Origin: Lachnospiraceae bacterium
GTDB lineage: Bacteria; Bacillota; Clostridia; Lachnospirales; Lachnospiraceae
NCBI GenBank assembly: GCA_022796475.1
Contig: JAAWIS010000010.1
Span: 1 to 58,855, forward strand
Direction of reading: 5' to 3'
DNA length: 58,855 nucleotides
Shown here: positions 1-58,855 of the stretch, piece by piece
Layout of the letters: each line of letters starts with the position of its first letter
How positions within the stretch are numbered: the stretch's first letter is position 1
Translations under genes and position numbers: made by a program
The notes under the pieces: generated by a model
Database searches by the model: none
What the model was told of the DNA's origin: nothing
The model's input: only the letters and a program-made list of their open reading frames with translations

Positions 1-108
1 AATGAATGTTCAGTCTGCAAGGCGGCGGAGGGAGGCGATGCGGTGGCATCGCTGACCGACAACAACGCAGCAGATGGAAATTCAGGCAAGTCATTTGGCA
101 AAATGTAA
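1..108 (+). CDS. C-terminal end of an unidentified protein (5' truncated by the window)
   Basis: Frame 1 is open from the first base for 35 codons and ends in TAA. The encoded tail begins NECSVCKAAEGGD and ends SGKSFGKM. It carries a C-x-x-C pair near its start and is otherwise small-residue-rich. This is too short to assign a family. That it is coding is an inference from the uninterrupted frame and GC-rich codons unlike the AT-rich DNA that follows. The stop is followed by a perfect palindrome and then the promoter of the LacI-type regulator, so this is the end of a separate upstream gene. Confidence 0.5.
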   Translation, partial: NECSVCKAAEGGDAVASLTDNNAADGNSGKSFGKM

Positions 109-112
109 ACGT

Positions 113-134
113 GTCAGAACACTAGTGTTCTGAC
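113..134. promoter_or_regulatory. Perfect 22-bp palindrome upstream of the lacI-type promoter
   Basis: Each half is 11 bp (GTCAGAACACT and its reverse complement) with no spacer. It lies 14 bp upstream of the -35 hexamer of the regulator gene. Fully symmetric sites of about this size are what LacI-family dimers bind, so an autoregulatory operator is a reasonable inference. No T-run follows, which makes a terminator for the preceding gene less likely. Confidence 0.45.
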
Positions 135-148
135 CGCATTAGTTTTAA

Positions 149-177
149 TTGCTTTTCCAATGTTATACTGATATACT
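149..177 (+). promoter_or_regulatory. Sigma-A-type promoter of the LacI-family regulator
   Basis: TTGCTT (149-154), 17-bp spacer, TATACT (172-177). It is followed 46 bp later by the start codon of the regulator, which has GGAGG at 213-217. An overlapping TATACT at 164-169 is an alternative -10 but lacks a matching -35. Confidence 0.55.
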
Positions 178-223
178 TAGCTTTGAAAGAAACTTTCTGC
201 TATGCTCAATTTTGGAGGTTCCT

Positions 224-1249
224 ATGGATAAAAAAAAAGTGACATTCAGTGATATTGCAAAATACACCAATTTTTCTAAAACAACGATATCACGATATTT
301 TAATAATCCTGATTCCCTTACTGTGAAGAACCAGGATATCATTGCGCAGGCGCTTATTGATCTAGGGTATCAAAAAAACAAACTTGCCAAAGTGCTGGCA
401 AATGGAAAAAGTGAATTCGTAGGTATTATTATACCTAACCTTTACCTGCATTATTATGCCGAAATGTTAAATCAGATTTTAAATACCTACAAAGTCTTCG
501 GGTATAAATTTCTGGTTTTTGTGAGCAGAGGAAGTGCGGAAACGGAACGGGAGTATATTCAGGAGTTGCTTGCATACAAGATTGAGGGAATGATTATTTT
601 AAGCCATTACATCCCCTCCAAGGAACTTGCCTCTTATAATCTCCCTATCGTCACCATCGAACGTGAAGACCAGTATGTAAGCAGTGTAAACACGGATAAC
701 TATATGGGAGCTGTCCAGGCAACCAGTCTTCTGATAAAAAATAATTGTGATGTATTAGTACATATCAACTCTGTTTTCTCAAAACATACGCCTTCCTATG
801 GCCGTATTCAGGGATTTAAAGACACCTGCACAGAGAATGGGATCAGACATGAATTGATCTTAAGAGATCTTGGACATTCTCCTCAGGAAATTCATAAAAA
901 TATGTCAGAAATATATGAGCGTTTAAAAATAACATACCCAAATCAAAAAAAGGGATTATTCATAGCAACTGATACCCATGCCAACAGTATGCTGAATATT
1001 ATTTTCCGGGAATATGGAGCGCTTTCAGATGAATACCGTATCATCGGATTCGATGATTCTCCCATTGCCAAACAGTCAATCCTCCCCATTAGCACCATAG
1101 GCCAGCAGATTGACAAAATAGCATACGAAGCGATGGAGCTGCTGGTAACACAAATGGATGAACGAAAGAAACGCCGCCCCACCCCCCAAGTAGAGCTGAT
1201 CCACAAAAAGATAACCCCTGTTTTGATCAGACGGGAAACTACCGAATAG
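224..1249 (+). CDS. LacI-family transcriptional regulator
   Basis: A 341-residue DNA-binding repressor or activator of the LacI/GalR family. The N-terminus (VTFSDIAKYTNFSKTTISRY) is the classic LacI helix-turn-helix and is followed by a hinge helix (KNKLAKVLANGKSEFVG). The rest is a periplasmic-binding-protein-like sensor domain ending in the usual RIIGFDDSPIAK...ISTIGQ block. The ATG at 224 is chosen over an in-frame ATG at 149 because it has GGAGG seven bases upstream and because the HTH normally begins within a few residues of the start. The effector is not predictable. The next gene is pfp, separated by a small insertion and its own promoter, so regulation of pfp is possible but not shown. 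Confidence 0.9.
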   Translation: MDKKKVTFSDIAKYTNFSKTTISRYFNNPDSLTVKNQDIIAQALIDLGYQKNKLAKVLANGKSEFVGIIIPNLYLHYYAEMLNQILNTYKVFGYKFLVFVSRGSAETEREYIQELLAYKIEGMIILSHYIPSKELASYNLPIVTIEREDQYVSSVNTDNYMGAVQATSLLIKNNCDVLVHINSVFSKHTPSYGRIQGFKDTCTENGIRHELILRDLGHSPQEIHKNMSEIYERLKITYPNQKKGLFIATDTHANSMLNIIFREYGALSDEYRIIGFDDSPIAKQSILPISTIGQQIDKIAYEAMELLVTQMDERKKRRPTPQVELIHKKITPVLIRRETTE

Positions 1250-1252
1250 ACC

Positions 1253-1300
1253 GCTGTGTTGTTACTGTTCACAGGGAACCTGTGAACGTAACGCTGTGTT
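1253..1300. mobile_element. 32-bp palindromic mini-insertion (copy A) with 8-bp target duplication
   Basis: The insert at 1261-1292 is a near-perfect palindrome starting GTTACTGTTCACAGG and ending CCTGTGAACGTAAC, with one bulged base. It is bounded on both sides by the identical octamer GCTGTGTT (1253-1260 and 1293-1300). The left half matches the left ends of the two longer elements at 15918 and 21973. I infer a minimal, non-autonomous mobile unit. It sits between the regulator and the pfp promoter and carries no coding capacity. Confidence 0.75.
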
Positions 1301-1304
1301 TTCC

Positions 1305-1338
1305 CTTTCAAGAACTTCCTATAAGAAGTTCTTGAAAG
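1305..1338. promoter_or_regulatory. Inverted repeat overlapping the -35 region of pfp
   Basis: Perfect 14-bp arms (CTTTCAAGAACTTC and its complement) surround a 6-base loop. The right arm contains the TTGAAA -35 hexamer of the pfp promoter. It could be an operator, or the terminator of the regulator gene, although the only T-run is TTTTT a few bases later. Which role applies cannot be decided from sequence. Confidence 0.5.
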
Positions 1339-1360
1339 ACATCTCCGTTTTTGCTATAAT
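1332..1360 (+). promoter_or_regulatory. Sigma-A promoter of pfp
   Basis: TTGAAA (1332-1337), exactly 17 bp, then a perfect TATAAT (1355-1360). It lies 44 bp ahead of the pfp start codon, which is preceded by AAGGGGG. Confidence 0.8.
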
Positions 1361-1404
1361 CGTAAAAAATGATTTTTTAAACCACATTAAGGGGGCATTT
1401 TATT

Positions 1405-2643
1405 ATGGCAAAAAAAGGAAATATCATCGTGGGACAGTCCGGAGGGCCTACATCTGTCATCAACTCCAGCTTAGCAGGCGTGTATAAAACAGCTAAGGAA
1501 CGGGGCTTCCATAAGGTTTATGGGATGCTGCACGGAATTCAGGGATTTTTAGATGAGCAGTATGTAGACCTTTCCACCCAGATCCATTCTGACATGGATA
1601 TTGAACTATTAAAGCGTACTCCGTCTGCATTTTTAGGTTCCTGCCGCTATAAGCTGCCGGAAATCCATGAAAATCCTGAAATTTATGAAAAAATCTTTTC
1701 TATCCTGGAAAAATTAAATATCGAAGTGTTTATCTATATCGGCGGCAATGATTCTATGGATACCATCAAGAAACTTTCTGACTACGCAATCGTAAGAGGA
1801 CACCGCCAGAAATTCTTAGGTGTTCCCAAAACCATTGACAACGATTTGGCCCTTACCGACCATACTCCCGGTTTTGGCAGCGCTGCAAAGTATATCGGCG
1901 CTTCTACAAAGGAAATCATCCGGGATGCATTAGGGCTTACTTATAATAAAGCTATGATTACCATTGTTGAAGTTATGGGCCGTAATGCCGGATGGCTTAC
2001 AGGCGCCACTGCTTTAGCAAGAACAGAAGAATGCGACGGCCCGGATTTAATCTACCTGCCTGAGGTTGCTTTTGATGTTGAAAAGTTTATTAAGAAGGTA
2101 AGTGATTTATTAAAGAAAAAAAGTTCCGTAGTAGTTGCTGTGTCAGAAGGCATTAAGCTGGAAGACGGCCGCTATGTCTGCGAACTTTCCGGCGGTGCTG
2201 ACTATGTAGACGCATTTGGCCACAAACAGCTTCAGGGCACAGCCGCTTATCTGGCCGGCCTTTTGCAGAATGAAATCGGCTGCAAAACCAGAAGCGTAGA
2301 GTTTTCTACTCTTCAAAGAAGCGCATCCCATATGGCTTCCAGAGTTGATATCAATGAAGCTTTTATGGTAGGAGGCGCTGCTGTAAAAGCTGCTGATGAG
2401 GGCGATACCGGGAAGATGGTAGTAATTGACAGGGTTTCTGACGATCCTTATATGAGTGCTGCTGGAATTTATGATGTACATAAGATTGCCAATAATGAAA
2501 AATTAGTTCCCAGAAACTGGATGAATAAGGAAGGCAATTATGTAACGGAAGACTTTATTAACTATATCGAGCCTTTAATTCAAGGTGATTACCAGCCGTT
2601 TATGGTAAACGGCCTTCCACAGCACTTGGTTCTTAAGAAATAG
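1405..2643 (+). CDS. pfp: PPi-dependent 6-phosphofructokinase
   Basis: Cytoplasmic glycolytic enzyme that interconverts fructose 6-phosphate and fructose 1,6-bisphosphate using pyrophosphate. The 412-residue protein has the PFK fold: GGPTSVINSS at the N-terminus, GGNDSMDT where ATP enzymes have GGDGS, PKTIDNDL with the lysine typical of PPi enzymes, and MGRNAGWLTG. An Asp instead of Gly at the second position of the GGxDS motif together with this Lys is the known discriminator of PPi dependence. A second, ATP-type enzyme (pfkA) is encoded at 8964-9938. It is monocistronic: its own promoter lies upstream and a strong terminator follows. Confidence 0.93.
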   Translation: MAKKGNIIVGQSGGPTSVINSSLAGVYKTAKERGFHKVYGMLHGIQGFLDEQYVDLSTQIHSDMDIELLKRTPSAFLGSCRYKLPEIHENPEIYEKIFSILEKLNIEVFIYIGGNDSMDTIKKLSDYAIVRGHRQKFLGVPKTIDNDLALTDHTPGFGSAAKYIGASTKEIIRDALGLTYNKAMITIVEVMGRNAGWLTGATALARTEECDGPDLIYLPEVAFDVEKFIKKVSDLLKKKSSVVVAVSEGIKLEDGRYVCELSGGADYVDAFGHKQLQGTAAYLAGLLQNEIGCKTRSVEFSTLQRSASHMASRVDINEAFMVGGAAVKAADEGDTGKMVVIDRVSDDPYMSAAGIYDVHKIANNEKLVPRNWMNKEGNYVTEDFINYIEPLIQGDYQPFMVNGLPQHLVLKK

Positions 2644-2733
2644 CAAAAAACCAGCGAAGCATCATAAGCAAGATTATAAATTATGCTAATGTTTATGAAT
2701 TATGTAAAAATTTAATGAATACAGAAAAGACTG

Positions 2734-2780
2734 AAAAAGGTAAAATGGTGAGCAAATATCTTGCCATTTTACCTTTTTTT
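2734..2780 (+). terminator. Rho-independent terminator of pfp
   Basis: Perfect 15-bp stem (AAAAAGGTAAAATGG paired with its complement) with a 15-base loop and a run of seven T at 2774-2780. The A-run on the left arm would let it work in both directions. The rest of the 2644-2998 gap holds the next gene's promoter and nothing else I can support. Confidence 0.85.
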
Positions 2781-2880
2781 CACACTTAAGCATCAGGATT
2801 GATAAAAATAAGGGAATCACCATGGAAGAAATTCAGCAAAAGCTTCAAAAATTTCGAATCTTCTTTTTTTGTACCAAGAT

Positions 2881-2909
2881 TTGACTTTTATTCAAAATAA
2901 TGTTATAAA
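2881..2909 (+). promoter_or_regulatory. Sigma-A promoter of the short HPr-fold gene
   Basis: TTGACT (2881-2886), 17-bp spacer, TATAAA (2904-2909), in an AT-rich stretch. The 5' leader to the ATG at 2999 is about 80 bases. Confidence 0.75.
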
Positions 2910-2998
2910 TAGGACGTCACTTCAAAAAGAAACAATGCACGGAGCCAAAGGCAAACTGCCTGTTCTCCATACATTCATCAAAAAGGAGTTTGATTATT

Positions 2999-3238
2999 AT
3001 GGAAGAAAGACGTATTAAACTGCCAACTGTAGCTGACGCTAAGGAATTTGTAATCAGAGCATCAAAATGTGATTTTGATATTGATGTATACTATAACCGC
3101 GTTATTATTGACGCAAAATCTCTGTTAGGTGTGCTGAGTTTAGATTTAACCCGTGTTCTGACAGTATCTATGCATGGCGAAAACAAAGAATTTTGTAAAT
3201 ATTTAGATCAGTTGGCTGCAAAAACGATTGCCGCTTAA
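2999..3238 (+). CDS. HPr-fold protein lacking the catalytic histidine
   Basis: A 79-residue HPr-like protein. It aligns with HPr from the first helix onward (AKEFVIRASKCDFDIDVYY) and has DAKSLLGVLSLDL, matching the K-S46-hydrophobic-G segment that HPr kinase phosphorylates. The region equivalent to GLHARPA is missing: there is only LPTVADAK and no histidine before residue 60. It therefore cannot act as a PTS phosphocarrier at His15, and a regulatory role through the serine (residue 41) is an inference. ATG at 2999 is chosen because AAAGGAG lies 10 bases upstream; a TTG at 2990 is too close to that site. It has its own promoter and terminator, so it is a stand-alone gene. Confidence 0.8.
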   Translation: MEERRIKLPTVADAKEFVIRASKCDFDIDVYYNRVIIDAKSLLGVLSLDLTRVLTVSMHGENKEFCKYLDQLAAKTIAA

Positions 3239-3239
3239 G

Positions 3240-3271
3240 AAAAAACCCCGCTGCAGACAGTGGGGTTTTTT
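3240..3271 (+). terminator. Rho-independent terminator of the HPr-fold gene
   Basis: AAAAAACCCC pairs with GGGGTTTTTT around a loop that contains a further CTG/CAG pairing. The T-run begins directly after the stem, two bases after the stop codon. Confidence 0.88.
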
Positions 3272-3378
3272 CTTACAGAGTTAAAATATTATTGCTTGTG
3301 ATTTTTACAAATTTTTACAAAATTAATAAATTCCTATGCTGTTTTCGGCAAAACCTGCACCAGATACAGCAAATACAG

Positions 3379-3423
3379 AAAGGGTATTGTAAATCATTTT
3401 CCCCATGATTTACAATACCCTTT
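3379..3423. terminator. Bidirectional terminator between convergent genes
   Basis: A 16-bp perfect stem (GGGTATTGTAAATCAT and its complement) extended by AAA/TTT, with loop TTTCCCC. The T-run is six bases on the plus side and only three on the minus side. The position suits 3' ends of both the HPr-fold gene (+) and the surface protein (-). Confidence 0.7.
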
Positions 3424-3442
3424 TTTATCTGTATGCAGAAAC

Positions 3443-6400
3443 TTACTGCACTAACGCACCGTTTGCATCTACTACCTTTTGATCCGGAGTGGTTGTATTT
3501 ACATACATAGCGCCGTCAGCACCAAGATAATACCACTTGCCTCCTGTCTGAATCCATCCGGTTGCCATAGCGCCATCCTGGTTCAGGAAATACCATTTAC
3601 CATTATCTAAAATCCAGTTTACTGCCATAGTTCCGTTCTGATTCAGGAAATACCATTTGCCTTCTGCCAGGATCCAGTTGGTTGCCATAGCGCCAGAACC
3701 TGGAACCAGATAATACCATTGGTTATCCAGTTTCAGCCATCCCTCTACCATATAACCATTTGCATCAAAACGGTAAATCGAACCGTTAATCTTTGCCCAC
3801 TGATTTTTCGGATAACTCTTATCCGTCTTTTCCAGCCACCAGCCATTTTCGTCTTTTATCCATGTGCCGGTAACAGCCGGTGCGGAAACCGGGCTGTTGA
3901 AAGAGGAAGAACCGCCGGAACCTCCACCGCCACCGCCGCCGCCGGAACCTCCGCCGCCGCCAGAGCTGCCTCCAGAACTGCTTTGCTTGCGGGTGCCCGT
4001 CTGAATTGCCGCCTTAAAGGTTTCTGTTGCCTGGTTCAGTTCTGCTGCAATTGCAGCCGCCTCTGCTTCAGTCAGCGGATTTTCTCTTGCTGCTTCTGCC
4101 TTCTTAATGGCTTCTTCAAATGCCTTAAGCTCTTCAGAGGAAACGAAACGGGTTCCTTCTGTTACTGCAGCAGGAACGCTGTTATTGACAGAAACCCCTT
4201 CCTTGGCTTTCTTTGCATTTTTGATTGCTTCATCTACATTTTCCGGATGATAAGGAATGATGGAAGCAGTAACTTTAAGGGCCTTTCCTTCGTAATTTCC
4301 TGCATCCTTACCAATAAGGTTTACCGTAACAATTATATTTTTATCTGTGCCTGGATTTTTGTCAGAAAATGCCCCGGTTACCTGTCCAAGCTTCACTTCA
4401 TCGCCGCTTATAATCCGGCTTTCATCCAAAACAGCAGTTACCACAGCGTCTGCTGTTCCATCGTAAGTCTTATCTTCTGCTTTTACCGCAACATCCAGCG
4501 GCCTCTTAGCAATCGTAAAGGTGGTGCTTCCCGTTCCGGTACACATATCATCCTTTGCCGCTGTAATTGTCACCGTTGCTCCATCTCCTGCATTTACGTT
4601 CTGATAATAGGAAACGGTATACCAGTCTGCTGCAATAGCCTGGCCCATTACTTTCACTGTTACAGAAGGCTGCTTTTCTGTCTTGTCATATACAATGCCG
4701 CCCTGTGGAATATCCAGTTCTATCTGAGCCCTGGCCAGGTTTGCCCGCTCAATCACAAAGTTAATTGTCTGTTGGCTTGGGAGGACATAATTTCCGCCAG
4801 CTTTGTTGCTTATTGTAACAGTTGCTGTTCCGATATTAATGTTATTGGAGTAGCTTACACTGTACTCGCTTTCCGGGATCACTGTGCTGCCGTCTTTTAC
4901 TGTAACAGCAGGAGTAATTGGCTTTCCATTATAATCATATGGTCCTGCTTCCAGGACAATTGCAGGATTGTTTACTTGTTTCGGAGAAACGTTCACATTA
5001 ATATCAACATTTTTAACCGTCTTATATGTATTGGTATCGGATGGGACAAAGTCAGCCTTAAAAGACTTGCTTCCGGCATTTCCAACTGAAGTTTCCGAAT
5101 TCTGCCAGCTCCAGGTGCCTGGAGTGTTTCCGGCAGGATTCTGGAGAGCCACATCCTTTAAGATTTGGCCATAAACTGCCTTTGGAGCCGGATAAGAGGA
5201 AAGTTTCGGATCCAGCTTCGGCTTATAGCTTTTATCTGCTAAAGTAAGGATATCTTCTCCGTAAAGAGCAAACTGATCCTCCTGACCTGTGGCATATTCA
5301 TAAGTAACCTTAGTGCCGTTTGGCCGGAAGGTGTATCCGCTCCTGGCGCTGCCCTCACTAGTGCCTGCCAGGAATAAAAGACGATCTGCGCCTACGGATC
5401 CGCCGTCACAGTTTGTAATGTCTACCAGGTAGTTTTTACCGTCCTCCATGGTAACGATATTCCACATGTGGGGACCTCCTCCTCCGGTTGCCCCAAACAT
5501 ATCTCCCACAGCAATATAGCTGATTACCTTTTCATCATCAAAGGAAGATAAATCACACAGATACTGGAAGGCTTTTGCATATCCTTCACATACCACATCC
5601 GTATTTTGATCGCCGTCAAAGACGTGAACCAACTGCCAGGGATCTCCATAGGCAACGGCACTCCTGCTTACTGCATCGTAATCATAAGATACCAGGCGGC
5701 AGATTTCTTCCCTGTATGCATCCAGTTTTTCATAGTCATCTTTTCCTGCATGTTTTGATACGATGGCCTGGGCATTCTTTGCCGCTGCTTTTGCCGTACT
5801 TACTTTTGCGCCTTTTACAGCATAAGCCCCCCCATCCTGGTATGCCTTTGCAACTGTCATGACGCAGATTAGCTTCTGAGGAGCGTAGAGCATTCCGTTT
5901 TTATAAGAAAAGGAAATCCCTCCTGTTTCACCTGTCAGGCTAACTCCTGCTGTCTTATCAAACCAGTACAGTTCAAAGGGACAGTTAATCAGCAGAAGAT
6001 CCAGCGCCGCTCCCAGATCAGGAATACACTGATCTGCCGCTTTGTCTACTGCCTCTTTGTTGATCCGGCCTCCTACCACGAGAGAAGATACTCCCAGATC
6101 TGCTGCTGTCCAACTGGTTTTGGTTACGCCCAGATCCGCCATTGTAAATTCGATCCTAGAGGATTTTCTGGTTCCGTCTGAAATTGCTGTTATTTCACGC
6201 TTCAGCTTTTGGTAAAACTTCCCGTCGATTCCTTTCAGCCGATCTTCGCCAAAATTGCCTAAAAGGGCAATTTCATCGCTGCCATACATAATCTGTTCGA
6301 TGTAGGCTGCAAGAAGCTCTTCGCCCTCCGGAAGATCTGAGTCACCTCCATCCGGAACGACAACAATATCGTCTATCTGGAATGTCAGCTTTAATTCTTC

Positions 6401-6856
6401 CCCCTGGCAGTCTGAAAACAGAGCGTCATCTCTGCCGCACACAGGGCATTTTTCATTTATAAAATCTTCCGTACATTTTTCTTCACAGATACATTCTTTT
6501 GGCTCTGATGCCGATTCTTCCGGCTGGGAAGTTTTTGACGGCTGGCTGGAGCCTGATGTTTCTTCTTCCTCTTTGGAATCCTCTTGGCCTCCGCTGCTGC
6601 CTTCCGGTTCCTTAGCCTCTGTATCTTCTGTTTTTGTATCTTCTTCTGTTTCTTCTGGCTTAGTTTCTTCCGTTTCTTTTTCTGCTTCTGTTTCTTTTTC
6701 TGTTTCCCGGTCTGCATCAGACGAGCTGGCCGCTTCCGTGCCTGATGCTTTGCGTCCTGCTGATAATTCCCCTGCCGAAGCAGAAAATGCTGTCATGTTT
6801 AGCAGCATACACATGGTAAGGAGCATACTCAGCAGCTTTTTCCCACGCATCTTCAT
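3443..6856 (-). CDS. Secreted transglutaminase-like, MBG-repeat, cell-wall-binding surface protein
   Basis: A 1137-residue exported protein. In order: signal peptide with MLLTMCMLLNMTAFSASAG; a Glu/Thr/Ser-rich low-complexity stretch (about 35-120); a Cys cluster (C122, C124, C128, C137, C140, C150) resembling a small zinc ribbon; a transglutaminase/protease-like core with a plausible Cys-His-Asp triad at VVCEGYAK (C423), GPHMWN (H463) and LVDITN (D479); MBG/Ig-like repeats (about 560-880, with TYDGTADA-type motifs); a charged helical segment; a Gly/Ser linker (about 965-1000); and four or five GW/YY choline-binding-type repeats (NGKWYFLNQNG) to the C-terminus. These repeats anchor proteins to wall or teichoic polymers without sortase. 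The substrate is unknown. ATG at 6856 has GGAGGG just upstream; 6850 is an alternative start. Confidence 0.85.
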   Translation of the reverse strand: MKMRGKKLLSMLLTMCMLLNMTAFSASAGELSAGRKASGTEAASSSDADRETEKETEAEKETEETKPEETEEDTKTEDTEAKEPEGSSGGQEDSKEEEETSGSSQPSKTSQPEESASEPKECICEEKCTEDFINEKCPVCGRDDALFSDCQGEELKLTFQIDDIVVVPDGGDSDLPEGEELLAAYIEQIMYGSDEIALLGNFGEDRLKGIDGKFYQKLKREITAISDGTRKSSRIEFTMADLGVTKTSWTAADLGVSSLVVGGRINKEAVDKAADQCIPDLGAALDLLLINCPFELYWFDKTAGVSLTGETGGISFSYKNGMLYAPQKLICVMTVAKAYQDGGAYAVKGAKVSTAKAAAKNAQAIVSKHAGKDDYEKLDAYREEICRLVSYDYDAVSRSAVAYGDPWQLVHVFDGDQNTDVVCEGYAKAFQYLCDLSSFDDEKVISYIAVGDMFGATGGGGPHMWNIVTMEDGKNYLVDITNCDGGSVGADRLLFLAGTSEGSARSGYTFRPNGTKVTYEYATGQEDQFALYGEDILTLADKSYKPKLDPKLSSYPAPKAVYGQILKDVALQNPAGNTPGTWSWQNSETSVGNAGSKSFKADFVPSDTNTYKTVKNVDINVNVSPKQVNNPAIVLEAGPYDYNGKPITPAVTVKDGSTVIPESEYSVSYSNNINIGTATVTISNKAGGNYVLPSQQTINFVIERANLARAQIELDIPQGGIVYDKTEKQPSVTVKVMGQAIAADWYTVSYYQNVNAGDGATVTITAAKDDMCTGTGSTTFTIAKRPLDVAVKAEDKTYDGTADAVVTAVLDESRIISGDEVKLGQVTGAFSDKNPGTDKNIIVTVNLIGKDAGNYEGKALKVTASIIPYHPENVDEAIKNAKKAKEGVSVNNSVPAAVTEGTRFVSSEELKAFEEAIKKAEAARENPLTEAEAAAIAAELNQATETFKAAIQTGTRKQSSSGGSSGGGGGSGGGGGGGGSGGSSSFNSPVSAPAVTGTWIKDENGWWLEKTDKSYPKNQWAKINGSIYRFDANGYMVEGWLKLDNQWYYLVPGSGAMATNWILAEGKWYFLNQNGTMAVNWILDNGKWYFLNQDGAMATGWIQTGGKWYYLGADGAMYVNTTTPDQKVVDANGALVQ

Positions 6857-6892
6857 TTCATCCCTCCATATTAATTAAATTGGGCTTTCCTG

Positions 6893-7004
6893 CATTGACC
6901 ATACTTTCTAAATAAGTCCCGGCGCCAAGTAAGGGACACACAAGTTTTCCAGAGAAGCCAGGTCAATGGCCCTTTACTGCTGTTCCTGTTATCCCCCCTT
7001 ACTT
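6893..7004 (-). promoter_or_regulatory. Structured 5' leader with pseudoknot-type complementarity
   Basis: Read as RNA, the leader of the surface-protein gene contains, in order, AAGTAAGGG (7004-6996), CATTGACC (6968-6961), CCCTTACTT (6935-6927) and GGTCAATG (6900-6893). Segment 1 is complementary to 3 over 9 bp and segment 2 to 4 over 8 bp, an interleaved H-type arrangement. A local GTCCC/GGGAC hairpin lies inside. This could be a riboswitch or other structured leader. I could not match it to a known class, and the first segment lies at about the predicted transcription start. Confidence 0.4.
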
Positions 7005-7010
7005 TTCAGC

Positions 7011-7040
7011 ACAATATTTCCAAAGAACCATTTCTGTCAA
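7011..7040 (-). promoter_or_regulatory. Promoter for the surface-protein gene
   Basis: On the minus strand, a perfect TTGACA (7040-7035), 18-bp spacer and TATTGT (7016-7011). Transcription would begin near 7004 and give a leader of roughly 150 bases. The remainder of the 6857-7283 gap holds only this promoter and the leader. Confidence 0.6.
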
Positions 7041-7283
7041 AGCACTCAATGGGCTGCACAAAATCATCCTTGGTTCTTCAGATACTGCAGGCTTTGCCGC
7101 ATTTTAAGAATACCATATCTTTCCTTAAAATAAAACCTGCTTTTGTAAGAATTCTGTATTTGTTTTTGTATGCAGGAAGTTTTACCTGTTTGAAGCAGAC
7201 AACACTCCATCCATTCAGCAGCATGGGGAGAGGCATATCACAAAAGGAATCTCTGAAAAATCGCTGGCCCCTGGTCAGGTCTT

Positions 7284-8252
7284 TTACGGGCCTGAGAGCC
7301 GCTCTTGTAAAAGCTGTGTCATTTCCTCTAAGGTATTTACCTGATTAATGGCATTCCGCAAGGCGGCTGAATGAGGCAGTCCTGCCGTATACCAGGCCAT
7401 ATGCTTGCGCATTTCCCGCATGGCAGTATGTTCACCTTTATACTCACTCAAAAGGATGCCATGGCGTAAAATCATTTCTTTTATTTCCTCAAGCGTTGGT
7501 TTTGGAAGCAGTTGGCCCGTTTCCAGATAATGAAGGGCAGAAGAAAAAATCCAGGGATTCCCCTTTGCTCCTCTGCCAATCATAACTCCGTCACAGCCTG
7601 TTTCTTCCATCATCCGTTTTGCGTCCTGAGGGGCAAACACATCTCCATTTCCGATTACCGGAATCCTGACTGCCTCTTTTACCTGGCGGATGATGTCCCA
7701 GTCTGCCTTTCCGGAGTAATACTGTTCCCTGGTCCGCCCATGGACCGCCACTGCCGACACACCGCAGCTTTCCGCAATTTTAGCGATTTCTACTGCATTT
7801 GTCTGTCCCTCATAAAACCCTTTCCGAAATTTAACGGTTACTGGTTTTTTTACGTGCCTTACCATAGCAGTGAAAATCTGCTCTGCCTTTTTTGGATCCT
7901 TCATCAGTGCAGAGCCTTCCCCGTTATTTACAATTTTCGGAACCGGACATCCCATATTAAAGTCAATCACATCGTAAGGGCCTTCTTCCATCTCTGCCGC
8001 AATTTCTCCCAGGATCTCTGGATCCGAACCGAAAAGCTGAACTGCCACAGGCCCCTCTGCTTTGCTTACCTGAAGCAGCGCCTGAGTGTTTTTGTTGCGG
8101 TAAAGAATTGCCTTTGCGCTAACCATCTCTGTCACAGCCATGCCGCATCCCTGCTCCCTGCAAAGAACACGATAAGGCAAATCAGTTACTCCGGCCATAG
8201 GAGCTAAAATAAGATTGCAGTCCAACGCAACATTTCCAATTTTCAGATTCAT
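7284..8252 (-). CDS. dusB: tRNA-dihydrouridine synthase
   Basis: FMN/NADPH-dependent enzyme that reduces uridines in the tRNA D-loop, in the cytoplasm. The 322-residue TIM barrel has LAPMAGVTDLPYR at the N-terminus, VTEMVSAK, DFNMGCPVPKI containing the family Cys (GCP), VTVKFRKGF, HGRTREQYYSG, and IPVIGNGD plus GRGAKGNPW for phosphate binding. Its ATG overlaps the stop of the upstream gene (8249-8641) by four bases, so the two are translationally coupled. In related genomes the same short partner precedes dusB (from memory). The 3' end holds an imperfect hairpin but no clear terminator. Confidence 0.93.
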   Translation of the reverse strand: MNLKIGNVALDCNLILAPMAGVTDLPYRVLCREQGCGMAVTEMVSAKAILYRNKNTQALLQVSKAEGPVAVQLFGSDPEILGEIAAEMEEGPYDVIDFNMGCPVPKIVNNGEGSALMKDPKKAEQIFTAMVRHVKKPVTVKFRKGFYEGQTNAVEIAKIAESCGVSAVAVHGRTREQYYSGKADWDIIRQVKEAVRIPVIGNGDVFAPQDAKRMMEETGCDGVMIGRGAKGNPWIFSSALHYLETGQLLPKPTLEEIKEMILRHGILLSEYKGEHTAMREMRKHMAWYTAGLPHSAALRNAINQVNTLEEMTQLLQERLSGP

Positions 8253-8641
8253 ACTCCCTTCTCTCCGTCAAATTCTGGCATCTCTTTTCCCAGAATAAAT
8301 ACTTGATAAAACAGCTCCAGACTTTCTAAAAGCTCCCGTTTTTCCCGCTGGTACTGTCTGATTTTCAGCTCACTTCCAATCTCGTCAAACAGATAATCCT
8401 GGTCATGGACTTCCACACGAAACTCCAAACTGCCTTCCGGAGAAAATTCCAGAATCAGCACACCGCCTACATCCTCTGTAAAAAGCACACACAAAATCTG
8501 AAGCTCCTGCTGAATGCTTTCCGGAAGCTTTCCAAAGCTGGGATTAAAGTAATATTTCTGTTCATAAGAATTCGCTCCGCAAAGTACGATCCGATTCTCT
8601 GATTCTTCCATGGAGTTCTGATTTTCACTCTGGTTTTCCAT
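8249..8641 (-). CDS. Conserved acidic 130-residue protein, probable DUF6145 family
   Basis: Unknown function. The acidic, Gln-rich N-terminus is followed by a conserved-looking core (RIVLCGANSYEQKYYFNP, then ELQILCVLFTEDVGGVLILEF) and a C-terminal helix rich in Arg/Glu. There are no membrane segments or catalytic motifs. Assignment to DUF6145, a Lachnospiraceae family I associate with dusB, is from memory and should be treated as probable. Overlap with dusB by ATGA indicates a two-gene operon. The putative ribosome site GGAG is rather far (about 14 bases) from the ATG. Confidence 0.7.
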   Translation of the reverse strand: MENQSENQNSMEESENRIVLCGANSYEQKYYFNPSFGKLPESIQQELQILCVLFTEDVGGVLILEFSPEGSLEFRVEVHDQDYLFDEIGSELKIRQYQREKRELLESLELFYQVFILGKEMPEFDGEKGV

Positions 8642-8677
8642 ATAGTTTCCGCGCTCCTTTTATCATTACTTCTATGT

Positions 8678-8877
8678 TATGATACCAGGGTCAAAAGGTC
8701 TAAAATCTGATGCAAGCTTGCCTGCAAGAGGATTTTTGAACTTGGGACCCGCCAAAAACATGAAAAAGCAGCCCGAACAGGGCGGATTTTGAATGTTTTT
8801 GAGGATTGCGGGAGTACAAAGTACGGAGCAATCCGGTATCAGAGGGGTCAAAACACCTTTTGACCCCAACATCATGT
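8678..8877. repeat. Non-coding element of about 200 bp with inverted ends and internal hairpins
   Basis: The ends carry inverted GGGTCAAAAGGT (8688-8699 and the complement at 8855-8866), each next to an ATGAT-type sequence. Inside are a perfect 10-bp hairpin (GGGGTCAAAA at 8844-8853 with its complement) and a GGATTGC...GTAC-AAA-GTAC...GCAATCC double stem (about 8803-8834). The only long frame is a low-complexity shadow. It looks like a miniature mobile or interspersed repeat, but only one copy is in the window and no target duplication is obvious. Confidence 0.5.
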
Positions 8878-8911
8878 TATTAAGCCAAATTAAGGCAGCA
8901 GATAATTGCAA

Positions 8912-8937
8912 AGCGCCGTAAGCATACTTACGGCGCT
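8912..8937 (-). terminator. Hairpin at the 3' end of pfkA
   Basis: Perfect 11-bp stem (AGCGCCGTAAG with its complement) and loop CATA, 27 bases after the pfkA stop. The downstream tract on the minus strand is TTGCAATTAT, a weak U-run, so termination efficiency is uncertain. Confidence 0.55.
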
Positions 8938-8963
8938 AAATAAACAATCTCACAGCCAGCCAT

Positions 8964-9938
8964 TTATCGAACCAGCATCTTAAAGATCTCGTATTGATCT
9001 TCCGGAATATCTTTCTTCATGCTCAGAGCTTCCTGAATATCAAAATCAACATAAGCCCCATTCTTATAAGCTACAACCCGGTTGCTCTTCCCTTCTGCCA
9101 GCAAAAGAGCTGCTTTTGCCCCCATAATAGATGCATAAACACGGTCTTTGCAAGTAGGAGTACCTCCACGCTGCATGTGCCCTAAGATAGTGGCACGGGT
9201 TTCGATTCCGGTAGCAGCCTCGATACGCCTTGCCATTGAAGTAGAATGTCCGATTCCCTCTGCATTAATAATAATATTATGCTTTTTGCCTCTCTTACGG
9301 TTGTCAATAATCCGGTTAATCAGTGCCTGCTCATTGCCGTCATAGCGCTCCGGAAGCAGAATGTCTTCTGCACCATTTGCAAAACCGCACCATAATGCAA
9401 TATAACCTGCATTCCGCCCCATAACCTCGATGATAGAGCAGCGCTCATGGGAAGTGGACGTATCACGAACTTTATCGATAGCTTCCATAGCCGTGTTTAC
9501 TGCTGTGTCAAAGCCAATGGTATACTCGCTGCATGCAATATCCAAATCAATAGTTCCCGGAACGCCTATGGTATTAATCCCAAGGGCTGCAAGCTTTCCT
9601 GCGCCGCGGAAAGATCCGTCGCCGCCGATTACCACGATCCCGTCAATTCCGTGCTTTCTGCAGATTTCAGCGCCCAGCTCCTGTCCTTCCGGCGTAGTAA
9701 ACTCCATACATCTGGCAGTATATAAAATGGTGCCGCCGCGATGCATAATATCCGATACGCTGGTACTGTCCATGTCCACAATCTCTTCTGAAAGAAGACC
9801 TGCATATCCTCTCATAATACCCTTAACTTTTAATCCTTCATGGATGGCCGTCCGCACTACCGCGCGGATGGCCGCATTCATGCCGGGCGCATCGCCGCCG
9901 CTGGTTAATACGCCAATTGTCTTTACTACCTTTGCCAT
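8964..9938 (-). CDS. pfkA: ATP-dependent 6-phosphofructokinase
   Basis: Committed glycolytic step, phosphorylating fructose 6-phosphate with ATP. The 324 residues match bacterial PfkA in length. Motifs are GVLTSGGDAPGMNAAIR, GGDGSFRGA (Gly at the ATP discriminator), PGTIDLDI, EVMGRNAGYIAL, and GHMQRGGTPTCKDR. The usual TIDNDI is TIDLDI here: the catalytic Asp is kept but the following Asn is Leu. The ATG has GGAGGG eight bases upstream. It follows dnaE on the same strand with a 160-bp gap that contains an inverted repeat and possibly its own promoter. Confidence 0.95.
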   Translation of the reverse strand: MAKVVKTIGVLTSGGDAPGMNAAIRAVVRTAIHEGLKVKGIMRGYAGLLSEEIVDMDSTSVSDIMHRGGTILYTARCMEFTTPEGQELGAEICRKHGIDGIVVIGGDGSFRGAGKLAALGINTIGVPGTIDLDIACSEYTIGFDTAVNTAMEAIDKVRDTSTSHERCSIIEVMGRNAGYIALWCGFANGAEDILLPERYDGNEQALINRIIDNRKRGKKHNIIINAEGIGHSTSMARRIEAATGIETRATILGHMQRGGTPTCKDRVYASIMGAKAALLLAEGKSNRVVAYKNGAYVDFDIQEALSMKKDIPEDQYEIFKMLVR

Positions 9939-9997
9939 AGCTTTACCCTCCTGATATGAGAATCTATATCAACTTGTATATTTGATCATTCAAATTC

Positions 9998-10071
9998 TAA
10001 TGCCAGAGCGTGTCTGAAAATTCATTCTTCAGAGTTTCACCAGATAGAATGGGGGCAGTACACTGGCATTA
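9998..10071. repeat. 74-bp inverted-repeat element between dnaE and pfkA
   Basis: Nine-base perfect inverted ends, TAATGCCAG (9998-10006) and CTGGCATTA (10063-10071), enclose a further TCTGAA/TTCAGA pairing. It may be a small repeat element, a weak terminator after dnaE, or a regulatory site upstream of pfkA. No direct target duplication was found. Confidence 0.4.
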
Positions 10072-10099
10072 CTTGTTTTTACATTTATACATGAATATC

Positions 10100-13000
10100 T
10101 TAACCCATTTTTCTTCCTATTTCAATCCTTTTTTCCACCAGTCTGATATTTTTTTCACCAAGTATTTTCGTCAACTTATCCAATAGCTGTGAATCGGCTC
10201 TCACATTCCAGTTAGAGGGCAGAATTTTCTTCGCTTTTTCCTGTTTTAAGTACAAGATTACAGAATCCTGTCCCTCTTTGCTGCGCAAAAGTTCAAACAG
10301 CTCCTGCTCTTTCAAACGGCAGCTTTCCAGGTTTTCAAACTGAATCCACAGTTCTCTGGGCACCTCCTCAAACGGCACAACACGGCTGCATATTAATTTT
10401 CCCACCGGATCTTCACCTAAAGAAACCCGTCCCTGGATAAACAGCTTTTCATCCTGAGCAAATAATTCCCTCTGGCCTTCATAAATATTGGGAAATACCA
10501 AAACTTCCACAGAGCCAAGCATATCTTCTAAGGTAACAAAGGCCATCATTTGATTTTTTCTGGTAGTTTTTACAGTCTTGCCAGTTACCATGCCTCCTAT
10601 GGTAACGGTGGATCCATCCATCACCCTTGCCTGATCCGTTTCCTCATCCACAATAAAATCGGCTGATGTGGCTGTAATATTTTTCCTCCATATCCCTTCA
10701 TAAGCATCCATGGGATGGCCGCTTACATAAATGCCCAACGTTTCTTTTTCAAAGGCCAAAAGCTCTTCTTTCGGGTATTCCTCTGCCTTTGGGAACTGGA
10801 TTCGGAAATCATCCTTCGTGTCCTCATCTGCAAAATCAAACAGGCTGAGCTGCCCTGTCATGGCCGTTTTCTTTTCCTTACTTTTCTGTTCTAAAATTTC
10901 CGGGGCAACCATCATCTTCTGCCTCCTGTTTCCCGGCATGGAATCCAAGGCCCCGGATTTAATGAAATTCTCAATTGTCTTCCGGTTTACTTCTTTATTG
11001 CTCATTCGGCTGACAAATTCTTCTATGGAAGAAAAGAAACCATTTTGTTCTCTCTCTTTTACGATGGAATCTACCACTGACTTTCCCACGCTTTTTATAG
11101 CAGAAAGGCCATACCGGATTGCCTTTCCTGATACAGTAAAGCCGCTCTCCCCTTCATTAATATCCGGAGGCAGGATGGAAATCCCCATTTGACGGCAGGT
11201 TAAGATATACTCTGCAGCCTTATTCCCACTATCCATTACAGATGTCATAAGGGCCGCCATAAATTCCAGCGGATAGTAATATTTCAGATACGCTGTCTGA
11301 TACGCCACCACTGCGTAACATGCTGCATGGGATTTATTAAAGGCGTATTTTGCAAAATCAATCATTTCATCGTAAATCATATTTGCAGTTTCCTCGCTGA
11401 TCCCGTTTGCAATACAGCCGGTTACATTTTCTTCCTTATTTCCATATACAAAATTCTTCCGCTCCTTTTCCATCACAGCCGTTTTCTTTTTGGACATGGC
11501 GCGGCGCACCAAATCGCTCCGCCCCATGGTATATCCAGCCAGATCCCGGACGATCTGCATTACCTGCTCCTGATACACAATGCATCCGTAAGTTGGCTTT
11601 AAAATAGACTCCAATTGAGGGCAGTCATAGGTAATTGCACTTTTGTCATTTTTTCCTTTCAGATACTTAGGAATAAAATCCATAGGTCCCGGACGGTACA
11701 GAGAAATACCTGCAATGATATCTTCCAGGTTCTCTGGCTTTAGCTCCTTCATAAACCCTTTCATGCCGCCGCTTTCTAACTGGAACACCCCTTCTGTTTT
11801 TCCGGTTCCGATAGAATCCAATACATTTTTATCATTATAGTCAATCTGATCCATATCCAGACGGATCCCATAATTTTTCTCTACCTGATAAACTGCATTA
11901 TGAATCACAGTCAAGGTTCGAAGGCCTAAAAAGTCCATTTTCAGCAATCCAAGCTCTTCCAGTGTAGTCATTGTAAACTGGGTTGTAATCGTTCCGTCAG
12001 CCGCCCGGCTTAAGGGAACGTATTCATCTACGGAAGTCCGGCTGATTACCACTCCTGCTGCATGCATGGAAGTATGTCTTGGCAGTCCTTCCAGCCGCTT
12101 TGACATGTCAATTAAGTATTTTACCTGATCATCACTTTCATAAGCCTTCCGGAGATCCGGACTTTCCCTTAAAGCACGCTCTAAGGTCATTCCTAAATCT
12201 CTCGGAATCATTTTGGCAATGGCATCACATTGGGCATAGGGATAGTCCAGAACCCTTCCTACGTCCCGAATCACGCCTTTAGCTGCCAGCGTACCGAAGG
12301 TAACAATCTGCACCACCTGATCCGCTCCGTATTTGCCAACCACATAATCGATCACTTCCTGCCTCCGCTCAAAGCAGAAATCAATATCAATATCCGGCAT
12401 GGAAATCCGTTCCGGATTAAGGAAACGTTCAAACAGCAAATCATATCGGATCGGATCAATATCCGTAATTTCCAGACAGTATGACACAAGGCTTCCCGCC
12501 GCTGAGCCCCTTCCGGGACCTACAGGAATATCCTTAGAACGGGCGAAATGGATAAAATCCCACACAATTAAAAAGTAATCTACATATCCCATTGTATGAA
12601 TCACGTTTAATTCATAGTCCAGACGCTGGCGAAGGGTCTGAAAGTCATTGGGGTATCTGCGGCTTAAACCTTCTGTGCACAGACGGTTTAAATAGCTCCA
12701 GGAGGTTTCTCCCTGGGGCACTTCAAACTTTGGAAGCTTTGTTACGCCGAATTCAATCTCCACGTTGCACCGCTCTGCAATCTTTGCTGTATTATCCAAA
12801 GCTTCCTTGGCATAGGGAAACAAAGCCCGCATTTCTTCCTCAGATTTCATATAATACTGCCCGCCTTCATAGCGCATCCTGTTTTCGTCTGCAACCTTTT
12901 TCCCGGTCTGGATGCACAAAAGGATGTCATGGGCATTGGCATCTTCTGCGTAGATGTAGTGAATGTCATTGGTAGCTACCAACTCCATGGAAAGTTCCCG

Positions 13001-13582
13001 GCCAAGGCGAAGAAGGCCCTGATTTACTGTATTCTGAGCTGGAATTCCATGGTCTTGAAGTTCCAGGAAAAAATTTCCTTTCCCAAATATTTCTTCATAG
13101 TGAAGAGCCGATTTCTTAGCTTCCTCATACCTTCCCCGTTCCAGATACCGCTGTACTTCCCCTGCCAGGCAGGCGCTTAAAGCGATAATCCCCTCATGAT
13201 ATTTCGAGAGGATTTCATAGTCCACTCTGGGACGGTAATAAAAACCGTCTACAAAGCCTTTTGACACAATTTTCATCAAGTTTTGATAGCCCTGGTTATT
13301 CTCTGCCAGAAGAACCAGATGATAATACCGGTCTTCCCCGCTTACGGTTTCCCGGTCAAACCGGGAGCCAGGCGCCACATACACCTCACATCCGATAATG
13401 GGTTTGATCCCTGCTTCTAAAGCCCCGCGGTAAAAATCTATCACCCCGTACATTACCCCATGATCGGTAATGGCAAGGCTGTCCATCCCAAGCTCCTTGG
13501 CCCGGACAGCAATTTCTTTTATCTTGCTGGAGCCATCCAAAAGGCTGTATTCCGTATGAACATGCAAATGGGTAAATGCCAT
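10100..13582 (-). CDS. dnaE: DNA polymerase III alpha subunit (DnaE type)
   Basis: Replicative polymerase subunit of 1160 residues. Domains in order: PHP (HLHVHTEYSLLDG at residue 4 onward, GVIDFYRGA), palm and catalytic core (GPGRGSAAGSLVSY, and PDIDIDF with catalytic aspartates near 400), thumb and fingers (LYRPGPMDFIP, YQEQVMQI), tandem helix-hairpin-helix region (INEGESGFTV, GLSAIKSVG) and an OB-fold (VTIGGMVTGKTVKTTRKNQMMAF). The start is ATG 13582 with AGGAGGA upstream; the frame extends 32 codons further but those are unlike the family. There is no 3'-5' exonuclease domain, as expected for DnaE rather than PolC. Just upstream is the terminator of the crh-like operon. Confidence 0.96.
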   Translation of the reverse strand: MAFTHLHVHTEYSLLDGSSKIKEIAVRAKELGMDSLAITDHGVMYGVIDFYRGALEAGIKPIIGCEVYVAPGSRFDRETVSGEDRYYHLVLLAENNQGYQNLMKIVSKGFVDGFYYRPRVDYEILSKYHEGIIALSACLAGEVQRYLERGRYEEAKKSALHYEEIFGKGNFFLELQDHGIPAQNTVNQGLLRLGRELSMELVATNDIHYIYAEDANAHDILLCIQTGKKVADENRMRYEGGQYYMKSEEEMRALFPYAKEALDNTAKIAERCNVEIEFGVTKLPKFEVPQGETSWSYLNRLCTEGLSRRYPNDFQTLRQRLDYELNVIHTMGYVDYFLIVWDFIHFARSKDIPVGPGRGSAAGSLVSYCLEITDIDPIRYDLLFERFLNPERISMPDIDIDFCFERRQEVIDYVVGKYGADQVVQIVTFGTLAAKGVIRDVGRVLDYPYAQCDAIAKMIPRDLGMTLERALRESPDLRKAYESDDQVKYLIDMSKRLEGLPRHTSMHAAGVVISRTSVDEYVPLSRAADGTITTQFTMTTLEELGLLKMDFLGLRTLTVIHNAVYQVEKNYGIRLDMDQIDYNDKNVLDSIGTGKTEGVFQLESGGMKGFMKELKPENLEDIIAGISLYRPGPMDFIPKYLKGKNDKSAITYDCPQLESILKPTYGCIVYQEQVMQIVRDLAGYTMGRSDLVRRAMSKKKTAVMEKERKNFVYGNKEENVTGCIANGISEETANMIYDEMIDFAKYAFNKSHAACYAVVAYQTAYLKYYYPLEFMAALMTSVMDSGNKAAEYILTCRQMGISILPPDINEGESGFTVSGKAIRYGLSAIKSVGKSVVDSIVKEREQNGFFSSIEEFVSRMSNKEVNRKTIENFIKSGALDSMPGNRRQKMMVAPEILEQKSKEKKTAMTGQLSLFDFADEDTKDDFRIQFPKAEEYPKEELLAFEKETLGIYVSGHPMDAYEGIWRKNITATSADFIVDEETDQARVMDGSTVTIGGMVTGKTVKTTRKNQMMAFVTLEDMLGSVEVLVFPNIYEGQRELFAQDEKLFIQGRVSLGEDPVGKLICSRVVPFEEVPRELWIQFENLESCRLKEQELFELLRSKEGQDSVILYLKQEKAKKILPSNWNVRADSQLLDKLTKILGEKNIRLVEKRIEIGRKMG

Positions 13583-13640
13583 AGATGAAATCCTCCTATT
13601 CTTGAGTAAAGTATACCATATCCATCCAATTCCCACCACA

Positions 13641-13666
13641 AAAAAACACGCTTGCGCGTGTTTTTT
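13641..13666 (-). terminator. Terminator of the crh-like/whiA operon
   Basis: AAAAAACACGC and GCGTGTTTTTT form an 11-bp stem around TTGC. The A/T runs on both sides make it potentially bidirectional. It sits between the stop of the HPr-family gene and the dnaE start. Confidence 0.85.
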
Positions 13667-13715
13667 ATGAAAAGCCAATTCCCCCAGCTCATTATTCCTA
13701 GTTTTGTTTCACTTG

Positions 13716-13970
13716 TTAATTATTTTTTAAGTACTTTTCAATATCCGAAATCGCCTGCTGTTCATCATCACCGTCTGCCATAATTACTAATTCTTCCCCT
13801 GCTGTCAGCCCCAAAGTCATCATACCCATAATACTTTTTGCATTCACCCGCTTAGATTCCGATTCCACGTAAATCCTGCTTTCATACTGGCTTGCCACCT
13901 GTACTAACATCGCAATTGGTCTTGCTTCCAAACCGGATGTGAGTTCAATGGTAACTGTCTTTCTTATCAT
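13716..13970 (-). CDS. Crh-like HPr-family protein with Glu at position 15
   Basis: An 84-residue HPr-fold protein. Numbering matches HPr exactly: the motif normally GLHARPA is GLEARPIA, so the phosphocarrier His15 is Glu15, while AKSIMGMMTLG keeps Ser46, the target of HPr kinase. Crh of Bacillus subtilis also lacks His15 (Gln there) and lies next to whiA, as here. A role in CcpA-type catabolite control rather than sugar transport is therefore inferred. ATG 13970 has GAGGAGG upstream and lies inside the 3' end of whiA (26-base overlap). hprK is four genes upstream on the same strand. Confidence 0.88.
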   Translation of the reverse strand: MIRKTVTIELTSGLEARPIAMLVQVASQYESRIYVESESKRVNAKSIMGMMTLGLTAGEELVIMADGDDEQQAISDIEKYLKNN

Positions 13971-14979
13971 AATTTTCCTCCTCTTTTCCGGACGGTCCCA
14001 CTCCCGTCTCAGTACCCGTTCCATCAGACGCTTTTTCACGCAGAGAATCAGCAATGGCTCCCAGTTTCCTGAATCGGTGATTCACGCCTGACTTCCCTAC
14101 TGGTGGTTTCAGCGACTCTCCCAGTTCTTTCAAAGATGCCTCTGGTTTCTCCAGCCGAAGCCTGGCTATTTCTTCCAGATGAGCCGGCAGCTTTGAAAAA
14201 CCCATAGTGTCACGGATGTACTCAATATCTTTTAATTGCTTTACCGCAGCAGACACGGTTTTGTTAATATTGGCAGTTTCGCAGTTTACCTGACGGTTTA
14301 CCTGTCCTCTCATTTCCTTTACAATCCGAATATTCTCCAGATCCATTAATGCTACAGGAGCCTCCATCACATTTAAAATATCTACGATCTGACTGCCTTC
14401 TTTTAAATAAACAACAAAATATTTCTTCCGGGTTACGATTCTGGCATCTAATCCAAAAGTACCAATGATATCCTGAAGCTGCCTGGCTTTTTCCATAGCT
14501 GTGCAGGCAATTTCAAAATGGTAAGATTTCTTTGGATCATTAATAGAGCCTGACGCAAGAAATGCCCCCCTGATAAAAGCCCGCCTGCAGCAGGCTTTTT
14601 TCACTACCATATTTTTCATAGGTGACAGCACTTCGCCAATCTCTCCGTCTTTCCCTAACAGCTTAGCCGCCATAAGGACTCGTACCGCATCATTATGACT
14701 CCCCACTACTACAGAATAAACGGTGCCTTTTTTTAAATGAAGGCTTTTTCGAATCGAAACATCCGCTATTATATTAAATGTTTTTCCCAATAATGTAAAG
14801 TACTTTCTTGCAACTGCTGCATTTTCCGTATGGATTTTAATGGAAAAGCGATCATCTGCTGATATAACAACCCTTCCGCACAAGCTGATAATAGCGGCAA
14901 GCTCTGCAATCTGGCAGTGTCTGGCCTGGGAAATCTGCCGCGACAGCTCGTCCTTTACCTTTGATGCATATGACACCAT
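13945..14979 (-). CDS. whiA: DNA-binding protein WhiA
   Basis: A 344-residue regulator in which a degenerate LAGLIDADG endonuclease fold (RAFIRGAFLASGSINDPKKSYHFE, EGSQIVDILNVM) is followed by a helix-turn-helix (ASLKELGESLKPPVGKSGVNHR). In Firmicutes it influences cell division and chromosome segregation. After the normal end (RKLGAIADSLREK) about 25 polar residues are added, and these codons overlap the next gene. Its ATG shares one base with the rapZ stop (TAATG). The yvcK/glmR gene that often separates rapZ from whiA is absent. Confidence 0.95.
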   Translation of the reverse strand: MVSYASKVKDELSRQISQARHCQIAELAAIISLCGRVVISADDRFSIKIHTENAAVARKYFTLLGKTFNIIADVSIRKSLHLKKGTVYSVVVGSHNDAVRVLMAAKLLGKDGEIGEVLSPMKNMVVKKACCRRAFIRGAFLASGSINDPKKSYHFEIACTAMEKARQLQDIIGTFGLDARIVTRKKYFVVYLKEGSQIVDILNVMEAPVALMDLENIRIVKEMRGQVNRQVNCETANINKTVSAAVKQLKDIEYIRDTMGFSKLPAHLEEIARLRLEKPEASLKELGESLKPPVGKSGVNHRFRKLGAIADSLREKASDGTGTETGVGPSGKEEENYDKKDSYH

Positions 14980-15869
14980 TATCCCTCTTTCTCTGCCCGC
15001 CTTTTCCAGCCGTCATTTTCAATATCACGGTGGAACAGCTTTACACCATAGCCCGGATGGAGGGCAAGCCAGTGATACAAGGCCCTGGCAATGGTAACGG
15101 AACGGTGCTTTCCACCTGTACAGCCAATACCAATTACTAATTGGTTCTTTCCCTCTGAAATGTAATTAGGAAGCAGAAAGTCCAGCATATCAAAGAGTTT
15201 ATTTAAAAAAAGATCCGCTGTTCCCCCCTGCTTTACATACTCCTGAACTGCCGCCTCTTCTCCTGTCCTTCTTCGCAGATCTTCTACATAGTAAGGATTT
15301 GGAAGAAACCGGACATCAAAGATTAAATCTCCGTCTGTCGGAATCCCGTATTTAAAACCAAAGGAAAGAACTGTAATATATAAATTTTTATAATCCTTTG
15401 CTTCCACAAAAATTTTTTCCAGTTCTTTGCGCAGCTCCCTGGTAAGAAGATGACTGGTATCAATAATAAAGTCGGAGGACTTCTTTAAAAAAGCCAGCCG
15501 CTCCCGCTCCAGTTCGATCCCTTTCTCAATCCGCCCTCCTGCTGCCAAAGGATGCATCCGCCTGGTTTCCTTATAACGCTTAATTAATACCTCATCTCCT
15601 GCATCCAAAAACAGTACCTGGTAACGAACACCCTTTTGCTCCCACCGCTTTAAAACATCCTTTAGCTGAGGCAACTCTTCCCCGCTGCGGATATCAACAC
15701 CAAGAGCAATCTTTTTAATCCCTCCCACATGGTTTAAACTCAGATCCGTAAAGGGATCCACCAGGGATATGGGCAGATTGTCTACGCAGTAATACCCCAT
15801 ATCTTCCAGCATTTTCAGCGCCTGTGTTTTTCCTGCACCGGACATTCCGGTTATAATTACCAGCTTCAT
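14979..15869 (-). CDS. rapZ: RNase adapter / nucleotide-binding protein RapZ
   Basis: A 296-residue P-loop protein. Walker A is GMSGAGKTQ at residues 8-16, and DNLPISLVDPF follows. The C-terminal domain has IGCTGGKHRSVTIA, the site known to bind GlcN-6-P in E. coli RapZ. In E. coli it controls RNase E action on GlmZ; in Firmicutes the role is less defined but linked to cell-wall precursor supply. ATG 15869 is preferred over a GTG nine bases upstream because the GTG lies within the AAGGTGG ribosome site. It is separated from murB by a mobile element. Confidence 0.94.
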   Translation of the reverse strand: MKLVIITGMSGAGKTQALKMLEDMGYYCVDNLPISLVDPFTDLSLNHVGGIKKIALGVDIRSGEELPQLKDVLKRWEQKGVRYQVLFLDAGDEVLIKRYKETRRMHPLAAGGRIEKGIELERERLAFLKKSSDFIIDTSHLLTRELRKELEKIFVEAKDYKNLYITVLSFGFKYGIPTDGDLIFDVRFLPNPYYVEDLRRRTGEEAAVQEYVKQGGTADLFLNKLFDMLDFLLPNYISEGKNQLVIGIGCTGGKHRSVTIARALYHWLALHPGYGVKLFHRDIENDGWKRRAEKEG

Positions 15870-15917
15870 ACCTACCACCTTTCGGCCTTTCTCTTATGCG
15901 GCACTGCCTGAGGATTC

Positions 15918-16061
15918 GTTACTGTTCACAGGCGTCATGTGAACGTAATCCCATATGCCCATTTAGAATCGCCTGCGGCGATGGGGCATATGCTTTGCTC
16001 CCATAACGATATTGGCTCGTGACGAATCAGCGGGGTGATACGTCACGATGGGAACAGTAAC
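15918..16061. mobile_element. 144-bp hairpin element (copy B), murB-rapZ interval
   Basis: Starts GTTACTGTTCACA and ends GGGAACAGTAAC, which are inverted ends. Flanking octamers GAGGATTC (15910-15917) and GAAGATGC (16062-16069) match at 6 of 8 bases, a decayed target duplication. Inside are three hairpins: the end palindrome with TGTGAACGTAAT, a CATATGCCC/GGGGCATATG stem enclosing CGCCTGCGGCG, and CGTGACGaATCA/TGATaCGTCACG. Non-coding. It interrupts an otherwise tight operon. Confidence 0.75.
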
Positions 16062-16078
16062 GAAGATGCCTTCTTTAT

Positions 16079-17011
16079 CTATCTGCCCTCCTGCCGCTTC
16101 ATATCCCCCAAACATTTTATTTCCAGCTCCAGTTCCACTCCGAACTGTTCTTTTACCCTTTCTGAAACCTGGCAGCACAGTGTTATCACATCTCTGGCAG
16201 TGGCATGATCCCGGTTAATAACAAATCCGCTGTGTTTTTCTGATACTTGGGCGCCGCCTACCTGAAACCCTTTTAAGCCTGCATCCTGAATCAGCTTTCC
16301 TGCAAAGAAACCTTCCGGACGCTTAAAGGTACTTCCTGCACTTGGATATTCCAAAGGCTGCTTTAATCGCCGCAGTTTTGCCAGTTCTTCTATCCTTGCC
16401 CGAATTTTTTCCGGTTCTCCCTTTTCCAGTGAAAACTGTGCTCCTAATACAATCCAGCCATTTTTCAAAATACTGCTGGTCCGGTATCCCAGTTCAAGGC
16501 TGCCTGCTGCCACCTCTTTTATAGTTCCATCGCCTGTTAATACCCGTACCCCAGTAAGCACATCTTTCATCTCACAGCCGTAAGCTCCGGCATTCATCAC
16601 AGCAGCGCCTCCCACAGTTCCAGGAATCCCGGCAGCAAATTCCAGCCCTGTAAGTCCTTCTTCCAAGGCTTTATTTGCAGTCTGGGACAGCAAAGCTCCG
16701 GCGCCTGCTTCCAGAAGGGAACCCTTGATACAAATACTGCCAAGGCTTTTCCCAATCTCAATTACAACCCCTTCATACCCCTGGTCGCTGACCAAAAGAT
16801 TGCTTCCATTTCCCAGAATAAACCAGGGAATTCCTTTCCTTCTGCACAATGCAACCACGGCTTTTAATTCCTCTTTGCTGCCAGGAGATACGAATATTTT
16901 GGCAGGCCCTCCGATACGGAAGGTGGTATGAGCGCTCATAAGCTCCTTTTGGCGAACCCGTTCCTTTTCCTGAACCAGGCTGCAGATCGATTCATAAATC
17001 TGACTGTTCAT
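16079..17011 (-). CDS. murB: UDP-N-acetylmuramate dehydrogenase
   Basis: FAD enzyme of 310 residues that reduces UDP-GlcNAc-enolpyruvate with NADPH, the second committed step of peptidoglycan precursor synthesis. FAD-binding motifs are TTFRIGGPAKIFVSP and WFILGNGSNLLVSD, then LEFAAGIPGTVGGAAVMNAGAYG and GYRTSS. PSAGSTFKRPEGFFAG supplies the catalytic Ser and KHSGFVIN closes the domain. It lacks the Tyr loop of the type I enzyme, so it is the type II form common in Firmicutes. It starts 22 bases after the hprK stop. Confidence 0.96.
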   Translation of the reverse strand: MNSQIYESICSLVQEKERVRQKELMSAHTTFRIGGPAKIFVSPGSKEELKAVVALCRRKGIPWFILGNGSNLLVSDQGYEGVVIEIGKSLGSICIKGSLLEAGAGALLSQTANKALEEGLTGLEFAAGIPGTVGGAAVMNAGAYGCEMKDVLTGVRVLTGDGTIKEVAAGSLELGYRTSSILKNGWIVLGAQFSLEKGEPEKIRARIEELAKLRRLKQPLEYPSAGSTFKRPEGFFAGKLIQDAGLKGFQVGGAQVSEKHSGFVINRDHATARDVITLCCQVSERVKEQFGVELELEIKCLGDMKRQEGR

Positions 17012-17033
17012 AGCTGCCCTTCCTGCAATTTAT

Positions 17034-17963
17034 TTATTCAAACCTTCTGCTTAAATTTGCCTGTACCCGGTTGTACAGCTCCTGAGCCGCATTATAGCCC
17101 ATCTTCTTCTGACGGTAATTAACTGCCGCAGACTCAACGATAATCGCCAGATTCCGGCCAGGACGGATGGGGATCGAATGGCAGACTACCTGATTGCCTA
17201 AAAATTCCGTATACTGATCTTCCAGGCCCAGACGATCATACTCCCTGTCCTTGTCCCAATCTTCCAGTTTTATCACCATATCAATGGACTGGGTTTCTTT
17301 TACGCTTTCTACGCCATACAAGGTTTTCACATCAATGATTCCGATTCCCCGCAGTTCGATAAAATGCTTTGTAATATCCGGAGAACTGCCAATCAGAGTT
17401 TCATCGCTTACCTTTCTGATTTCCACCACATCATCTGTTACCAAACGGTGTCCTCTTTTAATCAGCTCCAAAGCTGCCTCACTTTTTCCAATTCCGCTTT
17501 CTCCCATAATCAGCACGCCCTCGCCGAATACATCCACTAAAACGCCGTGAATGCTGATGCAGGGCGCCATCTGAACTTTCAGCCAGCGGATGGTTTCCGC
17601 CATAAAATCAGAAGTAGGCTGTTCTGAAACTAAAACCGGAACATCATAATGGCTGGCCAGGTTCAAAATATCCTCATCCGGCGTCATTCCCCGGCAGTAT
17701 ACAAGGCATGGAATCTTACTGGAAAGCAGCCGGTCATATACTTCCATCTTTCTCTCATAGCTTAAGGTGGATACGTAAGCCCGTTCCACTGTTCCTACTA
17801 CCTGAACTCTTTCATGATCGAAATGATCGAAAAATCCTGCTAACTGAAGGGCCGGCCGGTTAACCTCTGGATGGGTCAGAACCGTCTTGTCCGTATCCTG
17901 CTCCGGAGTGGCATTTTTTAATTTCATTTTATGAATCAGCTTTGAAACAGTTACCCCATGCAT
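17034..17963 (-). CDS. hprK: HPr(Ser) kinase/phosphorylase
   Basis: A 309-residue bifunctional sensor enzyme that phosphorylates Ser46 of HPr/Crh with ATP or PPi and reverses the reaction, setting carbon catabolite repression. The N-terminal half (about 1-130) is the MurF-like domain. The catalytic half has SIHGVLVDVFG (H139), Walker A GESGIGKSE (154-162), TDDVVEIR, ELRGIGIIDV and SIPIRPGRNLA. All catalytic motifs are intact. Its likely partners, two HPr-fold proteins, are in this window. Ribosome site TAAAGGAG lies upstream of the ATG. Confidence 0.96.
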   Translation of the reverse strand: MHGVTVSKLIHKMKLKNATPEQDTDKTVLTHPEVNRPALQLAGFFDHFDHERVQVVGTVERAYVSTLSYERKMEVYDRLLSSKIPCLVYCRGMTPDEDILNLASHYDVPVLVSEQPTSDFMAETIRWLKVQMAPCISIHGVLVDVFGEGVLIMGESGIGKSEAALELIKRGHRLVTDDVVEIRKVSDETLIGSSPDITKHFIELRGIGIIDVKTLYGVESVKETQSIDMVIKLEDWDKDREYDRLGLEDQYTEFLGNQVVCHSIPIRPGRNLAIIVESAAVNYRQKKMGYNAAQELYNRVQANLSRRFE

Positions 17964-18066
17964 CTTCCTAATCTCCTTTATCTTACATTACCATATGCTT
18001 CTTGCTGCTGTTATCTTAACACAACTTATTTGGATTGTCATTCCTTTTTCTGTCATTTTGGCTCTG

Positions 18067-19995
18067 TCATCTGTCTTCCTCTGCCGCCGGATGAAAAAAT
18101 TCATAAACCTGCTTTGCAGCCAGCCGGTTCATATGAGGAGTATGTTCCAGTTCTTCCACAGAAGCAGCCCGGATCCCTTCCTGGCTTTTAAACTGCTTCA
18201 TCAGCGCTTTTCTTCTTGCCGGCCCGATACCCGGAATCTCATCTAAGATTGATTTTACCTGGTTTTTGCTCCGAAGGCTTCTGTGATACTCAATAGCAAA
18301 GCGATGAGCTTCATCCTGGATCCTGGTGATAAGCCGGAACCCTTCGGAATGCTTGTCAACCGGAATCTCAATATTATGGAAATACAAACCTCTGGTTCTG
18401 TGGTTGTCATCTTTTACCATACCACATACAGGAATTTCTAAATTCAATTTCCTTAACACTTCCAGAGCAATATTTACCTGTCCCCGCCCTCCGTCCATCA
18501 TAATCAAATCCGGAAACCTGGTAAAGCTTCCCAAATCCAGATCCATTCCTTTTTGCTTTAGCCGTTCCTCTTCCTCCAGGCCATGGGAAAATCGTCTGGT
18601 AAGCACTTCCTCCATAGAAGCGTAGTCATTTGGTCCCTGGACAGACTGGATCCGAAACTTCCGGTAATCGCTTCTCTTTGGCTTTCCGTCTTCATAGACA
18701 ATCATAGATCCCACTGACTCAAAGCCGCTGATATTAGAAATATCGAATGCTTCAATCCGACGGATATTCCGAAGCTTAAGCCATTCCCCAACCTGGTTCA
18801 TAGCTCCAATCGTGCGAAGTTCCTCCCGTTTTATCTTTTCTTTATCCTGATCCAAAACCATTTTGGCATTTTTTGCCGCCAGTTCTACCAGCTTCTCTTT
18901 TTCCCCTTTTTTCGGGCTGACCAGCCGCACTTTCTGGCCACGCTTAGCACTAAGCCAGCTGGCAATCACTTCTTCGTCCTCAAGGGGAACCTGCAAAAGA
19001 AGCTCCCTTGGGATAAAAGGAGTTCCCGCATAAAACTGTTTAACAAAGCTTGATAAAATCTGGCCCTTTTCCTCTTCCACTACCGTATTCATATGAAAAT
19101 GATCTCTTCCGATCAATCGCCCTTCCCGCACAAAAAAAACTTGAACCACACCATCCTGTCCATCCTTTGCCATGGCAATAATGTCCCTGTCTTCCAGTCC
19201 GGAACTGGTAATTTTCTGCTTTTGGGCTACCTGCTTTATGCTGGATAACAGCTCCCGGTATTCTATGGCTTTTTCAAAATCCAGCTCTTCTGAAGCCGCG
19301 GCCATCTTCTCTTCCAGCTCCTGCATCAGCTCTTTATAATTTCCATTTAAAAAATCCAGAATCTTTTGAATTCCCTTCTGATACTCCTCTCTGCTTATAT
19401 AGCCTTGGCAGGGAGCGCTGCACTGCTTAATATGATAATTTAAGCAGGGGCGCTCCTTTCCCACATCTTTTGGAAGAGAACGGCTGCAGGTCCGGATTCG
19501 ATACAGTTTATGAATCAAATCAAGGGTATCTTTTACAGCCCCTACGCTGGTATAAGGGCCAAAATACTTGCTTTTGTCCTTTTTGATTTCTCTGGATAAG
19601 GAAACTCTTGGAAAATCCTCCCAAACGGTAACTTTAATGTAAGGATACGTTTTGTCATCCTTCAGCATCGTATTATACCGCGGCCGGTGTTCCTTAATCA
19701 GATTACATTCCAAAACCAGGGCTTCCAGCTCTGAGTCCGTTATAATATATTCAAATCTGGCAATCTTTGATACCATCTGCTCAATCTTTGCCGTTTTGTT
19801 CCGGCTGCTCTGAAAATACTGGCGAACCCTGTTTTTTAAACTGATGGCCTTTCCTACATATATGATCTCATCCTTTGCATCATGCATTAAATATACGCCT
19901 GGCTTTGCCGGAAGTTTTTTCAGCTCTGCTTCTACATCAAAAGCGCCCAAAGGTGAACGGCGCACACATTTTCCCTGCTGCTGTTCCTGTTCCAT
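18067..19995 (-). CDS. uvrC: Excinuclease ABC subunit C
   Basis: Nucleotide excision repair nuclease of 642 residues that makes both incisions with UvrB. Domains: GIY-YIG ([19 protein letters not shown], about 30-110), Cys cluster ([13 protein letters not shown]), UvrB-interacting UVR helix ([20 protein letters not shown]), RNase H-like domain ([39 protein letters not shown]), and C-terminal HhH ([19 protein letters not shown]). It ends about 100 bases before hprK and follows the DUF1653 gene closely, so co-transcription is plausible. Confidence 0.96.
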
Positions 19996-20013
19996 ATCCT
20001 CACCTCTTTTGCA

Positions 20014-20511
20014 TTACCGAAGCCGGCTTCCGTCATATTTCTTTCTTGTTTCCAAATGCCTTATAATCCCTCGTATCTGGCTGTCTACATCTTCTGTTTT
20101 ATAAGGCATGGAAATATCCAGCGCCAGATAAATGCTGTCTAATTCTTTCTGGCTAATATTGCCGCTCATCTGGCCTAAGATTTCCAATTGCTCTTCATAT
20201 CCCTTTGCATCTAAAAAATGCTCCAGCCACGGATTCATCCCCTGCCTGGCTGGCAGCCCGTTTTCTTCCTCTTCCCTGACAAATACAACCTGCTCAAACC
20301 GGTACTTCTGTTGGGCATTTGGATACTTTTTGCGATCCACCTGGCTAAGAAACATAGACAGCGGCCTTGCATATATGCGAAAATCACCATAAAGGGCCTG
20401 ATAGATCACCAGTTCTTCACCTGTTTCCGTATGTTTGGCAACTGCTATAATCTGATAAAAGGTATTTTTGAAATGTCTGTAAAATTCCCCTGGTTTTGGT
20501 ATTCTGTCCAT
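20014..20511 (-). CDS. DUF1653 domain protein
   Basis: A 165-residue cytoplasmic protein of unknown function. The first 75 residues are a DUF1653 domain (KPGEFYRHFKNTFYQIIAVA, EELVIYQALYGDF, IYARPLSMFLSQVD), a small SH3-like fold. The remainder is a helical extension with no recognised motif (LDAKGYEEQLEILGQMSGNIS). It lies six bases downstream of the lipoprotein gene and 18 bases upstream of uvrC, within one minus-strand transcription unit. Confidence 0.88.
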   Translation of the reverse strand: MDRIPKPGEFYRHFKNTFYQIIAVAKHTETGEELVIYQALYGDFRIYARPLSMFLSQVDRKKYPNAQQKYRFEQVVFVREEEENGLPARQGMNPWLEHFLDAKGYEEQLEILGQMSGNISQKELDSIYLALDISMPYKTEDVDSQIRGIIRHLETRKKYDGSRLR

Positions 20512-20517
20512 TTTGTC

Positions 20518-21759
20518 CTACTCCTTTTCTTCCGGATCCCTCCTGGCTTGTCCTTCCATTCTGTCCCCATCCTCTGCCTCCTCTGCTGTCAAAAGTCCCT
20601 CGTAATGATACTTTCCAGACGCATTCCATAAAATCCACTGTTCATATCCGGCATCGTATACTGCCTGAATCTGTTCCCTGACTTCTATAGGTCCATATGG
20701 AATATAATGGGATAAATAGCTGGCAGTAAAATCCTGAAGCCAGGGTCTGACCAGGGCTGATGGCTCCCTTTCCGTCTGAGAAAGTGCAACTTTCGATCCA
20801 GACAGGGCATTGAAAACGGTTTCATAGGGCTCCATGTCCGGATACGCAATTCCAAAATTCCCATTTCCGTAATGGGAAGGATACACCATTGGGCAAATTG
20901 CATCCAGCTTTCCCGCCATTTTTTCGTAGTCCTGCCCTACAGCCTCTGCATCCTCTCTGCCAAAGATCACTGCTCCAAACACGTCAGCCGATACGTACAG
21001 CCCCTTTCTCCTAAGCTGCCTGCAGGCATATTCTGTAAATTCCAGGATAATTTCCTGTCTGGATTTCCCCTTCGTATCTGCCTGGTCAAAAATCACTTCG
21101 TTCATACCTTTTTCCGTGCCGAACCGGATATAGTCAAATTGAATTTCATCAAATCCTGCCTCTCCTGCCTGCTGGGCAATCTCAATCAGATACTCCCAAA
21201 CTTCTTTTTTATACGGGTTCACCCATGCCAGATTATTTTTATCCCGGTACACAGTCCCGTCTGCTTTTTTACAGCACCATTCCGGTTTTGCTTCTGCCAG
21301 ATAGGGATCACGAAACGCCGGAATCCTTGCAATCAGATAAATTCCGTGCTCCTTTAAATTTTTCGTCAGAGCCTTAATATCTGGAATATACCCGGAAGAA
21401 GAGCCAATCTCCTGCACCAGAGGAGAATCCATGGAAAAGGTAACGATTCCGTTATCATCTTTTACATCAATCACCACTGCATTTAATTCTGTGGCATCTA
21501 GCTGAACCAGAATCTTGTCCATTTCTGCGGCTGACCCGGCTGTATAAGCAGACAGATAGATTCCCTTTACTTTCACAGGATCCGAAAATTTTTGGACCAG
21601 TTCTTCACTTCTGCTCTTTTGCTCTTTTCGTGCCTTTAACTTCCTTTCATCCTGTGTTTTCAGTCCTGACTGGCTTTTAAGGCCGTCTGAGGGCGGCTGA
21701 TACCTTTGGCATCCCATAACCGCCGCTGCCAGGAATATGGCAAACACCCATTTTTTCAT
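20518..21759 (-). CDS. Putative glycoside hydrolase lipoprotein (DUF4015 family)
   Basis: A 413-residue exported protein. ATG 21759 gives MKKWVFAIFLAAAVMGC, a lipoprotein signal with lipobox ending at Cys17; the longer frame would bury it. After a charged linker comes a TIM-barrel domain of the DUF4015/putative glycosidase family (KGIYLSAYTAGSAAEMD, NAVVIDVKDDNG, YLIARIPAFRDP, FDEIQFDYIRFGTEKG, VSADVFGAVIFG, MVYPSHYGNGNFG). The conserved acidic residues (QFDYIRF Asp, ADVFG) look present. The substrate is unknown; a cell-wall or capsule glycan is a guess. It is the first gene of the run leading to uvrC, divergent from dinB. Confidence 0.88.
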   Translation of the reverse strand: MKKWVFAIFLAAAVMGCQRYQPPSDGLKSQSGLKTQDERKLKARKEQKSRSEELVQKFSDPVKVKGIYLSAYTAGSAAEMDKILVQLDATELNAVVIDVKDDNGIVTFSMDSPLVQEIGSSSGYIPDIKALTKNLKEHGIYLIARIPAFRDPYLAEAKPEWCCKKADGTVYRDKNNLAWVNPYKKEVWEYLIEIAQQAGEAGFDEIQFDYIRFGTEKGMNEVIFDQADTKGKSRQEIILEFTEYACRQLRRKGLYVSADVFGAVIFGREDAEAVGQDYEKMAGKLDAICPMVYPSHYGNGNFGIAYPDMEPYETVFNALSGSKVALSQTEREPSALVRPWLQDFTASYLSHYIPYGPIEVREQIQAVYDAGYEQWILWNASGKYHYEGLLTAEEAEDGDRMEGQARRDPEEKE

Positions 21760-21972
21760 CCCTGCACTCCCAAAATCCCCTGCCCCTGCAGGTATTATTC
21801 CTAATGCTTTCACATATGATACCAAATCGCTGTCTAATCATTATATTCAGGAACGTTTGAATCATGTATTCTTACTCTTGTCTGTCAAAGGCGGCATGCT
21901 GATTTTGATCCATTGTACAATATCGGAAAGTGAATTACAAGCCTATAGAAAGCAACTGTTATTCTTGACATT

Positions 21973-22117
21973 GTTACTGTTCACAGTTACCCTGTGAACG
22001 TAACCGCATAGGCCCATTTAAAATCGCCTGGCGGCGATGGGGCATATGCTTTGCCACCATAGCTGTACTGGCTCATGACGAATCAGCGTGGTGATTCGTC
22101 ATGGTGTGAACATTAAC
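21973..22117. mobile_element. 145-bp hairpin element (copy C), upstream of dinB
   Basis: Begins GTTACTGTTCACAG and ends GTGAACATTAAC. It is flanked by identical octamers TTGACATT at 21965-21972 and 22118-22125. It aligns along its whole length with the 15918-16061 element: end palindrome, CCCATTTAAAATCGCC...GGGGCATATGC stem, and a perfect 12-bp stem CATGACGAATCA with its complement. Non-coding. The rest of the 21760-22187 gap shows nothing else I can support beyond a weak dinB promoter. Confidence 0.8.
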
Positions 22118-22187
22118 TTGACATTTTCTCAAAATGCCTCTAAGGTTATTGATAAAAGAACTTAATTTCGAAATAGGAGATATCCTT

Positions 22188-23492
22188 ATGGCCTCTTCCC
22201 GACTTATCTTTCATATTGACGTAAATTCCGCATTTTTAAGCTGGGAATCTGTGTACCGGCTTTCTAAGGATCCGAAAGCCCTGGATCTCAGGACAATCCC
22301 TTCTGTGGTTGGCGGTGACAGCGCCAGCCGTCATGGCATTGTATTAGCCAAGTCAACCCTGGCAAAGAAACAGGGCATAACCACTGGAGAACCTTTGGTT
22401 TCTGCCAGAAGGAAATGTCCGGAGCTTCTTGTCGTACCATCACGCTTTGACTTTTACGTTAAATGCTCCCAGGCTATGCTTTTTTTGCTGTCTGACTACA
22501 CGCCAGACAGTGAACCCTTCAGCATTGACGAAACCTTTTTGGATATGACTTCTACAATCCATTTATTCGGTGAGCCCATTACAGTGGCAAATCAGATTCG
22601 GGAACGGATCAAAGAGGAGCTTAAATTTACCGTAAATATTGGCATTGCCCCCAATAAGCTTTTAGCAAAGATGGCCTCTGACTTTGAAAAGCCGGATCAG
22701 TGCCATACATTATACCGGGAAGAGATTCCTCACAAACTCTGGCCTCTTCCTATCCGTGATTTATTTTTTGTAGGCCAGTCTGCTCAAAGCAAACTGGAAA
22801 CTATCGGAATCCATACCATCGGCCAACTGGCGGCTTGTGAAGAAACTGTCTTAAAAGCCAGCCTTGGCCATAAATATGCAAAACTGATTCATCAATATGC
22901 CAATGGAATCGACGACTCTCCTGTTGCCCCAAAAGAACCAATTAATAAAGGCTATGGAAATAGTATTACCCTTTCCCGTGATATTGACGACTTCCAGACT
23001 GCCTGCCAGGTTTTGCTGTCCCTTTGTGAAACCGTAGGAGCCAGGCTTCGGGCCCATCATGTGCGCTGTCAAAATGTTTGTGTGGAATTAAAAGACTGGC
23101 AGTTTTGCCAGCATACCCACCAGGCTAATTTGAAAGAGCCTACCGATTCGACTTCTGAGATCTACCATGCAGCAGTCCGGCTTTTAAAAGAGTTCTGGGA
23201 CCTAACGCCTGTCCGCCTGATAGGGGTACGGGCCGGTAAAATCCAGGAAGAAGGCTGTTATCAAATCAGCCTGTTTGAAGATCCCCATGCTGTCAAAATG
23301 AAAGAAATGGAAAAAACTGTAGATACCATCCGTCAGCGGTTTGGAACAGACAGCATCAAACGGGCCAGCTTCCTAAAAAAGGATTCTGTGGTGGATCATG
23401 CTGTCAGCAAAAAGAAACACCTGCCGCAGCAGGCGGCAGGTCAAGATAAAGATCCAAAATCAATGGATCACCAGCGGAGTCCTTTTGGATAA
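22188..23492 (+). CDS. dinB: DNA polymerase IV (Y-family translesion polymerase)
   Basis: A 434-residue error-prone polymerase that copies past DNA lesions. The palm starts at IFHIDVNSAFLSWESV (first catalytic Asp), with YTPDSEPFSIDETFLDMT (second acidic pair), NIGIAPNKLLAKMASDFEKPDQ, HhH-like IGIHTIGQLAAC, and a little-finger domain (GYGNSITLSRDI, LIGVRAG). ATG 22188 is chosen because TAGGAGA lies upstream; the longer frame starts inside unrelated sequence. Its 3' end overlaps the convergent rRNA methyltransferase gene by 25 bases. TTGACA at 22118 with a poor -10 could be its promoter. Confidence 0.93.
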   Translation: MASSRLIFHIDVNSAFLSWESVYRLSKDPKALDLRTIPSVVGGDSASRHGIVLAKSTLAKKQGITTGEPLVSARRKCPELLVVPSRFDFYVKCSQAMLFLLSDYTPDSEPFSIDETFLDMTSTIHLFGEPITVANQIRERIKEELKFTVNIGIAPNKLLAKMASDFEKPDQCHTLYREEIPHKLWPLPIRDLFFVGQSAQSKLETIGIHTIGQLAACEETVLKASLGHKYAKLIHQYANGIDDSPVAPKEPINKGYGNSITLSRDIDDFQTACQVLLSLCETVGARLRAHHVRCQNVCVELKDWQFCQHTHQANLKEPTDSTSEIYHAAVRLLKEFWDLTPVRLIGVRAGKIQEEGCYQISLFEDPHAVKMKEMEKTVDTIRQRFGTDSIKRASFLKKDSVVDHAVSKKKHLPQQAAGQDKDPKSMDHQRSPFG

Positions 23493-24991
23493 TGATTTTT
23501 CAAAAGGCTTCCTGTCTGTTTTGCCCATCCTATGGAAAATCCGTCTACCGCAACCAGTGTCCAGCCTTTCCATTCTTCCTGTTCAGAGAAGGCGGATATG
23601 GACTCTCCTTTCAGGTATTGAAGAATTTCAATGCTGTCGTATGCAAAGTGTACAGTATGCAGCACATGCCGGGGCTTTAAAAAAAGTGCCATCCCATGGG
23701 AGGGTTCAAACCGTTTTTTCTTAAATGTCCCCAAATGAAGGCCAGGACGGAGCACCTTGATTCCGGTTATATCCGGAAAAGCTTCATGAATATAGTAAAG
23801 CTGATCGCCGAATATCAGATATCGTCCCGGGATTTCTTCCCATGGAAACCAATTTCCAGATCCCCTTTCTGATGATTTCAGTGTATCGCCGCAGAAACGA
23901 ATAAACTCTTCCATTTCCGGTTTTGGAGGCTGTTTTTGATCTGCTTTCCGGTTTCCTTCTCTTTTATGGTTCTTTCTTATGGTTCCCTCTGCCCTTTTAT
24001 CAGCTTCCCCGCTTCCTTTTTCTTCCTTTTTCAAAAGTGCAAGAAAATGGCCTTCCCCTTCTGTCTGATGAGGCCAGATCCGGATAGTCTTTTCCAGATC
24101 CGGATTCTGAATTTCCTCCGAAACCCATTCCGGATTTCCTTTCCCAAACTCACAATAGCCGTTAAAAAATTCACCGGCTTCAAGTGAAAAATCAGGATGA
24201 CTTTTTAAAAAACAGGCCACACTTCCCTCATTTTCCTCCGGAGCAAAGGTGCAGGTGGAATAGACCATCCGCCCTCCTGGCTTCAGCATTTCAGCAGCAT
24301 GATTTAAAATTTCCTGCTGACGGTTATGGCAAAGGGCAACATTAGAAAGGCTCCACTCCTGACAGGCTTTTTGATCTTTGCGAAACATGCCTTCTCCTGA
24401 GCAGGGGGCATCTACTACGATTTTGTCAAAAAATTTCGGGAACTTGTCGGCTAAATATTTGCTGTCATGATTCGTAACCACAATATTTGCGGCGCCCATG
24501 CGTTCCAGATTCTGGGACAAAATTTTTGCCCTGGCAGGATGAATTTCGTTGCTCACAAGAAGCCCTCTGCCCTTTAAAGCGGAAGCTATCTGCGTACTTT
24601 TCCCTCCCGGAGCAGCGCATAAATCTAAGCAAATATCACCTGGCACAGGGTTTAAAAGCTGCACCGGGGACATGGCGCTTGGCTCCTGGATATAATAAAG
24701 GCCGGCATCGTGGTAAGGATGTTTTCCCGGGCGCTGATTGGATGGGTAATAGTAGCCCATGGAAACCCATGGGATTTCTTTTAGCTGAAATTTTTCGCCG
24801 CATAGGGCCGCCAGATAACTTGGTTCCCCTTTCAGGGCATTTAATCTTAAACCCTGAACATGTGGTTTTTCGTAACTGGATAGGAAGGATTCCCAATCGT
24901 CTTTCAGAAGCGCCTTCATGCGGACCAGAAACGGTTCTGGCAATGCTGCCGGAGCCGTCAGGATCGTATTGGATTTGATTTGCTGATTCAT
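23468..24991 (-). CDS. RsmF-type rRNA (cytosine-C5) methyltransferase
   Basis: A 507-residue SAM-dependent RNA m5C methyltransferase of the NOL1/NOP2/Sun group. The RsmF-like N-terminal domain (PEPFLVRMKALLKDDWESFLSS) is followed by the Rossmann core: LDLCAAPGGKSTQIA for SAM binding, VDAPCSGEGMFRKD and YSTCTFAPEENEG with the two catalytic cysteines. A Lys/Glu-rich linker leads to the RsmF-type C-terminal PUA-like part (LRPGLHLGTFKKKRFEPSHG). The family modifies 16S rRNA; the exact base is not predictable. The tail overlaps dinB on the opposite strand. Confidence 0.92.
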   Translation of the reverse strand: MNQQIKSNTILTAPAALPEPFLVRMKALLKDDWESFLSSYEKPHVQGLRLNALKGEPSYLAALCGEKFQLKEIPWVSMGYYYPSNQRPGKHPYHDAGLYYIQEPSAMSPVQLLNPVPGDICLDLCAAPGGKSTQIASALKGRGLLVSNEIHPARAKILSQNLERMGAANIVVTNHDSKYLADKFPKFFDKIVVDAPCSGEGMFRKDQKACQEWSLSNVALCHNRQQEILNHAAEMLKPGGRMVYSTCTFAPEENEGSVACFLKSHPDFSLEAGEFFNGYCEFGKGNPEWVSEEIQNPDLEKTIRIWPHQTEGEGHFLALLKKEEKGSGEADKRAEGTIRKNHKREGNRKADQKQPPKPEMEEFIRFCGDTLKSSERGSGNWFPWEEIPGRYLIFGDQLYYIHEAFPDITGIKVLRPGLHLGTFKKKRFEPSHGMALFLKPRHVLHTVHFAYDSIEILQYLKGESISAFSEQEEWKGWTLVAVDGFSIGWAKQTGSLLKNHYPKGLRW

Positions 24992-25066
24992 TTGTTAACC
25001 TGCATTCGTTACCTTCAAAAAGGTTATTTGCAACTGGGGTGTTGTTTCTGTGCTTACAAAGAAAAA

Positions 25067-25155
25067 GAGGGTGCTGCAAAATAACTGAATTGTACAACAT
25101 ATAGGTTAACATAATTTTTCGCTATATATCATAAATATCGTATTTTGCCACCCTC
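25067..25155. repeat. 89-bp element with GAGGGTG...GCAAAATA inverted ends
   Basis: Left end GAGGGTGCTGCAAAATA (25067-25083) and right end the complement of GAGGGTGGCAAAATA (25141-25155) enclose about 57 bp of AT-rich DNA. The ends resemble insertion-sequence termini, so a miniature transposable element is possible; no flanking duplication was seen. It could alternatively act as a long hairpin terminator near the 3' end of the next gene. Confidence 0.4.
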
Positions 25156-25223
25156 CACCGCCTATAGCGGGGCAATGAAACAATGCAATTCCCGTCTAAC
25201 TAATGCTGTGCCAGAATCTGGGA

Positions 25224-25589
25224 TTATAAAAGAATTTTATCTTCCGGATATTCTGTGCCGTTTACAACTATGTAGGCACAGTTATCGTCTGCTTTTACAT
25301 AGATCTGCATATCCTGAACTTTGACATCTGCATGTGCTGCCTGGAAAGCTTCCAATGCTTTTGCTGCCAGATCATTTGCCACTACCTTTTTATCTGCATA
25401 TTCAAAAATAACGGATGCTGCCGGAGCGGTTTCTGCCGTTTCTTTTTTTGCTGCCGGTTTTTTAGCCGCTGGCTTCTTAGGTGCTGCTTCCACCGGAGCA
25501 GAAGCTGCTGCCGGAACAGTTTCTGCAACTGCAGCTTTCGGTGCAGCTTTTGCTGTTGTTTTTTTGGTTCCTGTTTTTGGTGCTGCCAT
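25224..25589 (-). CDS. Ala/Lys/Pro-rich protein with DUF6465-type C-terminal domain
   Basis: A 121-residue protein. Residues 1-60 are a histone-H1-like tail of Lys, Ala and Pro (KKPAAKKPAAKKETAE) with no hydrophobic segment. Residues 60-121 form a small conserved domain (VIFEYADKKVVANDLAAKAL, KVQDMQIYVKADDNCAYIVVNG). The C-terminal match to DUF6465 is from memory. The basic tail suggests nucleic-acid binding, which is an inference. It has a consensus promoter with a leader of about 125 bases and ribosome site AAGGAGG, suggesting strong expression. Confidence 0.8.
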   Translation of the reverse strand: MAAPKTGTKKTTAKAAPKAAVAETVPAAASAPVEAAPKKPAAKKPAAKKETAETAPAASVIFEYADKKVVANDLAAKALEAFQAAHADVKVQDMQIYVKADDNCAYIVVNGTEYPEDKILL

Positions 25590-25720
25590 GATTCAAATCC
25601 TCCTTGATGACTGCGCCCTCATGTAATTCATGGCGAATCATCTTTCCTTTTCTTTCTTTTTTGTTTCTGGTTACTTTTTATGCTTTCAATCGTTTATGTC
25701 GGAAGTTTCTTGTCGTGGAC

Positions 25721-25749
25721 ATTATAGTCTTCTATTTCAGGTTTGTCAA
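25721..25749 (-). promoter_or_regulatory. Fully consensus sigma-A promoter
   Basis: On the minus strand TTGACA (25749-25744), exactly 17 bp, TATAAT (25726-25721). It drives the Ala/Lys-rich protein. Twelve of twelve hexamer positions match consensus. Confidence 0.85.
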
Positions 25750-25840
25750 CAAGGCATTACGATACTGTTAGTTTTTAACAATAATTTCCTGCCGCTTCCT
25801 TTCGTTTCCCGTCAGATTTTCAGTGATTTTTCCCTTGTTT

Positions 25841-27640
25841 TTACATTATTTTATTTTTTTCAATGGCTTCAAATTCATCCAGCAATTCAGAAAATACCCT
25901 CATCCCGTCTTCTATTGGCTTAGGGGTTGACATATCTACGCCTGCCAGCTTTAACAGCTCAATCGGAGGCATGGAACAGCCGCCGCTTAAAAATCTTCGG
26001 TAGCCTTCCAGCGCTTTCGGCTCTTTTTTTAGAATGCCATTAGCAATGGCAATGGCGGCAGAAAACCCGGTTGCATACTGATAGACATAAAATGGCGTAT
26101 AGAAATGAGGGATTCGCTCCCACTCATAGTCGATTCCTTCATCCACTATGATTTCCGGACCAAAATAGTCTATATTTAACTGACGGTAAATCCGGCACAG
26201 CTCTTTGGCAGTCAAAGATTCTCCCTTCTCTGCCTTTTGATGAACAATGCATTCAAATTCTGCAAACATCGTCTGGCGGAACAAAGTTCCGCGGAAGCTT
26301 TCCAAAAAATGATTGATTAAATATTGCTTTTCTCTGGAATCCTTTCCATGATCCATCAAGTAACGAATCAAAAGCGCTTCATTACAGGTAGACGCAACCT
26401 CGGCCACAAAAATTTTGTACCCTGCATACGTATAAGGCTGGCTCTGATCCGAATAGTAAGAATGAATGGCATGCCCCATCTCATGAGCCAGGGTAAACAC
26501 ATGGTTCAGCGTTGAATTAAAATTTAACAGTACGTAGGGATGGGTTCCATAAGTTCCCCAGGAATAAGCGCCGCTGCGTTTTGCCTGGTTTTCATAAACG
26601 TCAATCCACCTGTTGTCAAACCCTTCCTGAAGAATAGATAAATACTCTTCCCCTAAAGGAGAAAGCCCTTTCTTTACCACCTCTTTTGCCTCTTCAAATG
26701 AGTATGTGAGATCGATCCCCTCTACCATAGGAGTATATAAATCATACATATGAAGGGCAGGCAGTTTTAATGCCTGTTTTCGTATTTTCACATACCGGTG
26801 GAGAAGGGGCAGGTGGGCTCTTACTGTAGTTAAAAGGTTATCATATACCAGCTCCGGAACTTCATTTTCTGCCAGAGAATGGGCCCGGCTGGAATGGTAT
26901 TTTTTTGCCTTTGCATAATACACCGCCTGCTTTACATGAGCGCTGTAAGTAGCGGCAATGGTATTCTGAAACTGCTTGTAAACACCGTAAAGGCCCCAAA
27001 AAGCGTCCTCCCGCACCTTCCGCTCTCTGCTCTCTAAAAGGGCAACGTAATTTCCATGGGTAATTGTGATGGTATCGCCTTTTCCGTTCCAAATCGACGG
27101 AAACTTTACATCTGCATTATTAAACATGTTAAAAATCTGGGCTGCCCCTTGCGTCGCCTCATAAGACTGGGCTAAAAGTTCCTCTAAAGGCCCGCTTAAG
27201 GTATGGGGCTTTTTTGCGATAATTTGTTCCATCACACGTTTGAAATGAGCCATTCCATTATGGGAATTCATAAACAGGAAAAGTTTTTCCTGGGGAAGTT
27301 CCAAAAGCTCCGGTATCATAAACGCAGACAGTTCAGAGGCATGATACGACATGGTTTGGGCCCTCCCAAACATATCCTGATACTTCTGATTCGCCGTATC
27401 TTGATCCGAACGCATTCTGGCATAAACATACAGCAGTTCCGTTTTTCTTGTACATTCCTCATCAAATTTTAAGCATTCGTAAACCTGATCTGCCGATTCC
27501 CCCAAATGTCCCTTAAAAGCCTGGTATCCCTTTAGTTCTTCCTTTGTCCCTGCATAAAGCTCTTCCCAGACTTCATCGCTTTCGATCATGTCTTCCAGTT
27601 TCCATGTAGCCTCAACAGGCATCTCACTTCGTTTTTTCAA
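25841..27640 (-). CDS. pepF: Oligoendopeptidase F (M3 metallopeptidase)
   Basis: A 599-residue cytoplasmic zinc peptidase that degrades 7-17-residue peptides. The N-terminal helical oligoendopeptidase domain precedes the M3 catalytic domain, in which HEMGHAIHS (two Zn-binding His and the catalytic Glu, about residue 390) and the downstream EVASTCNEALL (third ligand) are intact. HFYTPFYVYQYATGFSAA is the typical M3B C-terminal block. Length is normal for PepF. It is single on its strand between the DUF6465-like gene and lrgB, with no unusual features. Confidence 0.95.
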   Translation of the reverse strand: MKKRSEMPVEATWKLEDMIESDEVWEELYAGTKEELKGYQAFKGHLGESADQVYECLKFDEECTRKTELLYVYARMRSDQDTANQKYQDMFGRAQTMSYHASELSAFMIPELLELPQEKLFLFMNSHNGMAHFKRVMEQIIAKKPHTLSGPLEELLAQSYEATQGAAQIFNMFNNADVKFPSIWNGKGDTITITHGNYVALLESRERKVREDAFWGLYGVYKQFQNTIAATYSAHVKQAVYYAKAKKYHSSRAHSLAENEVPELVYDNLLTTVRAHLPLLHRYVKIRKQALKLPALHMYDLYTPMVEGIDLTYSFEEAKEVVKKGLSPLGEEYLSILQEGFDNRWIDVYENQAKRSGAYSWGTYGTHPYVLLNFNSTLNHVFTLAHEMGHAIHSYYSDQSQPYTYAGYKIFVAEVASTCNEALLIRYLMDHGKDSREKQYLINHFLESFRGTLFRQTMFAEFECIVHQKAEKGESLTAKELCRIYRQLNIDYFGPEIIVDEGIDYEWERIPHFYTPFYVYQYATGFSAAIAIANGILKKEPKALEGYRRFLSGGCSMPPIELLKLAGVDMSTPKPIEDGMRVFSELLDEFEAIEKNKIM

Positions 27641-27732
27641 GGCCTCTTTTCCTCTCTTTCTTTCAATCTGACCTTACCTTATAAAACCGCTTTTTGCTTC
27701 CATCTTACCTTCTTCCTGTATCGTTTGCAGCA

Positions 27733-28425
27733 TTAAATCCATCCTGCCACCACAGGCACCACTGCCACTGTCATGACTCCGGCTACTGCAATTGACAGGC
27801 TGCTCATAGCGCCTTCCACTTCTCCCAGCTCAAGAGCCTTGGCCGTTCCCAATGCATGGGCGCTTGTTCCAATTGCCAGTCCTTTTGCCACCGGATGGGT
27901 GATTCCTGCCAGCCTGCACAGACCGTTGGCACACATATTTCCTGTGATCCCAGTAATGATAATAGACATGACAGTTAAGGTTACAATTCCTCCAGCTTCT
28001 TCACTGACTCCCATTCCGATTGCCGTGGTAATGGATTTTGGAAGAAGTGTTACGTAATGTTCATGTCCCATCTTAAAAATCTGGCAAAGGAAGAAGATGC
28101 AGAGGGCGCTTGTAAGCACTCCGGAAGTAATCCCTACTGCCACCGCCACTAAATGCGTTTTCAGCAAATGAAGCTGTTTATAAAGCGGAATTGCCAGACA
28201 CACAGTAGCTGGAGTCAAAAGCCCGCTTACAAACTGGCCTCCCTGCTGATACGAATCATAGTCTACTCCGGTAAGAAACAGAATTCCGATTACAATCAGC
28301 ATCCCAATCATCAGCGGATTGAAAATAGCTGATTTCAGCTTTTTCTTAAGAAACAAACCGATCAGGTATGCTCCTATTGTAATAAAAAATCCAAAATATA
28401 TGCTGTTTTCTAAAATTTCTTTCAT
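27733..28425 (-). CDS. lrgB: LrgB family membrane protein
   Basis: A 230-residue integral membrane protein with about 6-8 hydrophobic segments. Family signatures are AYLIGLFLKKK, TPATVCLAIPLYKQL, LPKSITTAIGMGVSEEAGG and AHALGTAKALELGEVEGAMSSL. LrgAB/CidAB systems influence murein hydrolase activity, programmed lysis, and pyruvate or glycolate movement. ATG 28425 is used; the frame extends to a TTG six codons upstream without a better ribosome site. It lies 112 bases downstream of lrgA in the same operon. Confidence 0.92.
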   Translation of the reverse strand: MKEILENSIYFGFFITIGAYLIGLFLKKKLKSAIFNPLMIGMLIVIGILFLTGVDYDSYQQGGQFVSGLLTPATVCLAIPLYKQLHLLKTHLVAVAVGITSGVLTSALCIFFLCQIFKMGHEHYVTLLPKSITTAIGMGVSEEAGGIVTLTVMSIIITGITGNMCANGLCRLAGITHPVAKGLAIGTSAHALGTAKALELGEVEGAMSSLSIAVAGVMTVAVVPVVAGWI

Positions 28426-28537
28426 AATTTGTACCAATCTCAAGAGAAAATCTCTGTATTTTCATCTGAGGCGCAAACCAAAGTAAATGACTGGTTTGAC
28501 TGCATTCCTTTCTTATGGTTTTCTTTACCTGACCACA

Positions 28538-28900
28538 TTATACCGTTCTCTTTTTTTCTGACCGTGTCATAACAAACTGGGCCACTTTGCCTGTAACAAC
28601 AAATACAATCATCGTAGAAATCACGTTAATTACCAGATAGATCCCTCCTACTGCTTTGATTTCATCCAGATACCGGATCAGCCCCGCACCTGCCGGGATA
28701 AACATAGGCGACATATAATCCAGCAAAAAATTTCCGGTTCCCTCTACATCTGTCAGTTTTACTATCCCTGTACACAGCAGGGCCAGCATTAGAAACAGCC
28801 CATACACACCTGCCGGAATTGGCAGCGGAAGTAATTGGTTTAATAAATCGCCTATCCAGGTAATTCCTAAAATCAGCGAAATTTCCTTTACCGTTTTCAT
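28538..28900 (-). CDS. lrgA: LrgA/CidA family holin-like protein
   Basis: A 120-residue membrane protein with four hydrophobic helices. LLPLPIPAGVYGLFLMLALL and SPMFIPAGAGLI are the LrgA/CidA family signatures. It partners LrgB, encoded just downstream. ATG 28900 follows GGGAGGAT at good spacing. An upstream promoter TTGCCG-N17-TAGAAT lies about 55 bases before the start. No LytSR two-component genes, often adjacent in other bacteria, are seen here. Confidence 0.92.
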   Translation of the reverse strand: MKTVKEISLILGITWIGDLLNQLLPLPIPAGVYGLFLMLALLCTGIVKLTDVEGTGNFLLDYMSPMFIPAGAGLIRYLDEIKAVGGIYLVINVISTMIVFVVTGKVAQFVMTRSEKKRTV

Positions 28901-28952
28901 CAAAATCCTCCCTTCATTTTATCGTTTTATCAATATCAAATCCGCAGAGCCT

Positions 28953-28981
28953 ATTCTAACACCGATCAAACCTTCCGGCAA
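28953..28981 (-). promoter_or_regulatory. Promoter of lrgAB
   Basis: Minus strand TTGCCG (28981-28976), 17 bp, TAGAAT (28958-28953). It lies back-to-back with the plus-strand promoter of the GNAT gene. Confidence 0.6.
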
Positions 28982-29010
28982 GGCAGAATTTCGGCAGTCA
29001 GAAAGAACAG

Positions 29011-29039
29011 TTGATTCTTTTCTCTTTTTCCTCTATACT
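29011..29039 (+). promoter_or_regulatory. Promoter of the GNAT gene
   Basis: TTGATT (29011-29016), 17-bp pyrimidine-rich spacer, TATACT (29034-29039). It sits 78 bases before the ATG. Confidence 0.6.
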
Positions 29040-29116
29040 CTAATAAATCGGTTCAGGCAGCGCCTGTTTCATATTTCAAATCATTCAGCCTTTTATTACG
29101 GTTTTAAGGAGCACTT

Positions 29117-29980
29117 ATGAACATACAATTTTTTACCCGCGAAACATTAACCCACAAACAATGGAATGCCTTGTCACAGCTTACAAACGCCTGCCGCCAG
29201 GCAGAGCCTATCACTCTCACCGTTCCAGAAGACGGCGATGGATTTTTAATCGCATATGGAAATCCCTCTGTCAGCCATGGGCCTGTCCTTGGCTGTCTGA
29301 TTTATTGTACCGTTCAGGAGGATCTGTGGGAATGTTACGCTTTCACTCATCCTGACAGCCGCAGACAAGGTATCTTTTCCAGCCTTCTTGAACAATTAGA
29401 GCAAAAAGCTATGGAGCAGGAACAAAAATCCCAAACTTCTGTTTCCCTTGCCTTTCTTTTCGATGGAAAAAGTCCTGATGCCCTGGCTGCCGCAAAATCT
29501 CTTGAAATGGAACTGTGGTATTCTGAACATCAGATGGAACTAACTTTGCCCAAGAAAGAGGATCTGCCAAAATCCTCCTCTCTTTTCCTTGTAAGAAACA
29601 TAATACGAAAGGATTCCTTGGATACGGAAACGCCTGAGGAAAGGTGGATTTATTATGCTTACCTGAAAACTTCTTCCTCCTCTGAACCATGCCAGGAAAA
29701 CTGTCCGGCAGATAATAAAACGTCCCGGGACAATTCTGCTGCCGTCGGTTCCTGCTGTCTGATTCCCTGCCAAAATACTTCCTTTTATCTCTATAATGTA
29801 GAAATCAGAAAAGAGCTGCGGGGCAAAGGTCTGGGAAAACAGCTTTTATCTGCACTTTTTTCACAGCTCCCAAAGGGAGCCCGGATTCGGCTCCAGGTAT
29901 CCTCACAAAACAAACCTGCTCTCAGCCTATATAAAAAAGCAGGGTTCGGCATCACCGAAACCCTGTCTTATTATATTTAA
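29117..29980 (+). CDS. Tandem GNAT-domain N-acetyltransferase
   Basis: A 287-residue protein with two GNAT-like halves. The first has YAFTHPDSRRQGIFSSLLEQLEQKA, and the second has LYNVEIRKELRGKGLGKQLLSALF with a clear R-G-x-G-x-G/K acetyl-CoA loop and a normal ending QNKPALSLYKKAGFGI. The first half's loop is RRQGIF, degenerate, so only the C-terminal half may be catalytic. The substrate is unknown. Its last codons also encode the terminator of the convergent alarmone synthetase operon. Start ATG has AAGGAGC upstream. Confidence 0.85.
   Translation: MNIQFFTRETLTHKQWNALSQLTNACRQAEPITLTVPEDGDGFLIAYGNPSVSHGPVLGCLIYCTVQEDLWECYAFTHPDSRRQGIFSSLLEQLEQKAMEQEQKSQTSVSLAFLFDGKSPDALAAAKSLEMELWYSEHQMELTLPKKEDLPKSSSLFLVRNIIRKDSLDTETPEERWIYYAYLKTSSSSEPCQENCPADNKTSRDNSAAVGSCCLIPCQNTSFYLYNVEIRKELRGKGLGKQLLSALFSQLPKGARIRLQVSSQNKPALSLYKKAGFGITETLSYYI
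29933..29966 (-). terminator. Terminator of mrp/alarmone synthetase, inside the GNAT 3' end
   Basis: On the minus strand CAGGGTTTCGG...CCGAACCCTG (one bulged base) is followed by CTTTTTTATA. It lies about 60 bases past the alarmone synthetase stop but within the last codons of the opposing GNAT gene. Confidence 0.65.
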
Positions 29981-30022
29981 TTCCTGCTGATTAGATGATT
30001 TTAAGTTCTCTATTTTCAGCTT

Positions 30023-30730
30023 CTATCCCCGAATTGCCACTTCCTGGGCCTCAATCCGCTTCCGGATTTCCAGCATCTTTTCATCCGTCTGAGAAATTAC
30101 ATCTGCACATTTTTTCAGTTCTGCACTGATATCGGAACCGTCAATTAATTCTCTTTTGTACTTTAATTGATGATCCAAACTGGCCCAGAAGTCCATGGCA
30201 ATGGTCCGTATCTGAACTTCAACCCGCATAAATTTCTTCTGGTCAGAGAAAAACACCGGCACTTCAATAATCATATGGTAGCTGCGGTATCCGTTAATCT
30301 TTGGATTCTTAATATAATCCTTAATGGCAATTACCCTTACATCATCCTGGCGGATCAGCATATCTGCCACCTCATAAATATCATCTACAAAGGAACAGAT
30401 CACACGAATCCCGGCCACGTCATCCAGATTATTGACCACTGATTCCAGAGATACCGGAAGATTTCTGTGCTTTAATTTTTCAATAATACTGGCTGGCCTT
30501 TTTACCCTGGATTTAATCATCTCAATGGGATTCCTCTGGTTCCGCACCGACAATTCATCATTGAGCACTTCCAGTTTTGTCTTTACCTCCCGGATCGCGC
30601 AGGCATACATCATCATAATCTGCTGAAACTGCCTTCCCACATGAAGCAAACCTTCCGGAACCTCTACGGTATCCGGAACTTTGACGATAGATTGCTTCAA
30701 TTCATTGTTTGGATTAAGATTCATATTCAT
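30023..30730 (-). CDS. Small alarmone synthetase (RelQ-type GTP pyrophosphokinase)
   Basis: A 235-residue single-domain (p)ppGpp synthetase that transfers pyrophosphate from ATP to GDP/GTP. The RelA/SpoT synthetase fold is seen in VKRPASIIEKLKHRN, LDDVAGIRVICSFVDDIYEVAD, NPKINGYRSYHMIIEVPV and RVEVQIRTIAMDFWASLDHQLKYK. It lacks hydrolase HD, TGS and ACT domains, so it matches the RelQ/RelP class. Start ATG 30730 has AAAGGG at eight bases; a TTG two codons upstream is possible. It begins 12 bases after the mrp stop, hence the same operon. Confidence 0.93.
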   Translation of the reverse strand: MNMNLNPNNELKQSIVKVPDTVEVPEGLLHVGRQFQQIMMMYACAIREVKTKLEVLNDELSVRNQRNPIEMIKSRVKRPASIIEKLKHRNLPVSLESVVNNLDDVAGIRVICSFVDDIYEVADMLIRQDDVRVIAIKDYIKNPKINGYRSYHMIIEVPVFFSDQKKFMRVEVQIRTIAMDFWASLDHQLKYKRELIDGSDISAELKKCADVISQTDEKMLEIRKRIEAQEVAIRG

Positions 30731-30742
30731 AAGCAAATCCCT

Positions 30743-31582
30743 TTAAATTTCCTCGATTGCCTTTACGGCATCCTGCAGCCAGTCCTCCTGCAAATATTCA
30801 ATCTTTCCGCAGTCAACCAGCTCTGCTACTTTCGGATCAATCGGAAGCTTTGCAAGAACCGGAATTCCCTGTTCCCCTGCCGCCTGGTCGATATGGCTTT
30901 CTCCAAATATGGAAATCTTTGTTTTGCAGTCCGGACATACCAGATAACTCATATTTTCTACAACACCTAAAATCGGGATATCCATTTTCTTTGCCATATT
31001 GACAGCTTTCGCTACAATCATGGAAACCAGCTCCTGAGGCGAAGCTACAATAATAATCCCGTCCACCGGAAGGGACTGGAACACAGTTAGCGGCACATCT
31101 CCTGTTCCTGGAGGCATATCCACAAACATATAGTCAATATCCTTCCATAATGTTTCTGCCCAAAACTGCTTCACAGCCCCGGCAATTACAGGTCCCCGCC
31201 AGATTACCGGATCAGTAGCTTCATCCAGCAACAGGTTGGCTGACATTACCTGGATCCCATTCATGGTCTTTACCGGCATCATTAATGCCCCGTCAGAAGT
31301 CATTTCTACCATTTCCCCATCTAATCCAAATGCCTTTGGAATGGATGGCCCTGTAATATCTGCATCCAAAATTGCTGTACGTTTTTGTTTGCGGTTCATG
31401 GCAACTGCCAGCATAGCAGTCACCAGAGATTTCCCCACACCGCCCTTTCCGCTTACAATTCCAATTACCTTCTTCACCGAACTAGCCGGATGAAGAGGCT
31501 CTAAAAAGCTTGTCTGCTCCTTGGTCCTGCTGCTGCAGTTTTCTTTGCAGGAACTGCAGTCATGGGTACAGTTTTCACTCAT
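30743..31582 (-). CDS. mrp: Mrp/NBP35-type Fe-S cluster carrier ATPase
   Basis: A 279-residue P-loop ATPase that carries or delivers Fe-S clusters. Residues 5-17 hold an unusual Cys set (CTHDCSSCKENC), followed by the deviant Walker A SGKGGVGKS. DADITGPSIPKAFG, VDMPPGTGDVPLTV and the paired CxxC in YLVCPDCKTK (bridging cluster site at the dimer interface) follow. The N-terminal Cys-rich tail is common in clostridial members. Promoter TGGACT-N17-TATAAT lies about 60 bases upstream. Confidence 0.94.
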   Translation of the reverse strand: MSENCTHDCSSCKENCSSRTKEQTSFLEPLHPASSVKKVIGIVSGKGGVGKSLVTAMLAVAMNRKQKRTAILDADITGPSIPKAFGLDGEMVEMTSDGALMMPVKTMNGIQVMSANLLLDEATDPVIWRGPVIAGAVKQFWAETLWKDIDYMFVDMPPGTGDVPLTVFQSLPVDGIIIVASPQELVSMIVAKAVNMAKKMDIPILGVVENMSYLVCPDCKTKISIFGESHIDQAAGEQGIPVLAKLPIDPKVAELVDCGKIEYLQEDWLQDAVKAIEEI

Positions 31583-31640
31583 AATGATCTCCTTTCAGCT
31601 TCCCTTAAAGTACAAACACAAGGGAGCACTTATGTTCTTC

Positions 31641-31669
31641 ATTATAATTCCACCCGGCAAAAAAGTCCA
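31641..31669 (-). promoter_or_regulatory. Promoter of mrp
   Basis: Minus strand TGGACT (31669-31664), 17 bp, perfect TATAAT (31646-31641). The mrp ATG at 31582 follows AAAGGAG. Confidence 0.65.
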
Positions 31670-31680
31670 TACCTTTGCTT

Positions 31681-31837
31681 AACAGTAACCCCCATGCCCC
31701 GCTAGGGCGCCACCATAAATGAAAAGGGGTTCCTGTGAACCCTCCGGGAGGATGTGCAGAAAACGGGCATGGAAGATGCCGCTTCGCGGCCCCGCTTTCG
31801 CACAGCTTGGCGGCGGGGCGCCAAGCTTTCACAATAA
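31681..31837. repeat. GC-rich multi-hairpin intergenic block
   Basis: Strikingly GC-rich compared with its neighbours. It contains AGCTTGGCG with its complement (31804-31812/31819-31827), GCCGC/GCGGC, CCCATGCCC with GGGCATGG about 65 bases apart, and GGGTTC/GAACCC. On the minus strand GTTACTGTT (31689-31681) and GTTATTGTG near 31837 recall the ends of the small insertions elsewhere in the window. No credible coding frame. Probably a decayed repeat or structured RNA element following folT. Confidence 0.4.
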
Positions 31838-31845
31838 CTACTTCT

Positions 31846-32406
31846 TTACCAGCTCCCCCTTTTTAACACCTTAAAGGCGCCTATCCGTTCCATATACCGC
31901 CCAATGCTGAATAGCAGTACTGAGTCAATTGGCCACATAATCAAATTTTTTAAAACTCTGGCAGGAAGAAGCACCATAAATGCCTTGCCGTATAAAAGGG
32001 ATATCCACAAAGTGTTAAAAAATACATTACAAATCAGCACAACAAGGAATTTGGCAGCCAAAACCCGGCGAAGGGTAAATGGCCTCTGATAAAGGATACA
32101 GCCATACAGTACTCCAGCCAGGATGGCATCAAAGGTAAAACCCGGAAAAAACTGCCCCGATGGCTTTATCATATACTTCAGCAAATCCAGCATACCGCCA
32201 AAGCATCCTCCTACCACAGGCCCAAACAAATAGTCTGCCAGCCTGTTAGGAATTCCAGAAAATCCAATCTTAATATAAGGCCCGATTTCAATGGTATAAT
32301 ACCCTAAAACAATCGCAATCGCGCCAAGCATCCCGCAAACGGTTATCGTCTGCATCTGTTTTGCCTCCTGGCAGGATTGGGTGAACAATGCTGTTAATTT
32401 CTTCAT
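31846..32406 (-). CDS. folT: Folate ECF transporter S component
   Basis: A 186-residue membrane protein with about six hydrophobic segments. It is the substrate-binding subunit that works with a shared energy-coupling module (EcfA/A'/T, not in this window) to import folate. Typical FolT text is seen in IEIGPYIKIGFSGIPNRLADYLFGPVVGG and MIKPSGQFFPGFTFDAILAG. The upstream THF riboswitch gives independent support for the substrate. The ribosome site GGGAGG lies nine bases upstream of the ATG, just past a large hairpin. Confidence 0.93.
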   Translation of the reverse strand: MKKLTALFTQSCQEAKQMQTITVCGMLGAIAIVLGYYTIEIGPYIKIGFSGIPNRLADYLFGPVVGGCFGGMLDLLKYMIKPSGQFFPGFTFDAILAGVLYGCILYQRPFTLRRVLAAKFLVVLICNVFFNTLWISLLYGKAFMVLLPARVLKNLIMWPIDSVLLFSIGRYMERIGAFKVLKRGSW

Positions 32407-32433
32407 TAAAAATTACCTCCCTTGCAGAATTTA

Positions 32434-32486
32434 AGCACTCCCTGAAACTTAAACGCAAAAATTGCCCGCAAGTTTCCGGGAGTGCT
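32434..32486 (-). promoter_or_regulatory. Expression-platform hairpin between THF aptamer and folT
   Basis: AGCACTCCC (plus strand 32434-32442) pairs with GGGAGTGCT (32478-32486), extended by AAGTTT/AAACTT. The CTCCC arm of the RNA could alternatively pair with the folT ribosome site GGGAGG (32421-32416), so a switch at translation initiation is a plausible inference. A smaller CCCG/CGGG hairpin followed by CAATTTTT inside the loop could serve as a terminator. Confidence 0.45.
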
Positions 32487-32530
32487 CCACATACTACCGC
32501 AACGAAGCTTATGGATTATGCTCTCAGATT

Positions 32531-32644
32531 GCAGCGGGATGCGGCCTGTGTACCGCAAGATATCCCGGATCTGTCCAAGACTCTTTTCGTCCAACTGGCA
32601 ACTCCCTGTCCAGCCGGCACTTAACGCACACAAACCTACTCTGC
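32531..32644 (-). ncRNA. Tetrahydrofolate (THF) riboswitch
   Basis: Read on the minus strand it matches the folT-type THF aptamer. It opens with GCAGAGTAGG, then TGTGCGTTAAGTGCC, a variable hairpin arm with AGGGAGTTGCC, and closes with GCGGTACACAGGCCGCATCC followed by CGCTGC. Outer GCAG/CTGC forms P1 and TTTGTGT/ACACAGG forms P2. Known examples repress folate transport or synthesis genes when THF binds. Length about 114 bases. It lies directly ahead of folT. Confidence 0.88.
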
Positions 32645-32695
32645 ATAATAATACGATTATGTTAACAGATACACTTGGGTTAATCATCAGATAAA

Positions 32696-33730
32696 TTAAC
32701 CGGCTTCCCAGTAAAGGACACCATTTCGCTCCTCCCTGGTCACAAAATCTTCATCCAGAAGATATTCCAGACAGGAAAAGGTTTTACTGGTAATCATTTT
32801 CAGAAACACAAACTGTTCCCTGTTTTTGGGAAGCTCCTGTACTCCGTAAGCCAGCATGGCAATCTGTACGACTGTCATAGGCCGCCTTCCGTGAAGTACC
32901 AGTTGCCGGATAAGCTGGATTTTTTCCAGATAAGCAAATACAATATGGTCTATGGTTTTCTGCAGATTTTCTCCTGCAAGCATTGTGTTATGGGAAGGAA
33001 ACAGACGATAACCGCCTAACTGTTCCTTTACATACTTTAAGGAGTCAAAGTACCCTTTCAGCAAATGCTCGTCTTTGTAACTGGTAGCTACAATGGGAAC
33101 AATCTTTTGAATAATCTGATCCCCGCTGAAAAAAAGCTTGGCCTGGTGTTCAGCCAGTCCCATCTGACCAAGAGTATGGCCTTTTAAGGGGACAGCCTCC
33201 AGCTTGTAACCGCCGTAGCAGAAGGAATCCTGCGGAGATATGGGAATATAATGAAACTGTGAGATATGAAACTCTTTTAATGTATCTTCCTCTACTACCG
33301 CCGTAAACATATCCCAGAGCTTGGGCGTCCGCTCTTTTGTAATCCCTGCAAACCTTAAAACCCTGGCCTGATCTTCATAACTCTGAGAATTATAATGAAG
33401 GCAGTCATAATGATGACGCTCCTCTTTCGGATTCATAAAAATCCTGGTTCCCAGCCGTTCCACCATATAGGCCAGCCCGCAGTGATCGTGATGCTTATGG
33501 GTAAGAAACAAATCAAGACGGTCAAAGGAAATCCCAAGTGTATTCACAGCCCGCTCCAGATTCATCATGCAGTCCTCATCATGAAACCCTACATCCACCA
33601 TCAGGCTCCGATCCCGTTTCCGATCCTTTCCAGGTATGATAAAAATATTTATTTTGTTAATACTTTTAAATTTACTGCAAAGTTCCAGGCGATAAATCCC
33701 TGGAAGAATCTCTGCAAGATTTTCTCCCAT
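32696..33730 (-). CDS. MBL-fold metallo-hydrolase
   Basis: A 344-residue metallo-beta-lactamase-fold protein, probably cytoplasmic and binuclear-zinc. The signature LTHKHHDHCGLAY (HxHxDH) is at about residue 75, with later ligands at PLKGHTLGQMGL (His) and FFSGDQII (Asp). The C-terminal third is a helical extension resembling a winged-helix domain as seen in several MBL hydrolases (VVQIAMLAYGVQELPK, FSCLEYLLDEDFV). The substrate is not predictable. It ends about 50 bases before the THF riboswitch. Confidence 0.9.
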   Translation of the reverse strand: MGENLAEILPGIYRLELCSKFKSINKINIFIIPGKDRKRDRSLMVDVGFHDEDCMMNLERAVNTLGISFDRLDLFLTHKHHDHCGLAYMVERLGTRIFMNPKEERHHYDCLHYNSQSYEDQARVLRFAGITKERTPKLWDMFTAVVEEDTLKEFHISQFHYIPISPQDSFCYGGYKLEAVPLKGHTLGQMGLAEHQAKLFFSGDQIIQKIVPIVATSYKDEHLLKGYFDSLKYVKEQLGGYRLFPSHNTMLAGENLQKTIDHIVFAYLEKIQLIRQLVLHGRRPMTVVQIAMLAYGVQELPKNREQFVFLKMITSKTFSCLEYLLDEDFVTREERNGVLYWEAG

Positions 33731-33759
33731 ACTCCTACCTGCTTTCTGTCAATAAGTAC

Positions 33760-34284
33760 TTACGCTTCTTCATTCATGGGGTGTATTTTCTCATAAATGA
33801 AAAAATGGACAGCCACTGCAATTCCCGTTCCCAACAACATGCCAGCCAAAACATCTGTAGGAAAATGGACAAATAAGTATAGCCTGGAAAATCCCAGCAA
33901 ACAGGCCAAGATCAAAGCCGCCAGCCCCCATTTCCTATTGCTGAAAAAAATGCTGACAGCAGCTTCAAAGCCAGCCAGCGTATGGCCGGAAGGAAATGAA
34001 AAATCAGTTGGATTGGAAACCAGCAGGATTACCTTTGGATCAATCCAGCAGGGGCGCTGACGATGGAAAAGCGGCTTTAAAATGCCGTTTCCGATTACCG
34101 CCCCTGCAGCCAGGGAAATCAGGATCGCCAGCCCGCAGGCTCTGGTTTTCCTGGAGCAAAGCAGCAGCACCCCTGTTGCAATCCAAAACCACCCGGCTTC
34201 TCCTAAAAAAGTAATCATCACCATCACTTGATCCAGCCAGGGGCGATGGAGGCTTAAAAGCCAGTAAAGAAAAGTAAATTCCAT
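33760..34284 (-). CDS. PAP2-family membrane phosphatase
   Basis: A 174-residue integral membrane lipid-phosphate phosphatase with about five helices. The three PAP2 motifs are present: KPLFHRQRP, SFPSGH, and SRLYLFVHFPTD. Candidate substrates are undecaprenyl pyrophosphate or phosphatidate-type lipids. The ATG at 34284 with GGAGGCG upstream is chosen over one 16 codons earlier, which would overlap the preceding gene. It is 16 bases downstream of the oxidoreductase stop. Confidence 0.9.
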   Translation of the reverse strand: MEFTFLYWLLSLHRPWLDQVMVMITFLGEAGWFWIATGVLLLCSRKTRACGLAILISLAAGAVIGNGILKPLFHRQRPCWIDPKVILLVSNPTDFSFPSGHTLAGFEAAVSIFFSNRKWGLAALILACLLGFSRLYLFVHFPTDVLAGMLLGTGIAVAVHFFIYEKIHPMNEEA

Positions 34285-34300
34285 CAAACGCCTCCGTCCC

Positions 34301-35287
34301 TTACAAGTCTGTGCCAAACACAATCCCTGCATCTTTTCTGGCAGTTACCAAAAGTTCCGTTACCAGAAGCGTCTGTCCCAGGGAATCGTAGCAGGCCTGA
34401 TAATCCATCCCGGAAAGCTGACGGGAAAATTCTGCCATTTCCCGGGCCAACGTCCCTTTTTTTGTTTCCTGGCTAAGGATCTGCTTCTCCCCATTTCGTA
34501 TGAATTCCGCATACTGGCTGGAGCTTACCGGGCCTTCCAGGCGCAGGCATCCCTCATCCCCCTGAATCATGCCAAAACTTGGGCTGTCAGAATCCTTAGC
34601 GCCGCAGCATACTGCCTGGAAGCCTTCATATCCCATAGTAACAATGCCGGAGGTATCGATCCCGTTATATCCTATATTGGCATCATACCGGACCCACTTC
34701 GGCCTTCCGAACAAAGCTGCCACAAAATGAAGGTTGTACATGTTAATATCATAAAGGCATCCTCCGGAAAGCATCGGATCGAAAACTGGAGGCACCTTTC
34801 CCTGCCGATACTGATCATACCGGCTGGAACGCTTGGAATAATTGCACTGTACCAGCCGGATTCTTCCTGCCCGTCCCAGATTGCGCTTAATTGCCAGAAA
34901 ATTTTTCGAATAATGAAGCTTGCATGCCTCCCACAAAAACAGCTTTTTCTTTTTCGCACTCCGGATCAGTTCCTCTGCTTCCTCATATTCCGTCGTAAAC
35001 GGTTTTTCACAGATCACATGCTTTCCAGCACCCAGAGCCTTTTTGGCATATTCATAATGGAGGCTGCTGATAATTCCGATATAAACCGTGTCAATCTCAG
35101 TTCTGGTTAAAAAAACGGAATAATCCGTATAAATCTCACGGATATGATACTGATCTGCCAGTTTACGCCCAGAATGCAGGCTTTCCCGGCGGACACATAT
35201 TGCCAATACTTCTACATCCGGAATTTCTCTGATATCTTCCAGAAGGCTTTTAACGATCATGCCATTTCCAACAATACCCAGCTTCAT
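34301..35287 (-). CDS. Gfo/Idh/MocA-family oxidoreductase
   Basis: A 328-residue NAD(P)-dependent sugar or inositol-type dehydrogenase. The N-terminal Rossmann fold has GIVGNGMIVKSLLEDI and YIGIISSLHYEYAKKAL, then the family marker HVICEKPFT. The C-terminal alpha/beta domain has GGCLYDINMYNLHFVAALFG. The substrate cannot be predicted. It lies 21 bases downstream of the thioesterase, so an operon of thioesterase, oxidoreductase and PAP2 is likely. Confidence 0.92.
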   Translation of the reverse strand: MKLGIVGNGMIVKSLLEDIREIPDVEVLAICVRRESLHSGRKLADQYHIREIYTDYSVFLTRTEIDTVYIGIISSLHYEYAKKALGAGKHVICEKPFTTEYEEAEELIRSAKKKKLFLWEACKLHYSKNFLAIKRNLGRAGRIRLVQCNYSKRSSRYDQYRQGKVPPVFDPMLSGGCLYDINMYNLHFVAALFGRPKWVRYDANIGYNGIDTSGIVTMGYEGFQAVCCGAKDSDSPSFGMIQGDEGCLRLEGPVSSSQYAEFIRNGEKQILSQETKKGTLAREMAEFSRQLSGMDYQACYDSLGQTLLVTELLVTARKDAGIVFGTDL

Positions 35288-35308
35288 AATTCTGTTGTCC
35301 TTTCTGCT

Positions 35309-35734
35309 TTACGGAAGAACGTCCTGGAACATCTGGTCCATCTCCAAATACGTCTTTTTCAGGGAAACCGGCTTACCGTCGCGGCCCAGGAAACAATGCT
35401 TTGTTTCTCCCACGCACCGCAGTTCCCCCGTTTCTTTGTCCGTTACGGAATACTCAATCGTCATTTTGATTCCGTTGTAAGATTTTAAAATCGGGATAAT
35501 CAAAACGGTATCGCCGAACCGGGTCATAGATTTGTATTCACAGGTAAGGGACAGTACCGGGCTGATAACACCCCGTTCCTCCATCTCCTCATACCCAATC
35601 CCCATCTGCTTCATTAAATCCGTTCTGGCTTCCTCAAACCACCGGATATAATTAGAATGATGGATAATCCCCATCTGATCCGTTTCATAATACTGGGTTT
35701 TGTGCTCGTAAGCCTTTAATTTCAATTCAATCAT
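35309..35734 (-). CDS. Acyl-CoA thioesterase (YbgC/FadM, hotdog fold)
   Basis: A 141-residue single hotdog-domain thioesterase. YYETDQMGIIHHSNYIRWFEEARTDL includes the catalytic Asp/His surroundings of the 4-hydroxybenzoyl-CoA thioesterase group. It hydrolyses acyl- or aryl-CoA; the specific chain is unknown. TAGGAGATGATTG precedes and overlaps the start. It is the first gene of a short minus-strand run. Confidence 0.9.
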   Translation of the reverse strand: MIELKLKAYEHKTQYYETDQMGIIHHSNYIRWFEEARTDLMKQMGIGYEEMEERGVISPVLSLTCEYKSMTRFGDTVLIIPILKSYNGIKMTIEYSVTDKETGELRCVGETKHCFLGRDGKPVSLKKTYLEMDQMFQDVLP

Positions 35735-35857
35735 CTCCTAAAATTAACAAATGTACTGACTGCCTGGCAGACTAAAGAATACTTATCTTTATCTGCTGAA
35801 GGAACCCTCAGTGGTCAAGAAAATACACATCCCTGATCCACTGAAGGTAGTATAACA

Positions 35858-35887
35858 TAAAAAAGAGGGCCTTTCCAGTCCCTCTTT
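35858..35887 (-). terminator. Terminator of the M32 carboxypeptidase gene
   Basis: AAAGAGGG and CCCTCTTT form the stem (35862-35869/35880-35887) and the minus-strand transcript continues into TTTTTT. It begins seven bases after the stop codon. Confidence 0.8.
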
Positions 35888-35893
35888 CTATAT

Positions 35894-37411
35894 TTAACGG
35901 TCTGACGGCGCTGCCTGTTTTAATTGATAAAGGGACTGGTACTTTTCTTTTAAATATTTGATATAATATTCCGGATTAAAATCCTCTCCTGTCGTATCTT
36001 TTAAGATGGTTCTGCTATCCTTTAATTTGCCGTACTGGTGAATATGTTCCTTTAAATACCGGCAGATAACCTGTACATTGCCTTCTTCCAAAAGACCGTC
36101 AAAATCCATTTCCTCTTTCATGTGATAGTAAAGCTGTGCCCCAAATGCGCTTCCCAGTGCATAGGATGGAAAATACCCGAAGGATCCCTGGGACCAATGG
36201 ATATCCTGAAGAACGCCTTCTCTTGCATTTTCAGGACGGATGCCTAAATATTCCTCATATTTATCTGCCCACATTCCGGGAAGTTCTTCCACATCCAGTT
36301 CTCCTTCAATCAATTCCTTTTCCAATTCATACCGGATCAAAACATGAAGGCTGTAAGTCAGTTCGTCAGCTTCTGTCCGGATTAGCCCTGGCTCTGCTTT
36401 ATTGACTGCCATTACAAATGAATCCAGCCCGATTTCTGATAATTCCTTAGGGAATGCTTCCTGCAGCTTTTGATAAATTGGAACCCAAAAGCTTCTGCTG
36501 CGCCCCATAATATTTTCAAAAAAACGGGATTGGGATTCGTGCATTCCCATAGATGCCCCCTGGCCCACCAGCGTTTGCGTTAAATCATCGCGGATTCCCA
36601 GTTCATAAACTGCATGGCCGGCCTCATGAATAACCGAAAACAGGGAGCTGTCCAAATTGTTATTATAATGGGTAGTAATCCGCACATCTTTGTTATGGAG
36701 ATTGGTCGTAAAGGGATGGGCGCTGGTGGCCATCACACCCTTTGAGAAATCAAATCCTACGTATTCTGCCAGGAAACAGCCGATTTTTTCCTGCTGCTCA
36801 TCTGTAAAATCTCCGGAAAGAAACTCGTCCCTTATCAAAACTTTGCTGGCCTTAACCGCTTTCAGCAGCGGTACTACCTCTTCTTTTATCATTTGAAAAA
36901 ACTTATCTAAAAGCTCCATGGTAAAACCTGGTTCAAAATCATGAAGCAAAACATCGTATTTTTTTTGCCCCTCCATGGCCCGGTATCCGGCAAATTTTTT
37001 CTGAAATTCAACGACCTTTTTCAATACCGGAGCAAACATTCCAAAATCATCCTCTTTTTTGGCGATCGACCAAATACGGGCAGAATCAGCAGCCAAACGG
37101 GCAAATTCCTGATATTCCTCTTTTGGAATACAGTCCAGCTTTTTAAGCTCTTTTGAAAGTTCCCGAACCTGAGCTTTTTCTTCACAGGTTAAGTCATTAT
37201 CTTCTTTGCAGGCCTTTACCAGTTCCTTTACTTCATCATTATTCACTGCCTGAAAATACTCGCCAGATAAAATTCCGATTACATTTCCCGTCAGTTCCCC
37301 CGCTTTCTCAGGCGCCAGTGTTTCATTATCCCACTCAAACAAAACCATCGCTGTCTGCAGCGCCATAGCCCGGTCTAAATGGGGCTTTAACAAATCAAAC
37401 TGTTTGCTCAT
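35894..37411 (-). CDS. M32-family carboxypeptidase (Taq type)
   Basis: A 505-residue cytoplasmic zinc carboxypeptidase. VIHEAGHAVYELGI supplies the HExxH zinc site, followed downstream by MGMHESQSRFFENIMGRS with the third ligand (Glu), and IRTEADELTYSLHVLIRYELEKELI, all family blocks. Length and motif order are normal. ATG 37411 has AAAGGA eight bases upstream; the ATG two codons earlier is too close. It is 81 bases downstream of sbcC and ends at a strong terminator. Confidence 0.94.
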   Translation of the reverse strand: MSKQFDLLKPHLDRAMALQTAMVLFEWDNETLAPEKAGELTGNVIGILSGEYFQAVNNDEVKELVKACKEDNDLTCEEKAQVRELSKELKKLDCIPKEEYQEFARLAADSARIWSIAKKEDDFGMFAPVLKKVVEFQKKFAGYRAMEGQKKYDVLLHDFEPGFTMELLDKFFQMIKEEVVPLLKAVKASKVLIRDEFLSGDFTDEQQEKIGCFLAEYVGFDFSKGVMATSAHPFTTNLHNKDVRITTHYNNNLDSSLFSVIHEAGHAVYELGIRDDLTQTLVGQGASMGMHESQSRFFENIMGRSRSFWVPIYQKLQEAFPKELSEIGLDSFVMAVNKAEPGLIRTEADELTYSLHVLIRYELEKELIEGELDVEELPGMWADKYEEYLGIRPENAREGVLQDIHWSQGSFGYFPSYALGSAFGAQLYYHMKEEMDFDGLLEEGNVQVICRYLKEHIHQYGKLKDSRTILKDTTGEDFNPEYYIKYLKEKYQSLYQLKQAAPSDR

Positions 37412-37491
37412 ATCCATATTCCTTTCTGTTTTCTGCTTTGTTTTATTCCTTCTTTAATATGCTCCTATCTGGATTTCTTTATGAATTTTCC

Positions 37492-40400
37492 TTAATTCCA
37501 TACTGCTTTGCTGCCCTTTTTTCCTTTGGTTACTACCAGCTTAGTTTCAATCTGCTCTTTCAGTTCCGTTACATGAGATATCAGCCCTACCAGACGTTTC
37601 CCGCCGGACAATTCACTTAAAATCCGAATGGCCTGAATCCTGGCTTCTTCACTTAAAGCCCCGAATCCTTCATCGATAAACATGGTATCGATCTGGATGC
37701 TTCCGGCCAGGTTTTGTATTATGTCCGCCATTCCAAGGGCCATGGCCAGCGCTGCAATAAACGATTCTCCTCCGGAAAGGGTCTTTACATCCCTTGTTTG
37801 GCTGTTTACCAGACTATATACATCCAGGTCAAGCCCTACTTCACCCTGGGAACCTAAATCTTTCATATCCCGGCACCTTAACAGGAACTGGCAGGAAGAT
37901 ATCTGGCGCAGGTGCTTGTTGGCTTCTCTGATAATCATAGAAAAATAACTTCTCTGAACATATGTTTGAAAATTCATATGGCGCTGGCTTACTTTTCCAT
38001 TAGCCGTATCATCCAGACGCTTCACCACTTCATAGGCAGAGCGAAATTTCTTTCTGGCATCCCACAGGGCAGTGCTGCGGCTTAAAACCTCTTTATTCTG
38101 TGTCCAAATATGATACGTCAGCCGGCTTTCTTTTTCCAGTTCTTTCTGAATATCACGTTCTTTCTGCAGTTCTTCTTCCAGGCCTTCCGTCCGGATTCTG
38201 CCCTTTCCTTTGGTCTGAATGCGGCAGTAAGAAAGCCGCTCCCTGCTTTTCATCTCATCATCCCGGTATTTTAGACAGCTCTTTCTGGCCTCTGTCTGCC
38301 AGTCCTCCGTCCGTATTGCCTGCCGGTATTTTTCTTCTGAACAAAATCCCTGGTCTGTCAGCTCACTGCAAAAAGCCCCCTTTCCCTTTTCTGCCTCTCT
38401 GCCCAGCCGTTTCCCATTGGATTTCTGAACAGCAAGGCTGCCCTGGCTGGTTTTTAACTGTCCTTCCAGTTCCTGAAACTGGCTGGCTGCTGCCTTAACC
38501 TGCTCTTCCAATATCTGCTTTTCTTCCTCAGCCTGGCGGCAGGCTTGCAGAGCCAGTTCTTTACTTTTATAAAGAAGGGATTGCTCTGTAAACTGAACTT
38601 GTGAAACGAGAGCAGCTTTTTGAATTTCCAGCTCTTTTTGTTTCTGTTCCAGTTCCTCCTGTTCCCTTCGGTAAGCTTCCTGAAGCAGCTCCAATTCTTC
38701 TTTTTCCTTTTTATGAAGGTTCCACTGTTCACAGGCTTCCTCAGCCTGTTTCCTGGCATTTTCTGTTTCCTCCAACTCCTTCTGGCACAGGCTCCATGAT
38801 TCTTTCCCCATATCATTCAATTCTTGAATGTTCTTTCCCTCTGCCTGGGTTCCTAAAAGGCGGAAACCTTCATGTTCTGCCACCTGCTTTTGCCCTTCAA
38901 ACTGCCGCCGCTGTTTCTGGAGCCGCTCATAGCTCTCCTGCATCCTTGCATCAGCCTGCTGCATCTTTTGTTTTGCTGCATCCAGACTGCTGCGCTCTAC
39001 AACCAGGCGGCTTCCCTTGGCTGGATTTGGATGGTGCATGGAACCACAGACGGGACAGGCCATTCCTTCCTTTAAAGAAGCAGCCAGAAAGCCAGCCTGT
39101 CCTTCCAAAAAACGATTGTAGAAGCTTTCATACTGCACTGTGTGCTCTTTTGCCTGCCTGCTAAGTTCCTGATATTCCTTTTCCTCTTCCTTAACCATCT
39201 CTTCATACCTGGCGGCTTCCTTTAAGGAAGATCCTAATTTTTTTAAGTTTTCTTTTTGTTCCTTTAAAATTCTGACCTCATGCTCGAATACCGGAAGTTT
39301 TTCCCGGGAATTTTGTTCCCGCTCCATAGACTGTACAATCTCTTTTAACCGTTCCTGTCCCTTTACAAGCTCCCGTCCCAGTTGTACGCTGCGGGCCAAT
39401 AGCCGCTCTCTGATCTGATCCAGCATCTGGTTCTGTTTCTTCAGTTCCTCTAAGCGTTCATATTTAGACAGGCTGTCCCTGATCGTTTCAATCTTTGCTG
39501 TCAGTCCGGGAACAAGCTGCTGAAATCTTTCCTCTGCCTGCGCTTTCTGCCTTTGTCCCGCCTCCATTTTGGCCTCTAACCCACAAATCCGCTGAAGCAG
39601 TGCAGCAATCTCCCCTTCACAGGCCTTCCAATCTGCTTCTCTTTCCTTCCAGTTTTCTTCCCGAATCCTTACTTTAGCCGCCTTTTCTGCCAATTCCACC
39701 TCCCGGTTAAGCTTATCCATCTCCTCCTTCCTGTCATCTAACTTCTGGCAGTCTTTAACAGCCTGATCAAGCTGGAAAAATAACTGGTTCTGTTCCTTTG
39801 CCTGGCCCAGAAGCTGATTTAAGCTTTCCTGCTTCTTTTGACAAGCCTTAAGAGCATTTTTCAGTGCTGTTTCTTTTTCCCAAGCTTCTGTCATCATGCT
39901 TTCCACCAGCGCCAAAATCTGTTCCTGCCCGCTTTCAGAAAAATGTTCCCTCTCTTCCCATTCCGTTCGAAAAACACTTTCCGGAATGAAATCCACATCC
40001 TCCATTTCCCGCTGAAGCTTCTTTTTATTTTCTTCTAATTCTCCTGCCAGCATTTTCCCTCTGCTCCGCAGTTCCTCCTCAATCACAGAATAAATCCGTG
40101 TATTGAAAATCTTCGCAAAAATCTCCTTCCGCTCCCTGGAAGGCGCATGAAGAAGCTTTAAAAAATCTCCCTGGGCAATCATGGCAATTTGGGTAAACTG
40201 GCTGACATCCAGCCCTAAAATAGCAGTCAGCTTTTGATCCACCTCTCTGACTTTTCCTGGATACACCGATTGATCCGGAAGAATCAGCTCCACCTTTGGG
40301 GCTTCCTCTACAAGCCGCCGGGTTCCGTCTTTGTTTCTGCGTCTGCTTGCCCGAAGCTGCCTTGGATACCGGATCACCCGGTAATCTTCCCCTTTGTAGC

Positions 40401-40647
40401 GAAATGTAAAATCTACGAAGGTAGGCGTATCTTCTAAGGCATACTGGCTTCGCATCATTTCCCCTTCTCTCTTGCCGCCGCTGGTTTCCCCATACAGGGC
40501 AAATGTAATCCCGTCAAAAATTGTGGTTTTGCCGGCACCAGTATCTCCAGTAATCAAAAATACGCCATGGTCAATGTTGCTGAAATCTATGGTTTCCACA
40601 CCGCCGTAGGATCCAAAGGCTGATATGGTTAATGAAATCGGTTTCAT
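37492..40647 (-). CDS. sbcC: SbcC ATPase of the SbcCD nuclease
   Basis: A 1051-residue SMC-like ATPase that with SbcD cleaves hairpins and protein-blocked DNA ends. The N-terminal half-ATPase has GDTGAGKTTIFDGITFALYG (Walker A) and FTQIAMIAQGDFLKLL (Q-loop). A very long Glu/Lys/Gln coiled coil carries a zinc hook CPVCGS near the middle. The C-terminal half has TLSGGESFIAALAMALG (signature) and TMFIDEGFG (Walker B). The start at ATG 40647 has GGAGGGAGAAGC upstream and overlaps the sbcD stop by four bases (ATGA). Confidence 0.94.
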   Translation of the reverse strand: MKPISLTISAFGSYGGVETIDFSNIDHGVFLITGDTGAGKTTIFDGITFALYGETSGGKREGEMMRSQYALEDTPTFVDFTFRYKGEDYRVIRYPRQLRASRRRNKDGTRRLVEEAPKVELILPDQSVYPGKVREVDQKLTAILGLDVSQFTQIAMIAQGDFLKLLHAPSRERKEIFAKIFNTRIYSVIEEELRSRGKMLAGELEENKKKLQREMEDVDFIPESVFRTEWEEREHFSESGQEQILALVESMMTEAWEKETALKNALKACQKKQESLNQLLGQAKEQNQLFFQLDQAVKDCQKLDDRKEEMDKLNREVELAEKAAKVRIREENWKEREADWKACEGEIAALLQRICGLEAKMEAGQRQKAQAEERFQQLVPGLTAKIETIRDSLSKYERLEELKKQNQMLDQIRERLLARSVQLGRELVKGQERLKEIVQSMEREQNSREKLPVFEHEVRILKEQKENLKKLGSSLKEAARYEEMVKEEEKEYQELSRQAKEHTVQYESFYNRFLEGQAGFLAASLKEGMACPVCGSMHHPNPAKGSRLVVERSSLDAAKQKMQQADARMQESYERLQKQRRQFEGQKQVAEHEGFRLLGTQAEGKNIQELNDMGKESWSLCQKELEETENARKQAEEACEQWNLHKKEKEELELLQEAYRREQEELEQKQKELEIQKAALVSQVQFTEQSLLYKSKELALQACRQAEEEKQILEEQVKAAASQFQELEGQLKTSQGSLAVQKSNGKRLGREAEKGKGAFCSELTDQGFCSEEKYRQAIRTEDWQTEARKSCLKYRDDEMKSRERLSYCRIQTKGKGRIRTEGLEEELQKERDIQKELEKESRLTYHIWTQNKEVLSRSTALWDARKKFRSAYEVVKRLDDTANGKVSQRHMNFQTYVQRSYFSMIIREANKHLRQISSCQFLLRCRDMKDLGSQGEVGLDLDVYSLVNSQTRDVKTLSGGESFIAALAMALGMADIIQNLAGSIQIDTMFIDEGFGALSEEARIQAIRILSELSGGKRLVGLISHVTELKEQIETKLVVTKGKKGSKAVWN

Positions 40648-41819
40648 GCTTCTCCCTCCTTTGCCTTCTGGATTATCTCCAGAATCAATTCCTCCTCTTC
40701 CCGATTCATGGAAACTCCCTGCATTTCCCGATAAAAATTCCGGAAGGCTTCCATAGGTTCCAGCACATGAGCCCCTTGCCATTGGCCTGTAAATTCCGCT
40801 TTGGTCCGGCTGTTGTCCATTTTCACTTCCAACAAATATGGGTAATATTCCTCCAACTGCTCCCTTGGCCGGAATAATTCCTTGTCATCTGTTAAAGTAA
40901 TGGAGATAAAATCCTCCTGTTCTGCTTTCGTCAGCTTATTGGCCTGCTCTAAAACCGCTTCTAAAGTTCCCCTTTCTTTCCGTACATTCTGATTTGGAAA
41001 AAGGGGAATGGTTTCAATCTTAGCTTCTTTGCCTTTTTCCTCTAATGTTACCATGGTAATCGACTTTTCCTGACTGGCTTCACTAACAGAATATTTAAGA
41101 GGCGACCCGCAATAGCGTATTTTCGGTTCTCCAATCCACTGAGGGCCGTGAAGATGCCCTAAGGCCCCATAGTCAAAGGATTTGATGCAGGATACATCCA
41201 CACTGTCAATTCCTCCTACCGAAATAAAGGCCTGCTCCGATTCGCATGTGGCAGGATATTGATCCCCGGAAATATAAAACTGATGGGAAACAAGAACATT
41301 TCTCTTTGTAAAATCAATCTCCTCCCGGCGAAGGATCTCTTCTATGGCCTTCTGGTAACTGATTATGGTTCCTTCCGGAAAAAGCTGCCGCACATATGCC
41401 GGCTTGGTAAATGGAAGAAGATAGACAAAAACCGGTCCGAAAGAATCCTCAAATACCACCTTTTTTAAATGTTCCTCCCGGTTTCCTGGAGGAAAGGAGG
41501 AAATATAGATCCGGTTTTTTTCCAAAAAAGAACTGGCATACCGGAGGCGTTCTGCCGAATCATGGTTTCCGGCAATCATGCAGACAGAAACAGGATGACT
41601 TAAAGCCGCCAGATCATTTAAAAATTCATCAAACACCGTATAAGCTTCCCCAGAGGGCACTGATTTATCAAACACATCTCCTGCAATCAAAAGAGCATCC
41701 GGACAATACCGTTCTGTTTGTTTTGTAATCTGTTTTAAGATTGCTCTCTGATTTTCTTTTAAGTTATAAAAATGAAGCTGCTTGCCGATATGCAAATCTG
41801 AAATGTGAAAAAACCGCAT
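40644..41819 (-). CDS. sbcD: SbcD exonuclease
   Basis: A 391-residue metallophosphoesterase nuclease, partner of SbcC. Phosphodiesterase motifs are FFHISDLHIGKQL, LLIAGDVFDKS, CMIAGNHDSAERL, VLVSHQFY and DYGALGHLHGPQ, with every metal ligand visible. A capping domain follows. ATG 41819 is chosen because AGGAGGAATT lies directly upstream; the frame extends another 56 codons upstream without a plausible start context. Translation is coupled to sbcC. Confidence 0.94.
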   Translation of the reverse strand: MRFFHISDLHIGKQLHFYNLKENQRAILKQITKQTERYCPDALLIAGDVFDKSVPSGEAYTVFDEFLNDLAALSHPVSVCMIAGNHDSAERLRYASSFLEKNRIYISSFPPGNREEHLKKVVFEDSFGPVFVYLLPFTKPAYVRQLFPEGTIISYQKAIEEILRREEIDFTKRNVLVSHQFYISGDQYPATCESEQAFISVGGIDSVDVSCIKSFDYGALGHLHGPQWIGEPKIRYCGSPLKYSVSEASQEKSITMVTLEEKGKEAKIETIPLFPNQNVRKERGTLEAVLEQANKLTKAEQEDFISITLTDDKELFRPREQLEEYYPYLLEVKMDNSRTKAEFTGQWQGAHVLEPMEAFRNFYREMQGVSMNREEEELILEIIQKAKEGEA

Positions 41820-41930
41820 AATTCCTCCTAAATTCATGTGTACCCTAATTAATTCATGTATTCCAAGTGCCCCGGGCAAACTTTTATTTATAGGGGCGCG
41901 TTTCCTGTGGCGGTATGAAAGTTTAGAAAT

Positions 41931-41974
41931 AAATCCCTGACAGAAGCCTTTTGTATGACTCCTGCCAGGGATTT
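41931..41974 (-). terminator. Hairpin after the chemoreceptor gene
   Basis: AAATCCCTG (41931-41939) pairs with CAGGGATTT (41966-41974). The minus-strand continuation is ATTTATTTC, a weak U-run. It lies about 120 bases past the chemoreceptor stop and 110 before sbcD. Confidence 0.45.
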
Positions 41975-42091
41975 CATAATTTCTCAATGCTGAATATCAT
42001 TTGATATTGGTTAAAAACCGTTACCTTGAATAATGTTGGCTTATCCAAATATTTCTAAAACGGCAATTATAAGATCCGCAGTATCTTTCTT

Positions 42092-43771
42092 CTACATCCG
42101 GCTGAGATGGAATGTTTTGACCAGTTGCTTTAATACGCTGGCCTGAGCGCTGAGTTCCTGGCTGGTAGCGGCGCTCTCCTCAGCGGTAGAAGAATTGGTC
42201 TGCACTACACTGGTAATCTGCCCAATCTGATCCTGGATCTGTTCTACAGCTTCCGCCTGAGTTTGGGCATCTGAAGCAATCCCGTTGATGGTTTCCACGA
42301 TCTCATTCGTTCCTGTTACTACATTTTCCAGTTGTTTTGCAGTGGCATCTGCTATTTGCGTTCCCTGATTCACTGCAGCAATGGAGCGCCCAATCAGGGC
42401 CGATGTAGATTGGGATGCTTCTGCACTCTTGGCTGCCAGATTGCGGACTTCATCGGCAACTACGGCAAATCCCTTGCCCGCTGTACCGGCACGGGCCGCC
42501 TCTACAGCAGCATTCAGCGCAAGAATATTCGTCTGGAAAGCGATGTCTTCAATCGTTTTGATAATCTTTTCAATCTCAGTGGAACTATCGGTAATTTCCC
42601 CCATAGCAGCGATCATTTCGTGCATCTTTTGATTTCCTTCAACCAGCTGGCTGCTTACCTCGCCAACCAGCTCCCGGGCACGCTGAACACTTCCTGCTGT
42701 TTGCTTCACACTGTCTGTAACAGATCGGATCGTTTCCTCCAGTTCCTCTACAGCACCTGTCTGCTCCATAGAGCCTTGGCTAAGTGCCTGAGAGGCAGTG
42801 GACATCTGTTCCGCCCCGCCGGAAACATGCTCTGCACTGGCAACGATCTGTCCCATTGTGCTATTCAGTCTTTGAAGAATATCATTTAAAGATGTACGGA
42901 TGGAAGCGAAATCACCAACGTACTCCTGGGTAATCTGCTCCGTCAGATCACCGTTGGCTATCGCCTCCAGCACAGTAGATATCTCTCCGATATAATTTCT
43001 CAAACGGCTGATGGTATTATCAAAACTTTTAGACAAAAGCCCAATTTCATCGTTAGAATTTATTCTCAACATTAACGTCTGGTGCTGCCTCAGCCCCAAT
43101 TCTCCCTGTTCCAGGGTCTGGGCCAATATGGTCAAGCAGTAAAGAGGATAGGAAACGGTTCTTTTTATATACGCTCCAATAATTAAGATTCCGATCAGAA
43201 TCAGCACAACGCCGGCTAAAAAAGACAGCATAACGGTCAGGCTAATTTGTTTGGCAGCAGAAGACATGGAAATTCCGGCAAAAATCAGACCGTCGATTTG
43301 ACCGTTGGCATCATATGTAGGGACATATGAGCAAAGATGCTTCTCTCCTAAAATAACTGCCTGCCCCACATAGCTTTTGCCTTGTTTCAGCACAATCTCA
43401 GCAATATCGCTGGAGAGGCGGGTGCCTACAGCCCTCTGCCCATTCTGCTGAATGGTAGTGTATGCCCGCTGGTCACCATGAAAAATGGTAAACTCACACC
43501 CCATTTCTTGCTTGAGCTCATCTAAAAGTCCTGTCTTGTCATCATCGCCGGAATAGGAGGCTAATTCGTATGCCAGCACATTCGTGCCGCTTACACATTC
43601 GTTCTGCATCATGGACATGGTGAGCCGATAAAACATCAGTACACACAACATCACAACCAAGGTGATGCTCACGCCCAGCATCGCCGCCACCAGATTTCCT
43701 ACCTTGCGGCCAATACGTTTAATTTTCTGATTATCGTTTCTACTGTGTGCGATAGGTGCCATATATTTCAC
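42092..43771 (-). CDS. Methyl-accepting chemotaxis protein with Cache sensor
   Basis: A 559-residue transmembrane chemoreceptor. TM1 is at about 27-48 ([20 protein letters not shown]), followed by an extracytoplasmic single-Cache-type domain (about 50-185) with [22 protein letters not shown]2 at about 190-212, HAMP, and a cytoplasmic signalling domain with the invariant hairpin tip [20 protein letters not shown] and [16 protein letters not shown]. The sensor contains three Cys (NECVSG, MGCEF, HLCSYV). No che or flagellar genes are nearby, so it is an orphan receptor here; ligand unknown. Confidence 0.94.
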
Positions 43772-43924
43772 TCCCGATTTAAAATTATATTTGTGATCTA
43801 TACGATTCCCATTTGAGAATAACTTTTTATAGCGTGCGGGTCAGCACAATGCTGAAATCTCCCCACCAGACAATTCTTGATAGCATATCTGAAACGTTCC
43901 GTAAGGAGATTTTATGAGAATGCA

Positions 43925-44002
43925 TCAATGCCGCCGTTCCCGCCCCTGCCCCTCCAGAAATTGGTTCACGTAATAGCGGATATCCGCCTGCTTTTCCGTC
44001 AT
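43925..44002 (-). CDS. Candidate 25-residue small protein
   Basis: MTEKQADIRYYVNQFLEGQG is followed by five residues rich in Arg and ending in His. AAAAGGAGTG lies about ten bases before the ATG and an extended -10 promoter lies about 115 bases upstream. No family is recognised. Support is the ribosome site, the promoter and an amphipathic-looking helix. It lies in the 422-bp gap between the 96-residue protein and the chemoreceptor on the same strand and could be a leader peptide. Confidence 0.35.
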   Translation of the reverse strand: MTEKQADIRYYVNQFLEGQGRERRH

Positions 44003-44116
44003 GTTCCTATCACTCCTTTTCCCGATAATTTTGGTCAACAGGCAGGAAAAAGCCAATTGAGCTGCCAGTCAAACATGATTCTTTCTGCTGAACTGGCGGA
44101 CGATAGATTCTTGGAC

Positions 44117-44125
44117 AGTATAGCA
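44117..44125 (-). promoter_or_regulatory. Extended -10 promoter upstream of the small ORF and chemoreceptor
   Basis: Minus strand TGCTATACT, with a weak -35 (TTCCAA) 17 bases before. It would drive the 25-residue ORF and possibly the chemoreceptor gene. Confidence 0.4.
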
Positions 44126-44193
44126 TAAATTTCTTGGAATTGGAAGTACTTTTTATGCCGGTGCCGCTGATGAAACCTTGCAAAATGAAGCAA

Positions 44194-44484
44194 TTACTGA
44201 AATTGTATTTTAATGGCAGAAATCCTTCCTGTAATCAGAGCAGTCCTGCCGTCTAAACTTCTGGGAACTTCAATCGTTGACTCCGTGTGAACCTTCACAT
44301 CGAAAATCATCCCGCTTTTTCCCCCTTTTGCACGAAGGGGTTCTCTTTCGTCTGATAAGTATAAGGTAAATTCTCCCAGCCACAGCCCATAAATCTTTCT
44401 TCCTTTTTTATTTAAATTATATTCTTTCGGAACCCGTAATTTTGTACCCGTAACTTTTTCCTCTGCTGAGCCAATTGCAAACAT
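44194..44484 (-). CDS. Conserved-looking 96-residue protein, unrecognised
   Basis: A mostly beta-rich, basic protein: VTGTKLRVPKEYNLNKKG, IYGLWLGEFTLYLSDE and TESTIEVPRSLDGRTALITGR. The VP-K-E-Y and IEVPRSL segments loosely recall AbrB/MraZ-type swapped-hairpin repeats, but this is a weak resemblance. ATG 44484 is preferred because GGAAGG lies eight bases upstream; the frame could extend 11 codons to another ATG without a ribosome site. It is divergent from the DUF1576 gene. Function unknown. Confidence 0.65.
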   Translation of the reverse strand: MFAIGSAEEKVTGTKLRVPKEYNLNKKGRKIYGLWLGEFTLYLSDEREPLRAKGGKSGMIFDVKVHTESTIEVPRSLDGRTALITGRISAIKIQFQ

Positions 44485-44614
44485 TTCTGCCCTTCCTTTC
44501 TGTTTTTTAGGTTTCATTCATGAATTTTACCATTAAGGCAGAAAAATATCCAGTATTTTTGTAAAACTTTATGTATTTTTCATTTTCTCCTTTCAAAATT
44601 TTGATAAATCTATT

Positions 44615-45988
44615 ATGATAGAAAGTAAAATGAATCTTTTATTTTGGAAGGAGCTGCTGAAATCGTTGAAAAATTCATTGAATCTTAATATTCCGGATCC
44701 GCAATCAGAAAACTGCCGGAAGCATCCAATCACCCGGAAGCAGAAATTTCTTTTTTTGTCATTGGTCCCTGCTTATTTTATCTTTGTGGGCTTGATTTTC
44801 CAAACCCCTATTCAAATCTTGTCTGGCATAAAAACGATTATTGCAGAACCAGACTTTCTGATAACCGACTACTTTCTAATCGGAGGAGTGGGAGCCGCCT
44901 TTGCCAATGCCGGTCTTCTTACCTTAATGAGCATTTTAATGATTTATATTCTGGATATGAACATGGACGGCCATACCATCACATCCTGCTGTCTTATGTT
45001 TGGATTTTCTCTATTCGGAAAAAATCTGTTTAATATCTGGGCTATTCTCTCTGGGATCTTTTTGTACGCAAAATACCATAAAACCTCTGTCAGGCGGTAT
45101 CTGTACGTAGGACTTTACGGAACCAGCCTTTCCCCGATCATTACTCAGGTGATGCAGATTCCTGGCCTTCCTGTGGTGTTCCGGTTTATTTCCTGTATCG
45201 CAGTGGGAATCTTAATCGGTTTTGTGCTGCCTCCTCTGGCAACCCATGTGCACTTCGCTCATAAAGGCTATTCCCTCTATAATGTTGGTTTTGCCTCTGG
45301 AATTATCGCCACTGTAATTGTATCACTTTTTAAATCTTTCGGTATCGAAACTGCATCCCGTCTTATCTGGTCAACCGGAGAGAACGGACGATTTGCCGTA
45401 ATTCTTGGCCTTCTGTTTGGCGGCATGATTTTATCCGGCATTCTGTTTGGCAGAAAGGAAGGGTTAAAAAATTACGCTGCTCTTTTAAAACACAGCGGCT
45501 TAGGTGTGGACTTCCTAAAAGAATACGGCGGCCCTGCCACAGTTATTAATATGGGAGTTAACGGCATATTTGCTACAGCATTTGCCATAGCAGTAGGAGG
45601 TGACTTAAACGGCCCCACAATAGGCGGCATTTTTACCATTGTAGGTTTTAGCGCCACAGGAAAGCATATCCGTAATATTGTTCCGATCATGTGCGGCGTG
45701 TTTATTGCAAGCCTTACGAAAGAATGGAATATTTACGATCCTTCACCTATGCTGGCTCTGCTCTTCTCTACTACCTTAGCCCCTATTGCCGGCGAATTCG
45801 GGGTTCTTGCCGGGCTGATAGCAGGATATCTTCACTCTTCTGTGGCATTAAATGTAGGAATTGTTTACGGTGGAATGAATCTTTACAACAATGGCTTTGC
45901 CGGAGGCATTGTGGCCATTTTTATGGTTCCGGTTATTCAGTCTGTTTTAGACCGCAGGGCAAAGGCCAGAGGCGGCCTATCCCTGTAA
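44615..45988 (+). CDS. DUF1576 multi-pass membrane protein
   Basis: Up to 457 residues with 10-12 hydrophobic segments after a polar N-terminus. The repeated GG/NxG-rich segments (IGGVGAAFANAGLL, VGFASGIIATVI, GAAFANAG-like GVNGIFATAFAIAVGGDLNGPTIGG, NVGIVYGGMNLYNNGFAGG) are typical of DUF1576. Function is unknown; a transporter-like role is a guess. The start is uncertain: ATG 44615 has no ribosome site and sits inside a TATGAT-like -10, while an in-frame TTG at 44666 follows GGAAGGAG by 12 bases, giving 440 residues. Confidence 0.85.
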   Translation: MIESKMNLLFWKELLKSLKNSLNLNIPDPQSENCRKHPITRKQKFLFLSLVPAYFIFVGLIFQTPIQILSGIKTIIAEPDFLITDYFLIGGVGAAFANAGLLTLMSILMIYILDMNMDGHTITSCCLMFGFSLFGKNLFNIWAILSGIFLYAKYHKTSVRRYLYVGLYGTSLSPIITQVMQIPGLPVVFRFISCIAVGILIGFVLPPLATHVHFAHKGYSLYNVGFASGIIATVIVSLFKSFGIETASRLIWSTGENGRFAVILGLLFGGMILSGILFGRKEGLKNYAALLKHSGLGVDFLKEYGGPATVINMGVNGIFATAFAIAVGGDLNGPTIGGIFTIVGFSATGKHIRNIVPIMCGVFIASLTKEWNIYDPSPMLALLFSTTLAPIAGEFGVLAGLIAGYLHSSVALNVGIVYGGMNLYNNGFAGGIVAIFMVPVIQSVLDRRAKARGGLSL

Positions 45989-46184
45989 GTTCAGTTCCTG
46001 TTCTTGTGATACCACAGGAAGCGGCCTGCCGTCAGCAGAGCGGTCATACACGTTTTTTCGTATTTTTCGCAGCCAATAGCAGCAGGCTTTATCACTCAAA
46101 TGTTTATCACAAATCGGAGCTTGCAATAGAAAATTAATGATCTGTCAGTCCAAGGAGCCAATCCCTGGCATTGATGCGGCGGAT

Positions 46185-46536
46185 TCATTCCAAATATACC
46201 ACATTTTCCAGAATATGGCCCGCATCCATCTGCCTGGAACCTAAAAGCATGTAGCGCAGCCCCAATATCCACCACATAATATTTTCTCAGTGTCTTCAAA
46301 CATTGTTTTCCCTTAATGTTGTACCGTTTTGCCTGGTAGATAATATAACTTTCTGACAGGACTTCCAGATATTTTTCTACAGTTTTGGCATCCATTTTCC
46401 TTCCATCTGAAGTCATTGCGTCTGCAATCTTCTTGGAAGAAAGCGGATTTCCAATATTGTCAAACACAAAGCGCGGAGCACTTTTAAGCATCATTGCGTC
46501 AGTAATTTTTTTTCGGTTTACGATATCTTTTACCAC
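46185..46536 (-). pseudogene. Broken AAA-type ATPase with DUF4143 domain (fragment, frameshifted)
   Basis: The piece encoding VVKDIVNRKKITDAMM...FVFDNIGNPLSSKKIADAM...KTVEKYLEVLSESYIIYQAKRYNIKGK and YYVVDIG is the middle of the well-known DUF4143 ATPase family. The N-terminal P-loop half is absent: a stop lies just upstream. At the GGGG run (46260-46263) one extra base shifts the frame; correcting it restores LRYMLLGSRQMDAGHI and ENVVYLE, after which TGA and unrelated DNA follow. It is therefore truncated at both ends and frameshifted. It borders the exopolysaccharide cluster. Confidence 0.82.
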
Positions 46537-46626
46537 AATTGTCTTTTAATATTCTATCAATTTGCGTGTTGTGACACAGGATACTATTTGTTTTATATTA
46601 CCTGTTTTCAATTATCCACTTTTTAG

Positions 46627-46722
46627 CTAACTGTCCTGCTGGCGTCGCCCCCAGACTTTGATGATGTTTCTTTCGTACTCAGCGCATACCTCATAAGTAT
46701 ACGGATCGATAGCGTTAATTAC
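46627..46722 (-). pseudogene. Possible gene remnant at the end of the polysaccharide cluster
   Basis: A 31-codon stop-terminated frame reads VINAIDPYTYEVCAEYERNI then IKVWGRRQQDS. It follows an AAGGAG site just after the flippase gene but has no start codon in frame. It looks protein-like but I recognise no family, so this may be the tail of a deleted gene or chance. Confidence 0.3.
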
Positions 46723-46734
46723 TCCTTAAAAAAT

Positions 46735-48279
46735 CTATTGGTTTTCATGATCCTTCCCTCGTGAAGAAATCACTCTCCTAATAATAGCAATAGTTTCTTT
46801 ATATTCGCCGCTCTTATGGAAAAAAATAACCACAGTCACATGATAAACAATTGTAATCAAAATCAGTTTTTCTAGTAATCCTGAAACTCCTTCGCCCATA
46901 TAACCGCAGAAATAATTGAGTACTGCTCCCATACATATCATCACACAGAAATATTTTAGATATGTCAGAAAATATTTTTCCAGACCTTTCCCTAAGGCAT
47001 GCTTATATAAAATATATGGTTCAACCCAAAAACATACAGTAAGAGTGCTGACAGCAGTGCCAATGAAAACTCCGATTATTCCTATTGTCTTCGCTAGAAC
47101 GATAGAAACAGCAAGATTTACAAGTGCCTCAAACACTGGTTTATATCTGTCATACCAAAATAATCCAAGTGAGTCTCTGAACACATTGATCACAACCCGC
47201 ATTCCTTTTAAATAAAAATTCAATACTAAGACAAAAACAGTTGCTTTTCCGAAACTATAATTTTTTCCAATCCAAATCTCAATAAAGTGATTTAAAAGTA
47301 CATATAAGCAGATTGATGAAAAGCTGTAAATCCAAAATTGTACAAATGTCAATGTATCGAATACTTCATTTAGTCTTTTATTCCCCTTAGCTGCTCCCAA
47401 ATCTCCAACGCTTGCTGTGACCGCTCTAAATACAAGTTCAATAAAACCATTAAGATTAGTAATGATTAATGAATAGTTAGAATATATTGCAACACTTAAA
47501 ATACTGACTATTGATGACAAAATAAGATTGTCCGTACTATTTACAGCAACAGCGCCAAATTTGTGCATTGCCATAGCAGAAGTATTTTGATATATTTTTT
47601 TCTTTTCATCCGCTGACGGTAAAATCCTTCTGTCTTCATTAATAAATGGGAACATTTTGTCAGCCTGCTTGGATATTATCAGGTTGGTTACTATGGTTAT
47701 TATTATCTGAATAAGTAGATAGACAATGAAATTACGAGTTAAAGTCAGAAACAGCATTTGTGCTAAATTCTGTATAACTAACAGTCCTTTTTGGATAGTG
47801 ACATATACATAATTTTTCTGATAAGCATCAATGATTGATTTTTTATAAATATACAAATATGAGAGCAAGGTATTGGCTAAATACAGCAAGTAAATCAGAG
47901 GCAAATTCGAAAAATTCTCATAATTTGAATAATCTTTTATTAAATATTTCAAAAAAGGCAGTAGTACAATGCCAAAAAGAAATATTATTGCTGCAATCAC
48001 AAAATAAATTCTTCTGTATAAGTTCATGAGCTGAGTGAGCCTTTTCTTATCATCTCTATGAATTGGATCATACATACTATATATTAAAGCAGTACTGAAC
48101 CCAAGTTCTGCCAAAGATAAAACACTAAGAATATTTGTGAATAACCCGCTTATTCCCAAATATTCTTGAGATAATGTTTTAATAAAAACAGATCGGCAAA
48201 CAAACTGCAAAATTATCTGGACCATCTGCCCCGTTACACCTACTATTATATTTTTCGCAGAATTCTGTGACCTTGACAT
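46735..48279 (-). CDS. Polysaccharide flippase (Wzx/MATE-like)
   Basis: A 514-residue membrane protein with about 12-14 hydrophobic segments that moves lipid-linked repeat units across the membrane. The N-terminus (NIIVGVTGQMVQIILQFVCRSVFIKTLSQEYLGISGLFTNIL) is typical of the oligosaccharide flippase family. It is AT-rich like the rest of this cluster. It shares one base with the stop/start of the preceding glycosyltransferase (TAATG). It is the last intact gene of the cluster before the broken ATPase. Confidence 0.92.
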   Translation of the reverse strand: MSRSQNSAKNIIVGVTGQMVQIILQFVCRSVFIKTLSQEYLGISGLFTNILSVLSLAELGFSTALIYSMYDPIHRDDKKRLTQLMNLYRRIYFVIAAIIFLFGIVLLPFLKYLIKDYSNYENFSNLPLIYLLYLANTLLSYLYIYKKSIIDAYQKNYVYVTIQKGLLVIQNLAQMLFLTLTRNFIVYLLIQIIITIVTNLIISKQADKMFPFINEDRRILPSADEKKKIYQNTSAMAMHKFGAVAVNSTDNLILSSIVSILSVAIYSNYSLIITNLNGFIELVFRAVTASVGDLGAAKGNKRLNEVFDTLTFVQFWIYSFSSICLYVLLNHFIEIWIGKNYSFGKATVFVLVLNFYLKGMRVVINVFRDSLGLFWYDRYKPVFEALVNLAVSIVLAKTIGIIGVFIGTAVSTLTVCFWVEPYILYKHALGKGLEKYFLTYLKYFCVMICMGAVLNYFCGYMGEGVSGLLEKLILITIVYHVTVVIFFHKSGEYKETIAIIRRVISSRGKDHENQ

Positions 48280-49415
48280 TATCTCTTTGACTCCTCATCA
48301 AATACTCTCGTATATTTTAGCCAAATATTTTCTGCTGAATACTTGTTTTTCAATTTACTGCTGACTGATTTTTTTTCATCTTCACTAATGCTTTCTATTA
48401 ACAATTGGTTAATTTTACATGCCATTTCAAAATCATCATATGGATCTTCGCAATAATTAGCAAGACCTAAGGTGGCCTCATATAAAGAAGTTTCTTTCGT
48501 AGTTAATGTTGGAATTCCACATATCATTGCCTCTATCGGAGTCCTTCCCATTCCTTCATTTACAGATGGACTTACAAACACTGTTGCATTCTTTAAAAGC
48601 CAATTTTTTTCAGATGCAGCTAGCTTCCAAAAAAAATGAACTTTATCACTTATCCCGTTGTCCTGCGCATAAGATTTGAGTTCATTTAAATAGCTTTCAT
48701 CCCCAAACCCTACAAAAACAAGATCAGAATCACAACTATAGTCATAAACTAATCGTTTAAAGGCCTTTAGAAGTGTATGTGCATTTTTGTGTTTCTCATA
48801 TCGATTGATATCTAAAATAAATTTAGAAGCTATAGAATCAACTGCTTTCATATCATCCAGATTAACACATATTGAATTTGGAATTGTAGCAATTACCTTG
48901 TTGCTATACTCAGGAAATAATCGTTTTAGCTCATTTCCAACAAATTCCGATATAACTACAACGAAATCTGTTTTGTCGATCATCTTTCTATACGATTTTA
49001 TTTCATCTTCCGTATTGCATTTCATAAAGTCATGTAAGGTAATAATCGTTTTTTTATTTCCCCAATACACAATCTCTGGAATTCCAAAAGGAAACCAAAT
49101 TGTTTCTATATTTGTAATGTTATTAATCATTCTACTTGCAAAGCCATATTTTTTTAAGTATCTTTCACTAGATTTATTGGTCATCATCAAGATACTTTTA
49201 GAAAATACCCCACCGATAGAATAGGTTGTAAAACCTGGAAATCGTCTGTTTAAAAATTTTTCAGCATAGAAATCCACCAATAAAACATATTCTTTCTGAC
49301 GTTTTTCCTGAATTATGTAATCTAAAATTTCACTAATCCAAGTTCCTATTCCACTGACAATATTTTCATTCAATATTTCATCTTTACTTAAACATGTTAA
49401 ATCTATACCTGTCAC
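48279..49415 (-). CDS. GT4-family glycosyltransferase
   Basis: A 378-residue GT-B enzyme. The donor-binding half has SKFILDINRYEKHKNAHTLLKAF and the E-x7-E-like block VFVSPSVNEGMGRTPIEAMICGIP. The start codon is GTG at 49415, after AAGGATAG. The N-terminal half is less conserved, as expected for acceptor binding. Acceptor and sugar are unknown. It is cytoplasmic or membrane-peripheral and extends the lipid-linked repeat unit. Confidence 0.88.
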   Translation of the reverse strand: MTGIDLTCLSKDEILNENIVSGIGTWISEILDYIIQEKRQKEYVLLVDFYAEKFLNRRFPGFTTYSIGGVFSKSILMMTNKSSERYLKKYGFASRMINNITNIETIWFPFGIPEIVYWGNKKTIITLHDFMKCNTEDEIKSYRKMIDKTDFVVVISEFVGNELKRLFPEYSNKVIATIPNSICVNLDDMKAVDSIASKFILDINRYEKHKNAHTLLKAFKRLVYDYSCDSDLVFVGFGDESYLNELKSYAQDNGISDKVHFFWKLAASEKNWLLKNATVFVSPSVNEGMGRTPIEAMICGIPTLTTKETSLYEATLGLANYCEDPYDDFEMACKINQLLIESISEDEKKSVSSKLKNKYSAENIWLKYTRVFDEESKR

Positions 49416-49422
49416 TTTTCAT

Positions 49423-50523
49423 CTATCCTTCTATGGTTTTAATTGCTTCAATATATTGTTCAGCTATATGATCAACAAAATGAAGTTCAGCCCATTTTTT
49501 TCTCTTTTTTATCAGCTCTTCGGTGTATAAGGCATCAAGGCCTTCCAAAGAACGTTCTAGTCGTTCCTTTACAGTTTCTTTTGTCACAGAATCCAATATT
49601 GTCCCTGTAACATTTTCAATTACTGCTTCCGGCACACCGCCGCATCGTCCAGATATAACATATTTGCCGAATTGATTTGCTTCCATATAGACGATTCCAA
49701 ATCCCTCAACTGTGTCATCATCCGGAATTTCTATGCTCGGCATTATGAAAATTGAACATTTTTCATATTGCTCAATTTTCTCCTGTTCAGAAACTCTTCC
49801 TAAAAACCTCACATGTTCTTCTAATGAAAGCTTTTTCACTAAATCCATTAGCTGACTTCCATATGGTCCCTCACCTACTATCACATATTCTAATTCCGGA
49901 TATTTAATAAGTAATTCCGGCATAGATGCTATTACAAATTGAAAGCCTTTACGTTCTACAAGTCTGCCTATAGAAAGTATATGAAACCGCTCCATTTTCT
50001 TTTCTAAATTATTTTCTCCAAAATTTAAGCATGGCGGGTGAATTACTAAGCTCTTCTCTATATAAGAATCAAATTTTAGCAGCCTTCTTGTATATTCACT
50101 ATTGCAAGTAATCAACGCAGCATTATCGAAAATTCTCTTATTTATTAAATCATAAATCCCTTGCTTGAATCCGTTTGTATTTCCCAGTGAATATATATCA
50201 TTTCCATGAGCTAAAACTATATATTTTGTCCCTCTAATTTTATTCACAATTAACGCCGGAACCGCTTCCCAACAGTTCATTGCAATATTAATTGTATTTT
50301 GATTGTTACATTTTTTTATTAGCCATCTTAAAACGCCTAATACTGAATAAGATGTGGCTATTTCAATATTCGGGATCTTATATCTGGATGGCAATCTCCC
50401 TGTATATCCATTTACAGAAAATCTTTTTGAAAAGGAGCGTACAAAATAGTATGCTGTATTCTGAATTCCGCCATTTTCCGGATCCATATCCGAATTAAAA
50501 ATATTGATTTGTTCAACCTGCAT
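49423..50523 (-). CDS. GT4-family glycosyltransferase
   Basis: A 366-residue GT-B retaining glycosyltransferase. The N-terminus (EQINIFNSDMDPENGGIQNTAYYFV) contains the GGI/Q acceptor-site loop, and the C-terminal half has HILSIGRLVERKGFQFVIASM and VEGFGIVYMEANQFGKYVIS. ATG 50523 is chosen because an AGGAAG site precedes it and upstream codons overlap the previous gene. It starts 10 bases after the upstream stop. Confidence 0.88.
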   Translation of the reverse strand: MQVEQINIFNSDMDPENGGIQNTAYYFVRSFSKRFSVNGYTGRLPSRYKIPNIEIATSYSVLGVLRWLIKKCNNQNTINIAMNCWEAVPALIVNKIRGTKYIVLAHGNDIYSLGNTNGFKQGIYDLINKRIFDNAALITCNSEYTRRLLKFDSYIEKSLVIHPPCLNFGENNLEKKMERFHILSIGRLVERKGFQFVIASMPELLIKYPELEYVIVGEGPYGSQLMDLVKKLSLEEHVRFLGRVSEQEKIEQYEKCSIFIMPSIEIPDDDTVEGFGIVYMEANQFGKYVISGRCGGVPEAVIENVTGTILDSVTKETVKERLERSLEGLDALYTEELIKKRKKWAELHFVDHIAEQYIEAIKTIEG

Positions 50524-50533
50524 TCGTTCTTCC

Positions 50534-51724
50534 TCAGCCTCTATAAATTTGAGAAAATATATCAATCTGATGCTCAAGATCAAAATCTTTTATTGAACAT
50601 CCCATTTTCTTCATTTCTCGCTTCACTCTATTCCTATCAGAAAAAGCACACAATTCTTCTGTCAATTCATCACTTTGTGGATCACAGTACACGCCATACC
50701 CTAATGTATCAATAATCTCTGGAATTCCGCCCCGATTACTCCCTATCGTTGGTAAACCATATTGTGCAGCTTCAATCACAATTCTTCCAAATGGCTCATC
50801 CCATACCGATGGTACTACCATTACATCAGCATCACTATATTCTCTTTCCATTTCTTTTGAACTGAGTTTTCCCTTTGTAATGATTCTCTGGTCTTCTGAT
50901 GCATTGTGTTTTACAAATCTCATCAGTGGTCCGTCGCCACATATTACAAGCTTAATATTATCATTATCTATCTTCCGGAAAGCGTTTACCAGTTCTTTAA
51001 CACCTTTTGTATCTGCAAGATATCCGGCAAACAAATAACTAATTTTTTCACTGTTACGTTTTGTCTTGGTATCAACTACTTCCTGAAACAGCTTATAATT
51101 TAAATTAATGCTATTGGGCACCACATTTCTTTTTGAATTCTGAAAATATCTTTCTTTTTCAAAGGTATTAAGTACAAATGCTGATGGCGCAGTAACTACA
51201 TCAACATATTTATTGGAAAGTCTGCGAAAATGCATTCTGAATAAATATGTTAGAAATCTGTTTGTACGCCCCACTACTGTTGTCGGATCAAGTAGCCAGT
51301 AATCACGTAATGTATGCACAACTTTTATGCCTTTTTCATGAGCAAGTTTCCATACGCCATATGAAATCGAAACTGGATTATTCGTATGAATTACATCCGG
51401 ATGAATTTTTTCAATGAGCCTCTTAATATCCTTTTGACTTTTAGGGTTAACCAAAGAAGACATCCCATTCATCACGCTATATCCTTTACTTCCTTGTGGT
51501 TCTTTCAGCCTTCTTTCATAAATTGCTTTTGAAAAGCCCCTGTAAATAGTTACACCATTAATATTTTCACATTTCAAAGCATCGGAAGAACTTTTGGAAT
51601 CAAGCGTGTATACTGACACTTCATTTTTTTTGTGCGCCAATCCCTCAGCAAGTAATTTCACTGAATGTTCTGCTCCGCCTGTCATATTAGGATAATAATA
51701 CATATTTATTATAAGAATTTTCAT
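50534..51724 (-). CDS. GT4-family glycosyltransferase
   Basis: A 396-residue GT-B enzyme. NMYYYPNMTGGAEHSVKLLAEGLAHKK is the usual GGAE acceptor loop, with ISYLFAGYLADTKGVKELVNAF and VWDEPFGRIVIEAAQYGLPTIGS for donor binding. The ATG at 51724 begins one base after the polymerase stop and gives MKILIINMYYYPN, a canonical N-terminus. The ribosome site is weak, consistent with coupling to the gene upstream. Confidence 0.9.
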   Translation of the reverse strand: MKILIINMYYYPNMTGGAEHSVKLLAEGLAHKKNEVSVYTLDSKSSSDALKCENINGVTIYRGFSKAIYERRLKEPQGSKGYSVMNGMSSLVNPKSQKDIKRLIEKIHPDVIHTNNPVSISYGVWKLAHEKGIKVVHTLRDYWLLDPTTVVGRTNRFLTYLFRMHFRRLSNKYVDVVTAPSAFVLNTFEKERYFQNSKRNVVPNSINLNYKLFQEVVDTKTKRNSEKISYLFAGYLADTKGVKELVNAFRKIDNDNIKLVICGDGPLMRFVKHNASEDQRIITKGKLSSKEMEREYSDADVMVVPSVWDEPFGRIVIEAAQYGLPTIGSNRGGIPEIIDTLGYGVYCDPQSDELTEELCAFSDRNRVKREMKKMGCSIKDFDLEHQIDIFSQIYRG

Positions 51725-51725
51725 A

Positions 51726-52805
51726 TCAAATACCCCATTTATATGGCATCGTTTCACCCCAGTTACTAATGTAGTAAGCATGAATATAGAAAAGTGCTAA
51801 AATTGCAATGACTGTGATTATAACAATTTTTTTATATTTTATATTTATAAGTTTTGAAAATATTGGTAAGGAAACGATCGCTGCTGGAAAAAATAAATAT
51901 GTGACGCGTGCATTATTGGGTATAATGTTAGCAAGTAACGAAAAAGCCACACTTATATACTGAATCGCCGCATAAACATTATACTTTTTTTGTTCTGAAT
52001 TCTTCCAAGTCTGATACGAAAGCAATGCAATCGCATATATAGCTGCTGATACTAAAATCAAGCTCCCTGTATATGCATTTTGGTCATAATAGTTGTTGAA
52101 ATATCTATAATAAAAATTGAATCTCTGTGACAGATACATGAACAACATTCTAAAGATGGCAGAAGCCATGGGAAGAAAAAATAATGCTATAGAAAACCAT
52201 TTAATTTTATTTTTAAAAAGATTATATGGAAAAATCAAAAGAACAAGATATAGCAGTGCAGTACTATGCATAGTTGCCGCTATCAGAATTATGATCCCTA
52301 AAATTATTCTGTTTCGAACTTGATGGGATTTATCAAACAGCAAATCCAGAAACAGGAACACCATTACAGATGCTGCTGTTTGTCTCATTATGTTTAATGA
52401 CCAGTTAAAATACCCCGTCAAAAAGAATAGAGCAACCGGATAAACGTAAGCATATTGTTTCTGTCTTACAATCCAAAGCATCACTCCAACACTGATAAAC
52501 ACAGCATAAAACCAAATAATAAACTTTGGATTTTCTATCATATTAGCAAGTCTAATCACGAATATGCCCAGAATTTCCCGTTCTCTTCCTGTTGCTAAGT
52601 TGCCAAAGTCGTAATATGAAACCGAATACGCTTTATAATCTATTCCGACAGTATCCGCTCGAAATCCAGCAGCAATTGAAAATGGTATACTAATTATGAG
52701 TGCCTTTATCCATTCTATCCTTTTATTATGAAACCGTATTTTTACATTTTGTAACCCTTTCGCTAATAACAAGCTAATCAAAAACACACAAATATATACT
52801 GTCAT
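51726..52805 (-). CDS. EpsG-type polysaccharide polymerase
   Basis: A 359-residue integral membrane protein with about ten helices. The EpsG/Wzy family segments are FSIAAGFRADTVGIDYKAY, PVALFFLTGYFNWSLNIMRQTAASVMVFLFLD and TMHSTALLYLVLL. It would join flipped repeat units on the outer face. It is followed immediately by a glycosyltransferase and preceded by an acyltransferase. Confidence 0.9.
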   Translation of the reverse strand: MTVYICVFLISLLLAKGLQNVKIRFHNKRIEWIKALIISIPFSIAAGFRADTVGIDYKAYSVSYYDFGNLATGREREILGIFVIRLANMIENPKFIIWFYAVFISVGVMLWIVRQKQYAYVYPVALFFLTGYFNWSLNIMRQTAASVMVFLFLDLLFDKSHQVRNRIILGIIILIAATMHSTALLYLVLLIFPYNLFKNKIKWFSIALFFLPMASAIFRMLFMYLSQRFNFYYRYFNNYYDQNAYTGSLILVSAAIYAIALLSYQTWKNSEQKKYNVYAAIQYISVAFSLLANIIPNNARVTYLFFPAAIVSLPIFSKLINIKYKKIVIITVIAILALFYIHAYYISNWGETMPYKWGI

Positions 52806-52817
52806 TTGCTTTCTCCA

Positions 52818-53408
52818 TTAGTGCAGAAATGTATTTAATCCCATAGGATTTACCCTATAATCCACATTTTTAGACCTTTCTCCAATTTTCCTTGCGGGAA
52901 CGCCTCCCCATATTTCATAGGGAGGAATATCCTTGGTAACTACTGCTCCTGCAGCCACAACTGCGCCCTCGCCTATTCTTACATCCTGTAAAATAATGGC
53001 ACCAGAAGCAATCCAAGCATAATCGCCAATTATAATCGGCGAAAAAGACGCCTCAAAAGTTGAACTATTTGGATCATGACTGCCTGTAATAAACTTTGTA
53101 TAACTAGATATATTGACATGGCTGCCAATGTCGATTCCACCTCTGGCATCAAGCAAAACTCTTCCTCCGACGCTGGTATCTTCACCTATTGAAAGTCCGT
53201 ATGGATAAATGAATTCTGTGTTCCTATATACCAGGGACTTCTTATCAATATTAGCCCCCAATAATCTACATACCCACATCCGCAAATGGCGGCTATGAAA
53301 TTTTCCGATAAAGTCATTTAGAATAATAACAGATGCATAATACAGACATTTGATTATTTTATTTTTTTCTCTTATCCCATTAATATTTTTATTCATTGTT
53401 TCATTCAT
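52818..53408 (-). CDS. Left-handed beta-helix acyltransferase
   Basis: A 196-residue hexapeptide-repeat transferase, most like WcaF/maltose O-acetyltransferase types. The repeats run from [13 protein letters not shown] onward, with [18 protein letters not shown] (catalytic His) and [31 protein letters not shown]. It probably O-acetylates a sugar of the repeat unit. Its start overlaps the upstream GT4 stop by eight bases. Confidence 0.9.
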
Positions 53409-54510
53409 TAAAGAAATCCAGCAGGATTTTCGTTGTCCTTTCCCATTTATACTGCATTATAACCTGGTGTGCTTCTTGATTTTTTACGTCTTTTTTTGTA
53501 TCTGACATTTCACCAATTTGAATCATTGATGCCATTAAATCATCTACACTATTATTTTTAAAATAAAATGCACCGTTTTTTAGAACTTCTGGCATAGAAG
53601 ATGCATCTGATGACAGGACCAAAGTTTTAAAATACATCGCTTCAACAGGTGGAAGTCCAAATCCCTCGTATATTGACGGAAACACAAAATATGCTGCATG
53701 TAAATATATGTATGGCAAGTACTCATTCTTGACAAATCCTGTAAAATGTATATGTTTCGCACTTTCCTGATCGATTCCTGACATAATATCATCTACAAGC
53801 CATCCTTTACGCCCGGCCAGAACCAACTCTTTCCTAACTTTTCCATTTTTACGAAGTCGTACATATGCATCCAGTAAAAGGCTCATATTTTTTCTGGGTT
53901 CAATCGTTGATAAACATAGTATATAGCCTTTATCTTTTAGGCAAAATTTTTCACACACTTCTTTATCTAATTGCTCATTGTATTCAAAGTTCAGCAAATC
54001 CTCGGAGATTCCTGAATACACAACTTTGATTCTTTCTTTTTCAACATTCAAAATTGAAGAAATACGCTCCTTTGAAAACTTGGAAACGGTGACTATTTTC
54101 TTTTTTTCTTTTGCAGCCTTTCTATAGAGAATTTTAAAATACAAATTCATCCATGGTTTATCCGCCTGCGGACAATCCCAACTGCTCATGTCATGAATTG
54201 TTGTGATAGATTTTTTATTGAAAAACAAGAACGGAGCCGGGAATGCCGGAAAAAAATAGACATCCGCTTTTTCACCCAGCAAATATAACGGAAGCCATAA
54301 CTGTGCCGCCCAAAGTTTATGTTTGGATTTGAAAACCTTTATCTTCACGTTTTGCCCGGGATTCAAGAATTCATCATGAATCTTATTTTTAAAAATAAGT
54401 ACATATTCATTGCTTTTATCTTTCAGCATTTCCTTTGTTGTAGATAAAGCAAATTTTTCTATTCCAGAAAAATTGTCATCCAACGATGTTAAATCAACTA
54501 CTATCTTCAT
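53401..54510 (-). CDS. GT4-family glycosyltransferase (mannosyltransferase-like)
   Basis: A 369-residue GT-B enzyme. The N-terminus [21 protein letters not shown] is of the type often annotated as alpha-mannosyltransferase. The C-terminal half has [21 protein letters not shown] and [25 protein letters not shown] with the E-x7-E pair. GGAGAG precedes the ATG. Sugar specificity is not certain. Confidence 0.9.
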
Positions 54511-54541
54511 CGTTTAACTCTCCAAACTGTTATCAATTTAA

Positions 54542-55300
54542 TCATGTGTGTCTTTGAGTTCTATATTTCCATGCTAATTTGAATATTCTCATATCATCTA
54601 CAAAATATCGCTTAAACATTCTCCTCGGATTATGAATAAATCGATAGAACCATTCCATACCGATTTTATTTACCCACTTTGGCGCTCTTTTTTGCTTTCC
54701 AGCGATGAAATCGATCGTACCTCCTATTGAAAATGACACCGGAATTTGATATGTAATCATGTTTTCATAAATGAAGATATCTTGCTTAGGTACTCCCATA
54801 CCAACGAATAACAAATCAGCCCCAGAATCCATCAATATACTGTTAATATGCTCAAGCTCATTTTTATCTTTTTCAAACCCAAGAGGCGGCGAATAAGTCC
54901 CTGCTATTTTTAATCCAGGATACTTGGAAACTAATTTTTCGGCAGCAGTTTTTGCAACACCAGGTTCTGCTCCTAACAAGAAAACAGAGTAACCTTTGAT
55001 AGCTGCAATTTCACATAAACGAGGGACTAAGTATGAACCGCAAATTTTTTCCTTAAACGGCCTTTTGTATAGCTTTCCAATCCATATCAAAGGATGACCA
55101 TCTACCAAGAGCAGTTCTGCACTATTACAGATTTCCCTGAATGTTTCGTCATATTCTATCCTAACTATTTGATCAACATTAGGCGTTATCACATGGCAAA
55201 CTTTTCGTTCTGATATACACTCCTCTATATGTCCAATTGCCTCATCCATTGAAACATTGTCGATATATGTATTCATGAATCTAACACGATTTAAAGGCAT
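54542..55300 (-). CDS. WecG/TagA/CpsF-family glycosyltransferase
   Basis: A 252-residue GT26 enzyme that adds the second sugar (often N-acetylmannosamine-type) to an undecaprenyl-PP-linked sugar. The family blocks VDGHPLIWIGKLYK, GAEPGVAKTAAEKL, GADLLFVGMGVPKQDIFI, SIGGTIDFIAGKQKRAPKW and GMEWFYRFIHNPRRMFKRYF are all present. It shares one base with the upstream dehydratase stop (TAATG). It probably acts early in repeat-unit assembly. Confidence 0.92.
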   Translation of the reverse strand: MPLNRVRFMNTYIDNVSMDEAIGHIEECISERKVCHVITPNVDQIVRIEYDETFREICNSAELLLVDGHPLIWIGKLYKRPFKEKICGSYLVPRLCEIAAIKGYSVFLLGAEPGVAKTAAEKLVSKYPGLKIAGTYSPPLGFEKDKNELEHINSILMDSGADLLFVGMGVPKQDIFIYENMITYQIPVSFSIGGTIDFIAGKQKRAPKWVNKIGMEWFYRFIHNPRRMFKRYFVDDMRIFKLAWKYRTQRHT

Positions 55301-56274
55301 TACTTATTTCTCCAATACTCCAGCATGTCTGCTATTGTCTGTTTCATAGGTATCTGCTGAAACCAGCCGGTATCTCTCTTAATTTTTGTCACATCGCCGA
55401 CAATAATTTTTTCATCTGTTGGGCGAAGAAGTTCAGGATCTACCTTAATTTTAAACTTATGGCCAATCTCTTCCTCAATCATTGATACGATATCTGACAT
55501 CATATAAATATGTTGGGATGAAATGTTATAAACATCACCGGGGTTTCCTTTTTCTCCAAGAAGAAGTAATCCATTTACAAGATCTCTCTGATCCATAATT
55601 GCTCTGCGAGTTTCAAGATTGCCTACGCGAAGCTCATATACACCAGTCTTTTCAGCTTCTACCGCACGATATGTGAAGTCAGATGTAACATCATTAACTT
55701 TTCTTGTCCCAGTTGAATTGAAGATGCGTGCTCTTATGCAACGAATGCGGTCATTCATGAAATACTGAAAAGAAAGCAAATCCTGAGCAGCTTTACTTAC
55801 TCCATATGGATGAAGTGGCTGAAGTTCTGCCGTTTCCTTTACATAAACATTGCCATCATCATTACCCTCACACAATTGGTTTAAAGTTTCGCCATACTCA
55901 GCGCTAGAGCATGCAACAACAACCATTGGATCATAGTTCCAATTTATTTTACGTGCAGCTTTTACTGCCTCATAAACATTAACTGTTCCGATAACATTAG
56001 TTTCGATTGTAGCCTGTGGCTGAAACCAGGAAACTGTTGGATAACTCTGAGCAGCAAGATGATAGATCTGATCTGGCATAAATTCCGTGATGATTCTTTC
56101 CACGTTCTGATAATAACGAACATCACATTCCCTCATTATGATTTCCTTAGGAATCTCATTGATATCTGTTGTCGGTTTATAATAAGTTCCCACCACATCA
56201 TCTCCACGGTTATAAAGAAGCTCAACCATATGAGAGCCGACCATTCCGCCCGCGCCTGTTACTAAAACTTTCAT
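55300..56274 (-). CDS. NDP-sugar dehydratase/epimerase of the GDP-mannose 4,6-dehydratase group
   Basis: A 324-residue short-chain dehydrogenase-fold enzyme. NAD-binding is by VTGAGGMVGSHM, with the catalytic CSSAEYGE (Ser) and YGVSKA (Tyr/Lys) in place. ARIFNSTGTRKVNDVTSDFTYRAV resembles GDP-mannose 4,6-dehydratases and GDP-heptose-modifying relatives. Together with the GHMP kinase upstream it suggests a GDP-(deoxy)heptose pathway, an inference only. ATG 56274 starts the glycine-rich loop; two upstream ATGs are poorly placed relative to GAAAGG. Confidence 0.85.
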   Translation of the reverse strand: MKVLVTGAGGMVGSHMVELLYNRGDDVVGTYYKPTTDINEIPKEIIMRECDVRYYQNVERIITEFMPDQIYHLAAQSYPTVSWFQPQATIETNVIGTVNVYEAVKAARKINWNYDPMVVVACSSAEYGETLNQLCEGNDDGNVYVKETAELQPLHPYGVSKAAQDLLSFQYFMNDRIRCIRARIFNSTGTRKVNDVTSDFTYRAVEAEKTGVYELRVGNLETRRAIMDQRDLVNGLLLLGEKGNPGDVYNISSQHIYMMSDIVSMIEEEIGHKFKIKVDPELLRPTDEKIIVGDVTKIKRDTGWFQQIPMKQTIADMLEYWRNK

Positions 56275-56365
56275 TGTATTATTCATCCTTTCCAAAGAAA
56301 TGATTTTCAAGCATCAAAGCCCAGTTCCTTCAGGCATTGAATTTCTCTTTCCCTGCTTTCTGTGA

Positions 56366-57367
56366 TTATCCTCTGGGTGTGTACTCTTCCGGACTGTAAT
56401 GAATAACTCTTGTACCGCCATTCTCAAATTGAAAAGGGACGTAAAGGAGATCATGCATTACTGCCATAACTTTTTCTTGATATTTAGGCTGTACATAAAA
56501 TACAAGGAAACCGCCGCCGCCAGCGCCGAGAAGCTTTCCTCCAAGCGCTCCAGCTTCAAGCCCTTTCTGATAAAACTTATCGATGCTGTCAGTGGAAATA
56601 GAAGAACCTGTCTTTTTTTTGAGCATCCATGTATGATTAAGAAGACGGCCAAAATCGTCAAGATCCCTGTCTTTATCCGTAAGAACTGCTTCTGCCTCAT
56701 TAACAAGTTCAAACATTTCTTTCAACTGAGCTTCTTTTTCTTTCACAGATACATTGTTTGCTTTCTGAACTTCAGAAGAGAAACGAGTGAATCCGGTAAA
56801 AAACATCATAAGATTACTGTTCAATCTCTTTTTACGCGCCGGACTAATGATTACCGGAAGTACCTCATAGCCATCTGAATTGAAATTGATTCTGTTGAAT
56901 CCACCATAGGATGCAGCGATCTGATCTTGCCAGCCACCGGCTTCGTTGCAAAGAACACGCTCCAGGTAAATGGCCTCATTGGCAAGCTTCTTCTTATCTG
57001 CATATTTTCCCTTTAACGCATAAAAAGCATTCAGCATACCAACAGCAAAAGAGCTGCTAGTACCCAATCCAGATCTGGCAGGGAGATCCGCTTCGTAGGT
57101 CAAGCGCAATTCATGCATATCAAGCATCTTCATAGCATTCCGAATTGCCGGGTGCTGAATATCTTCTATATTGGCCACACGTTCTGTTTTTGAATATGTC
57201 AGTTCAGTACTATAATCAAAAAAACGAGGCAAATGGCGTACATTCACGTATGCATATTTATCAAACGTTGTGGACAGAACGGATCCACCATTTTTTCTAA
57301 AAAAATTCTCCATATCTGTGCCACCGCCGAAAAAAGACATTCTAAATGGTGTTTTTGTAATAATCAT
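56366..57367 (-). CDS. GHMP-family sugar kinase (D-glycero-D-manno-heptose 7-phosphate kinase-like)
   Basis: A 333-residue kinase. TKTPFRMSFFGGGTDMENFF is the heptose/fucose-kinase type N-terminus, followed by DLPARSGLGTSSSFAVGMLNAFYALKG, the GHMP ATP loop, AGGWQDQIAASYGG, and GALGGKLLGAGGGGFLVFY. The family closest in text is the heptose-7-phosphate 1-kinase of GDP-heptose synthesis; fucokinase-like activity cannot be excluded. The isomerase and nucleotidyltransferase of that pathway are not in the window and may lie upstream. Confidence 0.85.
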   Translation of the reverse strand: MIITKTPFRMSFFGGGTDMENFFRKNGGSVLSTTFDKYAYVNVRHLPRFFDYSTELTYSKTERVANIEDIQHPAIRNAMKMLDMHELRLTYEADLPARSGLGTSSSFAVGMLNAFYALKGKYADKKKLANEAIYLERVLCNEAGGWQDQIAASYGGFNRINFNSDGYEVLPVIISPARKKRLNSNLMMFFTGFTRFSSEVQKANNVSVKEKEAQLKEMFELVNEAEAVLTDKDRDLDDFGRLLNHTWMLKKKTGSSISTDSIDKFYQKGLEAGALGGKLLGAGGGGFLVFYVQPKYQEKVMAVMHDLLYVPFQFENGGTRVIHYSPEEYTPRG

Positions 57368-57418
57368 CTATCTATTTCTCCTCAAAGTTATAATTGCCAA
57401 TCAACGGGTCCTCCAATA

Positions 57419-58672
57419 TTAATCCTTCTGAAATAAATCTCTTGTGTAAACCTTGTCTTTTACATCATCGAGTATGCTGTCATATCGATTGGCAATGATT
57501 ACATCCGCCTGCTTGAACTTTTCAAGATCATTCATGACCATTGATCCAAAAAATGTGCTGCCATTTTCTAAATTCGGCTCATAGAGTACTACTGTGGCAC
57601 CCTTTGCCTTGATTCTCTTCATGACACCCTGAATGCTACTCTGACGAAAGTTATCCGAATTGCTCTTCATGGTCAGTCTATATACCCCAATGACACATTT
57701 CTTTTCCTCGTCAGCGCTGTAATCGCCACGGTTGCAGTAATCGTAATATCCGGCCAGCTTCAACACACGATCAGCAATGAAGTCTTTTCTTGTCCGATTG
57801 CTCTCTACGATTGCTTCAATCAGATTCTCTGGAACATCCTGATAATTTGCCAGCAGCTGCTTGGTATCCTTCGGCAAACAGTACCCGCCGTAACCGAAAC
57901 TTGGATTGTTATAAAAATCTCCGACACGTGGGTCCAGACAGACCCCTTTGATGATCTGCTGCGTGCTAAGTCCCTTCATTTCTGCATATGTATCCAGTTC
58001 GTTGAAGTATGCGACACGCAGAGCCAGATAGGTATTGGCAAACAGTTTCACAGCCTCGGCTTCTGCAAATCCCATGAACAGTGTGTCAATGTTCTCCTTA
58101 ATTGCCCCTTCCTGCAGGAGCTTCGCAAAAGTATGCGCAGCATTAACCAGCCGTTCATCATTCATATCAGTGCCAATGATTATGCGGCTGGGATATAAAT
58201 TGTCATACAGAGCCTTAGACTCTCTTAAAAATTCGGGACTGAATAGAATATTCTTGCTTCCTGTTTTCTCCCGGATACTTTCCGTATAGCCAACCGGAAT
58301 AGTGGATTTGATAACCATAATTGCTTCCGGATTATACTTCATAACCAGGCCGATGACATTCTCAACAGCATTCGTGTCAAAGTGCTGGGTAGAGGAATCG
58401 TAGTTTGTCGGTGCCGCGATTACCACAAAATCTGCAGTACGATATGCCATCTCTGCATCAAGCGTTGCGGTCAAATCCAATTCCTTCTCAGCCAGATATT
58501 TTTCAATATAATCATCCTGAATAGGCGATCTTCTCTGGTTGATTCGATCTACCTTATCAGGAACAATGTCTACAGCAGTTACTGTATGATGCTGCGCCAG
58601 CAGCGTGGCAATCGATAATCCTACATACCCAGTACCAGCAACAGCAATCTTCAAATCTTTGAAGGTTCTCAT
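57419..58672 (-). CDS. ugd: UDP-glucose 6-dehydrogenase
   Basis: A 417-residue NAD-dependent enzyme that oxidises UDP-glucose to UDP-glucuronate for the exopolysaccharide. The Rossmann motif is [20 protein letters not shown], with [30 protein letters not shown], and the catalytic-Cys block [18 protein letters not shown]. It is of the shorter type with a DxDD-free C-terminus, as in Firmicute capsule loci. ATG 58672 is favoured (ten bases after GGAG); an ATG two codons upstream is closer to the site. Confidence 0.92.
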
Positions 58673-58763
58673 AATCATTTCTCTCCTCGTGCCACAGCCC
58701 CGATTTCCAAATTTTCTTGCGGCAGGCATATCACCTGCCCATTCTCCCCCTTTAATTTCCTCC

Positions 58764-58855
58764 TCAATACCCGCTGCACCGCTCCATCATCAATTCTTTT
58801 GCATACTGCTTCATGCTGCTTTCCTTCAAATCTTTCGGCGTCAGCTTCTTTTCAA
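58764..58855 (-). CDS. C-terminal end of an unidentified cluster gene (5' truncated by the window)
   Basis: The frame entering from the right edge reads [20 protein letters not shown], then LMMERCSGY and TGA. It is strongly helical and charged. It ends 91 bases before the UDP-glucose dehydrogenase start and is on the same strand, so it is probably the preceding gene of the polysaccharide operon. The fragment is too short to identify. Confidence 0.5.

Follow-up and report, generated by a model that had tools for sequence, protein, structure and literature searches.

The window analysed here, a 58,855-nucleotide stretch of Lachnospiraceae DNA, holds three short sites that open with the same motif, GTTACTGTTCAC, and close with its inverted form, which raises the question of whether these sites are mobile insertions and, if so, what kind of enzyme moved them. 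The motif occurs exactly on the forward strand at 1261, 15918 and 21973. On the far side each copy has a near-inverted form of the motif: GTGAACGTAAC, which lacks one base, at 1292 in copy 1; GGGAACAGTAAC, with one mismatch, at 16061 in copy 2; and GTGAACATTAAC, with one mismatch, at 22117 in copy 3, so that copies 2 and 3 have GTTACTGTTCAC terminal inverted repeats at both ends with zero or one mismatch. The original prediction had described the sites in this way and had reported flanking octamers matching at 8/8 for copies 1 and 3 and at 6/8 for copy 2; the octamers were re-read and are the same.

Features of the three copies

1253..1260, forward strand: left 8-bp target duplication of copy 1, GCTGTGTT, matching 1293-1300 at 8/8
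1261..1292, forward strand: copy 1, a 32-bp mini element with one hairpin, the counterpart of hairpin 1 in the full element
1293..1300, forward strand: right 8-bp target duplication of copy 1, GCTGTGTT
15910..15917, forward strand: left target duplication of copy 2, GAGGATTC, decayed, matching the right one at 6/8
15918..16061, forward strand: copy 2, a 144-bp full-length element of subfamily B
16062..16069, forward strand: right target duplication of copy 2, GAAGATGC
21965..21972, forward strand: left 8-bp target duplication of copy 3, TTGACATT
21973..22117, forward strand: copy 3, a 145-bp full-length element of subfamily A
21973..22004, forward strand: hairpin 1 of copy 3, made up of the terminal repeat and, after it, an inverted copy of that repeat
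22006..22049, forward strand: hairpin 2 of copy 3, an outer stem around a conserved AAATCGCC...GGCGATGGG core (positions counted by hand)
22074..22103, forward strand: hairpin 3 of copy 3 (self-match at 102-131 of the element)
22105..22117, reverse strand: right terminal inverted repeat of copy 3
22118..22125, forward strand: right 8-bp target duplication of copy 3, TTGACATT, matching the left one at 8/8

A genome-wide family with insertion scars

Taken alone, the window provides modest motif statistics, because the seven occurrences found with up to two mismatches (2.26 expected) are reached in 1 of 100 shuffles. The genome-wide count is decisive: across the whole genome from which the window comes (G000), ends matching the 13-mer GTTACTGTTCACA with at most one mismatch number 45 + 39 = 84, versus 1 for the reversed control. 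Searching that genome with the 145-bp copy 3, as had been proposed, returned at least 46 BLAST matches (best 40 of 67 candidates scored), and among the matches listed 28 by our own count span at least 139 of the 145 bases at 85-100% identity. Copy 2 is absent among the matches listed for this query; a copy 2 query does find copy 3 and many others.

Insertion leaves a direct repeat of the target, so the 8 bases outside each oriented end were compared with the 8 bases beyond candidate right ends up to 240 bp away, with a null in which flanks were permuted among copies 200 times and with ends no more than 12 bases from the start of a stretch, as well as repeated records, excluded. The sample from G000 comprised all end-match places (56 stretches and the window), and G009, G002, G003, G005 and G010 were sampled partly, from listed end-match places. 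In these six genomes the flanks match at 7/8 or 8/8 at 117 of 236 oriented ends, versus 1.06 expected by flank permutation. A genome-wide set of copies without flanking duplications, the outcome that the original prediction had named as evidence against itself, is therefore not what these genomes contain. When sightings of both ends of one element are merged, 80 distinct elements remain, 53 of them with perfect octamers (in G000, G002, G003, G005 and G009); none of the five sampled ends in G010 is scarred. The relative G007 has seven full copies that could be delimited among nine loci, six with octamers at 8/8 and one at 7/8.

The full copies measure 131-149 bp and the minis 18-58 bp, and neither contains a transposase gene. 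The view of the three sites as small non-coding insertions with 8-bp duplications is thus borne out in the window's genome and in its relatives: they are members of a genome-wide non-coding family with GTTACTGTTCACA ends and 8-bp target duplications. The elements are short, bounded by inverted repeats, flanked by duplications and present in many copies, which makes them non-autonomous miniature inverted-repeat transposable elements (MITEs). Copy 1, on which we correct the earlier description, is not a separate small type but the counterpart of hairpin 1 in a full element.

Sites without the element were sought in two ways. Joined-flank queries for paralogous empty sites (n=117), run against the fetched loci, gave self-matches only (L007 and L003 are the same places). 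In ten relatives of the genus the spacer orthologous to that of copy 2 was located. The version in L243 has a run of N inside; from the other nine spacers the full element is absent, and one of these (L244, of G010) has a single end match within two mismatches. The pre-insertion octamer of copy 2 is unreadable in these nine diverged spacers, because the flanking genes are 67-82% identical to those of the relatives and the spacers align unreliably. In G009 (L065), two ends that face each other across 894 bp proved to be separate items on either side of a response-regulator-like ORF.

Three hairpins whose stems covary between species groups

When the three window copies are folded as RNA, z-scores range from -3.9 to -6.3 over the two strands, with the single hairpin of copy 1 at -17.1 kcal/mol (z -5.4), and the full elements of three species groups (G000/G003, G007 and G009) have three hairpins in common. 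Within G000 and the locus L107 the hairpins are near-invariant, and covariation inside this family is weak, with two-sided change in 2 of 42 pairs; it appears between families. There the outer stem of hairpin 2 differs in sequence and yet 220 of 227 cells pair, with two-sided change in 6 of 11 pairs, and the stem of hairpin 3 likewise differs while 238 of 264 cells pair, with two-sided change in 8 of 12 pairs. A slid-register control pairs 24-50% of cells and has 1-3 two-sided pairs. This comparison used a register set by hand on 22 chosen sequences from three families, so few independent events underlie it. The loop cores are conserved across the groups.

Strong hairpins and stems that covary between species groups would speak for structured RNAs or regulatory repeats, kept in intergenic positions for the host, in place of mobile DNA. 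We consider such an account very improbable, since the excess of octamer duplications over the permuted flanks contradicts a non-mobile reading, the full copy 2 is missing from the orthologous spacers of relatives, and the element has no match among Rfam families. A later gain of a host function is possible. The covariation would result equally from selection on a folded strand and from DNA correction in which one arm serves to repair the other. Stems that change in sequence and stay paired are a second testable puzzle posed by this family, next to that of its shortest members.

Short copies and their origin

Ultra-short copies are common. Among 31 scarred elements in G000, 24 exceed 60 bp and 7 measure 18-35 bp; the 36 scarred elements in G009 comprise 8 longer than 60 bp and 28 minis of 23-58 bp, of which 15 have perfect octamers and 18 share the commonest length, 26 bp. 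An extra 33-bp copy in L014, with a 2-base spacer ahead of it, lies outside the automatic count, and the two 18-bp cases (L060 and L061) have poor right ends.

We think that these copies of 18-58 bp are products of deletion in place. Hairpin 1 consists of the terminal repeat and an inverted copy of it, so that a full element contains an internal copy of its end. Together with the far end, this internal copy makes up short direct repeats, for which reason the middle would be readily lost in place, leaving remnants of 18-58 bp between the original octamers. The 26-bp class ends at an 8-bp direct repeat, ACAG[C/T]AAC. Junction overlaps of at least 5 bp, with one mismatch allowed, occur in 15 of the 28 G009 minis versus 19% under the null; the overlap is below 5 bp in the other 13. 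The G000 minis do no better than the null (3/8 at 5 bp or more versus 43%), so that microhomology, positive in G009 only, gives partial support and does not serve as proof of deletion. Read in this way, copy 1 of the window would be a deletion remnant and copies 2 and 3 full units.

The minis might instead transpose by themselves, the internal inverted end acting as the right end and hairpin 1 being the minimal mobile unit, an account that would cover the minis of 18-58 bp, which are mostly 26 bp in G009 and, for part of them, 32-35 bp in G000. In favour of this, minis make up 28 of the 36 good-octamer elements found in G009, more than half of them with perfect octamers, and hairpin-1-like minis are found in unrelated element families: 32-33 bp in G000, 26 bp in G009 and 34 bp in G060, where one reads CGAAAAGC and has an 8/8 octamer. 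Judged by eye, full elements of G000, G007, G009, G060 and G235 also have a self-inverted head. The break points, however, are varied (18, 23, 24, 25, 26 and 47-58 bp), which speaks more for repeated deletion than for a single moving unit; 9 of the 18 G009 minis of 26 bp end in GCAAC, the usual internal allele, and not in the terminal GTAAC (counted by hand); and in the 18-bp L061 a deletion seems to have run into the right octamer at a CCTG repeat. Nor is the self-inverted head a general requirement, because inspection by eye did not reveal it in the elements of G157, G132 and G230 or in L113 of G002. We therefore hold self-transposition of the minis to be possible but unlikely.

The narrower proposal that hairpin 1 alone, whose 26-35 bp amount to scarcely more than a pair of transposon ends facing each other, moves as an independent unit seems to us slightly less likely again. 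If it were true, hairpin 1 would be by far the smallest target-duplicating DNA element known to us, and the larger elements would be a hairpin 1 unit joined to two structured hairpins with selection acting on their shape. The insertion scars around units of 18-35 bp make the minimum size of a transposable DNA directly testable.

An IS66-like transposase as the candidate mobiliser

The most likely mobiliser is an IS66-like transposase acting on MITEs with IS66-like ends, an explanation that we consider probable as a whole, the deletion origin of the minis included. The original prediction had named no transposase for these ends; the type probably responsible can now be given, and with it a likely transposase type is proposed for a group of small elements in gut Lachnospiraceae. 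Such an enzyme, supplied in trans, would recognise the ends of about 13 bp, GTTACTGTTCACA, and insert the unit, non-coding, about 131-149 bp long and folding into three hairpins, by a staggered cut that gives rise to the 8-bp duplication; the duplication itself is seen directly.

Partners were searched for with PF03050 and then with a profile of divergent transposases (the A1 profile), and complete elements were reached in this way. An IS66-like element from another genus of the family (L163) has ends GTTACTGTTCACACCC...GTTACTGTTCAGACGC and the octamer GCCGGAAT on both sides, and a further one (L165) has GTTACTGTTCACACCC at both ends, its left flank lying off the contig. Within the genus of the window, G003, which also carries copies of the window's element, has a multi-copy IS that ends GTTAC[T/C]ATTCACAG, one or two bases different, and makes 8-bp duplications. 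One copy, of 2.28 kb on contig 60, contains two ORFs and a run of N, and further copies terminate contigs. When left-end and right-end contigs were paired by octamer, 5 of 6 left ends found an exact partner and all other pairings reached at most 6/8.

Among 15 listed IS copies, chosen since both ends were seen, 8 have a perfect octamer; these 8/8 cases include Schaedlerella arabinosiphila (L139, L140 and L142) and Dorea sp. 5-2 (L143, together with L141, where a run of N intervenes). The other seven have no matching octamer. In one of them, L138, 7 bases are shared at an offset of one, and the remaining six may be truncated, rearranged or wrongly paired. G060 combines one such IS end with a 145-bp element whose octamers match at 7/8 and with two minis of 34 bp, one at 7/8 and the other at 8/8. 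Other PF03050 copies in G002 and G003, besides L094, were considered as partners and set aside: in the six such loci scanned (L085, L086, L087, L088, L091 and L092) no GTTACTGTTCAC end was seen at up to one mismatch.

An 8-bp target duplication is typical of the IS66 family, whose ends start GTAA and whose accessory gene is tnpB. The partner elements resemble this family in their 8-bp duplications and in the DDE_Tnp_IS66 domain (PF03050), which scores 44.6-90.5 bits in four transposases, above the cut-off of 23.1. They depart from it in that five transposases score 140.9-162 bits with the NCBIfam IS66 transposase equivalog, below its cut-off of 180, and in that the four small upstream ORFs scanned for tnpB match no Pfam family above cut-off; the MITEs themselves are gene-free. 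As to the ends, the accessible part of one source gives GTAACCGTCCGGGCA for Pseudomonas IS66 members, to which the G-T-x-A-C ends here are comparable, and two examples of ends starting GTAA, whereas the ends here start GTTAC (PMC12888890). The accessible part of another source merely lists an IS66 copy (PMC9769881).

The mobiliser is inferred from the ends and the duplication length, because G000 and G009 have no IS66 transposase by family or by profile and the presence of an A1-type transposase is not predictive of exact ends. PF03050 finds no match in G000, G005 and G009, nor does the A1 profile in G000 and G009, so that neither search found an autonomous element with the same ends in the window's genome. 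PF03050 is likewise absent from 12 of 15 further genomes, including G007 and the element-rich G230, G243, G157, G132, G152 and G229. Exact ends are no commoner where an A1-type transposase is present (3/15, versus 58/299 family genomes overall, by hand), and two of those three genomes, G091 and G126, may show only the IS itself. The interiors of element and IS have no clear similarity beyond the ends. The autonomous partner appears to have been lost from the G000 assembly or left unassembled; loss after a burst, or a gap in short-read assembly, would explain the lack of an IS66 transposase in G000 and G009.

That PF03050 is not found in most of the element-rich genomes searched would also fit a transposase of a family other than IS66, the common ends being convergent, and in three loci (L303, L141 and L217) an IS4-type element, with PF01609 in L303, lies directly inside these ends. 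A similar AATGTCATTTAGTTA end in L128, however, has no GTTACTGTTCAC before it, so GTTACTGTTCAC seems not to be part of the IS4-type element, and convergence is hard to reconcile with 13 identical end bases and the same 8-bp duplication in L163, together with the in-genus IS copies of G003. We judge a non-IS66 mobiliser improbable and retain the IS66-like enzyme as the candidate.

Relation to other small elements

ERIC, RUP, Correia and similar sequences are intergenic, palindromic, multi-copy and non-coding, with lengths of about 100-150 bp, and in all of this the present elements are like them. Unlike the present elements, they duplicate TA rather than 8 bp, and the transposases to which they are linked are others. 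A precedent for movement is MITEPsy1 of Pseudomonas syringae, a MITE shown to move, which is 100 nt long with 18-nt repeats, a 4-nt duplication and ISPsy2 as its suggested parent (PMC3189936, accessible part). It is likewise short and non-coding, with IS-like terminal repeats and a target duplication, but its repeats are larger, its duplication is 4 nt as opposed to 8 bp, and hairpin-only minis were not seen for it in that part of the source (PMC3189936). In the literature searched we found no paper with GTTACTGTTCAC or GTGAACAGTAAC, nor a description of this small-element group of gut Lachnospiraceae.

Distribution

No match to the 145-bp element was found in phages and plasmids, and one short mini pattern had 0 matches in viral contigs. 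Among the 299 family genomes, 58 contain exact 13-base ends. Of these, 26 have a single hit (hand count), versus 24 genomes hit by the reversed control, and may represent chance matches; 32 of the 299 have two or more exact ends, versus 1 for the control (hand count). Of 29 exact ends from other genera (20 stretches from 11 genomes, with the G060 loci), 18 are flanked by octamers that match at 7/8 or 8/8. This count was made without a shuffled control and allowed right ends at distances of up to 2.6 kb, and some of its entries are the two ends of one element. The interiors of these other-genera elements look different by eye.

An IS4-type element inside the GTTACTRTTCACAG ends

The GTTACTRTTCACAG end is directly bordered on its inner side by an IS4-type element, with ends resembling AATGTCATTTAGTTAA, in sequence stretches from three different genomes:

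L303:1681-3023, IS4-type element inside a GTTACTRTTCACAG end, PF01609
L141:1229-1260 (Dorea sp. 5-2), IS4-type element inside a GTTACTRTTCACAG end
L217:about 387-430, IS4-type element inside a GTTACTRTTCACAG end

PF01609 is the domain found in the L303 copy. It appears as if the IS4-type element targets GTTACTRTTCACAG ends; a similar AATGTCATTTAGTTAA-like end lies at another place, without the GTTACTRTTCACAG motif, in L128.

Unusual copies in relatives

In Schaedlerella arabinosiphila (L140:3270-3294), GTTACTATTCATAATAAC forms a unit of 18 bp, with TTTTTTC directly after it. This unit adjoins a complete IS66-like copy whose octamer is CTTTTTTC, and resembles a collapsed IS. Within the window's own genus, G009 carries a truncated element as a 33-bp repeat, three times in tandem (L066:689-790), and a palindrome, GGAATCAGGG...CCCTGATTCC, with a 26-bp short version of the element at its centre (L070:about 699-724), around which the octamer duplication is absent. 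G002 has a 144-bp, hairpin-rich interior of a differing type between the same ends (L113:528-671).

Structured RNAs in the window

8680-8841, + strand, Clostridiales-1 RNA (RF01699), 136 bits
32530-32645, - strand, THF riboswitch (RF01831), 87 bits
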